From NCBI GenBank assembly GCA_947561585.1, contig CANNZV010002597.1, forward strand, positions 62,001 through 126,000: 64,000 nt of DNA, in the 5' to 3' direction. Position numbers and translations under genes: made by a program. The DNA comes from Caprella mutica (lineage: Eukaryota > Arthropoda > Malacostraca > Amphipoda > Caprellidae). The notes under the pieces were generated by a model. The model saw nothing but the letters and a program-made list of their open reading frames with translations. It did not search any database and was not told where the DNA came from. This document shows, in pieces, positions 1-64,000 of this stretch. The first letter of the stretch is position 1; the number at the start of each line of letters is the position of its first letter.

Positions 1-410
1 GAAATTCTGATAGTAACTTAAGAGAGTTTCCTGATAGTAACTTTAGAGAATTTCTGATAGTAACTTTAGAGAGTTTCTGATAGTAACTTAAGAGAGTTTC
101 CTGATAGTAACTTTAGAGAATTTCTGATAGTAACTTTAGAGAGTTTCTGATAGTAACTTTAGAGAGTTTCTGATAGTAACTTTAGAGAGTTTCCTGATAG
201 TAACTTTAGAGAGTTCCTGATAGTAACTTTAGAGAGTTTCCTGATAGTAACTTTAGAGAGTTCCTGATAGTAACTTTAGAGAGTTTCCTGATAGTAACTT
301 TAGAGAGTTCCTGATAGTAACTTTAGAGAGTTCCTGATAGTAACTTTAGAGAGTTCCTGATAGTAACTTAAGAGAGTTCCTGATAGTAACTTTAGAGAGT
401 TCCTGATAGT
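1..410. repeat. Minisatellite of about 23-24 bp
   Basis: Repeats of a unit containing CTGATAGTAACTTTAGAGAG, about 17 copies, cut by the window edge. Probably part of the intron upstream of LDLa A. The unit holds a donor-like GTAACT, but no exon is visible here. Confidence 0.9.
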
Positions 411-541
411 CATTGAGAGCCAAAGTCTTTGGATGACAACATAAGATACTCAGGCAAGATATTCTCCTGAGTTAAATGGAGCACAGATGTTATTTATGGA
501 CTGAAGATGACACAGTTGTGGACTGTAATGTTTAGGATATT

Positions 542-1606
542 GTTGTGAATAGCCTGATAGTTGTGAATAGCCTAATAGTTGTGAATAGCCTAATAGTTGT
601 GAATAGCCTGATAGTTGTGAATAGCCTAATAGTTGTGAATAGCCTAATAGTTGTGAATAGCCTGATAGTTGTGAATAGCCTGATAGTTGTGAATAGCCTA
701 ATAGTTGTGAATAGCCTGATAGTTGTGAATAGCCTAATAGTTGTGAATAGCCTGATAGTTGTGAATAGCCTAATAGTTGTGAATAGCCTAATAGTTGTGA
801 ATAGCCTGATAGTTGTGAATAGCCTGATAGTTGTGAATAGCCTAATAGTTGTGAATAGCCTGATAGTTGTGAATAGCCTAATAGTTGTGAATAGCCTGAT
901 AGTTGTGAATAGCCTAATAGTTGTGAATAGCCTAATAGTTGTGAATAGCCTGATAGTTGTGAATAGCCTAATAGTTGTGAATAGCCTGATAGTTGTGAAT
1001 AGCCTAATAGTTGTGAATAGCCTGATAGTTGTGAATAGCCTGATAGTTGTGAATAGCCAAATAGTTGTAGATAACCAAATAGTTATGAATCGCTTGATAG
1101 TTGTGAATAGCCTGATAGTTGTGAATAGCCTGATAGTTGTGAATAGCCTGATAGTTATGAATAGCCTGATAGTTGTGAATAGCCTGATAGTTATGAATAG
1201 CCTGGTAGTTGTGAATAACCTGATAGTTTTGAATAGCCTGATAGTTGTGAATAGCCTGATAGTTGTGAATAGCCTGATAGTTGTGAATATCCTAATAGTT
1301 GTGAATAGCCTGATAGTTGTGAATAGCCTGATAGTTGTGAATAGCCTGATAGTTGTGAATAGCCTGATAGTTGTGAATAGCCTAATAGTTGTGAATAGCC
1401 TAATAGTTGTGAATAGCCTAATAGTTGTGAATGGCCTAAGAGTTGTGAATAGCCTAATAGTTGTGAATAGCCTAATAGTTGTGAATAGCCTAATAGTTGT
1501 GAATGGCCTAAGAGTTGTGAATAGCCTAATAGTTGTGAATAGCCTAATAGTTGTGAATAGCCTAATAGTTGTGAATGGCCTAAGAGTTGTGAATAGCCTA
1601 TCTCAA
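542..1606. repeat. 18-bp satellite array, about 59 copies
   Basis: Unit GTTGTGAATAGCCTGATA with a frequent TAATA variant. Because 18 is divisible by 3, frames stay open on both strands (360 codons on +, 147 on -). These are repeat artefacts, not genes. The copies around 1060-1090 are the most diverged. Confidence 0.95.
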
Positions 1607-1636
1607 CTAGCCTTAGAGGTACATTAGATCTCATGC

Positions 1637-2131
1637 TTAGTGAGCTGCAACTAGTAAAGACTCATCTAGACTTATAGAGATATGACGAAGCTTCTTAGTT
1701 AGAAACTGAATAATCGGCAGATCTTCTATATTATTGTCCATTACGGTTAATATTGATGGCATTTTATCGTTAAATATCTTTATTGCAGACGTTATCGGTA
1801 ATGTCCGACGGAAGACGATAGAGTATATCTGTTTTAACTGTAAAATAAATTGGATTTTCGTTGTATCATTGGTCTTTCTATCATCGACTGAGCTGTATTT
1901 ATCTTTTATAATGTTTATAATATCATGATTTACATACCGACTGTATGAAGAAGTAGAATTGTTTCTATTTGAATCCCATGAATAATAGATCTCAATACTT
2001 CCCAAAATATATTCATTTTGATGATATTTAACAGTGTGCACCACATGCCACACGTACAATTTACTGTTTTTCCAATGCCTCGAGTCCCCAAACTGCCATG
2101 CGAGTTCTTCAATCTGTTTTTCATGCATCAC
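1637..2131 (-). CDS. Unrecognised 164-codon ORF, opposite strand to the receptor
   Basis: Runs from ATG at 2131 to a stop at 1637 on the minus strand. The predicted protein is hydrophilic with mixed composition (not low complexity) and has no signal peptide or clear membrane segment. I recognise no family. It lies just upstream of the first visible receptor exon and directly beside the 18-bp satellite. It could be a small intronic gene, one exon of a larger gene, or a transposon relic. Its length is unusual for chance in DNA this AT-rich. Confidence 0.3.
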   Translation of the reverse strand: MMHEKQIEELAWQFGDSRHWKNSKLYVWHVVHTVKYHQNEYILGSIEIYYSWDSNRNNSTSSYSRYVNHDIINIIKDKYSSVDDRKTNDTTKIQFILQLKQIYSIVFRRTLPITSAIKIFNDKMPSILTVMDNNIEDLPIIQFLTKKLRHISISLDESLLVAAH

Positions 2132-2461
2132 TTACTTTCCTGAAATAATATTTATTATCATCATTGTTCTCTTCTCTAAAATTATTCATGGTAATGTTAG
2201 ACACTTAAGAAGACTCCTCCTCGGAAGCGAGTTTTGACATAAGTTGTTAATCTGTCTCCTCTTTAGGAATAAATTTCAGATTGATACATCATGACGTGTG
2301 TAAAAGCCCACTTTTCGAGTACTTTTCAATTTAAGTAAATACTCAAACAGAAATTTCAAAAGATCGGATTGGTTATTGAACTAAGGTTACTCCCACTTTC
2401 CGAGTACTGCATCGTTACCTTACTCCTCAATGTACATTCCATTCTCACCACATTTCCCCAG

Positions 2462-2605
2462 GTATCCTGACCTGCTCCTCCGGCTCCACGGTTCTTTGCG
2501 TCTCCTCCTCTTTCGACAGATCTCTGGACAGGTGCATTGCTGAGAGATATCTCTGTGACGATGTCGTGCACTGCCACGGGAAAGACACTGACGAGATATT
2601 TTGCG
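2462..2605 (+). CDS. Exon: LDLa module A
   Basis: Acceptor TTTCCCCAG, donor GTGAGT, phase 1 at both ends, 144 bp. The translation has six cysteines in LDLa order, ending with the motif [15 protein letters not shown] and an acidic DTDEIFC close. The linker between the second and third cysteines is longer than usual. First receptor exon in the window; its phase-1 start implies at least one exon upstream. Confidence 0.85.
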
Positions 2606-5600
2606 GTGAGTGAAGCTTGAGGATAACTGCAGAAACTGGGAATTAATTAGTTTAATTTAGAAGGGTATTTAACCTCTGTTTTGGAACCAAAGGCCAGATC
2701 ACTGACGTCAAAAGGAAATTAAATAAAAGGGACTTGAAGAAACTGTCCGTATTCAAGAAGAATCCATGAAAAAAATGTTACCAGCTACTCAGAAACTGGG
2801 GAAGTTTTCTCCAAAAAAATATTTTATATTTTGTGTTTTGTTCCCACTGCAATATATCTTGATATTAAGGGGACCGACCCAGCGATTTTGTACTTTTTAA
2901 CCCAATTTTTTTTTTCTTCTTAATGTATTCCTATAACACTAAGGTAGGTGTGTGTAAAATTTTATAACGCTACCTACCCCCAAGACAGCGGGGGAGAGGT
3001 TAGAATAGGGGTCAATTGCAGGGAGATGGAGAGATGTGGGTAAGGAGTGAGTCAGGTGGCGCCTGATGATACCCGCACCCTTGAGGGCGTAATACCGGGA
3101 CTTGAGAGAGCCCGAAGGGGTTTTGTGCCAAACACAAAAAAAAAAAAAAAAAAAAAATATTATTTTTTCTTATTATTGCTTTCCTGAACAGTTGCAAATG
3201 TTGCAACTATCCTTTTCAATTTTTTCAAAATCTCAAACAGTTTTGAAGTTACGGCTTAGCGGTTTTTTGCATTCCACGCTTCTGTAAATGGTCTCCAAAA
3301 TGTCGGAATAGATTTTTAATTGTGAACTTCATTTAAAAAAAAAAAAAAAACTGTTTTTTGCAATACGTGAAAAAAAATTTGTAAACCGCTGTACCCTAAC
3401 TTCAACACTTTGGAAGAAATAAGCTTTTTTCGAAATTCGTTCAAAATAATTGAAACTCGTGTAACTCGTTCGAAATTCGTCAAATCGAAAAAATTCTAAA
3501 ACAGCACCCCCAGTAGAATTCAATTTTATTTTTGTGTACAAAGTTTCACAACCGTAGCTTCAATAATAAAAAAGTTTTTCAAAAGCTGGGTCAGTCCCCT
3601 TAAAAGAGAAAAATGAAGACAAAAGACATAGAAAATGTAAAATGAATAAATCCATATCAACGAACTGGCTTATACAATACGAAGTACAATTTTATTCAGA
3701 AACTAACGATGAATATTACAAGAGTGCATGTACAATCGAACAAATAGTAAAGGAATCCAATAACATGAGTTAATTCAGTTCCTATCTCTTTCTATCTTTT
3801 CAAGATGCTTCCAAACAATCCAATGTTCCCGACTCCACTTTTACAAATCTGATGCCGAGCAAACTACTGTGTCCTGTGAAGGAAGATCTACCAGATCTAC
3901 GGATAGATCGGCAGCTTCTACCTAACGAAGTGAGATGATCTTCCAGATCTACGGGTAGATCAGTAGCAAATAATCAACATAAATTTCTAACCCACTTTTT
4001 ACTTCCATGTTTTCTAATACATTATATTCTCAATTATTTATAAACCATTTATAGGTAATTAGAATTTATCTTTGTAAAGATTCTCTCCTTAACTTTATTA
4101 TCTTTATATGTTTCAAATAAATATTTTATTTGAACTTTGCTACATGATGTGCCACATCTACATATTGCTGTCCCAAAATAAGGCCACCCTCAATGTACGG
4201 GTTAATTATATTAAGTAAGGAAAAGAGTCAGTTGCACCTTACAAAAAGTTAGGTGCAACGTGCTAGCGTTCAGAATAATTTACATCTGAAATCAAAATAT
4301 ATTTCCTACATATTGTATATATAATATTGAGTTCAGATTTAAATTATTCACAAATTGTATTATTATTGAACGCTTCATTATGAAAAGCTGCTGCAATATT
4401 CGTTAAAATAAAATATTTTGTGAGGAAATTTTATGCATTTCTTATTAATTAAACATTAAATGGTTTGGTTTATTACAAATAAGATTGAAAATCAACTTAC
4501 AGTGTACTCATACTTGTTATTAAAAGTAAACAATTTATTTTATTTATATATTAACCTGTTTTTTATAATTATCTTGGTATCGATTCTACATAATGTATAA
4601 TTATGCTCCATGCAATTTGTCGATTTGCACAATCTCGAGAATGCGATGCGCTTTTCTAAATTTTGAATGCCTTTGTCCCCGTATATTGTCGAGTGTGCGT
4701 TAACACCTTCGTTATAATTATTATGAAATAGAATACTAATGTACCTGTAACGTGAGGAGGCGTTTCATGATTGTTTAATGACTGGCAGGAGGGTCTGTTC
4801 CACATATATTAGTGTTTGACTTCGTGCTGAATAAAATGAAGGTATTAACGCACACTCAGCATTGGGGGTAAAAGCGGTATAAAAACACGCAACGTATTCT
4901 CAAGATTGTGCAGATCGACAAATTGCGCAGAACATACATAAAATCACCCCATTCCTATTTGAGTGTACAGTTGCACTCAAATAGGAGTTTGTCCAAAAGT
5001 CTTTTCATAAAATCTGAAGTTTAAAAGTTTCCACTTGATATTAAAATGAGTCACCTGGTTAGCTCGGTGTGACCCCTCAATCACCTTATCCCTTCCCCTA
5101 TTCTTCAGGAGGCCCACCACCCTCCCCCCAGTCGGTTCCAGTGCTCCAATGAACCCAGACACCTGCCCATAACGTACCGGTGTGACCACATCGTGGACTG
5201 CTTGTATGGCGAAGACGAACTGAACTGTGGTGAGTAGTTGTTAGTTACGGAAATGGTAGGTATTTCTTATTTAAATAGTAATCAATGTACTGTCAGAGAA
5301 AAGAGTCACTGTGATGATGTACTATCAGAGAAAAGAGTCACTGTGATGATGTACTGTCAGAGAAAAGAGTCCCTGTGATGATGTGCTGTCAGAGAAAAGA
5401 GTCACTGTGATGATGTACTGTCAGAGAAAAGAGTCACTGTGATGATGTACTGTCAGAGAAAAGAGTCACTGTGATGATGTACTATCAGAGAAAAGAGTCA
5501 CTGTGATGATGTACTATCAGAGAAAAGAGTCACTGTGATGATGTACTATCAGAGAAAAGAGTCACTGTGATGATGTACTATCAGAGAAAAGAGTCACTGT

Positions 5601-8600
5601 GATGATGTACTGTCAGAGAAAAGAGTCACTGTGATGATGTACTATCAGAGAAAAGAGTCACTGTGATGATGTACTATCAGAGAAAAGAGTCACTGTGATG
5701 ATGTACTATCAGAGAAAAGAGTCACTGTGATGATGTACTATCAGAGAAAAGAGTCACTGTGATGATGTACTGTCAGAGAAAAGAGTCACTGTGATGATGT
5801 ACTATCAGAGAAAAGAGTCACTGTGATGATGTACTATCAGAGAAAAGAGTCACTGTGATGATGTACTATCAGAGAAAAGAGTCACTGTGATGATGTACTA
5901 TCAGAGAAAAGAGTCACTGTGATGATGTACTATCAGAGAAAAGAGTCACTGTGATGATGTACTATCAGAGAAAAGAGTCACTGTGATGATGTACTATCAG
6001 AGAAAAGAGTCTCTGTGATGATGTACTATCAGAGAAAAGAGTCATTGTGATGATGTACTATCAGAGAAAAGAGTCACTGTGATGATGTACTATCAGAGAA
6101 AAGAGTCACTGTGATGATGTACTCTCAGATAAAAGAGTCACTGTGATGATGTACTCTCAGATAAAAGAGTCACTGTGATGATGTACTATCAGAGAAAAGA
6201 GTCACTGTGATGATGTACTATCAGAGAAAAGATTCACTGTGATGATGTACTATCAGAGAAAAGAGTCTCTGTGATGATGTACTATCAGAGAAAAGAGTCA
6301 CTGTGATGATGTACTATCAGAGAAAAGAGTCACTGTGATGATGTACTATCAGAGAAAAGAGTCACTGTGATGATGTACTCTCAGATAAAAGAGTCACGGT
6401 GATGATGTACTGTCTGAGAAAAGAGTCACTGTGGCTCTTAAACCTTCAATACCTGTGCTGACAGGTCTTTCGACAGACCTAACAGGTATAACTTACAATA
6501 TTGTCCATCTGTTTTTGAACCACTTCCAAATTGTTTTTAGCTCTATTATTATAACACGTCATACGAGAGACTATAGGACATCATTTCATGCAATAAAATA
6601 TAATTAAATCTTTTTTTTTAATTTGAGGGAGACGGTCCTCTTAAATATATTAGGCTTATCTCAAGTAGATTTAGAATAGCTCCATAAGTAGATCAACTAC
6701 CACTGTAACGATTTCCATGAAAATTGTACCCCATTATATAAATATTTAGATAAAACCCCTACTTACATCCAGACATATAGTATAAATATATAGCTACATT
6801 TAATAATTGAATAGACAAATCTTTGTACTATTTTGAAGCTGGTCAGTTCACTACCATCTCATATAGACAACTAGATTATGTGCACTCGGTAGAGCGCATA
6901 CCTTCGCCTCCGCTTTCACCCTTTCTCTCCCAAAATTAAGGAAACTGCTAACTGGATAATAACCAATCGTCCCACCAAGTTTCATGCAATTTGGTACAAT
7001 ACTTTTTGAGTTATAAATGACCTTGACCTTTGACTGGATCGCTTCCAAAATTCTACCAGATCGTTCCTGGTCATTGACCAATTGTACCATAAAATTTCAG
7101 ACAATTTGGTTGAATACTTTTTGATTTACAAATGGCCTTGACCTTGATCTTTGATCCGATCACTCCCAAAATCTATCAAAATGGTTCCTGCATATTGACC
7201 AATCGTTCCTCCAAGTTTCATGCAATATGGTTTGATACTTTTTGAGTTATAAATGACCATGACCTTGACCTTTGACTGGGTCACTCCCAAAAGACTAGCA
7301 GCAGGTCACTGGACATGGACCAACGGTTTCATCAAATTTCAGGCAATTTGGTTGAACACTTTTTCAGTTAATCGAATAACAAGATGATAAATAAATAAAT
7401 TCCGATGAAAATATAACCTTCCGCTAGATTGCGTAGGTAATGAAGCCAAACTACACCACAATAGAACATGCAGTTGTTTGTTTACAAAAATGCCTAGCTA
7501 CCACTAAAACATTATTTAAAAAACTCTTTGTACAAATTTAATGTTTCTAGTTTTTTCTAATATGTTTCCAATGTGTTTTCAAAATATGTTCGATCTTTTT
7601 TCAACATGTTCGAAAAATTTAATAGGAATATAGTGAATTTATATTTATATCTTAGCATATATTTGTATTAAAACTAACATGAAGAGAATCTTTGAATAAA
7701 AAGGTGACGAAGGAAAGTGTTTAGTAGAAAGAACCCCTCTTAATCTTCTATGGCCCCACCATAACTTATTCTCTATACAATAGTCAAAAATGGATAATAA
7801 TTTCACACTTGTAATAATCCTTCTTTATATTTACCATTTGTTAAAATTCTTAAATATCAAAAAGAAATTAAATAACTTAAATTGAAATTACTCACATATA
7901 ATTACATAATAATGAAACTTAAATATACCTATTTCAACTACATAAAGCTTGATTTAAGATAAATTTCTATTTCTACCTGTTACTAATTTGAACTCAAACC
8001 ATGCAGCTGGCATCTTAAGGGCCGTACACACGTAGGGTTTTTTAAGTCTTTCCACTAGACTTTTTGCTAAGCTCCTCCCACTTTATCCACGAGAATATAA
8101 GAAAAAACGATATAATATTTATTAATTTCAGTTGGTATCCATGATACCTGCAGGTATCATGGATACCAACTAAAATAAATAATAATTATATCATTTTTTC
8201 TTATATTTTCGTGGAAAAAGTAGGAGGAGCTTAGAAAAAAGTCTGGTGGAAAGACTTAAAAAACCCTACATGTGTACGGCACTTTAGAGATGTTTTCATG
8301 CCTGTCAAATACTTTATTTTCACGGTCACAGTTAGTCTAAATATTTATGTGTGAGATGGTTAGTCTGCCTCATAACACATCAAAGATATGATAAATGACT
8401 GTGATAATCATTACTGTGATAAACTCAAAGATATGATAAATGACTGTGATAATCATTACTGTGATAAACTCAAAGATATGATAAATGACTGTGATAATCA
8501 TTACTGTGATAAACTTAGTGTGGTATAAACAACCGAGGTATTAGTTTTCTCGTACAATATTATTTAGTCATTCAAATAATTCGTATTAATTGACTGTAAA

Positions 8601-11600
8601 TAGATGTTGTATGATTGTTCTTCACCGTAAGAGTTCATCACTAGTGGAATATTATTTGTATTGACTGTAAATAAATATTGTATAAATGTTCTTCGCCGTA
8701 AGAGTTCATCCCTTGTGGAACATTATTTGTATCTTCTTGCAGAGACGAATTACTTTTCTATTCAGTACTTCTGTCTTGCAAAATTAAATAGAGTTTCTAA
8801 GCTGTTTTGTCGCTAAAATCTTTCGTTTTTTTTGAAAACTCAGTTCAGTCTTTGGGAGGAGATTATTTCGATTGGAGATTAATATGTGATTATATATAAT
8901 CTTATTAATGAATATAAGGTGATTGATTTTATGAGGATTATTATTCGCGACTTGTAATTTTGTCTAATTTATCAATACTAACTGTAACAAGTCATATCAA
9001 TAAGCGTAATGTGGAAATATTAGCCAATATAATATTACAATGAAATACAGTTTCTAAATTTAGAAAAGAAATTACAGGGCAATCTCATAGAAGCCACACA
9101 GATGATATTACAATAGATATTATCTTTGCATCATACACTACAGTACAGTACACTGAGTACACTACAGTACAGTACACTGAGTACAGTACAGTACAGTACA
9201 GTACAGTGCATTACAGTGCATTATAATGCAGTGCAGTACCCATTCATGTCTCCGTATCAGCCCTAAAAAAGTGTGCAGACAAAGCATCGAAAGACAAAGC
9301 ATCGAAAGACAAAGTATCGAAAGACAAAGCATCGAAAGACAAAGCATCGAAAGACAGAGTATCGAAGGAAAAAGTATCGAAAGACAAAGTATCAAAAGAC
9401 AAAGTATCGAAAGACAAAGTATCGAAAGACAGAGTATCGAAAGACAAAGTATAGAAGGATATAGTAAAGAAAGACAAAATGCAGAAAATTAATGTATAGA
9501 AAGACAAAAATAGAGAGACATGAAGCATAAAAAAGTTGAGGCTGTGTTTCCCTAGCCTAGTTCAATGAGCCAATTTGAGCCCACCAACAATTTAGCCCGA
9601 AACAATTGGGAAACCTTCCTTCCCTGCAGCAGCTTTTCATAATGAGGCCCTTAGAAAGGCAAAATATTAATTATCCGGGTTGTTTATCAGAGTCTATGGT
9701 ATCAACTTAATTTGCTACTGTAATAACAAAGTATAGCTTCTCTATAGTGTCTCCTGTAACCATTTATATTAATATGATCAATACATATATAGTGACCCTG
9801 AGCACAAATTTCTTGGGGCCCAATTGCCACGGGCCCAAATGTCTTCTGCTCAATTTTCGGCAAGTCCAATTGTCGGGACCTATTCAAGTGACTTGAACAA
9901 AATTCATACCTCAAGTTATGTACAACTAATGTAATGTATGTTATTTTTAAAGAGAGATTTATCCATTTGATCAATTTTTCATTTGATCAATTTTCTAATC
10001 GATCAATTCTCCATTATTATAAATTCAATCGAATTTTCGATACTTTGTCTTTTGATACTTTGTCTTTCGATACTCTGTCCTAGTACCCCTAAAAAATTAC
10101 CCTCCCTTCCTTCCTTCCGATCGAATTCCTTGCATCTTAATAATGTAGCAGCTACGACATGATTGGGTTAGAGAGGGAAAACCACGTGACAGATACACGT
10201 GATAGAGAACCACGTGACAGAAAACCTCGTGATAGAAAACCACGTGATAGAGAACCACGTGATAGAGAACCACGTGATAGAGAACCACGTGATAGAGAAC
10301 CACGTGATAGAGAACCACGTGATAGAGAACCACGTGATAGAGAACTACGTGATAGAGAACTACATGATAGAGAACCACGTGATAGAGAACTACGTGATAG
10401 AGGTCTACGTGATAGAGAACTACGTGATAGAAAACTACGTGATAGAGAACCACGTGATAGAGAATTACTTGATAGAGGACCACGTGACAGAGAACCTTTT
10501 GATAGAGAACCACGTGATAGAGAACTACGTTAAAGTTTTTTTCTTGGAAGTCACTACATTCCTAGTTTTATCTTTGCTTTATAATTATCAAAGGTTTCAG
10601 AAAATTTTACTATATATGTATCCATTCAAGAAAGATAAAACCTTTCAATTTTTAAGTTTAAAATCCAAACCTATATAATATATATACTTAAGATCTATGA
10701 AATAAATTTTCCAGATTGTTGAATAATGGAATAAGAAATTTATCACAGTGAGAAAATAATGGTGGGGCTATATGTAGAAGATTAAGATGGGATCATACTT
10801 GATCTTCTATGGACCCACTATATTATTCCGTTCTTAATCTTCTATGGGCCCACCATAACTTTCTTCTGAGTACATTTATCATGTCTACTCATTTTATTTT
10901 TAATTATATTCTCATGTTGATTCTCATGTCGCTTCATTCATAAAATTTTTTCATAATTTTCTCTTTCGGTTCTGTTTCTAATATTTCTTCATTCCATTTT
11001 TGTGAATTGCTAAAATCGCTTCTGTTGTACATTTCAGTTGTAATTCTTTGCCTCCACAGCCATCAGACATTCCTAAAATGTTTTTAGGTTTTTAAATTAG
11101 ATTTGATGGAGCTCATAATGGGGTAAATTCTTCACTTTATTTATTCGGTAGAAAGAATCCCTAGAATCTCTAAGCGAAATGTTTAACTTTCCCTCAGGCA
11201 TAATTTGCTATTTGATGGATAATATTTCCTGTATGGTATGATATTGTAATAAATTAATACGCTCCATTTGCATTATATCAAAGTAATAGTTCAGACAGTG
11301 TTATTAATTCACAATAAATTTTTTTAGCCTTTCTATAACTTTTTTTGTTCTATCTAAATTTTAAGATTCATTTCTTAGAAATAGATTACAGATTAATATT
11401 ATTTTTCATTTATTTAGTTTGTGTTTATAATAGTTACCCATGTTTAGGGCAGTTTCATTATTGTAACACGTACTTTCCCCTTATAATAATATAGATAATA
11501 AATAACTAAATGTTCCCTCAGATCACACCCCATGCAACTCCTCCACGCAATGGACGTGTGACAGCTAAAATAACATAGATAAAAAATAACTAAATGTTCC

Positions 11601-14600
11601 CCCAGATCACACCCCATGCAACTCCTCCACGCAATGGACGTGAGACAGCTAAAATGATATAGATAATAAATAACTAAATGTTCCCCCAGATCACACCCCA
11701 TGCAACTCCTCCACGCAATGGACGTGAGACAGCTAAAATGATATAGATAATAAATAACTAAATGTTCCCCCAGATCACACCCCATGCAACTCCTCCACGC
11801 AATGGACGTGTGACAGCTAAAATAATATAGATAATAAATAACTAAATGTTCCCCCAGATCACACCCCGTGCAACTCCTCCACGCAGTGGACGTGTGACAG
11901 CTAAAATAATATAGATAATAAATAACTAAATGTTCCCCCAGATCACACCCCGTGCAACTCCTCCACGCAATGGACGTGTGACAGCGGACAGTGCGTACAG
12001 TTGGAGGAGAGGTGTGACAACCGCATAAACTGCTACGATAAAACAGACGAGATCGACTGCCGTGAGTACCGCGGGAAATATCTTTAGATTCTATATACAC
12101 TGATATATTAATTAATAATGTACTAATTGTGTCGTTTATTACCTTTGTGAAAGGATCTAGGATAAAGGATAGGATGAAGGATCTATCCATTATTAGTAAG
12201 TAAAAGGACTCGGTTCTTTTATTGACGGGAAAATTGATCTTGAGTGGAAATGAAATAAAAGTCTAAGTCATAGATAAATCCTTTATCCTATCTAAATATT
12301 GGATAGGACCTTCCCCCTATTTGTTGTAGAGGAAAAATCACACCCCCCCCCCACAGATAGCCACCACTCCCCCCACCCCTGTGGCTTCAGATGCTCATCG
12401 GGGCAATGCTTACCCCGGGGGGCGAGGTGTGACCACTGGGGGGACTGTTTGGATGGCTCTGATGAAAAAGATTGTGGTGAGTTATAACAAATAAAAAATC
12501 GTGTGGGGTAAGTGCTATGTTATCGAACAGCTCTACATTTCCGATTGTTAAGAATAAAATATATAATTTAACAAGTTTCTTTTAATTCATATCCATAGCT
12601 TTTTTGCATCCATGAGCATTGTCACTGACTGTTGGTATGTTAATTTGTTCATGGAGCCACTTTCCTTTCTGACTGCTTCTTCCAGTGCCTAGTATTTAAT
12701 TTCAATTTGACGTCAGTGATATGGCCTTTGTTTTCGAATCAATTCATACCTATTTTTTAAATATTTTGTGTTTATACGATCGAAAATTTGAAACCGTTCG
12801 AAAAATCCCAACCTAAATAATTTTCGTCCGATTACAACTGAGCTTTGTGTTCATATTGAATATTTTATTTCAAAAATTTAATTCAATAACAAAAACAAAA
12901 ATCTTATCTCGAAATTTCTCGTAAAATAACAGTAAAAAATATGTACATGAATATTTATAAGCTGAAACCAATTCCGTTTGTTTTCTGCCCACTTAATCAC
13001 TTCAAAAGATTTGGAAAAAATCCAAATATTAACAAAAAAGTATTGCCAAAAGCTCTCTGACTAATATATAAGAATTGTTATTCTTCGTATAAAGCATAGC
13101 AAGAGATTCGGTTTCATTTGCTGTTATGATAGTTTTTCTTTCTTTTTAGAACTTATATAGAGACCAGCCGCTGAATGCGACCTCACAAAAATAGTGTAGA
13201 AAATTCTGCGAATTTAATTATATGGTTATTATCTAAAAGATATACAATTTAATTGATTCTCTAATCCAATACGATTATTTCAACATTTAAATACAGTGTA
13301 TGAATTTTCTGTACTTCTTACATACTGTTAAATTTCGCTCTTTAATTAGGGGTGTATAAGTTATTCTACTTCTATGTTCTAATATAGTCGAAATGAATAA
13401 TAAAGACTATTCCCCAGGAGCAACTTAAGTCTCCGGGTTCTTCATTTCGTTTCTTTAACTTATATGAAACTAACTCTAAATGGTAAAGGTTGGTTTAAAA
13501 ATTATTCTGGAAAGGACAGTCAAACACCAATGGTTGGTTTTAGAATTAAATGTATTCTAAGTACGTTCAGAAGGTACAGTTCTAAGACTTAGGCACAAGT
13601 CTTTTAAAGTAAAGGAAGGTGGACCTTCCACTTACTTCACACGGTGTGTAAATACACATCTTTAAGGTGTTGCTAGTACAACCCAAAGGTGTTTTTCATC
13701 TCACAGCAGAAAGAAATAACACACAATGTATTATTTGAATTTAACACGCAAGTGTTAATAGCTTTGTATACCAATAGCATATACATTATACAATGAACAG
13801 TTTTACTATTATTCCTTTAGTAAAACATGATTTTCTAATAAACAGTCAAATTAACTACCATAAAGATTATTATTTCTAAATTTATTGTTAACTTAACACA
13901 TGATCAGAAATATTACAAGTTTCCTAACTATAAATTATGTATAAGAATAATTGAAATACTCAAGTAATTACAGAATTCCTTTTAAATTAATTAAGAACTA
14001 ATTTTAATTCTATCTATTGGAAAGGAACTCCCTCATACCCAATAATAATTCTGTGAAACATAAATATGGAATGTTATTGTCCAATTCTAAAATCTGTTCC
14101 TTAATTAGAAGCTATTCATATAAGGAATTGCCATTGAACGTATCGTTTATAAAGTTATATTCTGAGTTACAAGTTATAAAGTTATGTTCTTAGTTACAAG
14201 TTATAAAGTTATATTCTGAGTTACAAGTTATAAAGTTATGTTCTGAGTTACAAGTTATAAAGTTATGTTCTGAGTTACAAGTTATAAAGTTATATTATGA
14301 GTTACAAGTTATAAAGTTATGTTCTTAGTTACAAGTTATAAAGTTATGTTCTGAGTTACAAGTTATAAAGTTATATTATGAGTTACAAGTTATAAAGTTA
14401 TGTTCTGAGTTACAAGTTATAAAGTTATGTTCTGAGTTACAAGTTATAAAGTTATGTTCTGAGTTACAAGTTATAAAGTTATATTATGAGTTACAAGTTA
14501 TAAAGTTATGTTCTTAGTTACAAGTTATAAAGTTATGTTCTGAGTTACAAGTTATAAAGTTATATTATGAGTTACAAGTTATAAAGTTATGTTCTGAGTT

Positions 14601-17600
14601 ACAAGTTATAAAGTTATGTTCTGAGTTACAAGTTATAAAGTTATGTTCTGAGTTACAAGTTATAAAGTTATATTCTTAGTTACAAGTTATAAAGTTATAT
14701 TCTGAGTTACAAGTTATAAAGTTATGTTCTTAGTTACAAGTTATAAAGTTATATTCTTAGTTACAAGTTATAAAGTTATGTTCTGAGTTACAAGTTATAA
14801 AGTTATATTCTGAGTTACAAGTTATAAAGTTATGTTCTTAGTTACAAGTTATATTAGCGGCTTATATCAAAAGCTATTCGTTAATAATTATATTCGAGCT
14901 CTTAGTGACAATAACACAATCATAAACTTAAATGGCATTTCCTATTGAACAGTTGGGCACGATTAAAATATTACCAAAATTATAAAGATTAAAAGATTAA
15001 GTCTGAGTATATTTTTTCAGCGTATTAATAATTGATTAATTACTTTAATTAAATCGATTGTTAATAGATACTAAATAAATATATTAATCCATATTTTCTA
15101 TTTTGGTAAGTTCAAGTCATTTTCCTCATCTGATATAACACTGACATTTTAATTCCTTTCTATTTATCTTTGGAAGAATTCTTCCTTTGGAAAAAATTTA
15201 AATGTAACGACAAGAAACCGTAGAGTTTTAACGCAATTAAGTCTTGGTAGTTTTTATAACATGGATTTAATTACAAACATATTGTTATAGGTATTACACA
15301 TTCAAAATATTACTGAAAATGAAATAAAATCTACACAGTGCTCCTTTAATCATGGTTTTATAGGCTATGAAGTGAATAATAAATAAATAACTCTTGTAAC
15401 AAACTGCTGTTTCTATATTTTAATTTTACTCTACGGTGATTGAAACTAATATTTGAATTATTACTTTATTGAAAAAATCTACGATATTTGACATTATTGA
15501 AAATTTATTTACTATTTATCTCTTGGCCATTTAAAATAAAATTTACTTGCTTTTAATAAATTTACACTTCAATGTGATGTAGTTGATACCAGTATTAGAT
15601 TTACTAACTTTATATCATACTGATGGACTGTTTTCATATTATAATATCAACATATGTGTAAATTAACTAACATCATTATTTTTTATGTTTATAAAAAGCA
15701 ATATCGAATATTTCAGATGAAGTCCAGCTCTATACCCAGGGTATGATTGTTGTTGGAATCACCTCACCTATAACTTCATCAGTACTTCACTGATTTACTT
15801 CATTTTATTTTGAAAAGAAAAAGCATAGCTATGTCTTTATATTGTCTCTAATTTTCTTAACAACCAATTATCAAGTTTGCAATTAATTAACTAGTCTCAC
15901 CTTCTCTGTTGAGCTTCGTCATTATATTTCGATCTATAGGTATGATACATAGCATGAATTTTATATCTAAATGTCTGTAATAGGAAGTTTGTGACACTAG
16001 CTTCAATAATATGATGTACAATCATGGAAACAAACATCTATTTTCAATGACTGTTTTGATACGCACAACTGGTTGCATAATTCTGAAACTGCCTGATGAT
16101 GTATCTGTTACGTAAACGCTATTCATTTCATGTAGTTTTTATTCAATCAAATATGTTGTTTTATGAGGTCTGAATGAAGTGACTGTGTGGGATTAGATTG
16201 AACATTAGATTGAAATCAAACAATGAATTATAAGATCTATTTCTGGATACATATTAAATAAAATGAAGCAAAAAAAGGTGGGATATATATTTATCTGTTC
16301 ATCGCACTGTATTATATACATTCAACGATTAAACCAGTTTACGCTGTATAAAATAATTATTTATTTATTGTATTAAAATATTCCAAGTGGTATGTTTCAT
16401 AATTTTCTAGATGGAGTTCAAACAATAAATTTTATTCATTTTTGAAAATTGATCAGTTCAGAAAAAGAAATTTTATTTTAAAATTTAATTTACATCTATT
16501 AAATTTACTAAAATACATAAAAATAATTTTTTTATCATTTACTTTTTATTTTTCCTCACATAGGTAACACTTAAAATTTAATTCAAAATTTTAATTTACT
16601 AAAAATAAATATAAAAATGAGAGTAATGTAAATATATTATCATTCACACTGCATTTTTGTGACAGGTCCCTCCCCCAGCTGCTCCCCCAGTGAGTTTTCC
16701 TGTTCCACCAAGTCCCAATGCATTCCTCCCACCCAGAGGTGTGTGATAGGTGGGGGAGGGGAAAAGTGGGGGTGTGTGGATGGCTCCCACCTCATAGACT
16801 GCAGTAAGTGGGGGAAAAGTGGAGGAGTTAAACAAGTGGGGAAAAGTGGGGGGAGTTAAACATTTTGTTCGATGGAATATAAACTGTTAATTGTTCAGCA
16901 AATAGCATTAGTGTGGCATGGTTACTCCTGCACCATTTTACCAAATGTTTCTACAATGTGAGATATGAAAGAAAATTAATAGACTTTAGGGCACATACTG
17001 CTACAATAACGACTATTTTTTCAACTATATGATTTCTTTTTAAAAGTATTTAAACTATTTTTTGTGTTATTTCGACCAGTTTCGTTAGAACTATAAATCC
17101 AGACTCTAGTTATCAGTAGGTAAAGGATCTATCGGTTCTAGGTAAAATGCCCGAAAACAATTGCTCAAAAGACAATTGCTCAAAAGACAATTGCTCAATC
17201 AATTGCTCAAAATCAATTGCTCGTAAAACAATTGCTCGAATGAACAATTGCTCGAAAGAATAATTGCTTTAAAGACAATTGCTCGAAAGACAATTGCTCG
17301 AGCGAACAATTGCTCGAATGAACAAAATTGCTCGAATTATAAAATTGCACAGTTTTCGATTTTATAAAAGTCAGTTATTCGTGAAGTGGAGCTGCACCTA
17401 ACAAATTAACAATCCTTGTTTCTTTTTAGTAATTGGTCATTTATCATTCTATGAATAATTTTAATTATTACTCATTCTGAATTATCTTTTTTTTTCATAG
17501 AGACCGTTTGTGTCATCTCGTATGTAACATGTGAATTGGAATCATGTGGTGAATCACTACTATTCATGTTTTTCTTAATCATAAAACCCGAAATTTTTCG

Positions 17601-20600
17601 TTGATTAATTAAAACTCTGCCATAACTTTGAGTTATTGATCACCTATTAAGGTGCCACATCCAGATAGGCTAGTAATAAATTATTCTACAAATTTTTTCG
17701 GGTTTTATGATAAAAAAAACATGAATAGTACCACTTCACCAAATGATTCCAATTCACATGTTACATACGAGATGAAACAAACGGTCTCTAGGGAAAAAAA
17801 AAGATTTTGCAGAATGAGTAATAATTAAAATCATTTATAGAATGATTAATGACCAATCACTAAATAGAAACAAGGATTGTTAGGTGCAGCTCCACTTCAT
17901 GAATAACTGACTTTTATAGAATCAAAAACTGTGCAATTTCATAATTCGAACAATTTTGTTTATTCGAGCAATTTGATAATTCGATCAATTGTTCGTTCGA
18001 GCAATTGTTTTTTCGATCAATTGTCTTTCGAGCAATTGTTTTCGAGCAATTTACCGGCTACAGGATCTATCGAACTGTAGATCTTTTACTCTAAAATGTT
18101 GGATAGATTCTTTACTTTTTCCCCTTTAACTTCCCCCACAGAATCGTTCATTTGTCCCCCCACCCACCACAAGTGTCTCAGTGGTCCTTGCTTGGACCAA
18201 TCCCGAGTGTGTGACGGACGGATAGACTGTCCCGACTCTTGGGACGATGAGGATCAATGTCGTGAGTAATATTGGGACAATGTCGTAAGCAATATTGGGA
18301 CAACGTCGTGAGTAATATTGGGACAATGTCGTGAGTAATATTGGGACAATGTCGTGAGTAATATTGGGACAACGTCGTGAGTAATATTGTATTGGGACAA
18401 TGTCGTGAGTAATATTGGGACAATGTCGTGAGTAATATTGGGACAATGTCGTGAGTAATATTGGGACAACGTCGTGAGTAATATTGTATTGGGACAATGT
18501 CGTGAGTAATATTGGCACAATGTCGTGAGTAATATTGGGACAATGTCGTGAGTAATATTGGGACAATGTCGTGAGTAATATTGGGGCAATGTTGTGAGTA
18601 ATATTGGGACAATGTTGTGAGTAATATTGGGACAATGTTGTGAGTAATATTGGGCAATGTCGTGAGTAATTTTGGGACAATGTCGTAAGTAATATTGGGA
18701 CAATGTCGTGAGTAATATTGGAACAATGTCATGAGTAATAATGGGACAATGTCGTGAGTAATATTGGGGCAATGTCGTGAATAATATTGGGACAATGTCG
18801 TGAGTAATAGTGGGACAATGTTGTGAGTAATATTGGGGCAATGTCATGAGTAATATTGGGACAATGTCGTGAGTAACATTGGGACAATGTTGTGAGTAAT
18901 ATTGGGACAATGTTGTGAGTAATATTGGGACAATGTCGTGAGTAATATTGGGACAATGTCGTGAGTAACATTGGGACAATGTTGTGAGTAATATTGGGGC
19001 AATGTCGTGGGTAATATTGGGACAATGTCGTGAGTGATATTAAGACACTATCGTGAGTTATATTGGGACAATGTTGTGAGTAATATTGGGGCAATGTCCC
19101 ATATAAATTAAATATAAATAAATCTGCTGTTTATTTAATAAGAAATTTACAATTGCATCGAAAACGTCTATAAATTTTTGATTAAGTAGAATCAGTTAAT
19201 AAATGTTACTTTCACATTAGTTTATTTTGGTTAAAAGATCCAATTCCGTTTATATTTATTAAATTATTACTTCAACAATACATTAATATTATATATGTAT
19301 TAATAAAGTAAAAAACTATAATAAAATAGCCTGAACCTGTATCATGGATAGATTTTAATAAGATTATATCCTATTATATAATATTAAAATCTAAATAAAT
19401 ACATGACATTAATTTCCTTTTCATCTCTTTCAAATATCAAATTTTTCATGAGTTCATTTTTAATAAAATCTTCTTTTCGATTCCAAAGAAAGTTTCAAAG
19501 AATATTTTCTTAGCTGAAATATTTCAATGTAACTCATTATAATATTGTAAGAAGTGATGCAAATAAATGTTATTCTACACGAATAACATTTATAGTCCTA
19601 GGATAGTAGGGGAATATACCAGGAATGAATCTCTTTTCGCTAGGAAATTCCCTTTATATCCCAGGAATAAATCCTTACTTCCAGGACAGTTGGTGACTAA
19701 TAGAAAATTATTGCAGTTTTCAGTTAAAATACCTTAGGCAAATAACACTCTTTTATTTTAATTAAATTCCACCTCTTAAGATAATTTAAGTGTGGCACTT
19801 AAAAGTAAGAGAGAGTTAAGTTATCATTGTTTTTGAGTGCATTAATCAGTGTAAAACTTTGGTCATTATTTTTAAAATACATTAAATTTACCGTTTGTTT
19901 CACTTTACTCTCTGAAACTAGTTTTGAAGATAGTGAAATATATTTACTTAATTTTATCGTATAAAATTAATAAAGTTTCATTGTTGATAATGTTTAAATT
20001 TACAATAAAATTATTGCGTAAATTGAAGTTAATTCCTTTGGTAATTGCAGTAAAAACTTCATTTAAAACTAATTCTATAATAGTTAATCTAGAAAATAAG
20101 ATAATAAGATCTATAGATAATCTAGATAATAAGATCTAGATAATCTAGATAATAAGATAATAAGATCTAGATAATCTAGATAATAAGATAATAAGATCTA
20201 GATAATCTAGATAATAAGATAATAGATCTAGATAATAAGATCTAGATAATCTAGATAATAAGATATTAAGATCTAGATAATCTAGATAATAAGATAATAA
20301 GATCTAGATAATCTAGATAATAAGATAATAGATCTAGATAATAAGATCTAGATAATCTAGATAATAAGATCTAGATAATATAGTATAAATTCTATGGTAG
20401 GTATAATATTTTTTTTGTGTCCGATCAGAAATACCTGAATGAAGTAACTTTAGTTTATTTATTTATTTTAAAGGTCATTTTTTTGTCAGAGATTCACTTG
20501 TGTGGTCAATTAAAATATTTATTCAATGTGAAATACTGTAAATGATTTCTATAAATAAAGATAAGATTTTATTTAATTTTAAATTAAATTTTATAGTTCA

Positions 20601-23600
20601 AAATACGGATTTTGTTATAAAATATTATTCAAATATATCCTATTTCAAAAAACGCATCTTTTTCCTATTTCTTTATTCTAATTTGATAAACTGTCCGAAA
20701 AAAAGTATTTACTAAGATACATACATAACAAATACAGAGAAAATCATAATAGTGTAAAAATTAATTTTACATAAAACCTATTATTTTTTGGTTAAACTAT
20801 AAATTTACGTAATTTAAATAAGAATTCAAGTTTATATAAAGATTCGTTAAATCATGAATTATTTTAGTGAATGGAAAATCATTAATTGATTTTAAAATAA
20901 TTTAACTAAAGAATATCATTTTAGTTTAAATTTAAACTCAAAAAAAGCGACCATGAAAAGTTAAATAATTCAAAACTTCACCATTTCATCTGTCTGATAT
21001 TAAATTTTCCTTTCCTAAACTTTGCAGAACACATTACCTCCTTTTGATCATTTCAACAACAGTTTTCATGAGTTCTTATTTCATAAAAAACTTTTATTTA
21101 TGAAACTCAAAGACTCTATAATTTGCTTGCATTTTATGAGGAAACTTTCGATTAAAATACCCACTTTTTATTGCTATTTTATTACTTGGTTAATAAAAAC
21201 AGTCACAGAAGTTGTACTCTGTGATGGCAATAATACAGTGTATGCGCTATGGGGTGAGTTTATGAGTTATTGGGCACTTCTATATTTACGACCATATGAA
21301 AAAAATAGTTATTTAGCTCTTCATTTTCAATGGTATCCATGATACCTGTAGGTATCATGGATACCATTGAAATGAACGTTAACTAGTGATTAGTACCAAA
21401 TTTATTTTATATCATCGAAAATATGGAAACAGTTCGATAACTCAGAACTAACTTTTCAAAGTTTTATTATTTACAAAATAGTTTAATTTAATATTCATGA
21501 TATTAATTTTGAAATAATTTATTCATATTTTAGCTAAATAATTCTATTTTACTCCTATAATATAGTATTATATGATATAGCTTTACAATGTATTTTGCAT
21601 TAAATTCTAATAGTAACTGAAATAATCTTAGTAAATACCGTGGAGTTATTGTCATTATTTCTGGGTCGAGGCTGATTTTCCGAAAACGAATTGGCCAAAA
21701 CCAAATTTCCCGAAAACTAATTTGCCGAAACGGATTCTCCGAATACGTGTTTGCAAAGTGCCAAATTTTCCGGAAATGGATTTGCTGATTGACGAATCTG
21801 TCGAAAATCAAATTTAATTTATTTATAAATAACATTCAGTGGGACTTTGTAGTTCTCATCATTATATCTTATCCATAAAAAAAAACACATTTCTTATATG
21901 GATTTGTCTTTACTATTGCTATATAAATTTGTATTCCGCTAATTCGGCATCATTTCGCTAAATAAATTCATATATCTAACAGTATATATTAAATATTAAT
22001 ATGTATTTGACATTACTAATGAAGGGTTGATAGAAATCAATATTTTTACCTGTAAAAAAATTATTCATGCAAGTATCGTTGAAGGGAATATATACACAAA
22101 ACTAATAATTATGTTATTCATTACTTATAATTTTATATTTTAAACGCAATGAATGGAAAAAAATATTAATAATGTCAGCCACAACACACCTTCTTTATGG
22201 AATATTATTAACAACTGACTGAAAAGTAAAAATTCCGTGCGTGTTTTATAGGACATAATTAAACAATTAATTTTAGTTTAGTAATCACACAAAGTTGTTT
22301 GCATTTTTTTAACTCGCCATGTTTGGGTTAATTTAATTTTTGTAGAGATTTAACGTCTGCTTTAACCATATATCGTTGACTATATCAATGACGTCAAAAA
22401 AATTAAATACAAAGAACTGGAGGAAGCAGTCAGAAGGGAAAGTGGCTTCATGAAAGAAATTCACCTACTGCAGTCATTGACAATGCTCATGGATGCAGAA
22501 AAACTACTCCGTGAATGTAGTCACTAACCAAGGAATGTGACGTAAACGGACACAAGCACTGGTGGCTGCACTCACAAATAGATAGGAAAATGAAGAGGTG
22601 ATACTAAATGAAGCCTACGAGCCTACCTAACACAAAAGTCTGATACCTCTTAGTTTAAGAAAATAACCTTAGAGCTATTCTCTTATACTGAAAGTGGCGT
22701 TAAAAAGAAGTATATGTATAGTATAAATGAGTGTTAGGGCTAAGTTGTTCAACTTCAGTCATTTTGTGTAATTTTAAGTTTTATATAAAATTAGTCTTTT
22801 GGCAATTTTGTCTTTAGGCAAATCCTCATTTCGTTGAATGCATTTTCGACAAATTTGGGTTTCGGCAAATTCGTATTCAGATAATTTGTTTCAGCTAATT
22901 AGGGTTCGGCGAATTATTTTTCGAAGAATTTGGTTTCAAAAAATATGTTTTCGGCCAAATCTGCCGGATACCATTATTTCCTTTGCACTTTTCTTTCAAG
23001 GCTTCTTAGTTATATTTAAATTAATTTTCATAGTTATTTTCTTAGTTATTTTCATAATAATTTTCATAGTTATTTTCATCACAACAAACAATTAAGTCAC
23101 AGACTCTATATTATGTATTTTAGCGCCCCCAGGGGCTCTATCCTGAAGCTGTCTGTGGTGAATGGAAGAGAATGGGGGTAGCGTCCGTTGGGCCCCGAAC
23201 TGTTTTAATTTGGATTATGGATTGTATTTTTTCATTTTTACCATGTTTATCATTTTTAAAATCGCTACATGCAGTTTTAGAGGATAGCGCTAGGGTTATT
23301 CTCTTCCACTACGAAGTCTTAGATTTTGTGTTAGATAGACTCGTAAGATTCATTTACTATCACCTCTTCATTTTCCTCTTCCATCCGTGAGTGCTGCCAT
23401 CGGTGCTTGTGTCCCTTCTCGTCACATTCCTTGGTAAGTGAGTGCATTCACGGAGTAGCTTTTCTGCATCCATGAGCATTGTCACCGACGGTGGTAAGTG
23501 ACTTTGTTCATGAAGCCACTTTCCTTTCTGACTGCTTCTTCTAGTCACTTGTATTTAATTTCCTTTTGACGTCAACTAAATAGTCACGATATGACTGAAG

Positions 23601-26600
23601 CACGACGTTTAACCCCTACTAAAATATAAATATATCTTTTAGCACATATTATCGTACAGAATAATATCTACACTAATACTAATACTAAGTATAGTAATAT
23701 AAATTTTTCCCGCATAGCACAGTCAAGAGAAATTAATTTTTATGTTTGCATATTCATTTATTCTATCTCTAGAATATTCACATTTAATATAGTCAATATC
23801 GATGGAAAAATCATTTTTGGAGCATATTGATAATATTTGTATATTGAATATTCATAAGTAAGAAAACAAGCATTTAGAATCATAGAACATTTAAATATAT
23901 ACAGAATAAATTCTGTATATATTTAATGCAAACATATCGTCGACAAATATTCTTATAGTTGTTATTGACATAAATGAAGATCATTTAATATATAATAATA
24001 AATATAGACACTTACAAATAAAGATTGTCTTAAAACTTAATGAAGATAGACGGTATGTAGTTTGTTGTCACTTCATGATTGTTTAATGACCTGGCAGGGG
24101 GGGGGGGGGGGGAGGGAGGGAGGCATGCCCATGATACACAATTAGACACAAATTAAAGTGTGTTAACGTCACATTTGGGAAAATTCGTCGGCGAAAAGTC
24201 TGTCGATAAAAAGTCCTGTCAACCAGTATTGGGACTAAAAATTAAAAATACTTGTCAACTTTATATAGTATTTCTATCGTAGAGATTACTATTGTTGATT
24301 AAAACTTAAAAATATTATTGTACTCCTCCCTAACTCCTCCCTATCTCCTCTACAACTCCTCTATAACTCCTCCCTATCTCCTCTCTAACTCCTCTCTAAC
24401 TCCTCCCTATCTCCTCTTTAACTCCTCCCTATCTCCTCTCTAACTCTTCTATAACTCCTCTCTCTCTCCTCTCAGTTTTCAGGTGTTCCTCTCTAATTCC
24501 TCTCTCAACTCTCAGCTTTCAGGTGCTCCTCTCTAACTCTTCTCTCTCCTCTCATCTTTCAGGTGCTCCTCTCTAACTCTTCTCTCTCCTTTCAGCTTTC
24601 AGGTGCTCCTCTCTTACTCCTCTCTCTCTCCTTTCAACTTTCAGGTGCTCCTCTCTAACTCCTCTCTCTCCTCTCAGCTTTCAGGTGCTCCTCTCTAACT
24701 CCTCTCTCTCCTCTCAGCTTTCAGGTGCTCCTCTCTAACTCCTCTCTCTCCTCTCAGCTTTCAGGTGCTCCTCCTCGGCTCCTCTCTGTTCCTGTCATCA
24801 CATTACAGTGAATTGTTCCGGTTTGAGACTCACGGAATTTCCTGATGTTGAGCCACAGATAACAATGTTGTGAGTCAATGTTGAATGTTGTGAGTCAATG
24901 TTGAATGTTGTGAGTTAATGTTGAATGTTGTGAGTCAATGTTGAATGTTATGAGTAAATGTTGAATATTGTGACTCAATGTTGAATGTTGTGAGTCAATG
25001 TTGAATGTTGTGAGTCAATGTTGAATGTTGTGAGTCAATGTTGAACGTTGTAAGTTAATGTTGAATGTTGTGAGTCAATGTTGAATGTTATGAGTCAATG
25101 TTGAATATTGTGACTCAATGTTGAATGTTGTGAGTCAATGTTGAATGTTGTGAGTCAATGATGAATGTTGTGACTCAATGTTGAATGTTGTGAGTCAATG
25201 TTGAATGTTTTGAGTCAATGTTGAATGTTGTGAGTCAATGTTGAATGTTGTGACTCAATGTTGAATGTTGTGAGTCAATGTTGAATGTTGTGAATCAATG
25301 TTGAATGTTGTGAGTCAATGTTGAATGTTGTGAGTCAATGTTGAATGTTGTGAGTCAATGTTGAATGTTGTGACTCAATGTTGAATGTTGTGAGTCAATG
25401 TTGAATGTTGTGAGTCAATGTTGAATGTTGTGAGTCAATGTTGAATGTTGTGAGTCAATGTTGAATGTTGTGAGTCAATGTTGAATGTTGTGAGTCAATG
25501 TTGAATGTTGTGAGTCAATGTTGAATGTTGTGAGTCAATGTTGAATGTTGTGAGTCAATGTTGAATGTTGTAGAATATTTCAAATAATCTTTTTGTTCAT
25601 ATTTTGTTACTGAGATTCTTCACATGTTTTTTTATCCCATTTCCTGTTTTTCTCCATTCTCTTTTCTTTTCTTTAGTTTCTAACAATATGCGGATGTTAT
25701 TTTTATACCAGTTCACAGAAGTGTGTTTCATTGATATTTATTCAACAAAAGATATCAATGTTTATATAAGCTTAGAGGGGTGATATTTCTGTAGCTTCTA
25801 CTATAACTTACCAAAGCTACGTATCTTTTATTAGTAAGCTATCTGACAGAAGTAGAAAAATAGACACAGGTTGTTGATAGCAATTGTAAATGTAAAATAA
25901 AATAGTAGAATGAATAGAATTTCAAGGAAATTTTCAACAGAACAAAAAAGTGATTCAATGTTGATGTACTCTGTGTTCCATCAGAAGCGTCATTTTTAAA
26001 TTACAAATTGAGAGAACTTAAAATGCTTCAAATCGTATTGTGTTTGTATAAGCTATTCTGATTGTAAAGTGTGGATTTTTATCACACTGTGGAAATTTGA
26101 ATGGATATTCAATGTAAACCCTACTCAACATGAAAAATATTTCAATCTGAAAGAAGTACTTTTGTCTCCATCAAAAACCTCATCGAAAAAACGACACTGT
26201 GTAGACAAATGAAAATCCTCCAAATATTCGCAAAACAAAATCTTTGACAATGATGACAACTTGTTATCAGTTAATGGTGTTTCATACCTCAGATTGTGCA
26301 AGTATATTGTTTATCCCGGGCTGTGCCATTCTCTAAATCGTTTTTCAAGTTGGTGAATACAAGCTCCACCACATTGCACAAATGAAGCTCCAAAATTTAT
26401 CGATGAAAAGTTTGGATGTCGATTCAATAGCAGCAGAACGGAAAATCCCTGGTCAACACACAATCCAGATCCCAACCATTTGGACTATCACTTCTGGGCT
26501 GCTGCACAAATTCGAGTTAATAGATGAAAATCAGATTCCATTGAGTCTCCTATATACAATGTGTTGAAAGCTTCGACGATGAATAATATTACCAGTTACT

Positions 26601-29600
26601 CTCAATAAAGTTTACAACTATGTTCTGAAGCATGCGTCGTCCTGTCTTCAGACTGGAGGGGGTCATTTTCAACAACTTTGTATGACCATAGGAGATGTGC
26701 CTCATACGATATGCCAGGATATAGGACAATAAATGTTTAATAATCCTTGAAATCCAATCTTTTTCTTTATAGTAATGCATCTTTAATGGAATTTGAAGCG
26801 TTTTAAGTCCTTTTGAATTTAAAAATGACGTCTCTGATGAAACACAGTGTATATCTACATTGATTTATTATGGTGACCGGACAACTCGCCGTCGGACAAC
26901 TTGCTGCCAGACAATTCGCCGTGGATAATTTGCCGTGGGGACAACTCGCCGCTAGGACAATTCATCGCCAAAACAACTCGCCGTGTGATAATGTTTTACC
27001 GCCGTATACACAATTTATTTATAAAAAATATTTTAAATATTTGCTGCGTGTTGTAAATTTTATCTATCAAATTTTCTAAGTAGTATTTGAAAATGTTTTT
27101 TCCATTTCAAAAGTTAAAAAAAGTTGTTCATCTCTAATTATATAGACATATAATCATAGTGTACGTATGTTGTAAATTAACAATAAAAAATTTTTCGTTC
27201 TATTTGAAAGTATTTTGATAAAAATAATTCGCTATTGGAAAGAAAACAAGTTCATGTGTCTTCTTTATACGTTTGATGACCTGTAAAAATTACTATAGTT
27301 TAAAATTGAGCGTGCATTTATTTAACTACGAAATTTTAGATTTTTGTCTTTAGGTAGGCTAATAAGTTACATTTACTATCACCTCTTCATTTTCTCTTCT
27401 ATTCGTGAGTGCAATCACCTGTGCTTCTGTTCCTTTTCTTATCATTCCTTGGTAAGAAATTACATCCACGAAGTAGCTTTTCCGCATACATAAGAATTGT
27501 CGCATAGTAGTGGTTAGTGCCTTTGTTCAAGGAGTCACTTTGCTTTCTGACTTCTTTCTTTTCTGTTCATTGTATTCAATTTCCTTTTGAATTCAACTAG
27601 AAAGCCGTTACGTTAAACACTTCTAAATTTGAATTAATAGCATTGATATTTTCTGTGGCCTGAAATATTCTCACAGATAGAACAAAATAAACTAATTAAT
27701 TGAAATACTGAAATTTGTCGGCTACAGTTTTACGTTAGTCTTGAGCGTATAGATACAAATCTTTGTTCAAATTTATAATATTTTTAAATATATGTAAATG
27801 ATGTATACGACGGCAAAACAGAAATCGCGCGGCGAGTTGTCCTGGCGGCGAATTGTCCTAACGGCGAGTGGTCCTCCAGGTGAATTGTTCGCGGCGAGTT
27901 GTCTGGCGGCGAATTGTCCGGTGGCGAGTTGTCCTGTACGTACAGGGAAAGATTTCAATTTTGAAACTATACCTTACACAATATGTATCAAAATAGAAAG
28001 AATGACGGAAAGTCGGAATGACGTGCAGTTGAAATGACGGAAAATTGAAATGTCAAACAATTTGGATGATGATTTTTTCAATTATTTTTTTTTTTAAAGC
28101 TCAAAGAATTTGAAGAATCAATTTTATTTCAGTTTTTCCAATTACAGACTAATTTTAATTTTTTAAGCATTAATGTATTTGTTCCTCTTTTCTGTTTGTT
28201 TCAGTGAAATGTCACATAATTTTCTGGGAGAATCTTTGGCCAAAGGAGGAATAAACTGCAGATCCAACCTGATATACCTGTGAGTGAAGTACACACTGTG
28301 AGTGAAGTACACACTGTGAGTGAAGTACACACTGTGAGTGAAGTACACACTGTGAGTGAAGTACATACTGTGAGTGAAGTATACACTGTTAGTGTGAAGT
28401 AACCAGCGGGGTTCCACAGGGATTGGTCTTTGGTCCACTACTCTGTATCATCTACATCACCGAGTAGGATTTCATAATTCGCTGACGACACGAAGATTGG
28501 CATCAACGCCGCGAATTCAGCTACGTCAGAGTCAGAGAACTCCAGGAAGACCGGTTGAGAATTGGAGACTAGTCGGATACGTGGCAGATACCTTTTAACG
28601 TAAATAAGTGTAGAGTGCTCCATGAGGGTTCTCGGAACCTTGAAGCCAACTAAACTTTTCTTGGGACCCCTATTATGCCTACTGATGAACAATGATCATA
28701 CCGAATTAGGGAAACTGTACTCACCCTCTATATTCTATAACTCCCATGTAAGACCAATACTGGAGTATGCGGTCCAGTTCTGGTCACCGACAATGCTCGC
28801 AGATGTCAAGCAACTGGAACAAGTACAAACTCGGGCCACAAAGCTTGTGCCAGAAATCCGCTTCAAGGGCTCTTTTAAAAGACGCTCGGTTGACTTTTTT
28901 AAAAGACGCCTGGACGTGAATCTCTCTGAGCTTGATTGCTGAGCTCAGTGTTTATCTTGACCTCTTGTTTTGACCTTTTCTGAGCTGGATCAGATGTGTG
29001 GCTGCTGGCAGGTTCTTTCTGTGCACACCCAGACTTCACCTTTGCCCCTTGTGTCTACCTGGTGTAGAACACACATTCTGCTCTTCTATATTTAATGAGA
29101 TAACCTAGCACTATTACGTGGCGAGAGAGATCAAGTCACACCCTGCGTCCTGTCACCGTCTCAGGGACTACCTTCGTGCAGCCCCTGTGATGGTGGCAGT
29201 GACTGCCGGGGGTGACTGACCAAGTCCGATAAAACTTGCAGTAGCCTATGATTGCACCCAAACTGTTTTCCTACTCATGGTGGAGGTTCTTCTTTCATCA
29301 GGTTTGGGAGTACGGTTTGGAGTGCATAGGCTCCAAGGGGGAATTGATGAAGAGAGATTCACCATGCTCCGTTTGTAAACCAACGTTGAGCAGCACATCT
29401 GGCTGTGCCCAGGGGCCTTCCTTGGATAGGCATATTGTTTTTTTATAAGGTCCCTTCATCCCTATGACACTTTGTGAGTGCGAAGTACTCACTGTGAGTG
29501 TGAAGTACACACTGTGAGTGTGAATTACACAGTGTGAGTGTGAAGTACACACTGTGAGTGTGAAGTACACACTGTGTATGTGAAGTACACATTATGGGTG

Positions 29601-29609
29601 TACAATTTC

Positions 29610-29652
<43 letters not shown>

Positions 29653-32600
29653 TTTGCTTATACATTTTATACATTAAAATATAAAATAAACAAACAAGCT
29701 CAAATGATACCAAAAAGGAAATGAATCGGGATATGTTTTTTATAATCGAAATTGATCAATAAAATATATGGACATCTCCCCCCCCCCCTACATTCCTGTG
29801 CTAGGACAACTCGTCTTCGGACAATTCGTCGCTGATTGAAAATTGTTTTGTAATTATACTTTTATTTTTACTGAACTGGTCATGATCGCAAATATAAAAA
29901 TAAATCAATATTTCATAATCTCATATATGGCATAACAGGAAAACTAACTATTAACTAACATTGCTATATTATAGCAAAAAAAATTAAAATTAATGTATAA
30001 ATTCATTGAAACAAGACTATACTGTAACACAATGTTAATTCCGTTCTCTCTTTGTAAACAGTACAAACATTTTTTTCATTATTGCCATGTCTATTTAAAA
30101 ACAAAAAAGTAGCAAATTATGTTAGAAATTTGCAAACTTTAGGCAACAATATTTCAGATTTGAGATATGAAAATTAAAGAAATTTAGTCAAACTTATATA
30201 TTGTGAGTAACGGCCTTCAATTAAATTATTTTATTATCTGCATCGTTATTGCTGATCACATTTAGGATATGTTTATTCATATCCCCGTATTTTTTTCTGA
30301 CTGATTTTGGCACATTGAAAATGTTGTCTCTTTTTAGTATAGAGAGATTTTCTCCTCTTTTTAAAGAAACATCAACGAAAAAATATTTGGATGAATATAT
30401 TATTTCCAAAGAAATATTTGGATGAACCATTCAATAACAGGTGGAATGATAGTTACTATCATTTTCAATAAAAATGAAATTATAATTGAACGTATATAGT
30501 AATTTTATTTGTAACTATCATTACATTATAAAGAAAAGTGCTCCATACCAACCACTGTCACCAGTTATATTTATATTATAAATTATATTTTTAATCGGTG
30601 ACGAATTGTCCGGAGACGAATTGTCTGGGGATGAATTGCCCGGACACCCTCCATTCCTACCTTTCTCCCTATCTTCTTGCTGCAATTATTTATTTTCATA
30701 ATATACAAACAATTCATAAGCGCATTGGTATATATTTCCATTTATAATAATTCCATTAGTTATTTGAAAGGTATTACATAATACAATATTCATAATGCAC
30801 TGAAAGAATACTTAATTAAAACAGAATAGCTAAAATTCATGAATTACTAAATAATCTCATAGTAATTAACTTATTCATAATTATGCATGACATGTATCTT
30901 TTTATTTATGATATAGTTCATTTACTAGGTTTATTTATATTTTATTAATAAAAGATTTTTTGAGTTTTGCTAATAATTTTGTTTTCTCCCAAGCGATTTG
31001 TCTTTCAATGACATCGAAAATATTTCTCCGGGTGGCTTCAATCAGCTGTGGAGACTCAAAATACTCATCCTAAGCCACAACAACATCACCAGCCTCAAGA
31101 AAGGGGGCTTTGAGGGGTTGTTAAGCCTCAGAACACTGTGAGTAAAGGGGCTTTGAGGGGTTGTTAAGTCTCAGAACAATGTGAGTAAAGGGGCTTTGAG
31201 GGGTTGATAAGCCTTAGAACACTGTGAGTAAAGGGGCTTTGAGGGGTTGTTAAGCATTAGAACACTGTGAGTAAAGGGGCTTTGAGGGTTGTTAAGCCTT
31301 AGAACACTGTGAGTAAAGGGGCTTTGAGGTGTTGTTAAGCCTCAGAACACTGAGAGTAAAGGGAATTTGAGGGGTTGTTAAGCTTCAGAACACTGTGAGT
31401 AAAGGGGCTTTGAGGGGTTGATGGTGTTATATTTTTGTAATTTTTTTTTGGCTTTATTTGAAAACTGCATCAGAGTCAGACTCTTAATTCCGTTACGTAT
31501 CGCTTTATTGTGAAGTATTTCCATAATAAAAAAACTGTTACATAAATAAACACTAGATAAACAATTTTGAGGAAATCCACTTTAATTGGGAAGAATGCCT
31601 GAATGTCAGCCATATTGAAGTGGGGAGATACGAACTCTGTTCTCCCTCGATAGCGATATTCTATCAGGAGTATCGATAGGACGGACCCGCTAAGTGAAGT
31701 GAGTTAAGATGAGCCTTAACCAGCTAGGAGAATAGAAAGTGGGAGCTTATCTGCAGACCATCTGATTAGGCTTGATAGACAGAGGTTACGAATAAGTTTA
31801 AGAATGGTGGGTGAAAGTTGCAGATTTGTCTCTGTCGACCAACATCTGAAAACTTACAAACTAGAAGGGAATGGAGGTTCAAGTGGTTCCTCGGTTCTAG
31901 GAAAATTCCACTGATGAGAGTTCCACTGCGGAAGATTCCACTGGGAAAATTGCACTGAGGAAAATTCCACTTGGAAAATTCCACTGAGGAAAATTCAACT
32001 GAATATAAAACATTACTTGGTTTAATAAAATGTAAGTGAATCTCATTATATAAATTTTCTTAATGTATATTTCTTTGTGCAACACATATACAAGATATGT
32101 AAGGAAAAAGCATTGCTAAGCTTCTTCTACTGAGATTAAGATAATTCTACTTAAAAAACTATTAAAGAAATTTTATTCATTCTCTTGTTCCGTAAATCTT
32201 ATAATAATTAAGTTAATTTTCATTCCGAAGGTAAGTTCAAATAAAATATGTGTTAGACGAGACGATAAAGTTTGTAACAAAAAGAAAATGAGCACAAAGA
32301 GTACAATCAGTTTATATGTATATTAATGATGAGGGCAAATTCTACAATTTAAACATGTTGAAATATAGTAACAGCAATAAAACAACAATACAAAATAATA
32401 TATTAATGTAAGGCAGAGGTGGGCAAATGGAGCACCCCAGTGCTCTTGTGGCACTCAGAGCAGCACTCGTGCCCTCCAGGGAAACGGTGCTTTATTTTAT
32501 TTCAAAGAAAATTTAGAGTTTTTATCCCTTAATGCTTTATAAATTACAATGATAATATAGAAGAGGATGGTCAACTAATTGAAGAAGAAGTAATTTGTAA

Positions 32601-35600
32601 TGACCTTGATACTTTGATAGTCAATTTTATCCATTAATAAGGTATTTTTTGTTCATTGGTATTGTACTGCTAGTGATCAAAATTTTTACCTCAGGTTTTT
32701 TTTTTCTAGATCAGTTATTTGTATATTTTTCATACGTTTATCTAGGGTCACTCTAACACTGGTAAGAATTTGTTCCATCATTTTTAAGTCTCTTTTTTTA
32801 ATAAGTTAGGTAGCCCTTGTCATTTATCCTGTGATTTTACGAGTTACCTATTATCACTTATGCAAGATAATTAATTTTTTGTTTTTATTATGAATTTTTT
32901 TTGTGATTAAATATCATTTATTAATTCCTTTTAATGCAAATGATAAATCTACTCCCAATATTTATGTGCAAAATATGAATCATTTTACGTACTTCAATAA
33001 AATAAACCACCTCATTTTAAGAAAATGGTAAAAGCACTGAAATTTCGTCTTTCGGTACTGAAAAATACAATGTGTGCCCAACCCTGATGTAAGGCATTCG
33101 CTATATCTTGTTCAAATATTGATCCAGTTCAATCTTGATATAAATTTCCGTTTTGAAATCCACACACTAATCGTTTCAAGCGTGAGTCAATAGCCTCGTA
33201 TTTATATGAAAATTATATTTTCAATGTAAGCTATGTGCTATATATTTTAGGAATATTAATCCATTTTCGTCTTGATATCTAAGCAAGAAATTAAAATTTA
33301 AACCTTTACAATTACATCATGAAAAGAACATAAATAGAATAATGTAAGAATAGAAGTTGCACAAAAAGGTTTCACACAAATAGAGTTCAAATTTCCATAG
33401 CCTTATTGGTTAAAGAAACTATGCTACACTCTTCTAGTATAACATTGAACAGAGATAAATAATTATTTTAATGAAATAAACGTTTCCTAGCTATCAACAT
33501 ACTGGAAGAGTATCACCTGCTCGGCTAAAGTAATTTATCAAAATATTTTTTAGACTGCCATTTGGACGGAACAGTATTATTTTTGAAAATAGTGAATACT
33601 GCATATCATTTTTCCAATGAAATACTAGGAAAAAGTTCCTGGTTGATTTTTAAATATTGGATACTGTTTAGTGGAATTTTCCACAGAGCAATTTTTCCAG
33701 TGGAACTTTCCGCAGTTGAATAGTCCTCAGTGGAACTTTCCGTAGTGTAATTTTCCCAGTGGCACTATCCGCAGTGAAATTTTCCTCAGCGGAATTTTCC
33801 GAGCATCGGTTCCTCATTTCTTTTGTTTGATGATAAACAAGTTAGGTTCACGTAACGATGCGCAATGTACAGTTTTGCAAATCAAATGAGTCAGGTTCAG
33901 TGTCCAAGCCAGGATTCCGTAGGTTTTACGTACAGACCGGGATTCTGTATGTTCCTCCATGAAGAGTGTAGACAAACTTCATAAACAATGCATTTAAATA
34001 CTATAAGGCAATTTCTCTTTATTCTATTATTTCATGTTCAGATATGTAAGAAGTAAATATAATCAACATACTTACAATAGGATATTAATTAATAATTGCT
34101 ATGTTCTAATTCTAAAAATTATTTCAAATTTAATTTGCAGACACCTGAATGGGAACCAAATTCGAACGTTGCACCCATATTCTTTTTATGGTCTTGCCAC
34201 TTTGCCTCAACTGTGAGTATAGATAAAGCTAGTAGCGTCAACGCGGGCATTACCCCGCACTTAGTGAACAAGTCCAATTATCTCTAAAACTATTACAGAT
34301 AAAGAAGATCTGTAGGATACTAAAGAAAGAAGTAGTCACCTATTTTATACATTCGAAACGGCTTAGCCCTATAACCAATGAGTTTATAGTTATTCAACTT
34401 TTTCTAAAAAAAATTGCTACCCTAGCAAACCGAGCAATAATTCCGCACCATTCAGGGCATTATCCAGCACTGCAGGGTAATGATCTGCAAATTTAATTTG
34501 CAGACACCTGAATGGGAACCAAATTCGAACGTTGCACCCATATTCTTTTTATGGTCTTGCCACTTTGCCTCAACTGTGAGTATAGATAAAGCTAGTAGCG
34601 TCAACGCGGGCATTGCCCCGCACTTAGTGAACAAGTCCAATTATCTCTAAAACTATTACAGATAAAGAAGATCTGTAGGATACTAAAGAAAGAAGTAGTC
34701 ACCTATTTTATACATTCGAAACGGCTTAGCCCTATGACCAATGGGTTTATAGTTATTCAACTTTTTCTAAAAAAAATTGCTACCCTAGCAAACCGAGCAA
34801 TAATTCCGCACCATTCAGGGCATTATCCAGCACTGCAGGGTAATGATCTGCTTCACTTCAAGCAATATCCTGCATTGCAGGTTAATGGCCTGCAGCCCTA
34901 TTAACTTGGAAACTAATAGATCAATCCAAATTGATCTATCAATCCAAATTGATCATCGTAAAGAGCAGCTTCTAAACTCTTAGAAACAATGTTTAAAGTA
35001 CGCTAATACAACACTAGGAAATAGCGTCATGTGTTTGAACAAGAAAAACCTATGAAAGTTAAGAGGCTCAATATTGAGCCACCTGAAAAAATAATATTGA
35101 GCCACCTGAAAAAATAATATTGAGCCACCTCAATATTGAGCCACCTGAAAATATAAATCGCGCATAATTTACTATTACGAAAAAGTTAAAAGATAATTCA
35201 AATGTTTCACAAACATCAGAAAATAGTTTTCTGTGAAGTCAGATTCACGTTACAGACAAGAACTTATTTTATATTACGTTTTTTGTTGGTGCATAAATAC
35301 TCCTGCATAATAAAAGTTTAGGCAGGCATCTTTTCACACATATGTATGTACAAACCCTACACACTGTATGTATACACGCTACATAATTATCTTTGGTTAT
35401 TATATCTTATCATGCTCAAAATTCAACATTTTATTGTGCTGCATATTTTTTTTACATGCCGGGGAAAATGGGGTAGCGGGGTAATGCCAGGTGCGGGGGA
35501 ATTACCCGCGTTGACGCTACTACCAAGGAAAAGTTACTATCTTTATTTATCTAATTTACTTCATACACACAGAGAAAGGATTAGTTGAATCAAATCATAT

Positions 35601-38600
35601 TTGATTTGTTTTGACTAAATTTTATGGTTTATCTGTGCGCCTACCTACGTGGTGAGTTGCAGGTACTATTTGAAATGAGTTAAATTGACGTTGGTTAAAA
35701 CAACACATATGTGAGTTGATTATTTTTAATTCCTGAAGGTCACAACAACTACCTGTGATAGTCAAAACTGCTCGTGATGGTTGAACCAATTATATGTAAT
35801 GGTTAAAACAACTGTAGAACAAGGTTACATCAACTACTTGTGTATGTTTCTCCAATCACTCCTATGTGTTATACCAACTACTCGTGTAGGTTATACCAAC
35901 TACTCGTGTAGGTTATACCAACTGCTTGTGTAGGTTATACCAACTACTCGTGTAAGTTATACCAACTACTCGTGTAGGTTATACCAACTACTCGTGTAGG
36001 TTATATCAACTACTCGGTTAGGTTATATCAACTACTCGTGTTGGTTATATCAACTACTCGTGTAGGTTATACCCACTGCTTGTGTAGGTTATACCAACTA
36101 CTCGTGTAGGTTATACTAACTACTCGTGTAGGTTATACCAACTACTCGTGTAGGTTATACCAACTACTCGTGTAGGTTATATCAACTACTCGTGTAGGTT
36201 ATATCATCTTCTCGTGTTGGTTATATCAACTACTTGTAAACTAAGTAAATGTATATCAACTATTATAGTGTAGGTTGAAAAATCGGTCTGGTTAGCAGTA
36301 GCCAGACTTTTTACAAGACTTTTTCAGTCACTTATATTTACTCTATTAAATTATAATCTCGAGTTAGGTCCCGGTATCAATAAGATTAGACTATTTATTT
36401 TCTAGGACCAAATCTAATAAGTTCACATTTATTTTCTACTTTTGCTTCTGTGATATGCATACTATTTTAATTTTAAAAAATAATTGATCACCTAGACCTA
36501 TCCTTGCTTTTTGAAATGTTTTCGATCCTATGAATTGATATATGGTTATCAGTTGTAAATTAATAGATTAGATTGAATAAGTAATCTCATCAGGTCAGTT
36601 TATAAATAAGTAGTTAGATGACATAAATAACTTTGCATAGTGATAAATAGGTAGGCTAGATGAATTAATTAACCAAGCTAGATTACAAAAGTTGATAAAT
36701 CTTTGATATGCTGCAATTGTACTATAACTTAATGAATAATAAATTAATGATAAAGCCTTTATCTTCTAAACCATATTTTAGTGCAATTCATCTTACTCAT
36801 AGGCACTGATATTGAAATATGCTAATAGAATTACCAAGGTCAAATTGAAAACGAAATATAAACAATAAAGTTTTAGATTTATTATTTAGAAGTTTAATTT
36901 GAATTCTCGTCACTTTCTTTCACGACTGTAGGTTGCCAATTCCTGAAATAAGAGATTCGTATATTAATATATATTGAATAGAAATTCACAGTATCGTTCA
37001 TATACTTTATCAATAACATCACCTACTCTTTTTCCTTTTGTGATGAGATAGCGACAGCTTCGATATTCTTTTCATGTCTGGAATCCCTAAAAGCATATGA
37101 AAAAGTAAGAGCTAATCATATTGCAAATATATATTTAGAAATCATCTAATATTTTTTCAAATACTTACTTAGACCTAGCATAATTGTTCCTGAACCACTC
37201 AAAGGAATTGAAGAGGACTCCGATAGTTGATGACGTTGATCTACTTCATCAATTCTTCATCAAGATCTGAAAGTAGATTCAGAAAATATAGAAAACCATA
37301 AATTAATAAAGAAATGAAAAGAATTATTAACTGAGAATTCTTTCATATAGGTAAATTATTTATATAAAATGTTAAACTAATTATAAATCTTCAGATGCAG
37401 TATAAATTTAGCTCTAATAAATGCAATGGATTTTTCTAGCTAATCCTCATAATTTTGTTCATTATACACTCATAATGTAGACTTTAATTAAATACCAAGA
37501 AAGTATAATATATCAAAAGGCTCACCTCTGGTTGGAGTTCTCCCTGCTAAATTCCTGGACGGTGTTCTCCTCCGACTACCTCCCTGGATGGAGTTCTCCC
37601 AGTCATAGAAAACTAGGGTCAAGTAGGTAAATTGCGGCACTTTAACTAACTGCGGTCTCTTATCTCAGAAACATTAATAACCATCATGACTTCAAGGCAC
37701 TCGTGAAATGAATAGAACCTATCATAAATTGAGCTTAAATTATGATGTTCAACAATTCAGTATATAGCTAAACTAATTTCAGAATGATTTTGAGACTCTC
37801 TTAATAGGGTCACAATTAGAAATTAAAGAATCGAATTTGGCTGTGTAACCCTACCTATAGGTACACCAACTAGTTTTAAAATATATAGATTATCAGACCA
37901 CTTTACTTAAGATACTAGGATAGGTTCCGAAATATCGGACGGCTCCACATTTTCGGTCGCGTAAGAAAAACTATATTAAATTAACTTTTATTTTAATTAG
38001 CTATTAGGTAGCTATATACTATATTTCATACGTGACCGAAAATTTGAAATCGCCTGATAATTTGGAACTTACCCTATTCTGAGGACAGCGCAGTAACTGC
38101 CTAGCCTATGTAGAAGGGGTGTGGGTCATAAGCCCCCCCAGTCATGAGCCCCCCCGGTCATGAGCCCCCCTAGGTCATAAGCCCTCCCGGTCAAGAGCCC
38201 CCCCGGTCATGAGCCCCCCTGTTTTTAAATCCTTATTTACCTATACTATTTAATCCTTATTGACACTTTTGTAGTTCATTACTGAATAGACATAAAATAT
38301 ATGTATATCGGGGGACATGCCACCCCCGAACCCCCCTGCCAGATCATTAAACAATCATGAAGTGTGCAGTACAACAAACTAGCGGATACAACAAACTACA
38401 TTAGTAACTCTCAGTTATTTCTATCTAAGTAATTCTTCATTTGTTTAACTAGGTAAATAAGAATTAAAAAAACAGGGAGGGGGGGGGCTTGTGACCGGGG
38501 GGGCTCATGACCTAGGGGGGCTCATGACCGGGGGGGGCTCGTGACCGGGGGGGCTCATGACCGGGAGGGTTCTTGACCGGGGGGGCTCTTGACCGTACCC

Positions 38601-41600
38601 CATGTAGAAGGTATTGACACTGAAAAAAAACAGCTAGGTAGGTATGATGCTTAAATAAGTTAACATATAATAATCTAGGAAAATTAGTTTGGATATCAGT
38701 TTACAAACTGGAAGGCAGTAATCAAAATTTATTATTATAAAAGTTATATACTGATAATCAGCTCTTCAAATAACTACCTATATAAAGCCACCAAACTATC
38801 AATCACCAATATTTTAGAATATTTAGGCAGATATTTATCAATTTATTAATGGAATTAATTAATAATCGATTAGTGCATATAACGCTATTGTTTGCACTTA
38901 AACTAAAATGGTATTGAGGAGCGTTCACATTCAACACGTAACACACTTGAAACAAGATTTGAACTGTAAAGTATCAACCGATTAATTGGCTTTGTGGAAA
39001 GCATAAGTTGTCACATACTCATTTGATTGAACTCACACATAAACTTAAAAAAAAAAGTAGCACCAACTCTCATAGTAAGTTAATTTATACATCAGATAAA
39101 TAAGATTAACAGTCTTTGTGGGTTACATTATCACACTATGTCATAGTTGTTTTAACTCACACCTAAACTTACAAAAAAGTAGCGCCAACTCTCATAGTAA
39201 GTTAATTCATAAACTGCAGAATACACTGGATTAACAGTCTTTGTGGGTTACTATAACACACTATGTCATAGTTGATTTAACTCGCACCTAAACTCAAAAA
39301 AGTAGCGTCAACTCTCATAGTAAGTTAATTCATACACCAGATACATTGGATTAACAATCTTTGTGAGTTACTTCAACACACTATGTCATAGTTGTTTTAA
39401 CATATGTTCAAACTCCCAAAATGTAACTCCAACTCTCATAGTAAGTTGATTCAATCCATAAAATGATTTGAATTAACTATGTTTGGTGACACACACGTCA
39501 TAGTTGTTTTGACACACATGAAAACATGAATAAAGTCAAACCAACTCACGTAATAAATTGATTCAAAGCATAAATTGTTGACCCATTAAATATGAGTAAA
39601 CTTTTTTCTCTGTGTATTCATATCATTTCTCAGTAATTAGAATATGAGCTTCACTTTACTAAGATAATAATAAGTTCAGTGCCTCTTTTTTCCAAACTTT
39701 TTAAAATTGAAGACATGTTATATTAAATGTAATTACATCATGACCAGATTTCTGCCTAGCCTAGAAAATATAGTTTGCCTAGTTTGTAAGCAATTACAGT
39801 AAATATTGACCTTACTTTATTGTAAAATATTATAATTTCACACAATGTTGGGATTTGTAGTGACAAATTTCCGACGAAATGTTCTATTTTGTTGTGGAAG
39901 GTAAAATATTATTAAATTACCTTACTCGACGGACTCTTCACTGATTTTTTGTGGTCTCAAAGAGCGGTTACTTTTTTTTATAGAAACTATTTAAGACATT
40001 GGAAGTTTTCTTTAAGCATATCGTGTAAAGGATCTATCTACCACTTAGACCCTTTATACACCATTGTCAGATATAAACTTAACCATTTAATTATGTAGTG
40101 TCATGAATAAGGAAATAGCATTCATAGTGAATAAATTGTCTTTAGTCTGCCATGAATGGCCATAAGTTTTCTAAAACTAATGATCATTTTATGGCAGAGT
40201 AAAAAAATAATTCAAAATAGAAGCTACATCCTTACTCAGGAAAGACACTACATATAGGATTTCTACTTTACCAGACACGTTTTAATATTTCTTTCGTTTT
40301 CCCCAGAGATCTGAGCAGTCAAGCCATTGAGTCCATTGCCCCGTTAGCCTTTATGGGACTGAGGAACTTAACATCACTGTGAGTAAAGAATAAATAGGGG
40401 TAAGGGGTGAGTTATGGGACTGAGGAACTTAACGTCACTGTGAGTAATGAACAAATCGGGGTAAGGGGTGAGTTATGGGACTGAGGAACTTAACGTCACT
40501 GTGAGTAAAGAACAAATAGGGGTAAGGGGCGAGTTATGGGACTGAGGAACTTAACGTCACTGTGAGTAAAGAACAAATCGGGGTAAGGGGTGAGTTATGG
40601 GACTGAGGAACTTAACGTCACTGTGAGTAATGAACAAATAGGGGTAAGGGGCGAGTTATGGGACTGAGGAACTTAACGTCACTGTGAGTAAAGAACAAAT
40701 AGGGGTAAGGGGTGAGTTATTGGACTGAGGAACTTAACGTCACTGTGAGTAAAGAACAAATAGGGGTAAGGAACGAGTTATGGGACTCAGAAACTTAACG
40801 TCACTATGAGTAAAGAACAAATCGGGGTAAGGGGCGAGTTATGGTACCGTTACACATTACAGATACGAAAGAAATATTCTATTACAATTATTATTAACCT
40901 TTTACTTTCATAATATTTATTTTAATATCTTGCCCAAAAAGTTTATCTCATACAGGTAAAGCTCGTACAACGCCCAGTACATGTACCGGAAAGTGTCCGC
41001 TATGCTATCAGCGTTCGTTGCCATGTCACATTTATTAGTTCAGTTGTTGATTTATACTGTGTAAGTTTTCTTTAACAGTATTGCAAAGAAACACTAATGA
41101 AGGTAAACAATCTCATATTATTATTAAAGGAAAATTTTAATGAAAAGCTTATATTTAAATTACTCACTTATATAAATGTACAAAATATTACGGTGGGTAT
41201 AACTGTAACTATTCTAACTGATAAAAAATGGTATCACCTCTTTTTGTTATCTATAGAACTTTTCTAATCAGAAAAATGTATAGGGAAAGGGTCTGAAAAC
41301 AAAACATTGAAGTGTCAATTGTAATTTTGTGAATTATAATGCCTCTAATTTATAAAGAGGTCTTTGTAGCGATCTTCAGTCCGGTTGAACGAACAACTTT
41401 TGTTCTTCGTTTGAGGTGCACGTTCAAAAATTGTCCGAGGTAAGAGCCTTACCTGTATACTGTATGGCGGCTTGTAATTGTATTTTTTTTTAAATTCTCA
41501 ATAGATATTATCCATTATTTTCCATTATCCAATATTTGGCATCCATTATACCTGCCGGTATCATGGATACTAATTAGATTAATTCAGATGGCCTACCAAA

Positions 41601-44600
41601 AACTAATCTTTCATATTTTTCAATAAATAATTCTGTAATTTAAAATAAATATAAATAGAATTTATTAGGAAGACTACTTAAAAAGGAACAAAAATATAAA
41701 ATTCAATTCTTCAACAATCCAACTTATTTCTATTTTTTTATTATAAAACACAAGTTAATTATGAATTATCTTCCCTCAGTAAATAAAGTTATCAAAATAG
41801 AACAACAATTAAAACTATTATTCCCATATCAATTAGTTAAGAATAAAAGAAATTATAGAAATAGATAATAATTATCTTTAATTGATTCAGGAAATATGTT
41901 ACTAATTGAACACTTATTAAAAATACAGCATCATTTTATAATTACTTAATAATTTGTTATTATGATTCATATAATTACTTTTAGTTGCTTTAATGGAACT
42001 AAATGAAGATATTTATATTTTGTCTCTGATAAAAACGCACATTTTAAACCTCATCAAAAACATTTCAAAATAGATTTCAATTAACTTTCTAATATTTTTA
42101 AGCTAAACTGATGTCTCTCTACCATCAAAAACACATCTAATTTCGACAAGAAAAGAGAAAAAGATTAAATGAAATGTTTTTGATTAAATAAAATAAAAAA
42201 TTAAATAATTTATCGAATGAATTACTTCAATAACTCCACTAAAATCACTGTTCCATAAAAAAAACCTGGTCGTAGATAAAGGAGATCAAATTTAATTTTT
42301 TTTTTATCCCACTTCATCTTTAGCTCTGATAATACTTTTAGAAATATTTGTTATCATAAGATTATTTACTTGAATCAAATTCCAATTCAATTTTGTTTGT
42401 CAACATTTCTAAAGTTCTAACATATCTGTAAGATGTATTATCTATATTTGTGACAATAACTAACTTTACAATAACTTAACAATAACATACAGTGTGTTTT
42501 TTTCTTTTTGCAAGAGTTTGAGCCCCCACTATGAATATTTGAAATAAGAATTTAGAAGAAACAGATATATCTTCTTGAAGATATGGCTTGGTACTTACAT
42601 TTAATTTATTACAAATTTATTTGAAACTCATTGAAAACACTTCCAAAGGCTATCTACAAAATGTGTTGAAAATGGTCACCAGAATCCTGTAGTTGAAGTC
42701 CTGCGCGCTTCAAGACGCTCTTCATCACCCTCTTAATTATTGCGGCGTCATAATTAGCAGATGAGAATCCACATGGTATTGTCAATTGAAACTATAGAAA
42801 TGACCAAAAAGTAATGATATTTGTTGCGATTGTGGACGGAAAATTCCATTGTCCAAGCATCCATCGATGACGACGGCCCTTGTGACTCTGTCAATGGTTC
42901 CTATAACATGGCTTTGCTGAAAAACAAATCGTGGGAAACATTTTTGAGCCACTACAACATAAGGCAAACTCTGTTGTATGCAAGATGGTGCTCCATCTCA
43001 ATGTACAAGATTTGCTAAGCAGTTCTTGAAGAAAAATTTCAAGGACGAGTTACCAGAAGAGACACTGTGATCTTCTGGTCAGCACTCAGTAAAAAGTTAA
43101 GAACTCAATTTGATTTCCATTTCTGGACTACAACACAAAATATTTTGTATTCGGAAAATCTCAATCCATTCATGTTATGATAGAATTTAGTGTGTGAAGC
43201 TGTTTGGTGCAAATTATGACGCAGTAACAATTGAGAAGGTGACGAAGACTCGAAGAGCGTCTTGAAGCGCGCAAGACTTTGACTACAGGATTCTGGCGGC
43301 CATTTCCAACACCTTCTGTATATAGCCTATAAAAGTATTTTGAATAAGTTTCAAATAAGTTTGTATTACATGAAATGTAAGTACCAAGCCTTATCTCCAA
43401 GAAAATATATTTGTTTCCTCTAAATTCTTATTTCAAATATTCCTAGTGGGGGCTGAAAATCTTGCAAAAGAAAAAAAAACACACTGTATATTATTTAGAA
43501 TTAATTTCTCAAGAAAATAATTAGCATTTGATGTATTTACCTCCATACTATTGCGATAATATTTGTGATTTATATTTTACAATAAAATATCGAAATTGTT
43601 GAAAGAGTTATGGAATTAAGCTAAGACGTCATCGATTTCCAATCAAATTCAATTACTTATTCGAAATAATGCGCTTCAGTTTTTGTATCACAATCTTCAC
43701 ATGCGTTAGGATGAAATTTATTCTGTTTCTTATTACAACTTAAACAGAATGGAAGATTTTGAACATCTCTTTGATATATGAGACTGTAGATCTGATTTAT
43801 TGGTTGTCATCTTGGAAATAATATTAAATTTATAAAATGCAGAGCAAGGGACACAACGAAAAAAGTGATCATCCTTCAATTGTTTTAAGTATATTTTTTG
43901 AGTATTCGAATATTTCAATATTCATTATCAATATCTTATTTTGATTAATTTAAAACATAATATATTAAACTGAGAAGTTTCAGTTACAAAGATCATTAGG
44001 TAACAAAAATAATTTTCAATTAATTAAAGAAAAAAGTTATTAACCCAAAATAGTTAAATTGCACAATGGTGATAAGAGTTGAATTGGGCAATACATATAT
44101 AGTATTATATACTATGTGATGCTATTTTATATAGTCATAAACATTCGTAAATATGGAAAATATATATACATTCCAACATACGAATATCACACTTATTTGA
44201 AGTTTGCACAATTTTGCATAAAATAAATGCTCTAAAATTATTAGAATGATTTCTTTTTTAGCTGTTTCCCTTTCTCTGCAATTTTTTTATTCATAATAAC
44301 TAATTTGAAATACTCAACGACATTTAATAAGATTTATTTTTTATTCGGATGACATTATTGTATCAAATCAGAATACCAGATACAGCATCAGTTGCATAGA
44401 GACTACATCACTTGAGACTATAACATATTGAGCCTACTTCCACTCTTGACTCTGACGTCAGAATGACACAAATGTACACACATCAAACCGAATGTGAATT
44501 TCAATTACGTCATTTAAAGGTCCATGTACCAGATTTACTTCAGCAAATACAAAGACAAATACTGCTTGCTATAATATCACTGAGAGAAACTCTAAAGCAC

Positions 44601-47600
44601 GCAGGTGTTTCGAGTTCTCCCTATGGCTTTGTCTCTGAAGGAGAAACTTAAGTGCATCAAACTATAGTTTTGATTCAGTTAAATGTTTCGAGAACTTCAA
44701 AGTGCATCAGTTCGATGCACTTTAGTGTCTCAAATTATCCTGTGCTAAAATGATGATAATAATTTCCTCATCATTTTGGCAGACTTCTAGCAGAGACACT
44801 AAAGTGCTTAGAACTGATGCACTTTCAAGCTTTGGTACACACTTAAGTGTCTCGCTTTGGAAACAAAACCATAGGGTTAACTCGAAAAAAATAGGTTCAG
44901 CAGTTGGAGTTTTTTTTTTTGTGTACAATTGGTCCTAGGTAACTTTTTTTCAGAAAATTCCTCCACGAAAAATTATTTTCATTCCACAATATATTAAATA
45001 TGCTATTGTATAATGCCAAATTTTCCACATTTGTAATAGTTTTTCACATGCCCTGATTTGGTTTTATTTTTAACAATATCACAAATAATATTAAGCTACA
45101 TAGAATATTTCTGACTGTGAGAAATTATATATAATGAGTGACTAAAGTGTCTTGGTAGTACATATAATATCATCAATTTAAAGTAAAAAAGGAAGTATAC
45201 AAATGTATAGTGTACATCTCCGAGGCTAAATTTAAGACCTGTTGCTTTAAATTATGGAAATACAACAAACTTAATTTGTGTAGCTCGCTAAAATTTTAGA
45301 CTAATTAAACTGCCAATTAAACTTTTCCTATTTATTTGATAATGATAATATTTATTGAGAAAAAAAGTATACAAATATACATATAACTCAAGGCCCTAAA
45401 TAAATAATAGTCTTGAGTGAAAATGTGCTGTTTCGTCTAATAGTCATATTATTCATTGAAATTGCTTTAAATGAATTTTAGCTTCTTTGAAATTGAAATT
45501 TTGTTTCATTAGATATAAAAAATTTGAAATTTTACTAAATTTTTTGAAAATTGAAAATTTGTTCAAATCTCAAATGGTAATTATCATTTGTTTCATAATT
45601 ACTAGGATTTTTATACACGTGCCGTTAAAAATGACATTAATTTTATGAATCCTAATAAGAGTAAAAGTAATTATTATTCCAGGCTTCACTTTTACTTCAT
45701 TTTTTCATCTGATCGATCAGGAGTAAAATTTAATTTAGTTTTCAAACCATTTATTGAACTGATATCAGAATAATTTGGTGTCAGCGCTACCAGCTGCTTA
45801 CCAAGTGTAGTAATAGGTTTAGTGTGACGGACAGACAGACAGAATTACCTTTTTATAAAAAATTGAAGTATGAATACAGATATAAGTCAACTGAAGTGAA
45901 TTAAATGTATAGCGAAAGCTTATAAATAAATATTACAAATAAAAACCATTCTAAGTTTTCACATTACATTTTTAATTACAGCACTTACTTCTGACTTTTA
46001 TAATAATAAACTCTTAGTGCGCAGTGTTCATCATTTTTCAACGCTACTTGCAGTTTTAGAGGATAGCACTAAGGTTATGTCCTTCTTCTATGAGTTTTAG
46101 ATTTTTGTGTTAAGTAGACTCATAGGCTTCATTTACCGTCACCTCTTCATTTTCCTCTTCCATCCGTCAGTGTAACTACCGGTGTTTGAGTCCCTTTTCG
46201 TCATTTTCCTTGGTAAGTGACTCTATTCACGGAGTAGCTTTGCTGCATACATGAAAATTGTCACCGACTTGTGGTAGGTGACTTTGTTCATAGAGCCACT
46301 TTCCTTTCGGACTGCTAATTTCAGTCTCTTGTATTTCATTTCCTTTTGACGTCAGCGATATGGCTTTTGGTTCCAAAAAAGATGTTAAACCCTATAAATT
46401 AATTAATATTGCGCAATAATGACAATGTAGTTGTTTTGCCAGTTCATCCTGTCAGTAAAATGAATGAGAAATTCAAATCATGAACTTAGTCATCATTATT
46501 TAAAACTACTTTAGAAATAACTTTTTCTGCAATTGAACATCATAATTGGATGGATATCAATATGTTGATATAGAATCTATTCAGTATTAGCGAAGATAAA
46601 TGGGTCATAAAAAGAACTTTCTATTCACTATGATTTATAAATTACAAAAATAACAATAAGTTATCATAATCTTCCCACACATTTGGTACAAACTATATTT
46701 ATGAGGCTGTGTTGTTAAATCTAATACCAAAGTTTTTAATTTCTCGAAATGCACTACCAGCTGAAATCTACTCTTCCGTCATTCTCTGAACCCCGGATAT
46801 CTGGTGAAATATTGAAAAGAGGCACTATAAGTTATAACTGAAAGACTATAGAGACTAAAGTATGACTAAAGATGACTACGTGCTGTTCATTGACAGCATG
46901 GACGTCCATAGACTTCATTTTAAATATACATATCTTATGGAAATTGATAGAAGTTCAATATTGTATGTAATAATTATTATCCCTTACTCCGCTTTTAATC
47001 AAATATTTTTTAACTGAATAGAATAAAATGTATTTTACTTATTGAAGCCATTTATTGAACTGATATCTGAATAATTTCCTATCCATGAAACCAGCTGCTT
47101 GCCAAGCGTATTAATTGGTTATTGTGACGGACAGACAGACAAAACTCTTTTTATAATATTCATTATACTGACAGAAATTATCAGTGACTCTCTACTCTGA
47201 TAGTACATCATCACAGTGACTCTTTTCTCTGATAGTACATCATCACAGTGACTCTTTTCTCTGATAGTACATCATCACAGAGACTCTTTTCTCTGATAGT
47301 ACATCATCACAGTGACTCTTTTCTCTGATAGTACATCATCTCAGTGACTCTTTTCTCTGATAGTACATCATCTCAGTGACTCTTCTCTCTGATAGTACAT
47401 CATCACAGTGACTCTTCTCTCTGATAGTACATCATCTCCGTGACTCTTTTCTCTGATAGTACATCATCACAGTGACTCTTTTCTCTGGTAGTACATCATC
47501 ACAGTGACTCTTTTCTCTGATATTACATCATCACAGTGACTCTTTTCTCTGATAGTACATCATCACAGTGACTCTTTTCTCTGATAGTACATCATCACAG

Positions 47601-50600
47601 TGACTCTTTTCTCTGATAGTACATCATCACAGTGACTCTTTTCTCTGATAGTACATCATCACAGTGACTCTTTTCTCTGATAGTACATCATCACAGTGAC
47701 TCTTTTCTCTGATAGTACATCATCACAGTGACTCTTTTCTCTGATAGTACATCATCACAGTGACTCTTTTCTCTGGTAGTACATCATCACAGTGACTCTT
47801 TTCTCTGATAGTACATCATCACAGTGACTCTTTTCTCTGATAGTACATCATCACAGTGACTCTTTTCTCTGGTAGTACCTATTTCATGTTATAGTAAATC
47901 CTATTTCAAACTGGTTAAAATTACCTCAAAATAAGTAATACTTATCGATGTGACAGCTGTAGAAATATTATGGAGCTATTTTAAGCGGCTTATATAACAC
48001 TCTACTTCCAGAGAGAAACTTATTGTGGGGCCATAGAAGATTGAGAGATTGTTCTGAATCTTCTATAGCCTCACCTAAACTTTCTCTGTGGGATAATTTC
48101 TATTTATTGTTTTTATCTTTTCGTTGAAGTAATTGATATTTTTTTAATATAATAATTATAAATTATAAGTACTATTCTATAGTTCAATGATGACCAACAA
48201 CTAACAGTTATGACTCATTCGAGTATCGTTCGTCAAATTTAAGAACATTCAAAGTATAGCAAAGTTGAATATCTTCACAGCTATAAGGTCCTTCACGTCC
48301 AACACCATCAATTTGTCTTTCAAAATGTGAACACTTGAAAAAGATCCATCAAACCTAATTGTCTTACATCCTATGATAATTTCACCTCTTTGATTAGTTT
48401 ATTTTTTATTATTTCAATAGATGTAGATGGAGTTAGAACACACAGAAGCTCATAAGTGTAACATTAAATATTTATTTCAATTGACACTGATATCTTAAAC
48501 TCCATATTTTGGAGTCTGTAAAAAGTATGTCTATATACTGATTTAACTACACAAGTTCCGCAGAAGCTAATTGAATGATGAATATAAATATATTAAATCT
48601 CTAACTCAGTTACAGAAATATATATGAAAATTTACTGAATCATTCATAACCCCAACAAAAAATTTACTTTCACCAATCAGAATCAACTACAGAAACTGAT
48701 GCAGTTCTCAACAACCAATCAGAACCCTCAATACATAAGAACTTAATCTCCTAAGCCAATAGAGGCTTAGCGATGATAAATGATTGGAATCAAACCTTAG
48801 AACTTACGGATTAATGACTTCAGAATCACCAAACTGAGAGAGTCTTAGAGATCGAGAGGCTCTTACAAATCATAACTATCATTTCAATCATACTCAATTA
48901 CAAGGAAAAATAGGAGAATGGAGGGGACTTATATAAAACATCAATAGATACAGTACAACTCCTCTGTAATGAAGTCCTGTGCAGTCAACCAGCCTGATTT
49001 TTCGAGTTCTGAGAAAGGAATAATCATTGAATAAACGTAGTCTACCTTAATTTGGCCAGTTTCCTATACATCTCTCAAATCCTCTAGAAAGCTCTTTATA
49101 GTGACTTAGCTTAACCCTAATTAGTTTGACGGGTGTTTTCTAAGAACATCCTTTTTAAATTACTATATATCTTTCATGTCATTCCTCAGAATTTATTGGC
49201 CTTTCTTGACTTTGTTCTTACATAAATATCGAATATATTTTTGTATTTAAAAGTAAAAAATTATTTACGTATCGGCGTAAATCACGTAAATTAGGAAATT
49301 AATTGTAAAGTGGTGACGTGTGGCAACCTAGAAATATAGCTTGGCACCCGCTAACACACTACAGTCAACGTTTTCAAGGAGAACACACACATTTGCGATC
49401 TGTGATTGCGTTACATTTCACCCAATCACAGCTCTGTTCTCTCAGTTGCCAATGCCTTATAAACGTAAGTATTTATATCTCCTCATTTGTTCAATAATTT
49501 TATAGAGTTCCGTTGGTTTATAAATAAGACATCTATTTTTAAACACATTGTCAAACCTTCGATACCTTCTGAACGTCAAACTCATTAGGGTTAAGTTCAT
49601 TATAGAAGAATTGTACTGCACTTGTTTAAAGATTACATCAAACTTTTAGTGAAAATATATGTACTAACCTTTCATGCTTCATTATACATCATTAACTAAT
49701 AGTCATACACTTTTTGGATCTAGGAATTATGCTTTTCAATATAATGGAACCGCGGCAAAAATTACAGTTTGATGGATAAAAAGTCAGTTGTACCGCTAGA
49801 TGGCGTTGATACAGATTTGTTGATAGATATCATGAGCCAAACGTGACAAACGCACTCATGTTGTTGGACGTAATCACCGCTAGATTGCGTATTTATATAA
49901 TTAATTATGGCTTTCGAAAATCAAATACTTCGATAATATTATGCTTTATATTTTTATTCAGTCAAAGTATAAATGGTTGAGTCATTGTCTCCTTTTCTCC
50001 CCCAGAGTCCTGAGCAATAACCTCATAGAGACGATGGAGGCAAAAACTTTCCTGGGATTGAATTCACTTCAAGTGCTGTGCGTATATCCAGATCTTCTTA
50101 AATAATAAGTCTATATTATGAGGATTTAAATACTACAAACTATTTAATTTACCATGTTTTATTTCTATTCTTATTTCTGGTACTCATTTCTCAAAAACTC
50201 AATTTTCAGAGGAATTGATAAGAATCCTCTGAGCAGGTTGGACAGAAGAGTTTTTCAGCCAATGCCTCTCCTCAGCACAATGTGAGACAAGTACTTATAT
50301 GGGGGGAACATTTTAATTTATGTTTTCAAACCTAAACTTGAAGATAATTGGTAACCAATCTTTCAAATATCTCGCGTAAAAAGATGCTGTGCCTATCACC
50401 TAATTTACATACTTATTTGTTTATTAACTTTTCATCTAATTAATTGAATCGTAACTTTTTTTTGTACTACTCATTTCAATGAACTTTGGAACAATAAATA
50501 CGCTTATATGTTATGTATGGTGTGCGGAAAGTTCACCGCTCTCAATTCAACGCTGGCAAGTTCACCGCAACTCAATTCACCGCAAACAATTTTATTCAAT

Positions 50601-53600
50601 ACATAACAGAAATACAAGAAAACTAAAATAAAACAAATTTATCAGCAACTAAATAGACATCAATTACGTGAAAAATACAGGCTTATTACAGATGTAGTTA
50701 CACGTCTCATTGAATATATAATATATAAAGCTTTTATAATCAAAGAAAATATAAAGGGACAGGAATATTGAAATAATATAACTGGATCCAATAAAATTTA
50801 TATTTTATATAATGATTGTTGCCTCGATAATAATTCTCTGGGGTAGTATTTGGTTATATCTCATCAATCAATACAAATTTATATAGGCTATACTGACATA
50901 AAAATTACGAAATGTCACAAGCAACTATATTCCAAGGATTTTGAAGTAAGTAGTTTTTTTTATTTAGCTACAATAAAAGCAAATATCAACATAAATATTG
51001 ACAGAGTAATGTTGTGCAGTTGAGCCGTAAAAATTAGCTATCTTATAATAATTAGATATCAGTACTCACGACTCATAAGTAGGTATTGAAAAAGGAGAGA
51101 AATGTGTTAAGTTCCATTCACTATATAATGTTTACATTATAGCACATGCATGAAAGCGTAAATAATGTTTAAAAGGAGTCTCATCTACGTGTTAAAAATA
51201 AGTTTATGGAAACTACCTGTTAAACTTAAGAGCACAAAATAAATCCAATTTTCAAGTTTCAAAATTTAAAGGAATATCAACCACGCGGTGAATTGAGTTG
51301 CTGTGAACTTACCCTGATGTGAATTAAGTGCAATGAACTTTCCGGCTGTAAATTGAAGGCGGTGAACTTTCCTGTAATCGTTATCTATCTAAAGATTAAA
51401 ATAAAAATCTCCAACATGAAGTGAATCGTTATCTCTAGTTACCTCATTTTTAAACTCGTACTAATAACATAGGAATATTTCACCAATAAAAGCAGTCTCT
51501 ACTTTACCGGTTTATTATTAATTTCAATAATCTGTATTGAATGTAAATAGATATGAAATGAAACTATGAATGTTCTTTGTATGAAATTAAGAATGTCCCT
51601 TGTGAAGCTCATTCTGGTGGAATACTATTTGTATCTTCTTAAATGAATTAGTTTTGCTTTTTATTGCCTTCATTATACATTTTTTATGAGATATCAATAG
51701 CTGTTTCGTAACATTAAGTATATTTTTTCGTTGAAATCATTTATTTCATCAAAAATTCAGTTCGGTTGCACGGGGTATTTAAGTTTTATATTCACTATCA
51801 CAACAATATGTACTAGGTTTGTAAATAGTGTGAAAGAAAATATATATAGAAATCAAGAAGCTGTCAGTTTTGAAAATACTATTACATGATGATGATTATT
51901 TTGTTACATACTATCATGAATGATAAATGAAAGAATAAATTTGCTATTAAATAAGACTGTTGAGACATCTAGACTACCAATGATATAATTTCCTAGGATA
52001 ACAAACATGCACAGGATACTATTTAAACAAAAGTCAAAAATTTGAGTATAACCTCTTTACCCATTTTATTCCCTGTTCCAGTGGCGCCCCGTCGTGGCAA
52101 TGGTGCTGCCTCGCCACTCACATCGACAACTGCAAACCCACAGACGAGTTCTCCTCCTGTGAAGACCTCATGAGTAACTACCTCCTCAGGATCTGCATCT
52201 GGTTACTGGGACTCTTATCGCTCATAGGGAACACCTTTGTGATTAGTTGGCGACTCAGCCACCACAGTGGCAGTAAGGTGAGTGTTCAGTCACCACAGTG
52301 GCAGTAAGGTGAGTGTACAGTCACCACTGTGGCAGTAAGGTGAGTGTACAGTCACCACAGTGGCAGTAAGGTTAGTGTTCAGTCACCACAGTGGCAGTAA
52401 GGTGAGTGTACAGTCACCACTGTGGCAGTAAGGTGAGTGTACAGTCACCACAGTGGCAGTAAGGTGAGTGTTCAGTCACCACAGTGGCAGTAAGGTGAGT
52501 GTACAGTCACCAATGTGGCAGTAAGGTGAGTGTACAGTCACCACATTGGCAGTAAAGTGAGTGTTCAGTCACTACAGTGGCAGTAAGGTGAGTGTACAGT
52601 CACCACTGTGGCAGTAAGGTGAGTGTAGAGTCACCACAGTGGCAGTAAAGTGAGCGTTCAGTCACCACAGTGGCAGTAAGGTGAGTGTACAGTCACCATA
52701 GTGGCAGTAAGGTGAGTGTACAGTCACCACAGTGGCAGTAAGGTGAGTGTTCAGTCACCACAGTGGCAGTAAGGTGAGTGTTCAGTCACCACAGTGGCAG
52801 TAAGGTGAGTGTTCAGTCACCACAGTGGCAGTAAGGTGAGTGTATAGTCACCACGGTGGATTTTAAGTAATTTTCTGAAGTGTTTCTCTCTGTTGTTTTG
52901 TTTTATAATTGACTCGTTATTAATAACGGTTCTTGTCAATACCATTTTCAGATTAATAGAATACAATGGTACAATAATATACAATGGAATATTCAATATC
53001 TGCGGTAAATATTTTTTGTATTGCGATCCTTTGACCTCAATTTGCATCGAATAATATTCAATAAACTCATATTCCAAATCATTTGTTCATTGGCACAAAT
53101 AGTGAGGATTGAATTACTGACCCCGTCCACATGGGGAAAAATTGGAGCCAATTAATGACAGAGAACAAACTGAGGAATATTCCAATGGTATTCCCTTACT
53201 ATTTGGAATATTCCAATTGTATTCCCTTACTATATGGAATATTCCAATTGTATTCCCTTACTATCGGGAATCAAAGGCTTCTCGTTTGCAGTTCTACTAC
53301 AATGACTCTTATTGAGTTTCTCAGTCAGAATATATTGGGAATTGGATCTTTGAACTGTGTGGAAGGATATAAGTCGCTTAATGAATTGTTCATCACCATA
53401 TATATATTATTAATTAATAAACGTCGCCAAACCTTCACGAATTGTAAATGACGAATGGTGATGACGATATAGGTACTATGACTTTATCTTCGGTTTTATC
53501 TTTAATATTTAGAATTATTATAGTAATATGAGGCAAACCCAAGAAAATTTGATCTGCCTATTTGTTTGAAAATTGGTCAAAAGATCAAAAGCAATTTCCA

Positions 53601-56600
53601 TCTGAATTTCCAATCAGAGCTAGGAAAGAACAATGCAATGAAATATTTGTGAAAGATAATAACATTCATAATGTTCATTATAGAATTTATCTATAACAGT
53701 AAAGGTCACAAGCAAAATCACAATTACACTAAAAGTGTATAAATTGAATCAGGAACATTTATATTAAAGTATTACATATATCGCTTGTTTGCAACAATAA
53801 CGTCATAAACACAAAAACATGTATTTTCGAGTTATCTTTATACACATGTAAATCATAAAATACTAATTAGTTTGGTATAAGTTTCATAATCATAGCTCGA
53901 AAATGTACCGCTAGAGATGCTATGTGTCCTAACGATATACCATTAAATGTACGTACATTACATGTACTAAAATGCCTCTCCTGAAAAAACAGCTTTTCTG
54001 AAGTTATGACAGTGTTGTCGCAAACAAGCGATATATTATATTTTATAAGCTTTCAAAGTGTACATTAAAAATATATTGATTAACCCTTAACCTATCAGCT
54101 GGTGCTGACGAGGCACTAGGACTATTCCCCACCGGAATTTTCCCCGTCAGGACTATTCTCGCCGGACTATTCCCCGCCTGGACTTTTCCCCGCCGAATAA
54201 AATATTCGTATTTTGGGCTATTGAGGTATAATTTTCATAAAACAAATAATTTATCAAAAGAGAACACATATCATTAACAGACTTTAAGAGTAATACAGCC
54301 AAATATCTCAAGGTACTCTAAGCAGCAACGATTAATTCAGTTTATCCCAGCTCTGTAGTTATACACATCGTGTATTTATTATTTTCATTGCCAGCTATTT
54401 TAAAAGATACCGATCCATTAACGAATTGTTCAATTTTTTCATTACCCGAGCGTTAACAAATTCAATTGTATTATATTAATTTGACAGTAATTAAATGTAG
54501 CTACCTAATACGGAATTAATAATCCAGCTATAGATTTTTTACACTTAATAGTGGCCTCTTTTCATAATAGTGTATTTTTGTAATATGCATATTTAAATCT
54601 ATGCCATAAGAACTTAGAGAGTGTAAAAGTCCTTGAATCAAGACTTTTTAAGCAGTCAGGATTCAGAACGATTTAGAACTAATTATCGAAGGAGTTACTA
54701 AAACAAAACAGCTTCAAGGAGTTGGTAGAAAAATTAATCTGTATCCTGATACTGTTTTACTTCTGGTAAAAGGATCCCCAGTAGCAATAATTCTCGGACC
54801 AGTGTTGTTCCAATTTTGTCCCAACATTGCTACCGGTGATAGAACTATTGATTCTTAAAAACAATTGAACATGTAGTGAGCTTCTACTGTACCTAAATTA
54901 TTTAAATATACATTTCCTCTCCAATATTTCAGTATTCGAAACTTTTTGTATTCGTAGAAGTAATTAGGTTGGATCACAGTAACTAATAAGGGAGCGTTAC
55001 TGTTATTTGATAAATTGGATAATAATTAGTACCTACACAGGAAATAATGTAGAATAATGAATGAGATGAGTTCTAAAGAGTTCAATCACATCTGGTAACT
55101 ATTTTTGGGGTAAGAAATAACCTTTTTGAATTAATGAAAATGACGAATAAGGATGTAAAACAAGAATTATGATTGAAATAGAATAATGTAATTAATGATT
55201 CGTGGTTACAACATTCAAGCATCCTGCCTCAGAGATTTTATAAATATTCGAATACATTTAAAAACATTTAGCATGCAATAAACATTTTGTGCGAGGTGGT
55301 AATCAAATAGTAAAAAGACGATAACACTGTTGTGAGTAATGATTAGACTTTGTATAATTGGAGGGGGAAAATACGGTGGGGAATAGTTCAGGCGGGACTA
55401 TTCCTACCCAAGTATTTCAATTTAGAGTTAAAATACAGGGCATTATATATATAAAATACCTATCTACAGGAGGGCAGAATATCTGTGGGTCCCCCTCTTG
55501 GACCACTCTTCGTTATTTTCGTTGTATTTAAAAAAAAGCAATATTTTACCATACGTATCAAATCCACTAGCAAATTACACTCGATATGTAAATGAGATTT
55601 TCCTAATGATCAATACCTTTGAATTTAGAGGAAATAAAACGAAAATTAGAAAACTGGGCTATACCAGTTCTAAAATTAACATATAACGGAATCGGGCAAA
55701 CCCCTATATAATGAATTCCTGTATTGTGAACCATCCTGATTACTATGAAGTCCACAGAAATGAAGTTCCATTCATAAAGAACTTATTTTGTGTAGTGTGC
55801 CATAAAATGGACATCAGTTTTTTATGCTTTTATGCATCTATTGACTCCTATACAGGGTCGTGCAGCTAAATTGGGACTAACTTTAACAGCACATATCTTC
55901 CGTAATTTCTAACCTAAGACTAAATTCTTTTTTACAGACAATCTTTAAGCCCTTTGCTATAATATTTCAGATTAAGATCTAGCATATTTCGCTAAAATAT
56001 GGCGGAATTAGCGCGAAGAACGACCATAATTTATGTGAAATGAGACGCGCCGGGAACTCTGTTTCAGACATTATTAAGAGCACTGGCTATGCAAAATCGA
56101 CTGTTTATCGAGTTGTTTCTGCTTTCGATGCCGAGGGTAAGGTTCAGAGAAGTCGACACAGTCCCCGCAGTGGTCAAAAGAGAACCAAAACATTCCTTGC
56201 TGGGCTGAAAAGGACGTTGAAGTCAGACCCAAGCCAGCCGATGTCAAAACGGGCACAAAAGCGCAGCGTGAGTCGTAGCACCATCAGCAGGGCAGTCAAG
56301 GAAGACCTTGGTATGAAGTCATACGTAAGGAGAGTCCGTTTCCTCCTAACTATCCGCTCCAGAGCCCTCAGAGCTGAAAGATGTCCAAAGCTTCTGAACC
56401 ATCTGAAACACAAAAGAGGACATGTCCGCGTTCTTGATGACGAGAAAAAGTTCGTTGTTGATAAGGTTGCAAATCGCCAGAACACTAGAGTAGTTGCCTC
56501 CGATCGTCCAGAGGTTCTTCCTGTAATGCAGAGCAAAAATTCGCTTCTGTGATGGTTTTTACAGCCGTCACAAGTGATGGTAAGGTAATGCCTCCTCATT

Positions 56601-59600
56601 TCATCGAAGCGGGCCTTAAAATCAACACACCGGAGTACTTGAAAATTCTGAAAGATGTTTTGATGCCGTGGATACGTAGGAACTACGACCCCTTCAAAGT
56701 GATGCTCGTTCAAGACTCAGCGCCCGCGCATGGAGCAAAGAAAGTTCAGGATTTCCTGAAGGAGAATCTTCCTTTGATGGTCCCGAAGGATATTTAACCA
56801 GCAGCTCCCCAGATCTGAATGTTTGTGACTATTGGATGTTTGGCGTCATTGAGGGAGAGTCTAACGTAACTTCACATCCAAGTGTCAACTCTCTGAAGGC
56901 CGCCAATCGTCGGGCATTTCGTAATCTTGACCCCGAGGATGTAAAAAGGAGTTGTTCACGGTTTCGCTCGAGAATCTCCCAAATTATTGACGCAAAGGGT
57001 TGTCACATAGAATGATTTTGTTCTGTAGACAATAACGAACAAATAAATGCAAGTAAAAATTACATTTAATCATTATTTGCCTTTCAAAATAGCGAATTTT
57101 AAAAAAGTTATGTTAGTCCCAATTTAGCTGCACGACCCTGTATAATGAAGTAAGCTCTATATAGTGACCTTTAGTTGTAGTTCATTATAGAGGAGATCTA
57201 CTGCAGTATTCCTAGATGTTATTACATAAATAGTATTGACGGGGAAATACGGACTTGATGTTCGTGTCATGCATATGTATAAGTACATTCAATACAGAAA
57301 ATAGGTAGAATTGTTTCCTTATTTATTTATTTTTCTCTTCACAGCCTCACTCGTTCCTGATCATCAACATGGCGATGGGGGACTTGTTGATGGGGGTGTA
57401 TCTACTCATCATAGCGGGTGTGGATATGCATTACCGGGGCATGTATGAGGTCAGTGGGGTTTTACCGGGGTATGTATATATGATGTCAGTGGGGTTTTAC
57501 CGGGGTATGTATGAGATTAGTGGGGTTTTACCGGGGCATGTATGGGGTCAGTGGGGTTTTACTGGGGCTTTTATGAGGTCAGTAGGGTTTTATCGGGGCA
57601 TGTATGAGATTAGTGGGGTTTTACCGGGGCATGTATGGGGTCAGTGGGGTTTTACCGGGGTATGTATATATGAGGTCAGTGGGGTTTATCCGAGGCTTGT
57701 ATGAGGTCAGTGGGGTTTTACTGGGGCTTTTATGAGGTCAGTGGGGTTTTACTGGGGCTTTTATGAGGTCAGTAGGGTTTTATCGGGGCATGTATGAGAT
57801 TAGTGGGGTTTTACCGGGGCATGTATGGGGTCAGTGGGGTTTTACCGGGGTATGTATATATGAGGTCAGTGGGGTTTATCCGAGGCTTGTATGAGGTCAG
57901 TGGGGTTTTACTGGGGCTTTTATGAGGTCAGTGGGGTTTTATCTGGGCATGTATGAGATTAGTGGGGTTTTACTGGGGCATGTATGAGATCAGTGGGGTT
58001 TTACAGGGGCATGTAGATTGTGGAATAAACGTAAAATAATTAGGAATGAATGAATATGAGTTAAACTTTGACATCATTTAATTAGTTTTCTGTTTTGAAT
58101 GGAAGAGAAGAGGGGTGGAATCGTTTGTAATTTGGATTATGTTTTATATTACTATGTTTATCATTTTTTAAACGCTACCTGCAGTTTTAGAGGATAGCGC
58201 TAGGGTTACGAGGCCATATAGTTTATTTTAGTTAGGCTCGTAAACTTTATTTACTATCATCTCTTCATTTTCCTCTTCCGTCCATTAGTACAGCCACCGG
58301 TATTATTGTATCTCTTTTTTCTCACACTCCTTGTAAGTGACTGCATTCACGGAGTAGCTTTCTGTATTCCTTCACCACAGACTGGTAATAAATGACTTGT
58401 AGCCACTTTCCTTTCTGACTATTTTTCTATATTCCTTTTTATTAAATTGCCGTTATTTGGCAGCGATAATAGCCTTAAATTACAAAACAGAAGTTAAATC
58501 CTCTATTGAATATTTTATAGGAATTGACAAATTCATATTGAAATGTATTCCAATTTTGATAAAAGGAAATACTATAGCAGTGGAAAAATTCTAACTAAGT
58601 ATATTTCATCTTACCAATTGACCCATCTGACTACCAGTAAAGAGGTTCATATAACTAATACTTTTGTTATTAATGTTATTTTAAAATATTATTGATTGTT
58701 CTTGATGTTTCTAATTTATAACGTACCTATTTATTTATTTCAGGCACACGAGAAGTACTGGCGATCCTCAAACCTCTGCCAGTTTGCTGGATTCATAAGC
58801 ACTCTGTCAGCAGAACTGTCAGTTATAACTCTAACAGGTAACTGTCAGTTATAACTCTAACAGGTAACTGTCAGTTATAACTCTAACAGGTAACTGTCAG
58901 TTATAACTCTAACAGGTAACTGTCAGTTATAACTCTAACAGGTAACTGTCAGCTGTAACTCTAACAGGTAACTGTCAGTTATAATTCTAACAGGTAACTG
59001 TCAGTTATAACTTTAACAGGTAACTATCAGTTATAACTCTAACAGGTAACTGTCAGTTATAACTTTAACAGGTAACTGTCAGTTATAACTCTAACAGGTA
59101 ACTGTCAGTTATAACTTTAACAGGTAACTGTCAGTTATAACTCTAACATGTAACTGTCAGTTATAACTCTAACTGTAACTGCTAAAATCTCTTATTTTCA
59201 TTGAATTATTTGCTATGGATTTACAAGATAGGATTATGATTATGTTCCATTAATAGCAAAATAATTATTATAAAAGATTCAGTATAATAATATAATTTCA
59301 TTCGAAAATGGGTTGTAATTGATTCCAAATTAGAATCCTTTTCTCTTTTCCCAACCATTTCTAAAGTTTTACTTCTTCCAATCTCCCCCCAGTGATTACG
59401 GTTGACCGTCTACTGGTCATCAAGTTCCCTTTTGGTGAGCAGAGACTCAACATGCGAGTCACTGTGACTATCATGCTCACAGTTTGGGTTCTGGTGACTA
59501 CCCTCGCTGCTTTGCCTCTCCTGGACATCCCTTACTTCGACAACTTCTACGGCAGGTCAGGAGTCTGCCTCGCCCTTCACATCACCAGCGAAAAACCAAA

Positions 59601-62600
59601 TGGATGGGAGTACTCGGTCTTCATATTTCTGGGTGAGATTCAAAGAACATCTTTAATAGCCTGAGAGATGGCCGTAGAAGATTCTGGGGGCTTAGTTAAT
59701 TTTATATGCCTCACCTTATGAGATTGTTAGAACTTGGTTGAGATTGTTATAACTTGATTAAAATTGTTAGAACTTGGTTGAGATTGTTAGAACTTGGTTG
59801 AGATTGTTAGAACTTGGTTGAGATTGTTAGAACTTGGTTGAGATTGTTAGAACTTGGTTGAGATTGTTAGAACTTGGTTGAGATTGTTAGAACTTGGTTG
59901 AAATTGTTAGATATTATTTTGAAAATTTTGGGAAGCGGAGGTGAGAGAATGGAGAAAAAAGAATGCCAAACTTTCTTTCTTCCAATGCACTCGTATACAA
60001 ATTTTCCCTGTAAATCAGTATGATAAATTTTCTCAATACAAGGCATTTCTACAGTGCTTTTATCTATTTTCTAAGTTATTCTTGTTTGCGTGTTGGCAGT
60101 GATCAACCTGGTGAGCTTTGCGGTGATAGCGATGAGTTACGCACTGATGTACACCACCGCTAGACAGACCCAAAGAGACGCCAGGCGATCTTCAGCCACA
60201 GGATGGAGCACCGACCTACAGAGAGATCTGTCCCTCCGGAAAAAAGGTGAGAGTGAGGAGAGAAAAGAGGTTAGAGAGTGGAGAGAAAAGATGAGAGAGT
60301 GAGGAGAGAAAAGAGGTTAGAGAATGGAGAGAAAAGAGGTGAGAGAGTGGAGAGAAAAGAGGTGAGAGAGTGGAGAGAAAAGAGTGGAGAGAAATGAGGT
60401 GAGAGAGTGAAGAGAAAAGAGGTGAGAGAGTGGAGGGAAAAGAGGTGAGAGAATGGAGAGAAAAGAGGTGATAGAGTGGAGAGAAAAGAGGTGAGAGAGA
60501 GGAGAGAAAAGAGGTGAGAGAGTGGAGAGAAAAGAGGTGAGAGAGTGGATAGAATAGAGGTGAGAGTGGAGAGAAAAGAGGTGAGAGAGTGGAGAGAAAA
60601 AAGGTGAGAGAGTGGAGAGAAATGAGGTGAGAGGGAGGACTAATTGACATAATTTCACAGATCAACCTAGAACACCACAGTGTACCACCACGATGGGGCG
60701 GCGTATGACGCTTATAGTCGCCACTGACGCTGCGTGTTGGCTCCCGATCATAGCGCTGGGAGTGGTGTCGCTATGCGGAGTCAAAATACCATCTAAGGTC
60801 AGTTTATCGTTAGGGAAAAACACTTCTTTAAATTGAGTTGGTCGACGTACGTCTTTCATAAGCCAAATTTATTTTCAAATCTCAAATATGATTCAAATCA
60901 AGCTAATCATCAATAGCATATTTACCTCGTTAATATTTTATACGATGTTAAAAGTAGTCATTATAATTTAGGAAATGTTTCAGGTATTCTCTTGGATTGC
61001 TGTTTTCATCCTGCCTCTGAACGCAGCAGTCAACCCCATTCTGTACACCCTATCAACCTCCTCCGTCAAGAAAACCCTCCAAGAGGCGACTGATCCTTGT
61101 GGTTTCTGCTGTCACAAAAAAAGGAGCAACAGCCGGTCAACCTCCTGCATTTCTCGTGAGTTGGAATAATTGTTTTACACGTACATTCTGGATCAACAAC
61201 TTTAAATTATAAGCGAATAAATGCTATACGAAATTCATAATGAAAATTCATTCATCAAATAAAAAGATGTCTGAATTTTAAACATCAATTGAAATATTTT
61301 CACTACAAATTATTATAGATACCTTATGTATGTTTAAGTGGAGGAATTTAATTGAATATCGTGTCAGCAGGATACTTCGTTCCGAAATAGGTACCTACAT
61401 ATGGAAATGATAGCCTATTAATTAATGAACATTTCTATATCATGGAGAGTGAAATTCAATCATTAGGAGGACCTCTTAATTCTCTCCTATACTACAAAAT
61501 AGCTTTTTCTGAAGAATAACATGAGAGTGGTGACTGGGTAAACTAAGTTCGCTTGACTGCCTATAGGTCTAGGAATAGTGATGCCATTACCAAAGTATTT
61601 TAACTACTTAGTTAGGTAGGTTATAGCTAGCCGAACTTGGCAATAATTTCATTATTGGTTTGATACCTAACTACTCAAATTTAGTGAGCCTTTCTTTTTC
61701 TTATATTAGAAAATCGGACAGTTAAGGGTGAATGCGAATATTTCTTATATAATTAATTATGGAAAAAACTAAATAAACTTTCTGTTAACTATTATAAGGT
61801 AAAGAACCTAAATTCTATAAATAAAAAAGAGAGGATTAGTGAAATGTCAGCAGTCAACCACCCCCCCCCCCCCTCCTTCACTCTATATTTTTATCACGCT
61901 GTCCCTTAGAACTATTAGAACTAAGGTTACTGGTTACAAAACTGGAAACCATTTCAAATTTGGTTCTATAATTTTATTATAATATATAATTTAAAAAAAT
62001 TCCCGTTCTTTATTCAACCCTCTGAATTCCAAGCGAAGAAAAGGATAAATTGAATCTTGAACAAATCAAAACTACAGCAAAACTCCTGAGTTATGAAGTT
62101 TTTCGTTATGAAGCACTCGAGTAGTGAAGGACCTGAGTTATGAAATGCATCTGAGTTATGAAGTATTTTCTATATTTAAATTATCTCCCTCAAAAGTCAC
62201 AGTTTTCTCCGAGATTTTAATCATAGAAAACTATCAGTGTCCCTGAGTTATGAAGTAACCAATACTTCATAACTCAGAAGTTTCACTGTATAATAAAGCT
62301 TTTAGACATATTATAAATAAAAATGGTTTCCTATACCGGTATTTAAATACTATTACCCTAAAAATAACATTAGGTACCTAAAAGTGAACCTATATATCTA
62401 ATTACAATTAAATTTGCGATAATACGTGATAAGTTGGAATACAGTCTTGTTCATCTATTGAATGTTAGAAAAAGTGAAACATGAATGTGAACCCCATATA
62501 TAATTAATTATGAACAGAATACTTGATCGATTTCTATTCTGTTAATTAACTGTTATATCTTACGTAACCTTAGATCTACAAAATTAAAGCAATTACAGAT

Positions 62601-63463
62601 TTTTAATAATTTAGAATGGAGAGGACCTTTTTAAACCCATTCAATTGTAAGAAATATAAAATAACTCTTTATATCACTTCCATAATACATACAAATTATA
62701 CCAATATGATATTTAAACATAAAATTTATGACAAATTATCTATTCTTCATTTTTTTCAGTGACCAGTATGTGCAGGAATTCTTTTAGAAGGAAAGATGCG
62801 TCAGGAGTTTCCGAATTTGTTTCAATCGAAGGCTCAGGACGATATTCTGAACCATCTGCAGCCTCCTCACTCAAGAGACGCTATTCGGAACAGCTTCAGC
62901 CCCCAGAGGTTCGAATACCAAACTCTTCCGAACATCGGAAACTACTCACTGAGAAGCGGCAATTGTCTGTACCATGTGATTGCACTCCTATGAACCTGAC
63001 ACCAATAACTTTGAAATTGGGTCAAAATGCCAATCCATCAGAATCTGCAACATTTGATCAAGATTCAGACACTGAAAATCAGAAAAGTGAAACTCCAGCT
63101 ATACACGTAACTCTTATGGATAGCATCGTGAGGGAGCGTGGGGACATCGAAATCGAAATTTTTCATCCTAAGTCACAGATTGATGCCATCACGTCTAACG
63201 GTTCGTCTTTCTTTAGTCAACTTCAGAAGAAGGTGTCCCGGAAAAAAAACTCAGAGCCTAAAAGTAAGATCAGATACTCCGCGGAAAAATGCTCCGTGGT
63301 TAAATATAGGTACACTAGCAAGGTTGACCGTGACTCTCGATTGGTGGTAAATCCAACTCACTCTGTTGATGATCAGAAGGAAAAAGTTGAAATGGAATAC
63401 GTTCCTCTCTCTGAGATTGACCCTAACTATTCGAAAAATATGAAAAAGAACTCGAAACGGTAG
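2462..63463 (+). CDS. Multi-LDLa leucine-rich-repeat GPCR (GRL101-like / type C LGR), 5' incomplete, 22 exons
   Basis: Whole-gene span; the exons are listed separately. Domain order read from the exons: six LDLa modules, a cysteine-rich LRRNT, seven LRRs (eight with the duplicated exon), a hinge of the relaxin-receptor kind (NCKP then SSCEDL), seven membrane segments and a long Ser/Lys-rich cytoplasmic tail. Family knowledge: several LDLa plus LRRs plus a rhodopsin-type 7TM is the layout of snail GRL101 and its arthropod relatives, related to relaxin receptors RXFP1/2, which act at the plasma membrane through G proteins. The ligand here is unknown. The visible exons give about 1,080 residues. 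Signal peptide, start codon and promoter are not in the window, so the gene exceeds 61 kb. Class assignment is strong; exact orthology is not settled. Confidence 0.93.
2865..3603. mobile_element. piggyBac-type MITE flanked by TTAA
   Basis: Inverted ends GGGGACCGACCCAGC (2869) and GCTGGGTCAGTCCCC (ends 3599), flanked on both sides by TTAA, the piggyBac target. No transposase ORF; the interior is A-rich with long A and T runs. Confidence 0.75.
4610..4929. mobile_element. Hairpin MITE of about 320 bp
   Basis: Long inverted arms: CAATTTGTCGATTTGCACAA on the left matches the complement of TTGTGCAGATCGACAAATTG on the right, with a second inner inverted pair (GTGCGTTAACACCTTC / GAAGGTATTAACGCAC). 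The core TTCATGATTGTTTAATGA also appears near 24072 and, inverted, near 38345. Confidence 0.6.
5109..5229 (+). CDS. Exon: LDLa module B, atypical (cysteines 1 and 3 missing, start uncertain)
   Basis: The motif [20 protein letters not shown] is followed by [11 protein letters not shown], an LDLa second half, then donor GTGAGT in phase 1. The cysteine normally seen before L/IP is His, and no first cysteine is present upstream. In LDLa modules C1 pairs with C3, so a whole disulfide is gone. The only good acceptor (TTCTTCAG at 5101-5108) gives phase 0, not the expected phase 1. A one-base change in the C run at 5125-5130 would restore phase 1, so either an assembly error or a non-standard start is possible. 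The donor end is firm, the 5' edge is not. Confidence 0.65.
5286..6432. repeat. 32-bp satellite array, about 36 copies
   Basis: Unit includes AGAGAAAAGAGTCACTGTGA plus TGATGTACTATC. Begins about 55 bp after the donor of LDLa B and does not copy exon sequence. The same unit occurs in inverse orientation at 47170-47880. Confidence 0.95.
6940..7430. repeat. Diverged tandem repeat, possibly a LINE/SINE 3' part
   Basis: Three or four diverged copies of a unit of roughly 120 bp with CAAGTTTCATGCAAT, ACTTTTTGAGTTATAAATGA and CCTTGACCTTTGA. Ends with GATAAATAAATAAATTC and ATATAACCTTCC, a tail type seen in some RTE-like retroelements. The family call is tentative. Confidence 0.45.
8019..8284. mobile_element. 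Near-perfect hairpin MITE with palindromic core
   Basis: Arms of about 110 bp: GGGCCGTACACACGTAGGG at the left and its complement at the right. The centre is the palindrome GGTATCCATGATACC / GGTATCATGGATACC, which recurs alone near 21330 and 41538. Confidence 0.75.
8380..8520. repeat. 45-bp tandem repeat, three copies
   Basis: Unit contains CAAAGATATGATAAATGACT and GTGATAATCATTACTGT. Followed to about 8745 by two diverged copies of a longer unit (GCCGTAAGAGTTCATC, GTGGAACATTATTTGTATC), related to 51530-51650. Confidence 0.85.
9271..10086. mobile_element. Foldback element FB1 with satellite ends
   Basis: Left arm: about a dozen copies of a 15-bp unit (CATCGAAAGACAAAG). Right arm: the inverted unit (CTTTGTCTTTCGATA). 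Termini GTGTGCAGACA and, read inward from the right, GTACTAGGACA. A 10-bp direct duplication CCCTAAAAAA flanks it at 9261-9270 and 10087-10096. No transposase. Confidence 0.8.
10165..10532. repeat. 15-bp array with E-box core, about 24 copies
   Basis: Unit GATAGAGAACCACGT; many junctions read CACGTG. Open in several frames because 15 is a multiple of 3; the Arg/Glu/Asp ORFs are artefacts. Confidence 0.92.
11482..11941. repeat. Acceptor-type junction array: five decoy starts of LDLa exon C
   Basis: 84-bp unit made of 40 bp of intron end (TAACTAAATGTTCCCCCAG) and the first 44 bp of exon C. Exon-like starts lie at 11522, 11606, 11690, 11774 and 11858; the real one is 11942. Each decoy runs into an in-frame TAA at the junction (GACAGCTAA), so only the last copy can code through. 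Confidence 0.9.
11942..12061 (+). CDS. Exon: LDLa module C
   Basis: Acceptor GTTCCCCCAG, donor GTGAGT, 120 bp, phase 1-1. Six cysteines: TPC, WTC, SGQC, EERC, RINC, EIDC, with the calcium-site acidic run DKTDE. The first 44 bp of this exon, with its acceptor, are repeated five times immediately upstream (see 11482-11941). Confidence 0.9.
12357..12476 (+). CDS. Exon: LDLa module D (canonical)
   Basis: Acceptor CCCCACAG, donor GTGAGT, 120 bp, phase 1-1. Textbook LDLa: [23 protein letters not shown], then LDGSDEKDC with the calcium-binding D-x-SDE. Only 295 bp of intron separates it from module C. Confidence 0.92.
12477..14134. other. Intron, mostly unique AT-rich; fragment of the dispersed family near 12600-12760
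   Basis: The fragment matches the right half of the 23150-23600 family (TGCATCCATGAGCATTGTCA, TTTCCTTTCTGACTGCTTC, TTGACGTCA). Apart from this no coding or repeat structure was seen. Confidence 0.6.
14135..14850. repeat. 27-bp satellite array, about 26 copies
   Basis: Unit contains GTTATAAAGTTATGTTCTGA and GTTACAA, with variants at the TTCT position. Lies inside the LDLa D-E intron, not at a junction. Confidence 0.95.
14851..16665. other. AT-rich intron, nothing recognised
   Basis: No ORF of note, no clear repeat and no exon with usable splice sites in the expected phase. Confidence 0.5.
16666..16803 (+). CDS. Exon: LDLa module E with Gly-rich insertion
   Basis: Acceptor TTTTTGTGACAG, donor GTAAGT, 138 bp, phase 1-1. 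All six cysteines are present (PSC, FSC, SQC, QRC, WGC, IDC). The C4-C5 loop is 10 residues instead of about 5, because of a GGGGEK insertion. The usual SDE of the calcium site reads SHLID, so calcium binding may be weak. The insertion is a G-rich stretch that resembles the short repeats just inside the next intron. Confidence 0.85.
17135..18061. mobile_element. Foldback element FB2
   Basis: Inverted ends built from repeats of CAATTGCTCGAAAGA; inner arms of several hundred bp are also complementary (CATGTGAATTGGAATCAT with ATGATTCCAATTCACATG). Ends GTTCTAGGTAAA and, from the right, GTAGCCGGTAAA. AGGATCTATC(G) is duplicated at about 17124 and 18062. Confidence 0.85.
18142..18261 (+). CDS. Exon: LDLa module F
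   Basis: Acceptor CTTCCCCCACAG, donor GTGAGT, 120 bp, phase 1-1. Six cysteines with the typical [17 protein letters not shown] and acidic WDDEDQC end. Last LDLa before the LRR domain. Its donor begins a long array of donor copies. Confidence 0.9.
18262..19098. repeat. Donor-type junction array after LDLa F, 23-bp unit, about 36 copies
   Basis: Starts exactly at the donor. The unit contains GTGAGTAATATTGGGACAAT, then GTC; CAATGTC is the exon end. Most copies therefore keep a good donor, CAATGTC|GTGAGT. Minus-strand ORFs here are satellite translations. Confidence 0.93.
19099..20084. other. AT-rich intron, nothing recognised
   Basis: No coding potential or repeat recognised apart from short A/T runs. 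Confidence 0.5.
20085..20385. repeat. Palindrome-rich minisatellite (AGATCTAGATAATCTAGATAA)
   Basis: Mixed units of about 15-30 bp built from GATCTAGATAAT and AAGATAATA. Many CTAG and AGATCT palindromes, so strongly self-pairing. Confidence 0.85.
21327..21373. repeat. Stand-alone 48-bp palindrome
   Basis: ATGGTATCCATGATACC and its complement around a TGTA centre, extended by TTTCAATGG / CCATTGAAA. The same palindrome is the core of the MITE at 8019-8284, and a degraded copy lies at 41536-41573. Confidence 0.8.
21662..22971. mobile_element. Foldback element FB3
   Basis: Ends are arrays of CCGAAAACGAATTTG-like units on the left and their complements (TTCGGCAAATTCG) on the right. A 9-bp duplication CATTATTTC lies at 21653-21661 and 22972-22980. 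An inverted copy of the dispersed family sits inside (about 22370-22690). Confidence 0.8.
22370..22690 (-). repeat. Dispersed repeat family copy (minus), inside FB3
   Basis: Complement of the 23150-23600 copy: TGACGTCAAAA, GAGGAAGCAGTCAGAA, ATGCTCATGGATGCAGAAAA, AATGAAGAGGTGATA, CCTACCTAACACAAAA. Confidence 0.75.
23150..23600 (+). repeat. Dispersed repeat family, best copy (about 450 bp)
   Basis: Marked by GCAGTTTTAGAGGATAGCGC, TCACCTCTTCATTTTCCTCT, CACGGAGTAGCTTTTCTGCA, GAGCATTGTCACCGAC and TTGACGTCA. No TIR or ORF, and no clear pol III boxes. Other copies lie at about 2680-2775 (-, partial), 12600-12760, 22370-22690 (-), 27330-27625, 46010-46395, 58090-58500 and 63770-63990 (-). Confidence 0.75.
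24300..24757. repeat. Acceptor-type junction array before LRRNT, about 40-bp unit
   Basis: Pyrimidine tract plus CTCTCAGCTTTCAGGTG, which is the acceptor and first codons of the LRRNT exon. AGGTG copies lie at 24481, 24521, 24561, 24601, 24643, 24683 and 24723; the eighth, 24763, is in the real exon. The upstream part (24300-24470) is a simpler CTCCTCCCTAT repeat. Confidence 0.88.
24758..24869 (+). CDS. Exon: LRRNT cysteine cap
   Basis: Acceptor CTCCTCTCAG, donor GTGAGT, 112 bp, phase 1 in and phase 2 out. It joins the LDLa phase to the LRR phase and codes for the spacing C-x6-C-x-C-x6-C followed by [13 protein letters not shown], the classic N-terminal cap of an extracellular LRR domain. 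Both borders are embedded in tandem arrays: acceptor copies upstream, donor copies downstream. Confidence 0.9.
24870..25571. repeat. Donor-type junction array after LRRNT, 20-bp unit, about 35 copies
   Basis: Unit GTGAGTCAATGTTGAATGTT begins at the real donor; AATGTT is the exon end, so almost every copy is a potential AATGTT|GTGAGT donor. Confidence 0.93.
26340..26570 (+). pseudogene. Tc1/mariner-type transposase 3' fragment
   Basis: One frame reads [11 protein letters not shown] followed by [20 protein letters not shown]. This is the SPDLNPxDYxLW-like block around the third catalytic Asp of mariner-superfamily transposases. No start, TIR or intact ORF found. Confidence 0.6.
26872..27940. 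mobile_element. Foldback element FB4
   Basis: Left arm repeats GGACAACTCGCCG / GGACAATTCGCCG; right arm carries the complement (CGGCGAGTTGTCC, CGGCGAATTGTCC). Ends GGTGACCGGACAA and, from the right, CGTACAGGACAA. No clear target duplication. A dispersed-family copy (27330-27625) lies inside. Confidence 0.75.
28205..28279 (+). CDS. Exon: LRR 1
   Basis: Acceptor TGTTTGTTTCAG, donor GTGAGT, 75 bp, phase 2-2. The translation ([14 protein letters not shown], then NLIYL across the junction) fits one 25-residue LRR. Both splice sites are good and the frame continues into the next exon. Confidence 0.8.
28280..28398. repeat. Donor-type junction array after LRR 1, 18-bp unit (first part)
   Basis: Unit GTGAGTGAAGTACACACT starts at the donor of LRR 1. 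The array resumes at 29460-29600 with a slightly longer unit; the LINE remnant lies between. Confidence 0.9.
28399..29459 (+). mobile_element. Non-LTR retrotransposon (LINE) remnant, truncated RT
   Basis: Reading frames give [14 protein letters not shown] and FADDTKIG (the catalytic ADD box), then [14 protein letters not shown] and [14 protein letters not shown], ending [13 protein letters not shown]. These are the C-terminal reverse-transcriptase blocks of CR1/jockey-like LINEs. 5'-truncated, with stops and internal deletions; a non-coding 3' part follows. It splits the 18-bp donor array. Confidence 0.85.
29460..29600. repeat. Donor-derived array, second part
   Basis: Copies of TGTGAGTGTGAAGTACACAC, continuing the array of 28280-28398. 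A (TA)n microsatellite follows at 29613-29648. Confidence 0.85.
29798..30649. mobile_element. Foldback element FB5
   Basis: Ends GTGCTAGGACAACTCG and, from the right, GGGTGTCCGGGCAATTC, with GGACAATTCGTCG-type units, so it is close to FB4. Flanks TACATTCCT (29789-29797) and TCCATTCCT (30650-30658), an 8/9 target duplication. Confidence 0.8.
30994..31137 (+). CDS. Exon: LRRs 2 and 3
   Basis: Acceptor GTTTTCTCCCAAG, donor GTGAGT, 144 bp, phase 2-2, exactly two 24-residue repeats. Motifs: [15 protein letters not shown] and [16 protein letters not shown], each with the consensus LxLxxNxI and a conserved Phe. It is the only exon here with two LRRs. Confidence 0.92.
31138..31433. repeat. Donor-type junction array after LRR 2-3, 43-bp unit, about 7 copies
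   Basis: Unit is GTGAGTAAAGG plus about 33 bp of exon end (GGCTTTGAGGGGTTGTTAAG, CCTCAGAACACT). Most copies end in CACTGTGAGT, a good donor. Confidence 0.92.
31893..33807. mobile_element. Foldback element FB6
   Basis: Left end GGTTCTAGGAAAATTCCACT with repeats of TTCCACTGAGGAAAA; right end carries the complement (TTTTCCTCAGTGGAA types). GGTTCCTC is duplicated at 31885-31892 and 33808-33815. The 1.7-kb interior has no ORF; an A/T-rich unique sequence fills it. Confidence 0.8.
34141..34212 (+). CDS. Exon: LRR 4
   Basis: Acceptor TTTAATTTGCAG, donor GTGAGT, 72 bp, phase 2-2. Motif [18 protein letters not shown], one LRR. An identical copy of the exon and its flanks follows 363 bp downstream. 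Confidence 0.92.
34230..35522. mobile_element. MITE with TAGTAGCGTCAACGCGGG termini
   Basis: Left TAGTAGCGTCAACGCGGG and right CCCGCGTTGACGCTACTA are perfect inverted repeats. The left end is present twice because of the 363-bp duplication, so the insertion came before the duplication. Inner G/C motifs (CTGCAGGGTAATG) recur. No ORF. Confidence 0.75.
34504..34575 (+). CDS. Exon: tandem copy of LRR 4
   Basis: Identical in sequence to 34141-34212, with the same acceptor and donor. It is 72 bp and phase 2-2, so including it would simply add one LRR. The copies of the flanks differ at only a few bases, so the duplication is recent (or is two haplotypes joined by the assembler). Whether both copies are spliced in cannot be seen from the sequence. 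Confidence 0.7.
35828..36235. repeat. 22-bp satellite array, about 18 copies
   Basis: Unit is GGTTATACCAACTACTCGTG followed by TA. Lies near the left end of the provisional 4-kb element. Confidence 0.92.
38118..38601. mobile_element. Foldback element FB7 with C-rich / G-rich ends
   Basis: Left arm of GGTCATGAGCCCCCC units, right arm of GGGGGGCTCATGACC units. ATGTAGAAGG is duplicated at 38108-38117 and 38602-38611. Ends GGTGTGGGTCA and GGGGTACGGTCA. Confidence 0.85.
40307..40378 (+). CDS. Exon: LRR 5
   Basis: Acceptor CGTTTTCCCCAG, donor GTGAGT, 72 bp, phase 2-2. Motif [18 protein letters not shown], one LRR. The donor is the first of about eight copies of a 61-bp unit. Confidence 0.92.
40379..40845. 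repeat. Donor-type junction array after LRR 5, 61-bp unit, about 8 copies
   Basis: Unit: GTGAGTAAAGAACAAATAGG, GGTAAGGGGTGAGTT, then the last 27 bp of the exon (ATGGGACTGAGGAACTTAAC, GTCACT). The exon itself has ACATCACT where the array has ACGTCACT, so the array has been homogenised apart from the exon. Confidence 0.93.
40846..42488. other. AT-rich intron, one degraded palindrome
   Basis: A degraded member of the 36-bp palindrome family lies at 41536-41573. Nothing else recognised. Confidence 0.5.
42489..43489 (+). mobile_element. Degraded Tc1/mariner-like element with about 110-bp TIRs
   Basis: Left end ACAGTGTGTTTTTTTCTTTT and right end AAAAGAAAAAAAAACACACT are inverted, and the complementarity extends inward (GTACTTACAT / ATGTAAGTAC). 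An internal frame reads [20 protein letters not shown], the second catalytic Asp block of the superfamily. Frames are broken. Confidence 0.75.
43490..44609. other. AT-rich intron, nothing recognised
   Basis: Only short ORFs that look like chance; no exon with phase-2 splice sites found. Confidence 0.45.
44610..44884. mobile_element. Foldback MITE, about 275 bp
   Basis: Ends CGAGTTCTCCCTATGG and CCATAGGGTTAACTCG are inverted. Internal halves are complementary around AAATGATGATAATAATTTCC, with TTAAGTGCATCA and GTGCACTT-like motifs. Confidence 0.65.
45742..45860. repeat. Dispersed repeat, retroelement-tail-like
   Basis: CCATTTATTGAACTGATATC, ACCAGCTGCTTACCAAG and GTGACGGACAGACAGACA. A second copy lies at 47043-47158. 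The GTGACGGACAGACAGA end is common in SINE/RTE-like tails. Confidence 0.55.
46010..46395 (+). repeat. Dispersed repeat family copy
   Basis: Matches the 23150-23600 copy over GCAGTTTTAGAGGATAGC, TCACCTCTTCATTTTCCTCT and TTGACGTCAGCGATATGG. Confidence 0.75.
47170..47880. repeat. 32-bp satellite array, about 22 copies, inverse of 5286-6432
   Basis: Unit AGTGACTCTTTTCTCTGATA plus GTACATCATCAC is the exact complement of the unit at 5286-6432. Confidence 0.95.
47881..48950. other. Intron with a short dispersed palindromic motif
   Basis: GGGGCCATAGAAGATT and its inverse near 48020-48090 are related to motifs at 7735-7770 and 10775-10865. Otherwise nothing recognised. Confidence 0.45.
48951..49618. 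mobile_element. pogo/Tigger-like MITE, provisional
   Basis: Left CAGTACAACTCCTCTGTAAT and right ATTATAGAAGAATTGTACTG are inverted ends. TA on the left, CA on the right. No ORF. Confidence 0.5.
50006..50077 (+). CDS. Exon: LRR 6
   Basis: Acceptor TTTTCTCCCCCAG, donor GTGCGT, 72 bp, phase 2-2. Motif [18 protein letters not shown], one LRR. No array at its borders. Confidence 0.92.
50210..50281 (+). CDS. Exon: LRR 7
   Basis: Acceptor CTCAATTTTCAG, donor GTGAGA, 72 bp, phase 2-2. Motif [18 protein letters not shown], one LRR. Separated from LRR 6 by only 132 bp, the shortest intron found in the gene. Confidence 0.9.
50519..51379. mobile_element. Foldback element FB8
   Basis: Arms alternate AAAGTTCACCGC and CTCAATTCACCGC, inverted at the right (GCGGTGAATTGAG, GCGGTGAACTTTCC). 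Flanks GTTATGTAT (50510-50518) and GTTATCTAT (51380-51388), 8/9 match. Confidence 0.82.
52082..52277 (+). CDS. Exon: LRR C-cap / hinge and TM1
   Basis: Acceptor TTCCCTGTTCCAG, donor GTGAGT, 196 bp, phase 2 in, phase 0 out. A cysteine-rich hinge ([24 protein letters not shown]) matches the membrane-proximal hinge of relaxin-type LGRs. It is followed by TM1 ([20 protein letters not shown]) with the conserved GN. The exon ends in a short His/Ser loop whose coding bases are the repeat unit of the following array. Confidence 0.93.
52278..52855. repeat. Donor-type junction array after TM1, about 31-bp unit, about 19 copies
   Basis: Unit: GTGAGTGTACAGTCACCACA then GTGGCAGTAAG. The second half is the exon end; every junction reads GTAAG|GTGAGT, i.e. 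an AG|GT. Confidence 0.93.
52856..54112. other. AT-rich intron with a small 3-copy repeat
   Basis: Three copies of GGAATATTCCAATTGTATTC near 53175-53265; nothing else recognised. Confidence 0.5.
54113..55409. mobile_element. Foldback element FB9
   Basis: Left arm GGACTATTCCCCGCC units (54113-54205); right arm carries the complement (GGTGGGGAATAGTTC). Ends GCACTAGGACTA and, from the right, GGGTAGGAATA. No clear target duplication. Confidence 0.7.
55851..57142 (+). mobile_element. Mariner/Tc1-superfamily element, full length with 31-bp TIRs, dead
   Basis: Perfect inverted ends start TACAGGGTCGTGCAGCTAAA (55851-55881 and 57112-57142), next to TA. The transposase lies in three frames: 56040-56552 (helix-turn-helix start, [16 protein letters not shown]), about 56540-56797 ([18 protein letters not shown], then [14 protein letters not shown] with the second Asp) and 56803-57015 ([20 protein letters not shown] with the third acidic residue, ending GCHIE). 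At least two frameshifts, so it cannot encode a full protein. Confidence 0.9.
57345..57449 (+). CDS. Exon: TM2
   Basis: Acceptor TTTCTCTTCACAG, donor GTCAGT, 105 bp, phase 0-0. [20 protein letters not shown] is TM2 with the conserved Asp, followed by DMHYRGMYE, typical of LGRs. The last bases of the exon and its donor are tandemly repeated behind it. Confidence 0.95.
57450..58016. repeat. Donor-type junction array after TM2, about 31-bp unit, about 18 copies
   Basis: Unit GTCAGTGGGGTTTTACCGGG plus GCATGTATGAG; the last part is the exon end. Variants form a higher-order pattern of roughly 180 bp, partly duplicated. Confidence 0.92.
58090..58500 (+). repeat. Dispersed repeat family copy
   Basis: Contains GAATGGAAGAGAAGAGGGG, GCAGTTTTAGAGGATAGCGC, CTCTTCATTTTCCTCTTCCG and CACGGAGTAGCTTTCTG. 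Confidence 0.72.
58744..58837 (+). CDS. Exon: extracellular loop 1 and TM3
   Basis: Acceptor TTATTTATTTCAG, donor GTAACT, 94 bp, phase 0 in, phase 1 out. [20 protein letters not shown] contains the TM3 cysteine expected to pair with the cysteine of loop 2 (GVCLAL in the next exon). Confidence 0.95.
58838..59183. repeat. Donor-type junction array after TM3, 26-bp unit, about 13 copies
   Basis: Unit GTAACTGTCAGTTATAACTC then TAACAG; 19 bp are exon end. Each unit carries both GTAACT and TCTAACAG, i.e. AG|GT at both ends. Confidence 0.94.
59393..59632 (+). CDS. Exon: end of TM3, TM4, extracellular loop 2, start of TM5
   Basis: Acceptor ATCTCCCCCCAG, donor GTGAGA, 240 bp, phase 1-1. Begins with [14 protein letters not shown], the E/DRY-equivalent region of this family (VDR). 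TM4 is hydrophobic ([19 protein letters not shown]). Loop 2 has the [14 protein letters not shown] signature and TM5 starts at WEYSVFIFL. Confidence 0.95.
59713..59912. repeat. 20-bp satellite, about 10 copies
   Basis: Unit TTAGAACTTGGTTGAGATTG. Lies 80 bp inside the intron after 59632 and does not copy exon sequence. Confidence 0.92.
60100..60246 (+). CDS. Exon: TM5 and intracellular loop 3
   Basis: Acceptor TTGCGTGTTGGCAG, donor GTGAGA, 147 bp, phase 1-1. [17 protein letters not shown] is TM5, followed by a basic, Ser/Arg-rich loop 3 ([11 protein letters not shown] to SLRKK), the expected G-protein contact region. Followed by a 23-bp donor array. Confidence 0.93.
60247..60640. repeat. Donor-type junction array after loop-3 exon, 23-bp unit, about 17 copies
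   Basis: Unit GTGAGAGAGTGGAGAGAAAA then GAG; the first unit begins at the real donor. Minus-strand Leu/Ser/Pro ORFs here are artefacts. Confidence 0.92.
60661..60797 (+). CDS. Exon: loop 3 end and TM6
   Basis: Acceptor ATAATTTCACAG, donor GTCAGT, 137 bp, phase 1 in, phase 0 out. [20 protein letters not shown] carries the TM6 CWLP motif. Confidence 0.95.
60984..61155 (+). CDS. Exon: TM7 and start of the C-tail
   Basis: Acceptor GAAATGTTTCAG, donor GTGAGT, 172 bp, phase 0 in, phase 1 out. [17 protein letters not shown] is TM7 with the NPxxY-type NPILY. After it come a short helix-8 region and a Cys-rich patch (CGFCC, a possible palmitoylation site), then a Lys/Ser-rich stretch. Confidence 0.95.
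61156..62074. other. AT-rich intron, nothing recognised
   Basis: Only a C run at 61860-61873 stands out. Confidence 0.5.
62075..62288. mobile_element. pogo-like MITE, 214 bp
   Basis: CAGCAAAACTCCTGAGTTAT and CATAACTCAGAAGTTTCACTG are inverted ends flanked by TA. The inner part repeats CTGAGTTATGAAG. Confidence 0.7.
62760..63463 (+). CDS. Terminal exon: long cytoplasmic tail, with stop
   Basis: Acceptor ATTTTTTTCAG, phase 1 in, open to the TAG at 63461-63463; about 234 residues. Rich in Ser, Lys and Glu, with no membrane segment and many potential phosphorylation sites, as expected for an intracellular GPCR tail. A GTAGGT just before the stop could serve as an alternative donor, but no downstream exon was recognised. 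Confidence 0.88.
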
Positions 63464-63493
63464 GTGATATTGTTTTATTAATTATTGATAATT

Positions 63494-63499
63494 AATAAA
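63494..63499 (+). promoter_or_regulatory. Candidate polyadenylation signal AATAAA
   Basis: First AATAAA after the stop, about 31 bp downstream. A second lies at 63845-63850, inside or next to a dispersed-repeat copy. Which is used is not visible. Confidence 0.4.
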
Positions 63500-63769
63500 T
63501 TACTCGTCATGTAGTTATTTCATGATATCCAATTTTCTTAAATTTCATATAGAAACAATAGATACCTAGATTTCCAATTACTGTTTCAAGTTTATTTCAT
63601 ATTGTATATAAGCAACCTGTTACAATAAGCTAAATATATTCTGGAGTATTTTCAAATGATTATTTAATTACCCTGGATGTACAATAATTTGATGTGTTCG
63701 GAGAGTTTTAATTAATAATTCGCTATATCATAATTTGAGAAAAAATAAGATATTGTTCACTTTTTCCAG

Positions 63770-63990
63770 TCTTCTCATTCACCACTCTCGTCAAAAGGAA
63801 AATTATATACAAGGGACTACAAGGAGCAGTTAAACGGCTCCACAAATAAAATCCCCTACCTTCAGTCACCAGTCGATGACACTGCACTTACATATAGGAA
63901 AAGGAATATGAAGAGGTGATAGTGATCGAATGAAGCCTACTAACCTACCTAACACAAAATTATAAGACCTATTACGATTGAAGGGCATGA
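63770..63990 (-). repeat. Dispersed repeat family copy (minus) in the 3' flank
   Basis: AATATGAAGAGGTGATAGTG, GAATGAAGCCTACTAACC and CTACCTAACACAAAAT match the complement of the family. It includes or abuts a second AATAAA (63845). Confidence 0.6.
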
Positions 63991-64000
63991 ACTATAGCGC

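Follow-up and report, generated by a model that had tools for sequence, protein, structure and literature searches.

Tandem arrays across the splice donors of a GRL101-type receptor gene in Caprella mutica

A receptor gene and its junction-spanning arrays

The window, by which we mean the whole stretch of 64,000 nucleotides analysed here (Caprella mutica, contig CANNZV010002597.1), covers the greater part of a GRL101-type receptor gene of LDLa–LRR–7TM composition. Exon limits were set from reading frame, splice sites and phase; domains were assigned from Pfam (LDLa, LRR_8, 7tm_1). Nineteen exons were read, all on the forward (+) strand, with frame and phase kept in 19/19 if the exon-proximal splice sites are used. 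Four LDLa exons (LDLa1, 11942..12061; LDLa2, 12357..12476; LDLa3, 16666..16803; LDLa4, 18142..18261) are followed by LRRNT (24809..24869) and the leucine-rich repeat exons LRR1 (28205..28279), LRR2-3 (30994..31137), LRR4 (34141-34212, with a second copy at 34504-34575), LRR5 (40307..40378), LRR6 (50006..50077) and LRR7 (50210..50281). The transmembrane region is encoded by TM1 (52082..52277), TM2 (57345..57449), TM3 (58744..58837), TM4-5 (59393..59632), TM5-6 (60100..60246), TM6 (60661..60797) and TM7 (60984..61155), and the last coding exon (62760..63463) carries the cytoplasmic tail and the stop codon TAG.

Ten of the 18 donors lie inside a tandem array detected by TRF: those of LDLa4, LRRNT, LRR1, LRR2-3, LRR4, LRR5, TM1, TM2, TM3 and TM5-6. 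Nine of these arrays are minisatellites with units of 18–61 bp and the tenth is a 363-bp exon duplication. An initial annotation of this DNA had described nine exons followed by a minisatellite; TRF and local alignment bear out the junction-spanning arrays themselves, although at LRR4 the repeat is a two-copy duplication and no minisatellite. LDLa2 has no donor array, LRR6, LRR7, TM6 and TM7 have none, and the TM4-5 donor is outside any array.

The arrays, all read on the forward strand, differ widely in size (copy numbers throughout are as assembled). At LDLa4 a 23-bp unit (7 exon + 16 intron nt) is present in 36 copies (18255..19098), and at LRRNT a 20-bp unit (6 + 14) in 35 copies (24864..25571). 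The LRR1 array is in two parts, the first (28278..28394) with 6.5 copies of an 18-bp unit of about 2 exon and 16 intron nt, the second (29473..29591) with 5.9 copies of a 20-bp variant; some 1.08 kb of other sequence lies between them, and their mutual similarity score is 140 against a shuffled maximum of 18. LRR5 has 8.1 copies of a 61-bp unit (28 + 33; 40351..40844), TM1 19.5 copies of a 31-bp unit (22 + 9; 52256..52859) and TM3 14 copies of a 26-bp unit consisting of 24 exon nt and the intron GT only (58814..59181). For three further arrays the exon/intron split is taken from the TRF start: LRR2-3 (43 bp, 34 + 9; 7.4 copies; 31104..31420), TM2 (31 bp, 19 + 12; 18.5 copies; 57431..58015), which also has a higher-order period of 159/190 bp, and TM5-6 (23 bp, 8 + 15; about 17 copies; 60239..60639), where the array occupies almost all of the 414-bp intron. 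The LRR4 duplication (34125..34851) comprises two copies with 99% matches and includes both splice sites. On the sense strand G exceeds C in eight of the nine array units.

The nine minisatellite units (23, 20, 18, 43, 61, 31, 31, 26 and 23 bp, in gene order) all differ in consensus sequence, which confirms the earlier proposal that each array has its own unit and was seeded separately at its donor. Since each unit incorporates the end of the exon it adjoins, an origin of the donor arrays from a mobile element was rejected.

Acceptors are affected at 2/19 positions, one by a minisatellite at LDLa1 and one by the LRR4 exon copy. The LDLa1 array (11485..11985) has six copies of an 84-bp unit (40 intron + 44 exon nt) and a local alignment score of 80; it falls outside the interval 18262..60640 to which the phenomenon had been assigned. 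It is also the only one of two exon-preceding arrays claimed there that spans its acceptor: the other, a CT-rich array with 40-bp and 11/33-bp units (24322..24773), stops 36 nt short of the LRRNT acceptor. The statement that about half of the gene's junctions are involved thus holds for donors, but not for acceptors. Two repeats lie close to donors and leave them out: a 28-bp two-copy duplication at LDLa3 (16806-16862) that begins at donor position +3 and does not include the GT, and a 20-bp array (59719..59911) located 87 nt past the TM4-5 donor, whose likeness to that donor is weak (score 22, within background).

Donor bias in this gene and at other loci

At 9/18 donors the array starts 0–60 nt upstream of the donor, in the exon end. 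Rotating the positions gave a mean of 0.82 such donors and nine or more in 69 of 100,000 rotations (near-zero shifts included); with random placement, 0 of 100,000 trials reached nine. Local alignment detected a strong junction-spanning copy downstream of 9/18 donors, or of 8/18 (LRR2-3 being lost) when the upstream filter of the baseline is applied. That baseline amounts to 274 hits in 20,000 positions of the sampled genome stretches and 129 in 10,000 taken from the introns of this gene; at the 1.37% background rate, nine of 18 donors has a chance of about 7e-13. A stricter 14-mer test was positive at 8/18 donors against 13 of 1351 intronic GT[AG] sites: the LRR1 and LRR4 donors failed it, and LRR4 failed the alignment test too. 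In this gene arrays strongly favour donors above positions elsewhere in the introns.

The genome in which this bias is set is rich in repeats. Minisatellites make up 15–20% of the bases sampled, and 20 stretches of 10 kb, which are not a random draw (bases 50001-60000 of contigs at even number steps, C3 to C871), contained 61 arrays with a period of at least 10 and at least 3 copies, or 305 per Mb. Donor motifs were not enriched in the units of these 61 arrays (200 kb): 14/61 carried one versus 13.1 ± 2.9 after shuffling, and higher cut-offs gave 7 versus 8.7, 6 versus 5.3 and 3 versus 3.7. This test is insensitive, because the window's own 32 arrays exceed the shuffled value only at the lowest cut-off (13 versus 8.0; 5 versus 5.1 at the next). 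Among seven candidates for coding potential upstream of donor-like sampled arrays, none was clearly coding by eye.

A second, small sample was drawn from other receptor loci of one domain family: 80 exon ends, of which 59 gave donors resolved by eye and 58 were testable. The 21 that were left out were unresolved or terminal and include loci L108 and L099, the latter a member of the L063 family whose stretch does not take in the junction; L040, though resolved, offers 38 nt of intron, too few for the test. Junction-spanning copies were found by alignment at 4/58 donors (P = 0.008 if 1.37% is taken as the baseline), and at 3 of about 48 when obvious relatives, grouped by eye over the whole set, were counted once (P = 0.028). 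The 14-mer test, with relatives in the first 50 donors grouped in the same way, gave 2 of about 40, which is not significant (P = 0.06-0.12). The initial annotation had proposed a genome-wide test for enrichment at junctions; in samples the result is mixed, with an excess at receptor donors (4/58 versus 1.37%) and none in the sampled array units (14/61 versus 13.1, by a weak test).

The affected loci are three that are not obviously related. L103 has a donor array of 14.8 copies of a 20-bp unit, running to the end of its stretch; L063 and L064 share a 50-bp unit (12 exon + 38 intron nt); and L039 has one degenerate junction-spanning copy. Donor tests at L063, L064 and L103 had only 48–82 nt of upstream sequence to work with. 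At one junction of the L063 family the copy number is 6.1 in L064 and about 2–3 (by eye) in L108, which may be alleles or paralogues. Donor-spanning arrays are not private to the gene described here, and their excess at other receptor loci is modest once relatives are counted once.

Against this sample the present gene is extreme. The proportions are 9/18 versus 4/58 by alignment (Fisher P = 1.4e-4) and 8/18 versus 3/50 by 14-mer (P = 6e-4), and at a donor rate of 7–8% only 0.02–0.05 genes this extreme would be expected among an assumed 20,000. Something specific to this gene, beyond a 7–8% donor rate, remains. These figures could point to a germline process acting at nascent donors, through transcription, R-loops or spliceosome-linked nicks, and creating hotspots only in genes transcribed in the germline; the preponderance of donors (10/18) over acceptors (2/19) and the excess of G over C on the sense strand in 8/9 units would fit it as well. 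G-richness, however, is inherent in the donor motif, and duplication has also struck a whole exon and an acceptor, which shows that its reach goes beyond donors. We regard targeting of this kind as a possible but tentative account.

That there is no junction bias at all, and that with minisatellites everywhere one gene among many straddles donors often by chance, we consider unlikely. The extreme background of 305 arrays per Mb, the lack of donor-motif enrichment in the sampled arrays, the non-significant 14-mer excess elsewhere with relatives counted once, and the fact that the window was chosen for being striking all lend it some weight. Yet a chance of about 7e-13 is much too low even when every gene counts as a trial, the rotation mean is 0.82 donors, and by alignment other receptor donors are above background both in full and with relatives counted once.

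Neutral decay of the donor copies

Across array copies, mismatches to the consensus number 13 in 306 positions of the donor GT and 57 in 1376 of the donor 9-mer, compared with 125 in 2836 for the remaining bases of the unit: a divergence of 4.2% for donor bases versus 4.4% for the rest. Randomly placed 9-mers are kept as well as the donor 9-mer in 46% of draws. In eight of the nine small units the length is not divisible by three, and use of a downstream donor would shift the frame; for the same reason the possibility that the arrays are coding sequence was set aside. The donor copies look like neutral passengers and not like spare splice sites. This neutral decay bears directly on function, and the portions of the mirage reports discussed below that were accessible contain no test of the kind.

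The initial annotation had also suggested selection for donor redundancy, with repeated 5′ splice sites (U1 sites) securing the splicing of long introns or blocking premature polyadenylation. The arrays do line up dozens of donors that are close to perfect (33 at LDLa4 and 30 at LRRNT, with at most one mismatch), and 7/10 array introns exceed 2.5 kb. But arrays are also found in introns of 414 and 555 bp, while one of 4.2 kb has none, and because donor bases decay at the rate of the unit and 8/9 units would shift the frame, selected redundancy is unsupported; we judge it improbable. An assembler that made false tandem copies is more improbable still: minisatellites are hard to assemble and one amphioxus mirage seems misassembled in the draft genome (PMC3087553), but here the copies carry point changes from consensus (about 4%), the exons are intact, and related loci on other contigs have the same unit in other copy numbers.

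Mirages and a possible origin of the arrays

The initial annotation knew of no precedent for the pattern, but there is one. It is the mirage of amphioxus, a name that reportedly comes from Canestro and others in 2002. Mirages are minisatellites that span exon–intron boundaries, with examples in Adh3, the globins BflGb6 and BflGb9, troponin C and PGBD5; their unit length varies by locus (10–72 bp in Adh3, 150–160 bp in the globins) and haplotypes differ in copy number (PMC3087553; PMC3902484). They seem to leave splicing undisturbed, judging from Adh3 data and globin RT-PCR; it has also been suggested that new introns could be made from them (PMC3087553).

The arrays of this gene share with mirages a repeat unit that runs from the end of the exon through the splice site into the intron (at 10/18 donors), units specific to each junction and hence of separate origin, and the involvement of several genes of the genome (L103 and L063/L064, with one degenerate copy at L039). 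They differ in their host, a crustacean and not a cephalochordate, and in density: 10/18 donors in one gene, whereas in the parts of the amphioxus reports at hand each globin gene has a single affected boundary and PGBD5 has two repeats. In the same parts both 5′ and 3′ boundaries are affected, whereas donors dominate here; and in amphioxus normal splicing is backed by RT-PCR and there is evidence that the repeats are somatically unstable, whereas the present arrays are known from genomic sequence. A literature search confined to open-licence papers found no mirages described in animals other than cephalochordates. The kind is thus already known from amphioxus; what is added is another kind of animal, and a high density.

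We put the probability at about 0.7 that the arrays are of mirage type: duplications across junctions, in a genome prone to minisatellites and with a genuine preference for donors, tolerated as the exon-proximal copy is spliced. A short stretch across the donor (exon end and first intron bases) would be duplicated in tandem, and growth of the array would follow through slippage or unequal exchange, which is how minisatellites of this genome seem to expand. Intact frame and phase suggest that the exon-proximal donor is the one used; the mRNA would then be unchanged and the array invisible to selection. The arrays would lie on the intron side because exon-proximal splicing hides them in this way, and acceptor-spanning duplications are seen less often, presumably since they alter the mRNA. 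To this neutral filter a mutational bias towards donors would be added, strong here and weaker in the sample of other receptor loci; transcription-linked R-loops or nicks may seed the duplications.

A broader proposition is that minisatellites in this animal are born at 5′ splice sites: a process in the germline, acting on nascent or transcribed donors, would duplicate sequence across the junction at several times the intron rate, and donors would in general be mutational hotspots for tandem duplication in genomes rich in minisatellites, across unrelated phyla. We hold this to be doubtful; if true, array formation would be a gene-by-gene record of germline transcription. The dense crustacean case does suggest that duplication across donors may generally arise as a side effect where minisatellite turnover is high. 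It also provides a test bed for how the spliceosome chooses the right donor among thirty near-identical ones in a row, and for splice donors as possible mutational hotspots for tandem duplication.

Two other systems invite comparison. Intron gain by tandem duplication, as in the potato RdRp case (PMC4974935), is alike, so far as the excerpted source goes, in that a tandem duplication crosses or supplies splice sites; among the exons of this gene no new intron is seen, the arrays lying beside existing splice sites with consistent phases. Ordinary intronic minisatellites or VNTRs are matched in unit length and copy number, which are within the range of the sampled genome arrays. Those sampled arrays have no donor-motif excess (by the weak test), whereas the arrays here begin in the exon and repeat the donor. 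Some other arrays in the window look element-borne.

Donor arrays in a GRL101-like receptor gene

The window (G000:C2597:62001-126000, from an assembly of 903 Mb in 7200 contigs) carries on its + strand most, not all, of one receptor gene: 19 exons, lacking the gene start, with splice phases that are consistent throughout. Four LDLa exons are followed by an LRR N-cap, six LRR exons (seven repeats), seven transmembrane-helix exons and a cytoplasmic-tail exon that terminates in TAG. Pfam matches are Ldl_recept_a, LRR_8 and 7tm_1; the top solved structure by sequence score is relaxin receptor 1, and with a 444-residue C-terminal query the top-scoring protein comes from the crayfish Cherax, a GRL101-like receptor at 58% identity. 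In a tree of 29 rows, 28 of them hand-picked out of 120 listed protein matches, the gene clusters on a long branch with four decapod GRL101-like proteins (support 100/99), a placement that, for this single gene, points to a malacostracan crustacean as the probable host.

TRF arrays occur all over the window, and comparison with the exon table places 10 of the 18 donors within one. Nine of these arrays are minisatellites with units of 23, 20, 18, 43, 61, 31, 31, 26 and 23 bp, every one of which joins the final 2–34 exon bases to the initial 2–33 intron bases. As the initial annotation had stated, every array has a unit of its own, including the 84-bp unit at the LDLa1 acceptor. The TM3 unit holds 24 exon bases and only the GT of the intron; the TM5-6 array occupies almost the entire 414-bp intron. 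The tenth donor is of another kind: the whole LRR4 exon, both splice sites included, lies within a 363-bp tandem duplication (34125-34851, 99% matches). The copy might provide an extra LRR in the receptor or alternative splicing. The LRR1 donor array is split by ∼1.08 kb of other sequence (28395-29472), an insertion that therefore probably postdates array growth.

Acceptors differ: only 2 of 19 lie within arrays, one of them via the LRR4 copy, so the claim that about half of all junctions are affected stands for donors alone. Of two exons described as preceded by arrays, LDLa1 has its acceptor spanned (six copies, upstream of the interval 18262-60640 to which the pattern had been assigned), whereas the CT-rich array upstream of LRRNT ends 36 nt before the acceptor.

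Excess over background and other receptor loci

Twenty 10-kb stretches, each cut at one set offset from large contigs chosen at regular number intervals rather than at random, contain 61 arrays (at least three copies, unit of at least 10 bp) covering 19.7% of bases, or 15.5% when L018, a stretch that is one array end to end, is left out. Given this abundance the relevant question is where arrays start. At 9 of the 18 donors an array begins 0–60 nt upstream. Circular rotation gave a mean of 0.82 donors, with nine reached in 69 of 100,000 rotations, near-zero shifts included; random placement never reached nine in 100,000 trials. A 14-mer test is passed by 8/18 donors; the rate is 1.02% among sampled positions and 1.47% among sampled GT[AG] sites, and in the gene's own introns 13 of 1351 GT[AG] sites pass. 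Local alignment with a minimum score of 40 admits 9/18 donors, while passing positions number 274 of 20,000 in the sampled sequence and 129 of 10,000 in the gene's introns; the baseline additionally demanded a low upstream score, a filter under which LRR2-3 fails, leaving 8/18. Relative to other intron positions in the gene the excess at donors is more than thirty-fold.

For comparison 80 exon ends were fetched from 148 matches to one domain family, 7tm_1; 59 donors were resolved by eye, 58 with sufficient intron sequence for the test. Four of the 58 pass the alignment test (P 0.008 against the 1.37% baseline). L103 (donor ...TTACAAG/GTGAGTGTTTAC) is a textbook case, with 14.8 copies of a 20-bp unit before the stretch ends; the related loci L063 and L064 have a 50-bp unit; L039 has a single degenerate junction copy and no array. 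By eye L062 and L100 resemble decayed cases, but their alignment scores lie inside the background. With obvious relatives counted once the result is 3 of about 48 (P 0.028), and 2 of about 40 by the stricter 14-mer test (P 0.06–0.12). Donor motifs are not enriched in the array units of the sampled 200 kb (14/61 versus 13.1 shuffled), a test we regard as insensitive because the window's own 32 arrays show an excess at the lowest cut-off only (13 versus 8.0). Junction enrichment beyond this gene thus has mixed support from the samples: donor arrays recur at further loci, at a frequency probably above background, and nothing in the sample hints that they form a large share of all minisatellites. 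Around 20 receptor exon starts, where the acceptor was not pinned down in every case, TRF returned no array of at least three copies.

Against other receptor donors the gene is an outlier, by alignment (9/18 versus 4/58, Fisher P 1.4e-4) and by 14-mers (8/18 versus 3/50, P 6e-4). At a donor rate of 7–8%, chance would yield 0.02–0.05 such genes per assumed 20,000.

L062, L063, L064, L099 and L108 are related receptor loci on separate contigs, with arrays at or just after what is apparently one shared junction. The 50-bp unit is common to L063, L064, L108 and L099 (whose junction lies beyond its stretch) in differing copy numbers; L062 has a different, 17-bp unit starting at +7. The difference between L108 (∼2–3 copies, by eye) and L064 (6.1) suggests turnover, between loci that could be alleles or paralogues.

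Mirages and their origin

The paper that named mirages is reportedly that of Canestro and others (2002). The arrays of the receptor gene belong with these elements, and the pattern, presented at first as unfamiliar, is one already described, the name having been given to tandem repeats across exon-intron boundaries in amphioxus Adh3. Two papers (PMC3087553, PMC3902484) extend mirages to amphioxus globin, troponin C and PGBD5 genes, with units of 10–72 bp or 150–160 bp, copy number varying between haplotypes of one globin gene, and somatic instability at Adh3. They indicate that splicing is apparently normal (Adh3 data and globin RT-PCR suggest as much) and that mirages may supply material for intron gain. 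A search of open-licence papers listed no report of mirages beyond cephalochordates; those described here stand out by host and density.

The simplest and most likely account of array build-up is a filter set by exon-proximal splicing. A duplication spanning a donor would be harmless while the exon-proximal copy gets spliced, leaving arrays free to accumulate on the intron side; duplications spanning an acceptor would alter the mRNA more often and be lost, from which the donor-acceptor asymmetry would follow. Alone, such a filter falls short of the more than thirty-fold donor excess over intron positions in the gene, so that donors must in addition be subject to some mutational bias. Where donors are transcribed and G-rich, R-loops or nicks, both named in the initial annotation, are a possible source; G exceeds C on the sense strand in 8/9 units, though the donor motif is itself G-rich. 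Selection for donor redundancy, its other proposal, finds no support, since across the nine small arrays (first exonic copy left out) consensus mismatches at the donor GT (13/306) and donor 9-mer (57/1376) resemble those at remaining unit bases (125/2836), randomly placed 9-mers are equally well kept in 46% of draws, and use of a later donor would shift the frame for 8 of the 9 units. Donor copies thus look neither kept nor purged.

Other repeats in the window

Five inverted pairs of short arrays (9277-10079, 17154-18051, 26878-27936, 31899-33801 and 38124-38595) have basic units of 15–16 bp, particular to each pair, at a spacing of 0.26–1.7 kb; they look like foldback-type elements with minisatellite inverted ends. 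Two further regions, around 50.5-51.3 kb and 54.1-55.4 kb, show comparable pairs by eye only. One 32-bp satellite unit occurs at 5285-6433 and, in opposite orientation, at 47182-47878, with a third site on another contig (L026, a fetched stretch, 438-840); the array has thus been dispersed, perhaps borne by a mobile element. The TM1-TM2 intron contains a transposase-like reading frame (55983-57020), open for 189 aa and then broken, which by eye only is mariner-like.
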